Shown here: piece after piece, positions 1 through 23,944 of the stretch
How the letters are laid out: each line of letters opens with the position of its first letter
Position numbering within the stretch: position 1 is the first letter of the stretch
DNA from: a virus
Virus record (IMG/VR): IMGVR_UViG_3300046535_000201
Location: 1 to 23,944 of that record
DNA: 23,944 nucleotides
Direction: 5' to 3' (one strand)
Notes under the pieces: model-generated
The model's input: only the letters and a program-made list of their open reading frames with translations
What the model was told of the DNA's origin: nothing
Databases searched by the model: none
Position numbers and translations under genes: made by a program

Positions 1-263
1 TTATGTCGAGCATCTCGTAATCTTTGTACTTCTGCTGCCCACATAGCTAATTCTGCTCTAAGTCCTCCTGTTTGGCTAGATAAATCATTTCTAAGAGAAG
101 ATCCCATTGCATTAAGATCCGCTACCCAATTTGTAGGTTGTTTTAAAATTTCTTCTAATTGAGCATCTACCTTACCGCTCCATCGAGCAATTATAAAAAT
201 ATGCCCAATTATTACTACGGTTAATGAAATAAGAGCTAAAACAATCATAGGTTCATTTGTCAT
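1..263 (-). CDS. small single-pass membrane protein, 3' end beyond the window
   Basis: The frame opens at an ATG 12 bases after the stop of the M15 peptidase gene and stays open to the left edge, giving 87 visible residues. Residues 6-27 form one hydrophobic helix (IVLALISL...IIGHIFIIA) followed by ARWSGK and then a polar, probably helical stretch rich in Glu, Leu, Gln and Arg. The likely topology is a short N-terminal anchor and a soluble helical tail. Lying directly after the endolysin, it could be a lysis accessory protein such as a holin or an inner-membrane spanin, but no family motif proves this and other small membrane proteins look the same. The ribosome binding site is weak (GACGG), and translational coupling to the endolysin is likely. 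Confidence 0.6.
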   Translation of the reverse strand, partial: MTNEPMIVLALISLTVVIIGHIFIIARWSGKVDAQLEEILKQPTNWVADLNAMGSSLRNDLSSQTGGLRAELAMWAAEVQRLRDARH

Positions 264-275
264 CTATTACCGTCG

Positions 276-629
276 TTATTGACGCCCTTCGTGTTCAATC
301 GAAAAGTGATTACCATCCGCTCGGGTGAATCTTCCTCCCCAGCAACATTTAAAATCTTCCATTGATTGATTTTCCCACCATTCTCCGAGGGGGAGATAAG
401 CGGCGGTTTCTGATTGGTATTCTCCATTAATGAATAAATTAAGGTCAATAGCTAATCGTTGAGTATGAAGAGAATGGGTAATTCCTAATCCAAGTTTTGC
501 TAATCTTTCGGCTTCTTCTGGTGATCTGAAAGCTTCCCCGAGGGTTAACTCAAATCCTAGGATCTGGGCTTTTCGGATAAGACCTGCAATTAAATCAACA
601 AGCTTACTTTGCTTTTCTCTGAGGGTCAT
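276..629 (-). CDS. endolysin, M15-family peptidoglycan peptidase
   Basis: This 117-aa protein matches the small phage M15 zinc peptidases (L-alanyl-D-glutamate or D-Ala-D-Ala endopeptidases) that cut peptide cross-links of peptidoglycan at lysis. Counting from the chosen start, the motif SLHTQRLAIDL holds the likely zinc ligands His55 and Asp62, and DGNHF gives the third ligand His108. The intervening LPLGEWWE and WGGRF segments are typical of the phage subgroup. The length fits a single catalytic domain without a cell-wall binding domain. I chose the ATG at 629 because it overlaps the upstream TGA as ATGA; an in-frame TTG at 638 is less likely. There is no signal peptide, so release would need a holin, and the membrane protein that follows is a candidate partner. 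Confidence 0.9.
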   Translation of the reverse strand: MTLREKQSKLVDLIAGLIRKAQILGFELTLGEAFRSPEEAERLAKLGLGITHSLHTQRLAIDLNLFINGEYQSETAAYLPLGEWWENQSMEDFKCCWGGRFTRADGNHFSIEHEGRQ

Positions 630-3232
630 AATCCCCAACCTAAATTATTTAACAAATCTTGTATTGTAAATCTTACCGAGGATAAAGTGACTCTACGCTT
701 TGGTGGAGTGTTTCCTGTTGGGTCTACTAGAATTTCATCAATTTGAACAGATTGAATTTTAAAATATTTATTGAGCAAAGGATCAGTAAGATTCACTCTT
801 TGCATATTTCCGGCGATAGCGTATTGATCAAAGGTTGAGTATTCAAAAGTTTCAATAGGATAACCAAATAGAGTTAAATCTGCAACTCCTAAACGTCTAA
901 GTTGATCGGGCGTAGTATATTGAGAGGGGGCATTTAAAAGATATTCATGAACCCCATCTCCTCCTTCTCGTGAAGCTGCATCAGCTTGAGCAGCAAAGTC
1001 ATCAACTTGTACTTGAAGTTGAATACCAGATCCTTTGGGGATAGGAAGAATTGACCCAGCACCACAACCAAGAGGAAATACACTAATAAGACTTCCATTA
1101 GAATTTCCGGCATTAGGATTTCCATCTTTAGGAGTTGTACCATCAGGTGGAGGATTACCCGGTCCTGAATCTTTTCCTGGAGGCAAAGTATTTGTTGCCG
1201 GAGGAGCCGCAGAACAAGCATTATTTAAAGGAGAAATACCTGTTCCTGGGTCAATTGGACAACACCCAACAGAACCTGCTCCTGAGGTATTAACTCCTAT
1301 CAAGAATTTTTCTCGTATTCCAGTATAAGAGACTACCTTTCCCCCAATTGAAGCAAATCCTCCTTGGTCACAAAAGGGGGTAGTATCAGAAACGGGAATC
1401 TTATCTTCTCCGTTAACAATTTGGCCTTTAGGAAGATTACCGCTCCATCGCGCTATAGCATACGTTCCTTCTATTGGAACAAGAAGATTTGTATAGGATA
1501 AATGAGTTGCAAATGGAGGATTATGAGGAGTCCCGGTTAAATCTATTGTTAAAGTAAATTTAAATAATTCAGTTTGGAGAATAGGCATTTGTGTTCCAGT
1601 AGGATATTGATAGCCTACTGGCCCCAAAGGCCCAGATGGATGATACGTTGGAGGAGGACTTTCAACAAGACTTAAATCTTGATTTGTAGGAGTATTAGTA
1701 ACATAACTCTTAATAGAGGAATGAAACTCCCTCGTAAGAATAGGCCAAGGAGGAGTGGTGAGAATATCCGCCGAAGCATCTTCTAGATAGAATATAGGGC
1801 TCAGCCAGGCATTTGTTACTAAAAATCCTATAGGAATATTCTGAGTTCCTTGAGGAACTATCACTCCATCTAGAATAAAAGTAGGTAATGCGGAGAATGT
1901 AAAACTTTGTTGAGTTATCACTCCCCCAGGAGCGTCGATAGAACCACCGCCTTGAGCGGGGAATTCAAGTCTAAAAGTTCCAGTTCTTCCATTAACTGGA
2001 GAAAAAATTATAGTAGCTCCAGAAACTGCAGGGTCTAAAGTTACTATCGCTCCTGTAGTATTAGGAGTTCCCGCATCGGAACTCTGTTGAACATAAACAT
2101 TCTGAGCTACTCCAGCAGGAGGTATAGGGAGATTCTGTAATTGAATAGCAGAAGTACCATCTAAATGTACTGTAGTAATCTTTGTCGCTGAAGATTCATG
2201 CCCGTTAGGATATTTAAAAGACAAAAATATATCGTAATTTCCTGCCGGATACGCTACTCCATTTGAAGTAGAAGCATTTCCAGCTTCTCCTTGTTTCTTA
2301 GGAGGAGGAAAATCTGTTGTATTTTCAACAACAGTTACTACATTTACTCCCCCATATCTTAATAGTTGACCGTTAACAAAAATATCTCCAGAATAAGGAA
2401 GTTTTGTTACATCTTCAACAGGTATTATAGTTGCCCCAGCAGGTATATCTGTAGCTACAGAAGTTAATGTTGTACTTCTAACGTAATCTCTTGTTCTAAC
2501 TTGAGAAATATCCTGAGTATAAATAGGTTCTGGGTGAAGTATAATATTATTTTGAGCCACAGTATTTGGCGTATAGACCAACATACTTTGAAATAATTGT
2601 ACTTCAGTATTTTGAAGTCTAAAGGTTCCTCCAACTTGTAAAGCTATATTAGAAAAAACTTCACTTAAAGTTTGAGATCCATCTAAAGTTAAATCAATAG
2701 GAGGTAAGCCTACTTGGACTCCGGCAGTAGAAAAAGCAGGAGCGTAGCAATTAACAAGAAAAAAAGCAATTGTAGCAGCGGAAGTTTGAACCCAAGACCC
2801 CATAGGTCGTTTTTTATTGAAGAGATACTCATATCCAGCAACATGAACTTTCCAAACAGGATTTACTAATTTATCTTGGAAAGTCTTAGATACACTGATT
2901 ATAATACCTTCAACTAATGGCCCAGGCCCCACATCAAAAATAACTTCGTGCCCTACTATAGGAGTATAAGCTACCCCAATATCAAAAGTTAATTCTACTG
3001 GTTGTCCTAAGGTTTGAGAAATATGGGCTCCAGGTTGACGTCTAGCGGCTATAGCTGTAGAATTTGAATGGGGGGTATAAGTATAGGTAGCAGTATACTC
3101 TACTCCAACAGTTCCTCCAGCAATAGCTGTAGAATCCCCTGCGGCAGATCCACTCCCACCGGTAATGTTAGAAACTCCAGACCTAATTATAGGTCTGAAT
3201 CTCAACGCCCAAGGTAACTCAAAACCAATCAT
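626..3232 (-). CDS. large tail hub / tail-tip protein with linker and Ig-like regions
   Basis: This 868-aa protein is the largest in the window and sits after the tape measure and tail-tip genes, just before the endolysin, as expected for a baseplate hub or tail-associated protein. Residues about 70-240 look like the gp27/gpD-type hub fold: a strand-rich start, then DGSQTLSEVFSNIALQVGG followed by a short strand. Around residues 320-420 there is a fibronectin or Ig-like segment (AGNYDIFLSFKYPNGHESS). Around residues 650-715 there is a Pro/Gly/Asn-rich linker with several cysteines (GCCPIDPG, NNACSAAPP, LGCGAGS). The C-terminus (KIQSVQIDEI, RRVTLSSVRFTIQDLL) resembles the end of other tail hub proteins. 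The start overlaps the upstream stop as TAATG. Assignment rests on position and fold impression, not on a catalytic motif. Confidence 0.65.
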   Translation of the reverse strand: MIGFELPWALRFRPIIRSGVSNITGGSGSAAGDSTAIAGGTVGVEYTATYTYTPHSNSTAIAARRQPGAHISQTLGQPVELTFDIGVAYTPIVGHEVIFDVGPGPLVEGIIISVSKTFQDKLVNPVWKVHVAGYEYLFNKKRPMGSWVQTSAATIAFFLVNCYAPAFSTAGVQVGLPPIDLTLDGSQTLSEVFSNIALQVGGTFRLQNTEVQLFQSMLVYTPNTVAQNNIILHPEPIYTQDISQVRTRDYVRSTTLTSVATDIPAGATIIPVEDVTKLPYSGDIFVNGQLLRYGGVNVVTVVENTTDFPPPKKQGEAGNASTSNGVAYPAGNYDIFLSFKYPNGHESSATKITTVHLDGTSAIQLQNLPIPPAGVAQNVYVQQSSDAGTPNTTGAIVTLDPAVSGATIIFSPVNGRTGTFRLEFPAQGGGSIDAPGGVITQQSFTFSALPTFILDGVIVPQGTQNIPIGFLVTNAWLSPIFYLEDASADILTTPPWPILTREFHSSIKSYVTNTPTNQDLSLVESPPPTYHPSGPLGPVGYQYPTGTQMPILQTELFKFTLTIDLTGTPHNPPFATHLSYTNLLVPIEGTYAIARWSGNLPKGQIVNGEDKIPVSDTTPFCDQGGFASIGGKVVSYTGIREKFLIGVNTSGAGSVGCCPIDPGTGISPLNNACSAAPPATNTLPPGKDSGPGNPPPDGTTPKDGNPNAGNSNGSLISVFPLGCGAGSILPIPKGSGIQLQVQVDDFAAQADAASREGGDGVHEYLLNAPSQYTTPDQLRRLGVADLTLFGYPIETFEYSTFDQYAIAGNMQRVNLTDPLLNKYFKIQSVQIDEILVDPTGNTPPKRRVTLSSVRFTIQDLLNNLGWGL

Positions 3233-3789
3233 TAGTTTAACGATTCAAGAATATACTGGTGAAGAGTTAAACTACCTGTAGCTACTGTCTGAGTAAAGAA
3301 AAAATCTACCGTCTGAGCCGCAGTAGTATCAAAATTATTTCCAACAGCAGGAGCACTATTCCAAGGAAGAATTGCGCTTAAAACTCCCTTTGGGGCAGTT
3401 GCAGGAACTCCAAGAATATCTTCACATACCCAAAATCCCTGCATCATCAAATTCCCACTCGAACCAATTGCTCGAGCTGTAAGAAACATTTCTAAATACC
3501 AACCCACATTTGTATGTGCAGCAACGGTATCGAGGAGGATGGCAAGACCGTCAGCAACAACGGTTCCTCCAAATCTAACATCAAATCGAGCAGTTCCAGG
3601 AGTAGTAATAAGTGAGGAAATTCTTCCACTAGCTTTGATACGAATTGCTTTTCCTACATAGTCAAAGAAATTTGCGGGTAGGGTAAACTTTGCCTGAGGA
3701 GGAAGCGCAGAAGCTGCCGCTGCAGCAGTAAGTGCACTTCCGTCTCCCTGAGCAACTACAAGAATCTGATTCCAAGTTTGAGCAGACAT
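3232..3789 (-). CDS. putative virion / tail-tip protein, 185 aa
   Basis: I do not recognise a named family. The protein has no signal peptide or membrane span. It begins with an Ala-rich helix (DGSALTAAAAASAL) and then becomes strand-rich (KFTLPANFFDYVGKAIRIKA, ARFDVRFGGTVVADGLAI), ending in alternating polar and hydrophobic strands (TVDFFFTQTVATGSLTL). This pattern suggests a beta-sandwich or jelly-roll virion protein such as a fibre head or a tail-tip decoration. It lies between a Gp80-like tail protein and the tail hub, directly abutting both genes, so co-expression with the tail tip is almost certain. An exact role cannot be given. Confidence 0.7.
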   Translation of the reverse strand: MSAQTWNQILVVAQGDGSALTAAAAASALPPQAKFTLPANFFDYVGKAIRIKASGRISSLITTPGTARFDVRFGGTVVADGLAILLDTVAAHTNVGWYLEMFLTARAIGSSGNLMMQGFWVCEDILGVPATAPKGVLSAILPWNSAPAVGNNFDTTAAQTVDFFFTQTVATGSLTLHQYILESLN

Positions 3790-4221
3790 TTAAACCTCAC
3801 TAACAATCGTTGTTCCTGCGAGTAAACGTGGGATATTTCCAACAGCACTAATATTTAGATTAGGAGAAACTATGCCAAAATATAACATTGCATCAGAAAA
3901 GCCTGTTCCGATAGAAAAATGGGTGACAATTCCTCCGGCCCCTCCTGCATACGCCGGAAAGTCAATATCTAGTGCAAGTGTTACTTGATTAGCAGCAACT
4001 ATAAACCCGGCACTACTTCTAATTGCTTCAGTTCGAGCATATCCCGTATAGCTGATTTCATTAGTAGCTTGAGTTCCTCCAGCTCCAGGACTTGCTGTAT
4101 GTAAAGCTAAAGTAAGTGTCAATGACCCAAGAATATTATCTCTAGCAATATTATCCATTGGTGCCGCATTAAAAATCAGCAGCAATAAATGATTAGAATA
4201 ATAGTCGCTCTTTGCAGGCAT
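3790..4221 (-). CDS. Gp80-like phage tail-fibre-associated protein
   Basis: This 143-aa protein shows the pattern of the Gp80-type 'tail fibre protein' family found near tail-tip genes of many siphophages: an N-terminal helix ending LLLIFNAAPM, then LTLALHTASPGAGG, the hallmark ATNEISYTGYARTEAI, a FPAYAGGAGGIVTHFSIG segment, and a final strand pair ending LAGTTIVSEV. Family members are small virion proteins thought to sit at the tail tip; their biochemical role is not settled. The start overlaps the upstream stop as TAATG, and the stop is directly followed by the next ATG. Length and motif order are normal for the family. Confidence 0.75.
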   Translation of the reverse strand: MPAKSDYYSNHLLLLIFNAAPMDNIARDNILGSLTLTLALHTASPGAGGTQATNEISYTGYARTEAIRSSAGFIVAANQVTLALDIDFPAYAGGAGGIVTHFSIGTGFSDAMLYFGIVSPNLNISAVGNIPRLLAGTTIVSEV

Positions 4222-5396
4222 TATTTTCTTACCACAACAGTATATTGAGCCGGAAGATTACGAGGGGTTATGCAAGTCATTGAAGTGGGGGAAATAACAT
4301 TATAACTTGTCCCCTCGACCCCTCCAAAAAGAATCTTTGTACTACTATTGAATAAAGATGCTGATGCGGTTAAAGTAACCGTCGTGCCCCCCTGAGCTGG
4401 GCCATTATCAGGAGAAATTGTTATAATAATTGGAGGGGGAGGGCCAAATGCTCCTAAAGAAATTTCTCCAGTATTAAAACTAGCGTCAAAAACGACAACT
4501 TTACCTAAATCCTCGGAAGGAAAAACTGCCCAACAAATAACGCTATTACCTACATCAGTATTATAAGTCCAAGTAAATCCATCGGCAGATGACATTACAT
4601 TATTTGGGGCCGAGCCTCTAGCTGTAGCTATAAAAGCAGTTTGAGCAGCTAGCCAGCAAACTGAATCAAATCCACCACCATTATCTGGAATGCTAGAGCC
4701 AATACTCCAACTTGTACCATTTGTAGAAGTTCTTACTCTATTTGTAAAAGTTCCTAGACGAATAGTCGTCATTACTAAGAGGCTTAAAGCATTAGACCAG
4801 CAAATATCGCCAATAAATTCACTTGAATTTAAAGTAGGGGAACTATCGGACCACCCTGTTCCATTTGAAGAAGTATAAATTTTAGCTGTAGAATTTTTAT
4901 CTGTAAAAGCTAAAAATAACCCAAGAGTGTCAGCCCAAATAACTCTTTGAAATAGTTGCGCTGTAATAGTTTGAGTAGACCAAGCAGTTCCATTTGCTGA
5001 AGTCATTACTCGATGGGTGCCGCTTTCCGCAACAGCTACAAATAAATTAAGTGAGGAAGACCACGCTACACTTTTCCAACGATTAGCTTCTGCAGCAGTT
5101 TGTGGATTCCAAGAAGTTCCATTCGCAGAAGTCCACACTCGGTGAGTTCCATCCTCAGTTACAGCAACTAAAAGAGATAAACTGGGCGACCAACAAACTG
5201 AATTAAATTTATTATTTTCAGAAGGAGTATGAGCAGTCCAGGTAACTCCGTCAGGAGAAGTAAGGATATGCCCTGTAGTTTGAGTTCCTACGGCAACAAA
5301 AAGTAATAATTCATGAACCCAAATACACCCCTTGCCTAAACCAATTTCCCAATTAGTTCCTTCTGGGTTTGAATTATAACTCCAAGTGATAGACAT
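4221..5396 (-). CDS. Asp-box beta-propeller protein with C-terminal IPT/TIG domain
   Basis: Residues about 20-310 contain seven repeats of roughly 43 residues. Each has a strand core like SVCWSPSLSLLVAV followed by an Asp-box-like turn: TSPDGVTW, TSANGTSW, TSANGTAW, TSSNGTGW, TSTNGTSW, SSADGFTW. This predicts a seven-bladed propeller, as in sialidase-like or BNR proteins, but no sialidase active site is visible. A Pro-rich hinge (GPPPPI) leads to a terminal IPT/TIG Ig-like domain (ITISPDNGPAQGGTTVTLT). At DNA level the blades are close to direct repeats: the word around GTTCCATTTG recurs about every 129 bases near 4857, 4986 and 5115. Directly downstream of the tape measure, the protein probably belongs to the tail tip and may bind a receptor or glycan. 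The gene abuts the tape measure stop and overlaps the next gene as TAATG. Confidence 0.75.
   Translation of the reverse strand: MSITWSYNSNPEGTNWEIGLGKGCIWVHELLLFVAVGTQTTGHILTSPDGVTWTAHTPSENNKFNSVCWSPSLSLLVAVTEDGTHRVWTSANGTSWNPQTAAEANRWKSVAWSSSLNLFVAVAESGTHRVMTSANGTAWSTQTITAQLFQRVIWADTLGLFLAFTDKNSTAKIYTSSNGTGWSDSSPTLNSSEFIGDICWSNALSLLVMTTIRLGTFTNRVRTSTNGTSWSIGSSIPDNGGGFDSVCWLAAQTAFIATARGSAPNNVMSSADGFTWTYNTDVGNSVICWAVFPSEDLGKVVVFDASFNTGEISLGAFGPPPPIIITISPDNGPAQGGTTVTLTASASLFNSSTKILFGGVEGTSYNVISPTSMTCITPRNLPAQYTVVVRK
4261..4317. repeat. inverted repeat of the dispersed CGAGGGG word, 7-bp arms
   Basis: CGAGGGG at 4261-4267 and CCCCTCG at 4311-4317 are exact reverse complements with 43 bases between them, inside the 391-aa propeller gene in its IPT/TIG-coding part. 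Confidence 0.5.
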
Positions 5397-7634
5397 TTAT
5401 CGTTGCCCAGCAGCAGGCCATTGACGATATGTTCTTAAAGTAGTCATTAATCTTTCATTAGCCTGATGGAGCATACTTTCAGGAGTACCATGAAAATGAT
5501 TAATGATAGAAATTCCGCCAGCCTTACTAAGAGGAGTTATACTTGAACCACTAGGGAGATTTACTAATTCTGGCCCTTGTTCCCCAACTAAAGCCGTTCC
5601 ACCTGCAAAATTTTCAGTACCACTTACAAATCCTGGGATACGGGGGCCAATAGGTTTACCCTTCTTACCTCCACGTAGAATAGCGATAATCTCTGAAAAA
5701 GAATAACCTTCCTTTGCAAGTTCATCCGCAGAGCCAGGGCTAAATCCAAATCCGGCAATAGATTGATCAAAATTTGAGAAGGTTACGTCTTGAGTGAAAA
5801 CTTCCTTTTGCTCCTTTGCCATCCGGTCGTCCCACTCTTTATTCCAGTCGTCAAAACGCTTTTTATCTTTAGCCGCTAATTCTTCTGCTCTTTTTTCCTC
5901 AAGGTCAATAGAAGTAATTCTTTCTTCCTTTGCCTTCTCAGTATATCTATCGTCAATCTCTCCGCGCTTTGCTGCTCCATCACGATAAATTTCATTTAAG
6001 TCATCTTGATATTCTTTAGCGAGAATTTTACCTTCATTAAATTTCTTAGTAATAGCAGCAATTTCTTTTTTCTGTTGCTCATCAACAGCAGCTAATTCAG
6101 CTCTATGCTCTTCCTCTTGCAGCATTAAGGAGCGATTATGAGCCTGAACTTGTGCGGCATAAGCCGAGTTAGCATAAGTCGCATCAGAGATTAAACCCTG
6201 ATCATGCATCTTTTTCAGATGCTCTAAATAATCCTTTTCTTCAATAGTATTATATTTATCAGCTAAAACTAATTTTGCTTTATGACGTTTATCTTCTTCC
6301 TCATTAGCTTTAGCTGTTAAAGTCTCAAGAAGTTGGATCTGGTCTTCCCAATTCTTTTTAAACTGCTCAGCTTGGCGAGCAGCAGCCTTATCGTCCTGCT
6401 TTTCAGTATTCTGGAAATCTTTTAATTCTTTATCCGCAGCTTTTACTGACTTTTCATATTCTTTATACTGAGCAACAGAAAGACCAATACTAGCTGCATT
6501 TTGTTCTGTAGCAAGTCCTGCTTGCTGTAAAACATCCATTGCATGTTTCTGATCAACTGTTAATTCTTCTACTAATCCCCCCTGTTTTTGTAGAATAATA
6601 TTAAGTTCTTCATCAATAGTTAAATTTTCTTTTTGTTTCTCAGTGTGAGCTTCTTGAGTTTTTAATAGAGCATTATAAGCATCAAAAAATTTATTAATGT
6701 CTCCGCCAGCTAAAGTAAAAGCAATTCCAAGATCTTTAATTTGTTTAATTGCATCTATAATACCTCCACTTCCACTAACGCCCATTAACTCAAATCCTGT
6801 TTTAGCTATACGCTGTTGAATATCTAGCCATTCAGCAGCCTCTACCTTTAAATGATTCCAAAATTGATCCCAGAATCCTGTAGTTGTACTTAAATTTCTT
6901 TGAGTTTCTGCAGCTAAAGTATCTACAGAAGCTTCCTTTTTAAGACCATCAAATTTTTCAACAAGTGGGTCAATTCCCTCGGTACCAAATAATTCTAATT
7001 CTAATCGAGCACGTTGAGTAGGATCAGGAATACCTTCTAAAGCAGTTATGATAGCATTAAAACGTGCTTCAGGATCTAGTGATTGTAAGTTATAAAATGA
7101 AAGATTAAGTTCATTTAAAGCCTCTAATGAACTTACTTTCATAGTATCAAAATTTTTATTTAAAGTCGTAACAGCTTGAGAAACTTTTGTAAAAGGAATT
7201 TCTAATTTTGTTGCCCCAAATTGTAAAACTTCTAAAGTTTCAATAGAAATTCCTAATTCATCATTAAGAGTAACAAGTTCTTGAGCACTGGTAAAAATTG
7301 ATTTTGTAAAATCAAAAATTTCTTTTGCCGCAAACATAGCAGCAAAACGAATAGCCATTCTACCGACAATATTCTCAACAGCACTAGTTTGCTGTCCTAA
7401 TACTCCCATTTGACCATTTATATCTGCAATTTTTTGCTCAAATTGTGCCGCTTTTTCAACCCAAGGACCCAACATTCCTGCTGCTTTAGCCCCCTCCTCT
7501 CCCCCCGCTTGCATATCCGCATTTAATTTATCAATATTAATTTTAGCTTGTTTAAGTTCTGCATCGAGCAATCTAAGATCACTTTCATAAGTGATTCTTA
7601 GTTTAGCGCCAACTTCTGTCCCAGAAATAGGCAT
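5397..7634 (-). CDS. tail tape measure protein
   Basis: This 745-aa protein sets tail length and is threaded through the tail tube. The N-terminal 100 residues are helical and charged. A hydrophobic helix lies around residues 91-112 (VGRMAIRFAAMFAAKEIF), as is common in tape measures. A central segment carries the LNDELGISIETLEVLQFGA and FGTEGIDPLVEKF patterns, and residues about 400-620 form a long Lys/Glu-rich coiled coil. The C-terminus has the family signature GGTALVGEQGPELVNLPSG at about residues 678-697. At about 1.5 angstroms per residue, the length would predict a tail near 110 nm. The start overlaps, as TAATG, the stop of the frameshifted chaperone reading frame, which is the standard arrangement. 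Confidence 0.93.
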   Translation of the reverse strand: MPISGTEVGAKLRITYESDLRLLDAELKQAKINIDKLNADMQAGGEEGAKAAGMLGPWVEKAAQFEQKIADINGQMGVLGQQTSAVENIVGRMAIRFAAMFAAKEIFDFTKSIFTSAQELVTLNDELGISIETLEVLQFGATKLEIPFTKVSQAVTTLNKNFDTMKVSSLEALNELNLSFYNLQSLDPEARFNAIITALEGIPDPTQRARLELELFGTEGIDPLVEKFDGLKKEASVDTLAAETQRNLSTTTGFWDQFWNHLKVEAAEWLDIQQRIAKTGFELMGVSGSGGIIDAIKQIKDLGIAFTLAGGDINKFFDAYNALLKTQEAHTEKQKENLTIDEELNIILQKQGGLVEELTVDQKHAMDVLQQAGLATEQNAASIGLSVAQYKEYEKSVKAADKELKDFQNTEKQDDKAAARQAEQFKKNWEDQIQLLETLTAKANEEEDKRHKAKLVLADKYNTIEEKDYLEHLKKMHDQGLISDATYANSAYAAQVQAHNRSLMLQEEEHRAELAAVDEQQKKEIAAITKKFNEGKILAKEYQDDLNEIYRDGAAKRGEIDDRYTEKAKEERITSIDLEEKRAEELAAKDKKRFDDWNKEWDDRMAKEQKEVFTQDVTFSNFDQSIAGFGFSPGSADELAKEGYSFSEIIAILRGGKKGKPIGPRIPGFVSGTENFAGGTALVGEQGPELVNLPSGSSITPLSKAGGISIINHFHGTPESMLHQANERLMTTLRTYRQWPAAGQR

Positions 7635-8130
7635 TATTCCTCAGATCTTTGATTCAAATGCCAGATGATGCGGCTCACAAGTTCTGGCGGCGCTTCTCTT
7701 AAATCCGAACAACTCCACGACATAAATCTCATTACTGCAATGTCGGTATCGAGTTGGGCCCTTCCGCCTTCGGATTCAAGAGAACTTTTTTTGCATCTTC
7801 AACCTTTTGACGATGGGTAAAGATGACCTTATTAATTTCTTCAAAAACTACGGGGTCTAAAGCCTGAATAGACTCTAGACACAAAGGAGGAACATTCCCC
7901 TCGGAGTCATGAATATGCCAAGCAGTTAACCAAATAGTCGCTCGAAGCATTTCATAGAGACCCCAATCAACTGAACGAAAAATTTTATCTCCGACAGCTT
8001 TATGAACTATTCCAGCTTCATCTTCCTGTTTCTTTTCCCCATTATTAAGCTGTTTCTTTATAACAATCCACTCACCCTCTTCACTAAGAGGATATTTTTG
8101 AGTATCTGTTCCTACAAAACAATTTCTCAT
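7634..8130 (-). CDS. tail assembly chaperone, GT-type frameshift product
   Basis: A -1 slip on the A7 tract at 7786-7792 moves ribosomes out of the 132-aa G frame into a frame that stays open for 50 more codons. It ends at a TAA whose last base is the A of the tape measure ATG. The product would be 115 residues of G plus a 50-residue extension, 165 aa in all. The extension includes the segments FMSWSCSDLREAPPELV and SRIIWHLNQRSEE, which look like the short helical T domains of lambda-type GT proteins and contain the frequent 'aP.elv..i' pattern. GT chaperones bind the tape measure and recruit tail tube subunits. The exact fit of open frame, slip site and coupled stop makes this a strong prediction, although translation has not been shown. 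Confidence 0.88.
7732..8130 (-). CDS. tail assembly chaperone, G-type (unshifted) product
   Basis: The unshifted product is 132 aa. It is helical in its second half (SVDWGLYEMLRATIWLTAWHI, EEINKVIFTHRQKVEDAKKV), with no membrane span or catalytic motif. It lies between the tail tube and the tape measure, where phages encode the tail assembly chaperone that keeps the tape measure soluble before tube polymerisation. I chose the ATG at 8130 because it overlaps the upstream TGA as ATGA; an in-frame TTG at 8148 is less likely. After the slip site the zero frame continues only 17 residues (ending NSIPTLQ) to a TAA. The family is very divergent in sequence, so position and the frameshift carry the assignment. 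Confidence 0.85.
   Translation of the reverse strand: MRNCFVGTDTQKYPLSEEGEWIVIKKQLNNGEKKQEDEAGIVHKAVGDKIFRSVDWGLYEMLRATIWLTAWHIHDSEGNVPPLCLESIQALDPVVFEEINKVIFTHRQKVEDAKKVLLNPKAEGPNSIPTLQ
7786..7792 (-). promoter_or_regulatory. -1 ribosomal frameshift site (A AAA AAA) in the tail chaperone gene
   Basis: On the coding strand the zero-frame codons are GCA AAA AAA GTT, which places a canonical X XXY YYZ heptamer (A AAA AAA, followed by G) exactly in frame. A slip of one base re-reads the last A as AGT and enters the 50-codon extension. Eleven bases downstream there is a small possible hairpin, TCCG-AAGG-CGGA, with only 4 base pairs; its stimulating role is uncertain. Phage G/GT genes are known to use such sites at an efficiency of a few per cent. 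Confidence 0.85.
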
Positions 8131-8450
8131 AAATTTTTTCTCAAGCAAACAGGAATTGATGTAAGAATATCTGGGTCTCCGTCTATTAACCCAGTTATTG
8201 AATTTCCCAAAACTTGGTTACCTAAAACAGGCCAACACCAAAAAACATTTTGGGATAATTCTAAAATTAATACATTAACTTTTCTAATCCAGAACGGATT
8301 AGACTGATCTACTTGAGCAGTAAAAGTTGAAGTTGTAGAGCCAAGCGTTTCAGAATTTCGCTTAACTCTACAATTAGAGAGGATAGCCGCCGAGTGATAG
8401 TCGGCGGCTAAATACCCATTACTTGAAAGAACTTCAATGCTCGGGACCAT
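8127..8450 (-). CDS. hypothetical tail protein between tail tube and chaperone, 107 aa
   Basis: I do not recognise this protein. It starts at an ATG preceded by AGGG and overlaps the chaperone start as ATGA, so it is part of the coupled tail operon. It has mixed strand character with several aromatics (SNPFWIRKVNVLILE, NVFWCWPVLGNQVLG) and no signal peptide; the hydrophobic part is too short and too polar to call a membrane span. Its place between the tail tube and the chaperone is usually empty or holds a minor tail protein, so a virion role or a role in tail assembly is the best guess. Confidence 0.65.
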   Translation of the reverse strand: MVPSIEVLSSNGYLAADYHSAAILSNCRVKRNSETLGSTTSTFTAQVDQSNPFWIRKVNVLILELSQNVFWCWPVLGNQVLGNSITGLIDGDPDILTSIPVCLRKNL

Positions 8451-8467
8451 GCCTAATCCCTAACTAA

Positions 8468-8881
8468 TTAGCTCTGGAGATAAAGAGCATCATCACCAGT
8501 AATCTTCCAAGTGCCACTCGCCTTAGCCGTAGTCGAGCCGCCAGCAAGTTTACCTGGGATAATCCAACCAGAACCATAGTAGTACAAATTCATATTAGCT
8601 ACGCCGAGGGGGTACAGGTAAAACTTTGACTTAGTAGAACCTGTGCCAGCCTGCCAAAGAACTTTAGAGGTGGAATCATAGTTACCGCCAAAAGTTCCCG
8701 TCCAACCCGCTAAGCCCTTAACAAAGTTTTTCCAACTATTGTTTAAAGGAGTAACATCTACTAAAGGCTGATCATAATCGATAGACCAATCTAACTGTTC
8801 TCCGACAGGAGAAGCAGTTGAGCTATTATCTGGGCTAACGTAGATAATAGCACTTTTTCCATGAATTGCATTTGAAGACAT
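8468..8881 (-). CDS. major tail tube protein
   Basis: This 137-aa protein fits the small phage tail tube family: an N-terminal strand (KSAIIYVSPD), then EQLDWSIDYDQPLVDVTPL, the typical GWTGTFGGNYD strand-turn around residues 59-69, a long loop, KFYLYPLG, and a final strand pair (ASGTWKITGDDALYL). Such proteins stack as hexameric rings to form the tail tube. The gene has a good ribosome binding site (AGAGGAA, six bases before ATG), as expected for a highly expressed structural protein. It lies upstream of the chaperone and tape measure. No sheath gene accompanies it, which supports a non-contractile tail. Confidence 0.85.
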   Translation of the reverse strand: MSSNAIHGKSAIIYVSPDNSSTASPVGEQLDWSIDYDQPLVDVTPLNNSWKNFVKGLAGWTGTFGGNYDSTSKVLWQAGTGSTKSKFYLYPLGVANMNLYYYGSGWIIPGKLAGGSTTAKASGTWKITGDDALYLQS

Positions 8882-8894
8882 TTAATTTCCTCTT

Positions 8895-9866
8895 TTAGTG
8901 TAGAGTGTTTAATAAAGCCTTTGCACGATTATTAAAAGTTTGTCCTTGGATCAATTCAAAAGCTAGAGCAGCCTTTTCCTGTCTTTCGTAGTCATTTGAA
9001 AGAGCCTTCCGAATCTCGTGCTCTAATTCATGTGGGGTTGAAATCGTAGGAACACAATCTCCGAAAGTATCTATCACCTCTTGTCGTTTATCACAAATCT
9101 GAAAAGCCTTACAAGCTGCTACCTCATATGCTCGAGGGTTCATACTTAAGGCAGTTGGGTGCTCTCGGTGCATATTCAAGATAATTTTAGAAGAAGCATA
9201 CCATTTAGAAATTTCAGTATTATCTATAAACTGCATTCCCTTAAAGAATGGAAATAAAGGGCTACCAGCTAAAATACCCCAAGCCCCATAAATCTTTAAG
9301 TCGATTCCTGTCCAATCTACCTGTTCAAGCATCTCAACTCTATTCTTCCAACCTGTTCCTATTAAAAGAACATCCGAAGAATATTCTGGGTCAGAATCTA
9401 CAGGTTTATGAACTTCGGGGTCAAAAGCGTGTGGAATATAAGACCATCCCCTCTGAGCTGAAATAGCTTCAGTTGTAACTAAATTTACATCTGGATAACA
9501 ACTAGCCCATTCAGATTGGTGTTGATCTTCGTAAGGAGATTCAGTAAAGATTATTGTCGTCTTAATATTACAATGCTTTAAAAGTAATAAAGCTACTGGA
9601 TGAACATTAAGACCAGAAACAATAATAACTTGATTAGCATCAAAGTAAAGTGCTTCAAGAACAATTGTTTCACTAGCCTTTTCTGACATTAAAATCTGAT
9701 TTTCAGAGTGTTCAGGAACTGCCTTCTGGTGATAAGCATAATGCTTATTCATATAGTAGTCTTTAATGTTTTCTTCCCCCACAAGTTTCGCAAGCGCATT
9801 ACGATACCCTCGGGCTACATCCCAAACACTAAAGGTACAAATTGGCCAAACAAAAAGAATTCTCAT
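8895..9866 (-). CDS. CgeB-like GT-B family glycosyltransferase embedded in the tail module
   Basis: This 323-aa protein begins MRILFVWPICTFSVWD, a GT-B first strand and loop. It has a central Rossmann strand (VLLIGTGWKNRVEML) near residues 165-180. From about residue 220 it carries the C-terminal pattern of the CgeB/YkvP glycosyltransferase domain: KIILNMHREH, MNPRAYEVAACKAFQICD, then CVPTISTPHELEHEIRKAL and a final helix FNNRAKALL. It should transfer a sugar from a nucleotide-sugar to an unknown acceptor in the cytoplasm. The start overlaps the tail terminator stop as ATGA, and the tail tube follows 13 bases later, so it is transcribed with tail genes. That context suggests modification of a virion protein or of the host surface, but the target is not visible. 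Confidence 0.8.
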   Translation of the reverse strand: MRILFVWPICTFSVWDVARGYRNALAKLVGEENIKDYYMNKHYAYHQKAVPEHSENQILMSEKASETIVLEALYFDANQVIIVSGLNVHPVALLLLKHCNIKTTIIFTESPYEDQHQSEWASCYPDVNLVTTEAISAQRGWSYIPHAFDPEVHKPVDSDPEYSSDVLLIGTGWKNRVEMLEQVDWTGIDLKIYGAWGILAGSPLFPFFKGMQFIDNTEISKWYASSKIILNMHREHPTALSMNPRAYEVAACKAFQICDKRQEVIDTFGDCVPTISTPHELEHEIRKALSNDYERQEKAALAFELIQGQTFNNRAKALLNTLH

Positions 9867-10276
9867 GAGGTGCTAGGTTCTTTCCATGCCCGAAAATTAC
9901 AAACCCAGTAACGACGAAAATTTTCATCTTTATCAAGAAAGAAAGGTGGTCCTAGACAATCAATAGCCTTATAGCTAACTCCTGATAAAGTTACATTTAA
10001 CTGAGCAACTAATAAAGTTCGTGCTCTAATAGCGCGTAAAGCAGGACCATTATTATCGTCCCTAACCCCTCGAACAACTATCTGAAAATGAGGAAATTCT
10101 AGACGAGTCTGAGTTCCTCCAGTTCCGAGGGTAGGCTCGTCAACTTCTCCCCCAAAATACTCAAGAACTGCTATTGCCATATCTGGATCTGGAGGCATCT
10201 CATTATAAAAGATGCTAGTATTAACAGATCCAAATCCATTCGCTGCTAAAAGCGCAGCTATTTCAGCACCAAGCAT
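9863..10276 (-). CDS. tail terminator / minor capsid-type tail completion protein
   Basis: This 137-aa protein fits the family listed as 'minor capsid protein' and understood as a tail terminator, which caps the tail tube and joins it to the head. The signature is GAEIAALLAANGFGSVNTSIFYNEMPP split across residues 3-29, then FPHFQIVVRG, a helix ending ARTLLVAQL, and DCLGPPFFLDKDENFRRYWVCNF near the C-terminus. I chose the ATG at 10276 because it overlaps the previous stop as TAATG and leaves a normal family N-terminus; a longer frame to 10342 only reads through the upstream gene. The stop overlaps the glycosyltransferase start. Confidence 0.8.
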   Translation of the reverse strand: MLGAEIAALLAANGFGSVNTSIFYNEMPPDPDMAIAVLEYFGGEVDEPTLGTGGTQTRLEFPHFQIVVRGVRDDNNGPALRAIRARTLLVAQLNVTLSGVSYKAIDCLGPPFFLDKDENFRRYWVCNFRAWKEPSTS

Positions 10277-10833
10277 TAGAGTAACCCAGTTCCTCCAGGC
10301 GACCCTGCTCCAGAAAAAGCGCCTGGGGCATAAGTTTCCCAATTACTAAAAGCCGTAGAGACAGCTTGCATTAAAGAAGGTCTGATTTGTTCTCCTCCAA
10401 TTAAATTTACAGGAACTTCAATATATTTAGCCTGTCCAACACGATGTTTATACATTAAATTTTCGTGCTGGATAGCCGCATATGCTTCTGCTCCTGAACC
10501 TTCTTTTCCTGCCCAAATTGAGACTGTAATTCCATTTGGGTCTATAGTAGCTTCAACATCACAGTCAACGCTATCTCTTAAAACTCCACTAACATTCTTT
10601 CGCCAAATTCCAGTTTTAATACCAAAACGAAGGCTAGTGGGTTTCATTCCAACAAGTCTTTTACCTACTTTTCCAATATAAATTGGAACATATTTTTCTT
10701 TGATTTCTTTTACAATCCTCTTAGCTAACAAAACTTCTTCTTTTGCCGCAGCCTCAATAGTTTCTTTCTCAAGTCTAGAAATAGATTCACTAAGTTCTGT
10801 GAATCCAAAAGCTTCCCAAGTATAGGTAATCAT
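10276..10833 (-). CDS. HK97 gp10-like head-tail connector / tail completion protein
   Basis: This 185-aa protein has an amphipathic N-terminal helix (ELSESISRLEKETIEAAAKE, residues 13-32) running into a basic region and VLRDSVDCDVEATIDPNGITVSI split over residues 86-108, then AYAAIQHENLMYKHRVGQAKYIEV in two parts. Its end is Gly/Ser/Pro-rich (AFSGAGSPGGTGLL). A helix, a basic loop, then strands with a 'Y A x I Q H E N' motif near a 'G x x K Y I E x P' segment is the usual layout of HK97 gp10-type neck proteins. It overlaps the upstream gene as ATGA and the next as TAATG. Position between head-closure and tail-terminator genes agrees with this role. Confidence 0.75.
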   Translation of the reverse strand: MITYTWEAFGFTELSESISRLEKETIEAAAKEEVLLAKRIVKEIKEKYVPIYIGKVGKRLVGMKPTSLRFGIKTGIWRKNVSGVLRDSVDCDVEATIDPNGITVSIWAGKEGSGAEAYAAIQHENLMYKHRVGQAKYIEVPVNLIGGEQIRPSLMQAVSTAFSNWETYAPGAFSGAGSPGGTGLL

Positions 10834-11171
10834 TGTAATTCTAAAGTAATATGGTGATTACCTAATTCGTCATCAACAATATTAACATCAATTAAAGGAG
10901 TCTGCCTAGGAACATATCCCTCAGGAAGTGTAATTCTATCTTTAACGTCAATTAAAATTGTTGATAAAAGAAAAATTTTCCCACGAGCAGTAATTGTTCG
11001 TCCTTGTCTATCGACAACTAAATGATTCCCCATCTCAACTCGACAATCAGAAAAGTAGGCAGACCCATAAGTCGCTCCTGCACCTCCCCCGGTATACCCG
11101 GTCCAAGGTTCAATCATTACTGATTGCGGCATGAAGTCTGCCCACTCATTAACTGTCGGTTCGGCGCTCAT
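10830..11171 (-). CDS. head closure (stopper) connector protein
   Basis: This 113-aa protein is strand-rich with no catalytic motif. After an N-terminal segment (NEWADFMPQSVMIEPWTG) it has YFSDCRVEMGNHLVVDRQGR, then RGKIFLLSTILIDVKDRITL and GNHHITLELQ. The 'I D V K D R I T L P E G' pattern near the C-terminus is common in small head-closure proteins, where a D-R-I motif introduces the last strands. Such proteins form the ring below the adaptor that keeps packaged DNA inside the capsid. It overlaps its neighbours as ATGA on both sides. The assignment is by motif impression and order. Confidence 0.65.
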   Translation of the reverse strand: MSAEPTVNEWADFMPQSVMIEPWTGYTGGGAGATYGSAYFSDCRVEMGNHLVVDRQGRTITARGKIFLLSTILIDVKDRITLPEGYVPRQTPLIDVNIVDDELGNHHITLELQ

Positions 11172-11644
11172 ATAGTCGTCAAAGGATTAGTTGGGTTTAA
11201 AGTAGGCTGAGGAGCATTAGGATGATTATCTAATCCTATTCCAATTGTCGGAGAAACCCAATCTGAATTAGCCTGCTGGGCTTCCTTATCCGAGATAGAG
11301 ATACCGCCAGCATAAGGAACCTGATGACCCGCTCCTCTAGCTCTTAGCATTCCTGCTAATTTTGTATAGAATACAATATCATAAGAAATGAAAAATTCAC
11401 TAATTTTCTTTGACTTAATATTCCCAGCAGAAGCTACGAGGGAATCGCAACAGGCTGCTGCTGCCATAAAGACATTAGCCTCCTGGGTAATCATCCAATA
11501 AATCTCATCATCCTGTAAAAGTTGACGAGTGTATTTTGTATCCTGAACGAGAAAACGCACCTGCATTAACTGCCCCAGAGTTGCTGGGGGATAAGTTCCT
11601 ACTGTAGAATCACTAAATTTAGAAGGGTCGTAATCCCATGCCAT
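11168..11644 (-). CDS. head-tail adaptor protein (connector ring, gp6-like)
   Basis: This 158-aa protein is mainly helical after residue 20. It shows LGQLMQVRFLVQD, the segment LLQDDEIYWMITQEANV, and a following helix rich in Ala (MAAAACCDSLVASAG) that leads to KSKKISEFFISYD. A sequence like 'vR~li~Dtd...qllsDeei~~~l' followed by an Ala-rich helix is characteristic of adaptors that bind beneath the portal. The C-terminal third is polar and Pro/Asn-rich (HPNAPQPTLNPTNPL). The start has a weak AGG eight bases upstream, and the stop overlaps the head-closure gene as ATGA. Confidence 0.75.
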   Translation of the reverse strand: MAWDYDPSKFSDSTVGTYPPATLGQLMQVRFLVQDTKYTRQLLQDDEIYWMITQEANVFMAAAACCDSLVASAGNIKSKKISEFFISYDIVFYTKLAGMLRARGAGHQVPYAGGISISDKEAQQANSDWVSPTIGIGLDNHPNAPQPTLNPTNPLTTI

Positions 11645-11653
11645 TTTTGAAAC

Positions 11654-12073
11654 CTACATAGTAGCGCGAACCCAAACAGTAACTGGAGGAGTTGTAGCTG
11701 TGCCAAATCTCGCTCTAAATTGAGAAGCAGATAAAAGTGTAGAATACCAAAGACCATTACCAGTTGCAGTATTAACTGCTGTCTGAGTGCCTGTCGAGGG
11801 TAGCATATTCTGAGTTACCCAAGTAGTTCCGTTATCAGCACTAACCTCAAAAGTTATAGTTCCTGTCCAAGACCCAGTTATCTGAACTCCTACATACTTA
11901 TACCCACCAAGATTAACTCCAATACACCCTGTAGAGTTAATAGAAGCACCGGCACAAGTATTAGTAGTTAAAGTTGCTGTAGCAGTAATCGGCTTAACAT
12001 TAGAAATTGTTTGAGCCGAAAGAACTGGGGCAAATACAATAGCACAAAGAGCGAAGATAAAAATCTTCTTCAT
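11654..12073 (-). CDS. signal-peptide protein with beta-sandwich domain, unknown role
   Basis: From the ATG at 12073 the product is 139 aa and begins with a clear Sec signal peptide: KK, a hydrophobic core IFIFALCAIVFAPV, and LSA before a probable cleavage ahead of QTIS. The mature part is a strand-rich domain with GYKYVGVQITGSWTGTITFE and DNGTTWVTQNM, a pattern seen in several phage virion proteins and surface beta-sandwich domains. I prefer this start because AAGAGG lies four bases upstream; the frame is open 12 codons further, but that would bury the signal peptide. An export signal is unexpected in a head-completion cluster. It could be a lysogenic-conversion or surface protein, or a virion protein that has kept or acquired a leader. 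Confidence 0.75.
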   Translation of the reverse strand: MKKIFIFALCAIVFAPVLSAQTISNVKPITATATLTTNTCAGASINSTGCIGVNLGGYKYVGVQITGSWTGTITFEVSADNGTTWVTQNMLPSTGTQTAVNTATGNGLWYSTLLSASQFRARFGTATTPPVTVWVRATM

Positions 12074-12081
12074 ACAACCTC

Positions 12082-12306
12082 TTACGATTGGGTACCAACA
12101 ATAGTCCAAGTAGGACTAGCTTTTGACCCAGTATTAATATAAAGCTTTTTACCTGTTAAATCAACAAGAAGTGACCCAGGATTAGCCTTATATGTATTAG
12201 CGTAAGTAGTGCTGGTATTAATAGTACCAGTAAAAGTAGAGAGTGCTGCCTGGCCGAAAAGAAGTGCGCCGACTTTAAAAAGACCGCTAGAACCTGTCTG
12301 AGCCAT
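12082..12306 (-). CDS. small putative virion protein, 74 aa
   Basis: I cannot name this protein. It has an N-terminal Gly/Ala/Ser-rich part (TGSSGLFKVGALLFGQAAL) and a C-terminal motif SLLVDLTGKKLYINTG followed by SPTWTIVG, a short strand-turn-strand unit often found in phage capsid-fibre or tail-fibre proteins ('G x L Y x x T ... W'). It is preceded by a GGAAGG ribosome binding site and lies eight bases before the signal-peptide gene. A capsid-surface role is possible. Confidence 0.6.
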   Translation of the reverse strand: MAQTGSSGLFKVGALLFGQAALSTFTGTINTSTTYANTYKANPGSLLVDLTGKKLYINTGSKASPTWTIVGTQS

Positions 12307-12357
12307 TATACCCTTCCCATCTCTAATAGAATGTTAGAGCCATCCGGGTTTGGATTG

Positions 12358-12498
12358 TTAGGCTGGCTTAATCATTCGTTGATCTAAAAATTGCGATATT
12401 TTATGAGTCGGTAGATTACTCACATCTACCGACTCACCCTTTTTAAACGTCTTACCTTGAAAGGAAATATCCTTCAAAGCTACATATTTAGAAGCCAT
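12358..12498 (-). CDS. small 46-aa protein directly after the major capsid gene
   Basis: This gene is short but well supported: a near-perfect ribosome binding site (TAGGAGG) lies six bases before the ATG, and the frame is open to TAA at 12358. The peptide has the pattern KYVALKDISFQGKTFKKGES, then VDVSNLPTHK and QFLDQRMIKPA at the end. A short strand, a 'G k t f k k G e x V d' turn and a C-terminal 'q R x i k p' resembles small proteins found between the capsid and connector genes of other phages. Their function is unknown; a small SH3-like fold would fit. Confidence 0.75.
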   Translation of the reverse strand: MASKYVALKDISFQGKTFKKGESVDVSNLPTHKISQFLDQRMIKPA

Positions 12499-12513
12499 GC
12501 CTGCCTCCTAAAA

Positions 12514-13506
12514 TTACGCAACACAAGCCGAGAAGAACGAACCAAGGTCAGCGCCGATAAGCTTATCCGCGAAAGCAATTTCACTTTCAACTCGGACGGT
12601 CTCAAGACCTAACCAAGGCATCGGGATACGATACGAAGCAATCGTATTCCCCAACCCCCTCGAAATCCCCTTCCACATGAAAACGTAACCCGCCGAAGGT
12701 TCCATAATCGAGGGGGACTTGTTAACGTAGCACAGAAGAGCGTTCTTACCCGCAGTCAGAGCGCCGGTAAAGGTCGTGCTACCCGGAGTCTTAGCCGCTG
12801 TGTTCTTCACTGACTTACTAACGAGAACTCGCTCAACAGTGAAGATCTTAGCTAGAGCAGCTTCATTAGCAATAGCAGGATTACCAGGGCCAGCGCCATA
12901 CTTGATAAGATCGATAATATCAGGATGACGAACCAACTTCTGATAGACTTCAAAGCCGAGAACGAATGCGTTAGCTTCAAAGCCCGTTCCCTTGAGGATA
13001 GCTGCCTGTTCCGTCTGGACATCCTCGATAGGAGTCGAGGTGGGGTCATTCCAGAGAGGAGCAACAGTGATGTCAGAACCAGTCGAACTACCAGTCCACT
13101 TGCTGGTAGTGAAGAAGTCAGAAACCCACTGGAGTTCCTGACGGAGTAGAAGCTTACGAGCCACATAACGAGTGGCATCGCGCTCCATATTCAACGGTTC
13201 ATCCGCGTTCGCATCTTCCTGCTCGTCTACGTCCTTATGGTAAGCGTAAACCGTGCAGTTATACGACGGGGTGTTGTCGATGTCGTATCCCCCGCCTGCT
13301 GACTCCTGTGCTACGCCCCTAGGCTGGGCATCATCACGAAACCAGTCATCCTTAGTATAGATGAAATAGCGATTCGACTTTTTATCTACAGGAACGTAAG
13401 GGAACACCTTACCGCAAATAAATGCGTCCTGAGACTGGATATACGCGACCGACATATTTGTTAAAGGTCGGTCTACGTGTACCTGTGAAAGATAAGGACT
13501 CGGCAT
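12514..13506 (-). CDS. major capsid protein (HK97 fold, inferred)
   Basis: This 330-aa protein matches a widespread phage capsid family. The N-terminus runs LSQVHVDRPLTNMSVAYIQS and reaches KVFPYVPVDKKSNRYFIY. It then has DWFRDDAQPRG and AGGGYDIDNTPSYNC, followed by AYHKDVDEQEDANADEPLNM and the helix RDATRYVARKLLLRQELQW (the family's spine-like helix), and an A/P-domain region ending with VRVESEIAFADKLIGADLGS. The gene has a strong ribosome binding site (AAGGAG) and a GC-richer codon choice than most neighbours, in line with high expression. It follows protease, scaffold and decoration genes. The short N-terminal region before the fold suggests that the scaffold is a separate protein, which matches the upstream gene. 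Confidence 0.93.
   Translation of the reverse strand: MPSPYLSQVHVDRPLTNMSVAYIQSQDAFICGKVFPYVPVDKKSNRYFIYTKDDWFRDDAQPRGVAQESAGGGYDIDNTPSYNCTVYAYHKDVDEQEDANADEPLNMERDATRYVARKLLLRQELQWVSDFFTTSKWTGSSTGSDITVAPLWNDPTSTPIEDVQTEQAAILKGTGFEANAFVLGFEVYQKLVRHPDIIDLIKYGAGPGNPAIANEAALAKIFTVERVLVSKSVKNTAAKTPGSTTFTGALTAGKNALLCYVNKSPSIMEPSAGYVFMWKGISRGLGNTIASYRIPMPWLGLETVRVESEIAFADKLIGADLGSFFSACVA
12655..12716. repeat. inverted repeat of the dispersed CGAGGGG word, 9-bp arms, in the capsid gene
   Basis: CCCCCTCGA at 12655-12663 and TCGAGGGGG at 12708-12716 are exact reverse complements with 44 bases between them. They lie in the 3' part of the major capsid gene. This is the longest arm match found among the pairs. 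Confidence 0.6.
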
Positions 13507-13534
13507 TGAAGAATCTCCTTAAATACTAAAACAG

Positions 13535-13945
13535 TTACGAAGCGCGATGCGGATTCGCGCAGTTGATAACAGCGGTGATTAAGTTACCAGCAGCAGAAGC
13601 TCCAGCAACGTTCACCACGGCTCCAACGACATACTCTGTGGAATCCGTAGCAACCGTCTTAGCATCAGCCTGACCATCCGAGCTAGTCCCAATAAGGTTA
13701 CCAGCGGTGAGAGATGCATCAGCCTGAATCATCGTTTCGCCAACTACGACGACATCAACCGGATCACCAGTTGCTCCAACAGGAGACTGAATAACCCCGA
13801 TGGGGATGTCGGTAGCGCCTGTACAAAGAATAACAGCATTATCGGCACTAATTTTTACGAACTTATACTGAACCGTTGCCGCCGTCAAACCTGTACCAGC
13901 GATAGCGCCAGACAGCTTTACCGGCATTGCTCCTAAGAAAGGCAT
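13535..13945 (-). CDS. capsid decoration protein (DUF2190-like)
   Basis: This 136-aa protein is small, Ala/Gly/Val-rich and almost wholly strand-forming, as expected of head decoration proteins that bind at capsid trimer positions. Features are AATVQYKFVKISADNAVIL in the first third, DIPIGVIQSPV, VDVVVVGETMIQADASLTAG in the middle and GAVVNVAGASAAGNLITAVI at the end. The order of 'G V ... A ... G d x V ... v . G . . . v . a . a ... G . l' is typical of the DUF2190 family. It has a strong ribosome binding site (AAAGGAG) and sits directly upstream of the major capsid gene, its usual partner. Confidence 0.8.
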   Translation of the reverse strand: MPFLGAMPVKLSGAIAGTGLTAATVQYKFVKISADNAVILCTGATDIPIGVIQSPVGATGDPVDVVVVGETMIQADASLTAGNLIGTSSDGQADAKTVATDSTEYVVGAVVNVAGASAAGNLITAVINCANPHRAS

Positions 13946-13975
13946 GGATAATCTCCTTTATATTCTAAAAATGAA

Positions 13976-14902
13976 TTACTGCTGTTCCTTACGATACTGC
14001 TTAACAAGCTCAGGATTCTGCTGGCAAGCCTGTTCGAAAGCCTGTTCCTTAGAAATCCCGTTAGCAGACTTCGTAACGAGTTCCTCTGCCTTAGCCTGGA
14101 GCTGAGCTTCTGCCGAACCGACAGAACCTCCGCGGGGCGAACCTAACTGATTCTTCAGAAGATTGCTCTGCTCAATCTGAGCTTCCGCAGCCTTAAACAG
14201 ATCAACCATTCTAGCGAACCCAACCGGATCAGCAGCCTTCATCTTCTGGAACTTCTTGATGTCGTTATCTTCCGCCTTCTCATCAAGATTAAAAGGAGTA
14301 GCCTTGAACGATTTGAGAAGAGTAACCATCTCAGTATGATCACGCTTTTCAATCTCGGACTTCAAAAGAGCATCCGAAGTGTCGAGGCGCTTCTTGAGTT
14401 CAGCGTTCTCAGCCGCCGCCTTCGCAATTTCATCGTCGCGCTTCTTGAGCTCTGCACTAACCTGCTTCTCAACTTCAGTCTTAATAGCCTGTTCATCCAT
14501 TTCAGTATCATCCTTTTTTGACATCATTGGGGTCTGCATTCCCGAATCACACATCTTACACATCTGATCATGCATTGCCTTCAAAGCATGAACTGGGTGC
14601 CCATCGGGATGCGGGCCAGCCCCATACTGAGAAATCATTTTAGCGAGATTATCCTTCTGAGCCATCAACTGATTCTTATGGTCAGGATGTAATCCCCCAG
14701 CTCCAGGTTGAGCTTGAGGCTGAGGAGTTCCTCCGCCAAACTGTGGAGTTCCACCATTCGGCATCATAGGAGTTCCACCACCCCCAAAAGGAGGCATACC
14801 ATTTAAATCTTTCAAAATATCATCAGCAGTAGAATCTCGCTTAGTAGTGTCAGTTTCCTTAGATAATCCTACAATACGCTTGATGACTTCTAAAAAGTCC
14901 AT
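13976..14902 (-). CDS. possible internal start: separate scaffold protein nested in the 422-aa gene
   Basis: Met115 of the 422-aa protein (ATG at 14902) has the sequence AAGGAG six bases upstream, at 14909-14914, an ideal ribosome binding site. Initiation there would give a 308-aa scaffold product lacking the protease-like and DUF-like N-terminal parts. Nested scaffold genes that share the 3' end of a protease gene are known in lambda (C/Nu3) and other phages. The caveat is that AAG GAG also encodes Lys-Glu, so the match could be accidental. Confidence 0.45.
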   Translation of the reverse strand: MDFLEVIKRIVGLSKETDTTKRDSTADDILKDLNGMPPFGGGGTPMMPNGGTPQFGGGTPQPQAQPGAGGLHPDHKNQLMAQKDNLAKMISQYGAGPHPDGHPVHALKAMHDQMCKMCDSGMQTPMMSKKDDTEMDEQAIKTEVEKQVSAELKKRDDEIAKAAAENAELKKRLDTSDALLKSEIEKRDHTEMVTLLKSFKATPFNLDEKAEDNDIKKFQKMKAADPVGFARMVDLFKAAEAQIEQSNLLKNQLGSPRGGSVGSAEAQLQAKAEELVTKSANGISKEQAFEQACQQNPELVKQYRKEQQ

Positions 14903-15244
14903 TCGCTTCTCCTTGGGTCCTGCTGCTTCTAATTTACGATGAGCCTCTGCTTTAACACTAGCAGGCATATCTGTTTGGTTATAGCGAGCTAAAGCATTAC
15001 GCCAGTGATTTTCATCTAAACTGCCATCGGCATGTTTATAAGGAAGCTTTCTCTGCTTATTACCGCTAGCATCTGTCCAAACTGCTGCAAAAGCAGAATC
15101 TGGTAAATCCCCACGAGAACTAGAATCTAGCTCTCTCTTGTATAGAACAATATAGGCACCATCTCCAGTTTCTCGATCAAAATTGGCACCCTTATCTACA
15201 AGAGCAACCCTCTTAAATTTGAGATTCTTTAGATCTCTTGCCAT
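13976..15244 (-). CDS. protease C-terminal segment fused to capsid scaffold, 422 aa
   Basis: Three parts can be seen. Residues 1-37 (LKFKRVALVDKGANFD and IVLYKR) match the terminal strand segment that ends XkdF-type prohead proteases, here detached from the preceding protease gene. Residues about 48-108 (LPDSAFAAVW, RKLPYKHADGSLDENHWRNA, ALARYNQTDMPA) resemble a small phage domain found with capsid maturation proteins. From residue 115 on comes an acidic/basic helical region, a Gly/Pro-rich linker (150-182), a Met/Cys/His patch (HDQMCKMCDSGMQ), a coiled coil of Lys, Glu and Ala (about 250-310), and a helical C-terminus. This second half looks like a scaffold protein with a charged coiled coil. 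The start overlaps the protease stop as TAATG. Base composition turns more GC-rich in the 3' half. Confidence 0.75.
   Translation of the reverse strand: MARDLKNLKFKRVALVDKGANFDRETGDGAYIVLYKRELDSSSRGDLPDSAFAAVWTDASGNKQRKLPYKHADGSLDENHWRNALARYNQTDMPASVKAEAHRKLEAAGPKEKRMDFLEVIKRIVGLSKETDTTKRDSTADDILKDLNGMPPFGGGGTPMMPNGGTPQFGGGTPQPQAQPGAGGLHPDHKNQLMAQKDNLAKMISQYGAGPHPDGHPVHALKAMHDQMCKMCDSGMQTPMMSKKDDTEMDEQAIKTEVEKQVSAELKKRDDEIAKAAAENAELKKRLDTSDALLKSEIEKRDHTEMVTLLKSFKATPFNLDEKAEDNDIKKFQKMKAADPVGFARMVDLFKAAEAQIEQSNLLKNQLGSPRGGSVGSAEAQLQAKAEELVTKSANGISKEQAFEQACQQNPELVKQYRKEQQ
14909..14914 (-). promoter_or_regulatory. internal ribosome binding site, AAGGAG
   Basis: The AAGGAG lies six bases before the in-frame ATG at 14902. 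It is as strong as the sites of the capsid and decoration genes and would decide the internal scaffold start. It may also be an accidental Lys-Glu codon pair. Confidence 0.4.
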
Positions 15245-15672
15245 TATTCTTCTACGCCTTCAGCTGTACCTGCTATGGAGAACATTGTATATTCCCCACT
15301 TAAAACTTTTTGAAAAGCAGATTTATCTACTTTGAATCCAACCCACCATCTACAAGGAAAAAGCTTATTTAAAACAGCTAAACCTTCTTTATCAATTTTT
15401 CCTGTAACAGGATCTGTAGCTAAAGCTGCATTCTTTTCCGCAGTAAAAACTATAGACTCAACAAGATGGCCTATAGGTTCTCCTTCATGCATTTCATCCG
15501 CTTCTCTAGCATGAAGAACAAAATCATAAGCAGCATTTTCTAATTCTGCCGGGGCAATTCGATCGTCTTGAAGATCTGTAATAACCTTACCGCTCTTAGC
15601 AATTGATACATTAGCGTAACCAAACACCAATTGCTCCGCCGTATCAGTTTTTACGATTTTGAAAGGTTCCAC
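15244..15672 (-). CDS. prohead protease, XkdF-like (Peptidase S78_2), core domain
   Basis: This 142-aa protein carries the core of the XkdF-type capsid maturation protease: LVFGYANVSI near residue 16, KVITDLQDDRIAPAELENAA, then the active-site region YDFVLHAREADEMHEGEPIG with His62, followed by HLVESIVFTAEK with Ser73 as the likely nucleophile, and later RWWVGFKVDKSAFQKVLSGE and MFSIAGTAEG. It would cleave scaffold and capsid N-terminal parts during prohead maturation. The usual last segment (LVDKxAN) is missing here and begins the next gene. The start is a GTG with no clear Shine-Dalgarno sequence, and the 79-base gap before it holds only a weak 5-bp inverted repeat (15712-15725). Confidence 0.85.
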   Translation of the reverse strand: MEPFKIVKTDTAEQLVFGYANVSIAKSGKVITDLQDDRIAPAELENAAYDFVLHAREADEMHEGEPIGHLVESIVFTAEKNAALATDPVTGKIDKEGLAVLNKLFPCRWWVGFKVDKSAFQKVLSGEYTMFSIAGTAEGVEE

Positions 15673-15751
15673 TATACCGGGAGGATACGCTATAAAAGGA
15701 AGGACTCAAAATTTCGCTTACGAAACGAACGAGAAATAGTGTAAAAGGGAG

Positions 15752-15994
15752 TTACACCCGGCGGGAAGGAAAGGAAAATGATCGAGCAACTGAACCCCCT
15801 CGGGGAGCTTCAATACTAATTAATTTATGTCTAAGAGCGATAATATCAATTTTATAAACACGAATTAACTTAGGCCCAATACGAATTGAGGGCACCCAAT
15901 GACGCCAAATCCATTGACGTAGAGTCATCGGGTGAACCCGCAAAAGGCCAGAAGCCTCTTCAATACCTAAAAATTCATCCCCTAGGTTTAACAT
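15752..15994 (-). CDS. small helix-turn-helix DNA-binding protein, 80 aa (MerR/excisionase type)
   Basis: Residues 10-55 contain a winged helix-turn-helix of the MerR or excisionase (HTH_17) kind: LGIEEASGLLRVHPMTLRQW, then WIWRHWVPSIRIGPKLIRVY and a final helix. The pattern 'a..l.vhp.Tl..Wi..g.ip.iriG..lir' fits DNA binding by a small protein. The C-terminal tail is basic and Ser/Arg-rich (GGSVARSFSFPSRRV). The gene overlaps the previous one by 20 bases and has no good ribosome binding site, so coupling is likely. Its target is unknown; it could regulate late genes, act in excision, or help recognise DNA for packaging. Confidence 0.65.
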   Translation of the reverse strand: MLNLGDEFLGIEEASGLLRVHPMTLRQWIWRHWVPSIRIGPKLIRVYKIDIIALRHKLISIEAPRGGSVARSFSFPSRRV

Positions 15995-16181
15995 TTAAAG
16001 CATCGGTCAAAACAATTGTTTGAACCCCCTCGCTTAAATGTCTAGGAGTTTCGAGGGGGGCACCAACACCACCGCGTGACTTTCTAGTGCGGCGAAGTTC
16101 ATCTAAAACACTTCTAGTTTCATCATGAGTTTTCTTTAGTTGCTCTGCTTCAAATTTAGCAAGTAATTCTTTTTCACTCAT
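15975..16181 (-). CDS. hypothetical protein between two helix-turn-helix genes, 68 aa
   Basis: I do not recognise this protein. The first 35 residues form a charged amphipathic helix (KELLAKFEAEQLKKTHDETR, VLDELRRTRKSR) and the rest is polar (LSEGVQTIVLTDALNVK). It overlaps the preceding 59-aa gene by eight bases and the following HTH gene by 20 bases. The DNA holds two inverted copies of the CCCCCTCG word (16025-16032 and 16052-16059). It may be a partner or a linker between the two HTH proteins, but nothing shows this directly. Confidence 0.55.
   Translation of the reverse strand: MSEKELLAKFEAEQLKKTHDETRSVLDELRRTRKSRGGVGAPLETPRHLSEGVQTIVLTDALNVKPRG
16025..16059. repeat. inverted repeat of the dispersed CGAGGGG word, 8-bp arms
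   Basis: CCCCCTCG at 16025-16032 and CGAGGGGG at 16052-16059 are exact reverse complements separated by 19 bases. They could form a stem-loop inside the 68-aa gene. No T-run follows on either strand in a terminator position. Confidence 0.6.
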
Positions 16182-16353
16182 TTTTAGTTCCTTGAGTAAT
16201 TGGGTCTGTAACCTTAAACCTCTTTAGACCGAACGGTCCAACTGGGGTGTAAGGAATGTCTTTATTTCTAACCCAACGACGAATAGTCTCTTCACTAACA
16301 CGATACTTATTCGCCATTTCTCGAACTGTAAATAACTTTTCTTCCTCAGCCAT
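16174..16353 (-). CDS. small helix-turn-helix protein, 59 aa (excisionase/MerR-like)
   Basis: The short frame from the ATG at 16353 to a TGA gives a 59-aa protein with a textbook helix-turn-helix of the excisionase type: LFTVREMANKYRVSEETIRR followed by WVRNKDIPYTPVGPFGLKRF, i.e. 'v.e.A..y.Vs..TirRWvr...ip'. The start lies directly after the TAA of the upstream gene and the end overlaps the next start by eight bases, so it is part of a coupled cluster. It is related in layout to the 80-aa HTH protein that follows two genes later. The function is DNA binding; the site and effect are unknown. Confidence 0.75.
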   Translation of the reverse strand: MAEEEKLFTVREMANKYRVSEETIRRWVRNKDIPYTPVGPFGLKRFKVTDPITQGTKNE

Positions 16354-16647
16354 TTACATAACCTTTTCAGGATTTTCTAATTTCTCAATCCTATTAACAA
16401 GTTGATTTAAGGCTGAAGCACAAAGATGTAATAAATAACGATGTGGGTTAGTAACTGACATTTTCCCAATAGCATCGTTACAACGCATAATAATTTCGCC
16501 CACAGAAATAATAGGGGGTTCTGGAGCTACTTGTCTTACTTCAGTTTGAGCAACTTCAAACTCTTTTTGAAGTTCTTCTTCGGTGCAGAAATCTACTCCT
16601 AATTTATCAGAAAGACGCTTACGAACAATATCATCTTCCTCATTCAT
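16354..16647 (-). CDS. hypothetical protein, 97 aa, mostly helical
   Basis: I cannot assign this protein. It begins with acidic residues (MNEEDDIVRKRLSDKLG), has a Glu/Gln-rich helix (EEELQKEFEVAQTEVRQV), a Pro hinge (APEPPIISVGEII) and a C-terminal helix with regularly spaced Leu, Ile and Val (ALNQLVNRIEKLENPEK), which could support dimerisation. I chose the ATG at 16647, which has GGGAG eight bases upstream and overlaps the previous gene by eight bases; a GTG at 16656 is poorly spaced. It is the first of four coupled small genes that include two HTH proteins. Confidence 0.6.
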   Translation of the reverse strand: MNEEDDIVRKRLSDKLGVDFCTEEELQKEFEVAQTEVRQVAPEPPIISVGEIIMRCNDAIGKMSVTNPHRYLLHLCASALNQLVNRIEKLENPEKVM

Positions 16648-17314
16648 GTTCGGCACTCCCTACGATAATTGTTCGTTCAGCATCTTGAATAATCTTACTA
16701 ATCCAAGTTCCATCTTTATTACGATAAGGCTTAATTGGTAAAGTTGCTAGATGATAAATAGGTTCATCATAATCTACAAGGATATCGAATCCTGCGGCAG
16801 AGGCTTTACGGCAAAAATTAATATCATGATTACAAACATCAGGAAAAATATTATCGCCATAAAACCACCATGGGTCCGACATAGTTTCAAGAACATGACG
16901 ACGGATTAAAAGGCAACCTCCTCCACAAGCAGCAACCTTAATTAATCCTTGATCCCCTTTCTTCATCATTCTATGATAGATTTTTCCTTGCTCATCTATT
17001 CTATCAAAAACAAGAGGAGCAAAAGGAATACGTCTTTGAAGATAAAGACCGGAAACAATATCTACATTTCTTGCTAATAATCTATTTAAAGTTTTTGGAG
17101 AAAATAGATTATCATCTTCAACCATAAATAACCATTCTAAATTATCTGGGTGCTTTAAAAATTGTCTAGCTATAAGATTCCAATTTACAGCTACACTATG
17201 TCCCATAGACTGCATAAAAACAGTTCCTGGGGGTTTTTCTAAAGCTATTATACCGCTTACAAAAGAAGCAAAACGTAAAGAATCCCCGGAAGCCATGCCT
17301 ATCATTCCGCTCAT
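16640..17314 (-). CDS. GT-A type glycosyltransferase-like protein, 224 aa
   Basis: The protein has the layout of a family-2-like (GT-A) transferase. After a beta-strand start (ASFVSGIIAL) and a helix region (NWNLIARQFLKHPDN), there is a metal-binding acidic motif LFMVEDDNLF with EDD at residues 66-68, then LNRLLARNVDIVSGLYLQRR. Further on come IKVAACGGGCLLIRRHVLE and DINFCRKASAAGFDILVDYD, the late acidic part usual in these enzymes. The substrate cannot be read. The gene overlaps the portal C-part stop as TAATG, so it sits within head genes. A second glycosyltransferase (8895-9866) lies in the tail module. Sugar addition to virion proteins is one possibility; it is also the kind of gene a phage uses to alter the host surface. 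Confidence 0.7.
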   Translation of the reverse strand: MSGMIGMASGDSLRFASFVSGIIALEKPPGTVFMQSMGHSVAVNWNLIARQFLKHPDNLEWLFMVEDDNLFSPKTLNRLLARNVDIVSGLYLQRRIPFAPLVFDRIDEQGKIYHRMMKKGDQGLIKVAACGGGCLLIRRHVLETMSDPWWFYGDNIFPDVCNHDINFCRKASAAGFDILVDYDEPIYHLATLPIKPYRNKDGTWISKIIQDAERTIIVGSAEHE

Positions 17315-17715
17315 TATACCGCTCCTCCATATGGCGCTGAAAGATTATCTCCTTCAATTCCAAAACCTGTATCTCCAATTGGGTCTAAAGGATTAATGAT
17401 TGTAGTTGTAGTCGGTAACTTTGCTGCGGCCATAATAGCTTCCTGAGCTTCAGGAGCCGCAAGAGGATTAAATCCGGTGCCCGCAACATCTTTAATGAAA
17501 GTTCCTAATTCCATCAAATTGATACTTTCTACTTCCCCATGTTCCATTTCGGGAGTTAATTCCTCTGGCCACCCATTCATTTTCATCAAAAAAGGTATAC
17601 CTGAACGATTAATAATAGCGCAACTACTATCTAAAAATGAACTTAAAGAAGAAGTGAAAAGTCCAATCTTAGTTGAAGCCATCGCCTTAGAGCCAACAGC
17701 TTCATGGCCTAACAT
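17314..17715 (-). CDS. portal protein, C-terminal part (separate reading frame)
   Basis: This 133-aa frame continues the portal family pattern that stops in the upstream gene. It begins MLGHEAVGSKAMASTKIGLF and has SFLDSSCAIINRSGIPFLMK, MNGWPEELTP and EVESINLMELGTFIKDVAG, which match the later part of DUF935/Mu gp29-like portals. The frame overlaps the N-terminal gene by 14 bases, at +1 relative to it, and upstream it is closed by TAG eleven bases before the ATG. There is no Shine-Dalgarno sequence, so independent initiation would need coupling at the TGA of the first part. The most likely history is an indel in one portal gene, real or a sequencing/assembly fault. Confidence 0.75.
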   Translation of the reverse strand: MLGHEAVGSKAMASTKIGLFTSSLSSFLDSSCAIINRSGIPFLMKMNGWPEELTPEMEHGEVESINLMELGTFIKDVAGTGFNPLAAPEAQEAIMAAAKLPTTTTIINPLDPIGDTGFGIEGDNLSAPYGGAV

Positions 17716-18814
17716 AACGAAGTTGAGCTATGCGTTGATCATATCTCTGAATAATAGCGTTAGTATCAAAAGCTCGGCGCGAACCTGTACTAACTAAAGA
17801 GAATTTAGCCCAATATGGAATAACCATTCCTTCTTGTTCATCTCTACGAACTGATCTAACAATTTGCTTCATATTTGAAAGCAAATTAACCATTTCAGGG
17901 TCTCTTGTATTCCAAAGATCAGGAGGTTGAATTCCCTTTGCTGGGTCCGGTTCAATAGTAGTCATTACCGGGTATCCTGCTAAATCTCGTTCAATACCAA
18001 TACCTTCAAATACTTGAAGATTCTTCTTCAGATAATAACTTGTCCAACAATTACGAAGAATTGATCTACCCTCGGGGTTATTCTTTGCTACTTGAGTTCT
18101 AAAGTTAAGACATTTACCAAGAGGAATACGACGAATCTTATAGTCAGGAGGAGCCATCTGCTGCATAACTACAGCATTACTTTGCTCATCGAATTCCCAC
18201 ATGAATAAAGTTTCTTGAGACCTTAAAGACCATTCCTTGAAACCAATCAATCCGTCATTAAATCTAGATGGAGTAAAAGAGGGAAGAGCATATCCTACTC
18301 CCCCAACAGATTGAGATCCTTGAACGGGGGGATTAGTATCTTCAATTCCTGAACTACCCATTCTACGTTTAATCGTAAATTCCATACAAGCCCAACCAAA
18401 AGGGAGCATTGTAAGAATTTCAGAAAGAGTATCTGGCCAAGTGCTACTAAGATCATCAAAAATCATCGATCCAATTTTATCGGCAATAAACATACCAAAT
18501 TGAGAAGTATCCGCTGGCTTTATCCTATATGTTACTTTACGAGTAAGATAATTTGCAGCAAAAAGAATAGCTCCAATTACAGGGTCATTATCCATCATTT
18601 CCCGGTAATTTTTCATACCGGATGGACCCTGGAGTTCTCTTAAGAACTCCTCATAGATTCGGCTAACTGTTCCATAACGAGTTAAACCTGAAATACCATA
18701 AGCCTGATCAAGAGGCTTATTCGTTTCATCAGAAGGCGGTCCAGTCACCTGCTCCTGAGTACGAACCTCATTTGAGGCTACATTATCTGCCGAGGGGGGA
18801 CCATATTCAGCCAT
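17702..18814 (-). CDS. portal protein, N-terminal part (DUF935-like), frame-broken
   Basis: This 370-aa frame is the main body of a portal protein, the dodecameric DNA gate at a capsid vertex. It shows YGISGLTRYGTVSRIYEE, NYREMMDNDPVIGAILFA, LTMLPFGWACMEFTIKRR, GLIGFKEWSLRSQETLFMW and TSYYLKKNLQVFEGIGIERD, a run typical of the family, and ends just after FDTNAIIQRYDQRIA. Family members continue there with a short 'LADF' segment and LGHE. Here the frame instead reads QLRYVRP and stops, while LGHE follows in the +1 frame. I chose the ATG at 18814 (TAATG with the terminase stop); a longer frame to 18826 is less likely. As written, the chain would lack the portal's last third. Confidence 0.85.
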   Translation of the reverse strand: MAEYGPPSADNVASNEVRTQEQVTGPPSDETNKPLDQAYGISGLTRYGTVSRIYEEFLRELQGPSGMKNYREMMDNDPVIGAILFAANYLTRKVTYRIKPADTSQFGMFIADKIGSMIFDDLSSTWPDTLSEILTMLPFGWACMEFTIKRRMGSSGIEDTNPPVQGSQSVGGVGYALPSFTPSRFNDGLIGFKEWSLRSQETLFMWEFDEQSNAVVMQQMAPPDYKIRRIPLGKCLNFRTQVAKNNPEGRSILRNCWTSYYLKKNLQVFEGIGIERDLAGYPVMTTIEPDPAKGIQPPDLWNTRDPEMVNLLSNMKQIVRSVRRDEQEGMVIPYWAKFSLVSTGSRRAFDTNAIIQRYDQRIAQLRYVRP

Positions 18815-18893
18815 TATACCCGCCATCTAGACCGTGAACGGTCTGAAACGCTACCAAAACTTGTCCAATTTGATATCTTTAGCAACCCCTCGG
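18790..18893. repeat. inverted repeat of the dispersed CGAGGGG word, 8-bp arms across terminase/portal junction
   Basis: CCGAGGGG at 18790-18797 and CCCCTCGG at 18886-18893 are exact reverse complements with 88 bases between them. The pair spans the terminase stop and portal start at 18814. The right copy is part of the longer CCCCTCGGGG. Confidence 0.5.
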
Positions 18894-20376
18894 GGATACC
18901 CTTAGCTATATCAGGAGTTACTTCGGCAAAACTTATTAAGAGAGAATCCGCACGATTAGGAGAAGGTCCATCTTGATAAAATACTTTAGTCTGACCTTTA
19001 CTATTAGGTTCCCAACGAACCATTAAAAGTTCTTCAGCTAGGTCAGTATCATTCTCATCAATATCAATTTCACCACGTTCAAATAATCCTCTAATCCCCC
19101 ACCAAATCTCTGAAAGTAAATCAGCAAATTCAAGAGGATTCTTTGCGCTATGGCTTACAGATACTGGGATAATAGGAAGCTTATCTTCAAGAGCTTTATC
19201 AACAACCCCACGTCCTACCCCAATATAATCTACATTACAAAAAGTAGCCCCCATATGTGGGTCACGAAGGGTTTTAACCATTCGACCTAAAGTCTTCATC
19301 GTATCAGGTTGACGCTCTTCATATAAAACTCTAAAATGAGAACCACGTCGCCAGCCTAAACACGAGGGATCGCCATCTTCACTAGCCCCAACATCTAGTC
19401 CGAGATTATTAGGCAAACCCGGTCGAATAGAACGCTCTTGAGCTTGTCTAATCCACGTAAGAGGAATAAGAGAACCGGCCCCGGTCTGAACTGGAAATTG
19501 TCCTAAAACTTTTGATTGCCAGAAAGGATGAGTATCCTCAAGTTTTCCATCTTCCGGCATTAAAACCCGATTATGCGCTTCATTCCATTTCCAAGACGGC
19601 GCCCATTTCTTACGTTTTTCCTCCACATAAGACATGCCGATAAGTTGAGATAGAACTTCCTGTGGTAAGTCATTTTTCTCATCGGTAAAATTAGGACTAT
19701 CAAAGGCACTTATCTGGACAATATTCCATCCAGAATTAGGACGACAAGCTTCATAAATTTCACCAGAAGGCTCATCTGGGTTAAAGATAGCTAACATTTT
19801 AGACCCATCATTAGCAATCAATGAATCCATTGCGTCCCAAAGTTTCCCTCGAACACCATTCGCTTCATCAACTATAACAAGAACAAAGGGAGCGTGAATA
19901 CCCTGAAAAGCTGTTGGAGAATAGTCCGAGGGTTTACGGCCAAGAGCTACAGTTTCCTCTTTATCTCCAACTTTTTCAACCCATTCAGTTTGGTTTAATC
20001 TTCCGCGAAGTTGGCCATGCTGGTGCATACGGCCAATTTCTTTCCAGAGAATTAATTTAACCTGTGGTCCTGTAGGAGCAGTAGTTACTACAAACGCGTC
20101 TCCAGGTTCATGAATATCAAGCCAATGTCCTGCAATACGTGCCGAAATAAAAGACTTACCAATATCATGGCAAGTCATTGCCGCTGTTTTACGATGGTCT
20201 CGAACAGAATTCATAATCTTTTTCTGTCCGGACCATATTTTTTCACCTAACTTATCTTCAACCCAAAAAGTGGGTTCAAGATAATATTGGTGAGCTTTTA
20301 TTTTAGCTTGGACCTTCTCAATCTCTTGTAGTATCTCTTCAAGAGTGAGATCCTCGCTAATTTCAATGCTGCCCAT
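18814..20376 (-). CDS. terL: terminase large subunit (TerL)
   Basis: This 520-aa protein is the packaging motor and nuclease. In the ATPase domain the Walker A-type loop is CHDIGKSF at residues 69-76, following HRKTAAMT, and the Walker B strand is VLVIVDEA at 165-172. A coupling segment, MLAIFNPDEP, follows. The RNase H-like nuclease domain begins LGLDVGASEDGDPSCLGW, with Asp328, has NVDYIGVGRGV with Asp383, and ends NRADSLLISFA with Asp477, giving the usual three acidic metal ligands. The length is normal. The start is two bases after the upstream stop, and the stop overlaps the portal start as TAATG. A small terminase is not visible next to it. Confidence 0.96.
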   Translation of the reverse strand: MGSIEISEDLTLEEILQEIEKVQAKIKAHQYYLEPTFWVEDKLGEKIWSGQKKIMNSVRDHRKTAAMTCHDIGKSFISARIAGHWLDIHEPGDAFVVTTAPTGPQVKLILWKEIGRMHQHGQLRGRLNQTEWVEKVGDKEETVALGRKPSDYSPTAFQGIHAPFVLVIVDEANGVRGKLWDAMDSLIANDGSKMLAIFNPDEPSGEIYEACRPNSGWNIVQISAFDSPNFTDEKNDLPQEVLSQLIGMSYVEEKRKKWAPSWKWNEAHNRVLMPEDGKLEDTHPFWQSKVLGQFPVQTGAGSLIPLTWIRQAQERSIRPGLPNNLGLDVGASEDGDPSCLGWRRGSHFRVLYEERQPDTMKTLGRMVKTLRDPHMGATFCNVDYIGVGRGVVDKALEDKLPIIPVSVSHSAKNPLEFADLLSEIWWGIRGLFERGEIDIDENDTDLAEELLMVRWEPNSKGQTKVFYQDGPSPNRADSLLISFAEVTPDIAKGIPEGLLKISNWTSFGSVSDRSRSRWRV

Positions 20377-20378
20377 AT

Positions 20379-20624
20379 TTAGAGAATACTTTTTGTAGTC
20401 TTATCTAAACTGCTAAGAAGTTCTTTAGACTGACGAACGAGCCTTTCCGCTTCTGTTTCAACCTTCTTAGCTTCAACTTTAGGCTCAGAAGGTTGAGCTA
20501 AATTCTCTACAGTAAGACTTTTCCAAGTATGCTTTACTTTAGTTCCATCAACATGAAGATGCTCATGTTCATGGCCGAAATCACGATCACATTGAAAATT
20601 TTGATGAGTGCTTGTGCAGCGCAT
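20379..20624 (-). CDS. small Cys/His-rich protein with charged helix, 81 aa
   Basis: The N-terminal third has Cys3, Cys12 and a run of histidines (FGHEHEHLHVDGTKVKHTW), resembling small phage proteins with a 'C ... C ... GH ... H ... W' pattern that may bind zinc. The C-terminal half is a Lys/Glu-rich helix (KVEAKKVETEAERLVRQSKE) and could form a coiled coil. It lies directly before the large terminase gene, in the place usually held by the small terminase, but no helix-turn-helix or oligomerisation pattern of TerS can be seen. A role in packaging is conceivable but unproven. The ribosome binding site is GGGAG. Confidence 0.6.
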   Translation of the reverse strand: MRCTSTHQNFQCDRDFGHEHEHLHVDGTKVKHTWKSLTVENLAQPSEPKVEAKKVETEAERLVRQSKELLSSLDKTTKSIL

Positions 20625-20626
20625 AG

Positions 20627-20971
20627 TTACTCCCTATAAACATTAATATAATCTGGTTGACCGTTAGGGAAATCTACTCGTTTACCCGCCATATCGGTTA
20701 CTCTCCAATGTAGATAAAAAACTTGAAATCTAACATTGGGTCCTAGATTAAATACAAAATCAGTAGCAATAGGAGCATAACTAACTTGACCAGGAGTAGA
20801 AATTTGATCTAAAATAGTAATTACTCCTCCTGATGGGATATCCCCTGTTGTACTTGAAATAATTAGTTCAACTAAATACCCAGATAAAGGAAAAGGAACA
20901 TCATTAAGCTTTAAAGTAAATGGGCCTAAAGTTCCTGTCCATCCCGAGGTGATTTCAAGTAATAGACTCAT
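20627..20971 (-). CDS. BppU N-terminal domain-like protein, 114 aa
   Basis: The protein matches the short N-terminal domain of phage baseplate upper proteins (BppU). It starts with EITSGWTGTLGPFTLKLNDV, continues with GYLVELIISSTTGD, then GQVSYAPIATDFVF, and ends with FYLHWRVTDMAGKRVDFPNG before YINVYRE. The sequence 'g.t.p....l....p..l.g..v.l.i.......G.v.Y.p..tD......y...w.vtd..Gk....P' is typical. Usually this domain anchors a longer fibre; here it stands alone. It overlaps the upstream gene as ATGA. It probably attaches or organises a receptor-binding protein encoded nearby. Confidence 0.65.
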   Translation of the reverse strand: MSLLLEITSGWTGTLGPFTLKLNDVPFPLSGYLVELIISSTTGDIPSGGVITILDQISTPGQVSYAPIATDFVFNLGPNVRFQVFYLHWRVTDMAGKRVDFPNGQPDYINVYRE

Positions 20972-21153
20972 TCCTTCCTCATTGATGACTGTAGAGTTTG
21001 GACATCTTTATCAATTTCTTCCCAAATATTAGGAGTTTTTGCTCGAAAGATTTTTACTCCTTGAGTTGAACGTTCCCCGATAGGCTTCCCTTTTTCATCA
21101 TATTCACGAATAATTGCTTGGATAAGAACTTCATCACACTGAAAAGTAGACAT
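20968..21153 (-). CDS. hypothetical protein, 61 aa
   Basis: I do not recognise this protein. It is polar and mixed, with FQCDEVLIQAIIREYDEKGK and VKIFRAKTPNIWEEIDKDVQ, and no signal or membrane segment. It starts two bases after the fibre-like gene stop and overlaps the BppU-like gene as ATGA, so it belongs to the coupled fibre cluster. It may be an accessory of the tail fibre, e.g. a small assembly factor. Confidence 0.6.
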   Translation of the reverse strand: MSTFQCDEVLIQAIIREYDEKGKPIGERSTQGVKIFRAKTPNIWEEIDKDVQTLQSSMRKE

Positions 21154-21155
21154 TT

Positions 21156-22838
21156 TTAACTCGCTGGGCCAGTTGCACTTACGTGAAGGTTCCCACTTGC
21201 ATCGATCGTGACGTATTTGTCGCCGCCGGCGAAGGCCCCGAGGAGAGGCATTACGACCTGACCGTTGGCTTTCATTCGAAGAGGTGTAGTTCCGGTCGTG
21301 GTATTTCCAAAGCCGAAGTCGCCTACATCAACCTGACCCGCACCCATCGACCAGATGTTTCCAGTCGTCGGCGTAAAGATCGCAACGCAAGTCTCGCTAG
21401 GTGACTGAGCCTGAAACTCGATCGCGTTTGCCCCGATAGCTCTAACTCGAACCTTCGAGTTGATAGCAGTACTTGTCGCTCCAATGTCGATATTTCCCGC
21501 ATCGCTGATAGTTAGCAGGATTGTGCTTTGTGCGGCGTTCTTCACCAAGAACGGGATAGTTGGGACGGTGCCAGATGCTGTGTTAATCGACACACCCTGG
21601 GGTCCGACTATGAATTTAGTAGCGTTCGCAACGCGGAACTCGATGAGTCCATAGCTGGGAGTATTAAAGAGTGTGGTCGCTGTTGCCCCATTGTCGTTCC
21701 CGAGGAACACGTAGTTGGAGAAGGTAGCTGTCTGATTTCCGACCCAGATACCACCAAACTGTCGAGCTGAATCAAGTCCTCCTATGAATATCTTTCCTAC
21801 TCCTCCACTCTCTCCGTTCTGATTTGCGTAGAGGTCACGGCCTTTGATATCCGTGAAGGCAGAGTCGTCAGCAAATCGTGCGCGGATCGATGTAGGGTCT
21901 GAGGGGGCGTAGATGATACCGGCGAAGCCACTTGTAATACCGTGGAAGAGAAGTGGACCTCCAATAACCGTCGCCTCTCCGTTCTCTGCAAGAACGAGTC
22001 GCGCAGAGGCCGGATTCCCGAATACTCGAAAGGCTGGGAACGCTCCAAGAGCGTGTGTGTCACCGCCGCCCATGCCACCATACTGGATCGACCCAGCCGC
22101 ATCCTTGAAGGTAAAGAACCCACTGTTTGAAAAGACTGTTGCGACGGCATCTGCTGGAGTATCCGTGAACCCCAGACCTAAGGTTCCTGCCTTGATTGCA
22201 CAATATGCGGAATCATTCCCAAGGCGTGCAGACCATGCTGGATACGTACCGATACCCATCGCCAGAGTGTCACGTTTGAAGGCAGGGGACGCACTTGTCG
22301 CGCCGCCGAAGGAAAAGAAGAATGGTGGCGGACTACCGGCCTTGAACCGTAGCCACTCTCCTCCTCCGACGAATATTACAAGATCTCGCGGAGGTGTATG
22401 TGTTCCAGACCCCATGAAGATGCTTGGGTCCGCGTGGTTAGGCGAGTTCACCTGAAAGACGCCGTAGTTGTAGTTGTCGGCTCCGACATCTCCACAGAGG
22501 AAGTCGAGCCGCAGACCGTCTGCAGCTCCAGTCGCAGTGTTCTCAAACCGGATAACCGATGCTGCCGAGAATGGGGAATCGTGCACCGTTGTCGTAAGAG
22601 GTGAAGCGCCCAGTCCTGGTGACGGTGTAACTCCAGGTTGAGTCAAGTGAAGTACATTCGACCAACTCGCACCGTTCGGGTTAGCGGCATCTCGTGTTAA
22701 TATTGCTCCTGAAGGATCAGTAGTGCCAAGAATTGCGTCTAATAAAGTAACTATACGATTCCAATTAGAAGGACGAAATTGGCTAGTATCAGTACCATCT
22801 GAATATGGACTAGTAAATAAGGGAGGAGTTAAACTCAT
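21156..22838 (-). CDS. tail fibre / receptor-binding-like protein, mosaic, 560 aa
   Basis: The first ~52 residues (FRPSNWNRIVTLLDAILGTT, ending GAILTRD) look like a conserved fibre anchor. The rest is Gly/Ala/Thr/Asn-rich beta-structure with many short repeats ending in F-x-G or G-x-x-x-F patterns, e.g. DGLRLDFLCGDVGADNYNYG, GGGEWLRFKAG, and late motifs AIEFQAQSPSETCVAIF and TTPLRMKANGQVVMP followed by DKYVTIDASGNLHVS. This layout is typical of phage side-fibre or tail-spike proteins. From about 22690 to the stop, GC content is 53-60% on sampled lines against about 33% for the N-terminal part, so the body was probably acquired. The start overlaps the upstream Kelch-like gene as TAATG. Confidence 0.65.
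   Translation of the reverse strand: MSLTPPLFTSPYSDGTDTSQFRPSNWNRIVTLLDAILGTTDPSGAILTRDAANPNGASWSNVLHLTQPGVTPSPGLGASPLTTTVHDSPFSAASVIRFENTATGAADGLRLDFLCGDVGADNYNYGVFQVNSPNHADPSIFMGSGTHTPPRDLVIFVGGGEWLRFKAGSPPPFFFSFGGATSASPAFKRDTLAMGIGTYPAWSARLGNDSAYCAIKAGTLGLGFTDTPADAVATVFSNSGFFTFKDAAGSIQYGGMGGGDTHALGAFPAFRVFGNPASARLVLAENGEATVIGGPLLFHGITSGFAGIIYAPSDPTSIRARFADDSAFTDIKGRDLYANQNGESGGVGKIFIGGLDSARQFGGIWVGNQTATFSNYVFLGNDNGATATTLFNTPSYGLIEFRVANATKFIVGPQGVSINTASGTVPTIPFLVKNAAQSTILLTISDAGNIDIGATSTAINSKVRVRAIGANAIEFQAQSPSETCVAIFTPTTGNIWSMGAGQVDVGDFGFGNTTTGTTPLRMKANGQVVMPLLGAFAGGDKYVTIDASGNLHVSATGPAS
21160..22690. other. GC-rich segment inside the fibre gene, probable horizontal insert
   Basis: Hand counts on 60-base lines give 53% GC at 21241, 60% at 22561 and only 33% at 22741. 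The transition lies near 22690, inside the gene, and ends near the gene's stop codon. The window's dispersed CGAGGG word does not occur here. This suggests replacement of the receptor-binding part by recombination. Confidence 0.65.
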
Positions 22839-23944
22839 TATATATCATCCTCTTGAACCCAATCCGTTTGAAACCAACCATCTTGAATCCAAGATATTCT
22901 CGTATCTAAGGATACAGAATATAACTGATTATCGAGAGCTAGACTACGTTCAAAAGACCCTGAAAGATCTAACATACCTAGATTAATTGCATATACCGTA
23001 TCTACAATATTAGAGTCATCATAACCTCCAATTAAGAAGGTTATGCCATTTCGTACCATAGCTATACCAAAAGCTATTCCATCAGGTAGTGAATCCGAAC
23101 CAAACTCTTGCCAATTAATACCGTCTCCAGAACGATATACCTTTTTTGAGACTGGGCTAAATAGAGGTTGACCACCTATAATCCAAAGATACCCATCAAG
23201 AGTCATAACACCAGGACCATCTAAAGGTACAGGTAAAGAGTTTGTCCCCGCTTCTACCCACATAATACCATCACTACTTTTATAAACTGTTTGATAGTAT
23301 ACCGCAAATGTTATATCATTACCGCCAATAAGCCACATTTGGTCCTTATACGTTATAGCGCGACCAAATGTAATAGCTTGTGGGAGAGCGTCAATTCCTG
23401 CTTCTACCCATACTAAACCATTATCTGACCAAAATACTTTTTTAGTAGTATTAATATCAAAGGGTGGAATTCTAGAACGTATTAGACCCCCAATTAACCA
23501 CATCTTATTATCAAATACCGTATAACCCATTTCCGCAATATTAACTGGAAGATTTCCCTCTAAAGTCCAAACTAACCCATCTTCAGAAGAATAAACTTCA
23601 GATCGTGTATCATCAGGCGGAAATGCTTGCTGTTGACCGCCAGCAATCCACATTTTATCGTTAAATGAAAATACAGCAGCATCAAATAAAGGAAGTGGTA
23701 AAGTATCAATTCCTACAGGAACCCATGTAATACCATCAGTAGAACGATAAATTTGTTTCGTTCCCCCACCAATTGTCCAGAAAGCTCCTCTAAAATCTAT
23801 AACACCATGATCAACTAGCGCAGAAGGAAGTGTTCCAGAAAGATACCAAGCATTTGGGGAAACTGGAGTAGCAACTCCCATCTCAACTGTTCTAGGGGCT
23901 TCTTCAATAGCCTGTGAAGTTTTTATGATATTTCTTGAAAATGT
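22838..23944 (-). CDS. Kelch-like beta-propeller protein, N-terminus beyond the window
   Basis: There are six repeats of about 50 residues built from a Kelch-type core (MWIAGGQQQ, MWLIGGL, MWLIGGND, LWIIGGQP, FLIGGYDD) and an Asp-box-like turn (YRSTDGITW, YSSEDGLVW, YKSSDGIMW, YRSGDGINW). Such repeats predict a six-bladed propeller. The C-terminal ~45 residues (SGSFERSLALDNQLYSV and ISWIQDGWFQTDWVQED) are non-repeat. The first ATG is at 23881, but the frame is open 21 more codons to the window edge and has no ribosome binding site there, so the gene probably begins to the right. The protein is likely a tail or surface adhesin; no enzymatic motif is visible. Confidence 0.7.
   Translation of the reverse strand, partial: TFSRNIIKTSQAIEEAPRTVEMGVATPVSPNAWYLSGTLPSALVDHGVIDFRGAFWTIGGGTKQIYRSTDGITWVPVGIDTLPLPLFDAAVFSFNDKMWIAGGQQQAFPPDDTRSEVYSSEDGLVWTLEGNLPVNIAEMGYTVFDNKMWLIGGLIRSRIPPFDINTTKKVFWSDNGLVWVEAGIDALPQAITFGRAITYKDQMWLIGGNDITFAVYYQTVYKSSDGIMWVEAGTNSLPVPLDGPGVMTLDGYLWIIGGQPLFSPVSKKVYRSGDGINWQEFGSDSLPDGIAFGIAMVRNGITFLIGGYDDSNIVDTVYAINLGMLDLSGSFERSLALDNQLYSVSLDTRISWIQDGWFQTDWVQEDDI

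Follow-up and report, generated by a model that had tools for sequence, protein, structure and literature searches.

The sequence analysed here, referred to as the window, is the complete IMG/VR record IMGVR_UViG_3300046535_000201 of 23,944 bases. It carries the late module of a soil-type tailed phage. Almost every gene is on the minus strand, and the products include the terminase, portal, protease, major capsid, tape-measure and tail proteins, and an M15-type endolysin. The record comprises the late region only, and any recombinase, methyltransferase and replication genes would lie outside its coverage. The overall GC content is 41.0%, above the 36-38% of an earlier note on this DNA, and falls to 28% at third codon positions. 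No tRNA genes, sought in the phage as a clue to its host, were found. A hairpin with a perfect 6-bp stem and a 4-base loop (AGACCGTTCACGGTCT on the minus strand) is located at 18829-18844, directly before the portal start codon. Palindromes of 4 bp are avoided across the window, most strongly GTAC (31 occurrences against 65 expected) and also GATC, CTAG, CATG and TGCA, which is likely a trace of host restriction.

Dispersed among these genes is the hexamer CGAGGG (CCCTCG on the opposite strand), described in the earlier note as an over-represented word with about 25 copies on both strands. Its count and positions were reproduced: 25 copies are present, 13 on the plus and 12 on the minus strand, a density of 1.04 per kb. 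The 7-mer CGAGGGG occurs 13 times and the 8-mer CGAGGGGG eight times. All 25 copies lie inside coding sequences and, as had also been remarked, different codon frames are used (0, 1 and 2); the copies are often spelled with codons that are rare in this phage.

At the left end, the endolysin-like ORF (276-638) holds copies at 386-391 (+, 8-mer) and 539-544 (+), and the ORF at 626-3232 holds one at 1729-1734 (-). An inverted pair of 7-mers follows at 4261-4266 (+) and 4312-4317 (-). Single copies are found at 6976-6981 (-) in the tape-measure ORF (5397-7634), at 7898-7903 (-, 7-mer) in the ORF at 7732-8148 and at 8605-8610 (+, 8-mer) in that at 8468-8881, while the glycosyltransferase-like ORF (8895-9866) has two, at 9133-9138 (+) and 9807-9812 (-). 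Beyond the inverted pair at 10067-10072 (-, 7-mer) and 10126-10131 (+), one copy each is present in the ORFs at 11168-11644 (11437-11442, +) and 11654-12109 (11795-11800, +). The major capsid ORF (12514-13506) contains an inverted pair of 8-mers at 12657-12662 (-) and 12709-12714 (+); at the former, Ser-Arg-Gly is written TCG AGG GGG, with the rare arginine codon AGG where relatives have CGN. Another 8-mer, at 15797-15802 (-), is located in the HTH ORF (15752-15994), and two more form the inverted pair at 16027-16032 (-) and 16052-16057 (+). In the portal ORF (17702-18826), the copy at 18069-18074 (-) falls in the conserved NPEGR motif and is the main site often occupied in relatives too, whereas the 8-mer at 18791-18796 (+) forms an inverted pair with the 7-mer at 18887-18892 (-), already in the terminase ORF (18814-20376). 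The latter ORF also holds a copy at 19363-19368 (+) and the last inverted pair, at 19846-19851 (-) and 19927-19932 (+). The terminase is closest to those of the contigs L179-L181 (60-61%), which belong to another phage neighbourhood than the portal and capsid relatives such as L009, and the loci of the L009-type relatives gave no match to it. These different nearest relatives point to module exchange; both modules, terminase and portal/capsid, contain CGAGGG.

The 25 copies compare with 5.1 expected from an order-2 Markov model, 3.6 after synonymous-codon shuffling, genome-wide or within genes (maximum 9-10 in 300 shuffles), and 5.0 after codon shuffling that preserves neighbouring bases (maximum 11). 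A Markov or codon-shuffled model yielding similar counts, on which the earlier note's claim could have foundered, was thus not obtained, and the excess is kept after codon shuffling. For the 7-mer, the 13 copies previously reported stand, and the accompanying expectation of 0.5-1 has to be raised to 1.1-2.2; for the 8-mer, eight copies are observed against 0.3-0.6 expected. Synonymous choice could write CGAGGG at 176 coding positions; 25 of these carry it, where 3.3 would be expected (P ~3e-14 by a site-by-site calculation). CCCTCG is the top outlier when all 6-mers and some 18,000 gapped 3+3 words are ranked, and the runners-up mostly overlap it. When 57 viral contigs of at least 15 kb were compared by codon shuffling, the strongest word was that of the window (deviance 37.8, against a median of 11.2 for the best word), which also ranks first of 152 contigs by the Markov test.

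The excess extends beyond the window. Querying with the 868-residue tail protein retrieved a second contig, L280 (IMGVR_UViG_3300046642_000415, 1-15276), which shares 12,385 bases with the window at a single mismatch (99.99% identical) and extends its left end by 2.9 kb, where a small hydrophobic ORF accompanies two more ORFs of tail type. In an out-of-sample test, these 2.9 kb yielded five further copies of CGAGGG against 0.7 expected (P = 8e-4). A lack of enrichment elsewhere in the phage genome, which would have told against the word, is therefore not what this stretch exhibits.

Over the extended contig (window and L280), 15 copies are in sense and 15 in antisense orientation. As both strands are equally used while nearly all genes are on one strand, the word behaves as a double-stranded DNA signal, and this balance argues against an RNA or a polar signal. 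The word is also exact: its one-mismatch variants number 83, below the 116 expected from the Markov model, and its transition products show no excess either (25 against 31 expected from codon shuffling). The flanks of the 30 copies are weakly constrained, with C never found at either of the two positions 3' of the word (P = 0.005 and 0.002) and G only once at position -1 (P = 0.02), leaving six invariant positions with weak flanks. The hexamer differs from its reverse complement and hence is no palindrome. The spacing of the copies over the extended contig looks random (CV 1.08), and 19 of 29 neighbours alternate in orientation. The six pairs closer than 100 bases, which the earlier note had singled out as all inverted, are positioned and oriented as described, yet their significance is only nominal and post hoc (P = 0.02 for six of six inverted, and P = 0.02 for the occurrence of six such pairs). 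The best reading of these observations is an exact, strand-symmetric DNA word.

The excess is specific to this phage lineage. Relatives with 60-85% identical capsids have the same gene order and a GC content of about 54-68% (nearly all relatives exceed 48%), and no comparable CGAGGG excess was detected in them; low-GC relatives sought by capsid, portal and terminase included none with an excess. Conservation of the word at synonymous positions in related phages, proposed earlier as a check, was not observed: relatives with the same residues have CGAGGG at 11% of the word sites and at 7% of the other possible sites (per-site means; permutation P = 0.19), and at 11 of the 15 sites open to comparison no relative has it. 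Since the word is mostly missing at homologous positions, it was, judging from these sequence comparisons, most likely gained in this lineage, along with the fall in GC. The fraction of possible sites realised in the phage (14%) matches that of some GC-rich relatives (12-15%); the oddity is a GC-rich level of CGAGGG kept in an AT-rich genome. Retention from a GC-rich ancestor was considered, and the site comparison with relatives gives it no support.

The right-end genes have 27 possible sites and use none of them, while 25 of 149 are used elsewhere (P = 0.016), in agreement with the absence of copies from the fibre genes that had been pointed out. They include a fibre gene with a GC content of 53%; the fibre protein encoded at 22838-23881 gave no matches as a search query. 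A recent acquisition of this fibre (host-recognition) module would fit the unused sites. As to the gap at 12716-15796, the three genes at 13535-15672 offer just 13 possible sites, too few to tell.

Survival of the excess under codon shuffling, the even use of strands, the recurrence outside the window and a resemblance to control phages (see below) together support a DNA-level signal, the class (HIP1, uptake or recombination words) put forward by the earlier note, with the exception of the RNA hairpins that it also listed. We consider it reasonably probable that CGAGGG is an exact, asymmetric double-stranded DNA word of an AT-rich host, read by a host DNA-processing machine and gained in the lineage of this phage. 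Both a host carrying the same word and the identity of the reading machine are inferred by us. The phage lineage would probably have moved to an AT-rich host, CGAGGG being gained afterwards and kept exact as a recognition word that recurs through the phage roughly every kilobase. The host genome would itself be rich in CGAGGG, as its DNA-processing machine reads the word, and phage DNA that is recombined, repaired or taken up in this host would accumulate the word or be selected for it. The machine may serve recombination or DNA uptake (Chi-like or uptake-signal-like) and, less likely, a HIP1-like methylation or repair process. Haemophilus phages that carry uptake signals, and a cyanophage that carries HIP1, are precedents for such sharing of a host word.

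A host genome rich in CGAGGG, as the earlier note had envisaged, was searched for by pattern in two phyla, and none of the 149 Acidobacteriota and 159 Actinomycetota genomes displays a comparable excess; the best ratios belong to GC-rich genomes with CGAGGG near expectation, and the six genomes examined more closely are of this kind. No second, unrelated phage lineage with a CGAGGG excess was found among viral contigs, and the literature on CGAGGG as a bacterial motif provided nothing relevant. Scanning viral contigs for pairs of the type AACCCCCTCG...CGAGGGG returned many matches that are perfect terminator-like hairpins. In the viral contig L085 (3943-7430), whose GC content is otherwise 43%, CCCTCGGGCGAGGG makes up GC-rich hairpins arranged in arrays; this contig was rejected as a second carrier, its hairpin-array copies not following the dispersed pattern of the window.

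Tentatively, a bacterial lineage may use (H)CGAGGG(DD) as a genome-wide recombination or uptake signal distinct from the HIP1, Chi and uptake sequences described so far. Its phages would write the word by synonymous codons and thereby bear a readable host tag; we regard this as possible. Should the word be the host's own signal, as in the two positive controls described below, CGAGGG would point to a host with an undescribed iterated word and offer a handle for host prediction, as well as a system for following the gain of a word after a host change.

Among the other explanations, CGAGGG could be bound or cut by a DNA protein that the phage itself encodes (involved in replication, recombination or packaging, nucleoid-like, or a transcription factor), and be selected along the phage genome on that account, independently of the host genome. 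We hold this to be unlikely. The lack of a host with the word among the Acidobacteriota and Actinomycetota sampled, the tendency of close pairs toward an inverted arrangement, such as a dimeric protein would bind, and the HTH protein encoded in the window agree with it; however, homologous phages that share the gene module, down to the HTH gene (30-39% identity), do not exhibit the excess, the copies are randomly spaced within genes and not at promoters or at one end, and no candidate protein is nameable from a record of late genes only.

A Chi-like site proper, whereby a recombinase-less phage accumulates the regulatory word of host RecBCD/AddAB and so protects or recombines its DNA, seems rather unlikely as well. 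CGAGGG resembles the known Chi words in being short and exact, with an asymmetric, G-rich sequence, and its observed/expected ratio of 5-7 stands beside the median of 3.1 for Chi in recombinase-negative phages (lambdoids), in which Chi is over-represented (PMC3784561). Its density is about five times the ~0.2 per kb reported for those phages (PMC3784561), with an unbiased orientation. The same pipeline detected no Chi excess in phages P2, HP1 and c2 (0, 0 and 1 copies), which are perhaps not recombinase-negative, c2 having an Erf-like gene. As Chi is also a host word, this explanation overlaps with a word read by a host machine, the reading preferred here.

That the word is a compositional or mutational by-product without selection, either a leftover of a GC-rich ancestor or a codon-context effect, is very improbable. 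The realised fraction close to that of some GC-rich relatives speaks for it; against it stand the synonymous shuffles at three context levels, which give only 3.6-5.0 copies, the relatives with the same residues that mostly do without CGAGGG at homologous positions, the lack of an excess of decay products, and the fact that no other word in the genome behaves in this way. RNA hairpins or terminators formed by the inverted pairs are scarcely credible, for although all six close pairs are inverted and that at 4261/4312 folds with z = -3.3, the other five fold only 0.3-2.1 standard deviations better than shuffles (z -0.3 to -2.1), only 12 of the 25 copies are paired and singles are equally common, the pairs sit within coding sequence, and sense and antisense copies are equally numerous. 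Phages tend to avoid restriction sites, as this one avoids GTAC and several other 4-bp palindromes, whereas CGAGGG is enriched, so that a restriction target was rejected.

The word is best placed by comparison with known systems, and to our knowledge its sequence is that of no HIP word, uptake signal or Chi site described so far. The same pipeline was applied to four control phages, HP1, Nodularia phage 2AV2, P2 and c2, and in two of them it picked out the word that the host itself iterates: the Haemophilus uptake signal AAGTGCGG in HP1 (18 copies against 2.3 expected) and HIP1, GCGATCGC, in 2AV2 (15 against 1.0). The first 40 kb of 2AV2 (L279) contain 18 copies of HIP1 against 0.2 expected from the Markov model, a clear HIP1 case in a cyanophage. 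P2 and c2 yielded no such host word and weaker context effects only; a milder effect, about twofold over codon shuffling, is seen for ACCGGC/GCCGGT in P2 (L277) and in the viral contig L251. Few phages have strong words that are independent of codon choice, and the top word of each positive control is the genome-wide signal of its host.

CGAGGG matches none of the Chi sequences in the cited Chi literature; it resembles Chi of the recombinase-negative lambdoids in being a short and exact word, asymmetric and rich in G, that phage DNA favours. A strand-polar distribution, as expected of Chi, is not observed (15 sense, 15 antisense); such polarity is seen in host chromosomes and is not necessarily required of phages. 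Nor does the word exhibit the strong orientation bias of KOPS/AIMS (13 plus, 12 minus in the window). Like HIP1, it is iterated very densely inside genes, at about one copy per kb and in every frame. HIP words may be driven to saturation at ~1 per 1000 nt by a proposed methylation-linked mismatch-repair ratchet (PMC4390886). HIP1 itself, absent from the window (GCGATCGC, 0 copies), is a palindrome tied to an orphan methyltransferase, whereas CGAGGG is not palindromic, and no methyltransferase was seen in this late-region record. The asymmetry and exactness of CGAGGG make us lean toward a recombination or uptake word over a HIP palindrome.

The uptake signals of Pasteurellaceae in their phages differ from CGAGGG in sequence and in length: that of HP1 has a 9-bp core and no close inverted pairs of its 9-mer, whereas CGAGGG has 6 bp with weak flanks and not a 9-12 bp core of a known dialect. 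We know of no uptake signal as short. As Pasteurellaceae phages adapt to a host, their GC content changes in step with their uptake signals (PMC6776037). Like CGAGGG, these signals (e.g. AAGTGCGGT in HP1) are exact and asymmetric, lie inside genes in both orientations, here balanced at 15/15 with variants not in excess, and are present far above the codon-shuffled expectation.
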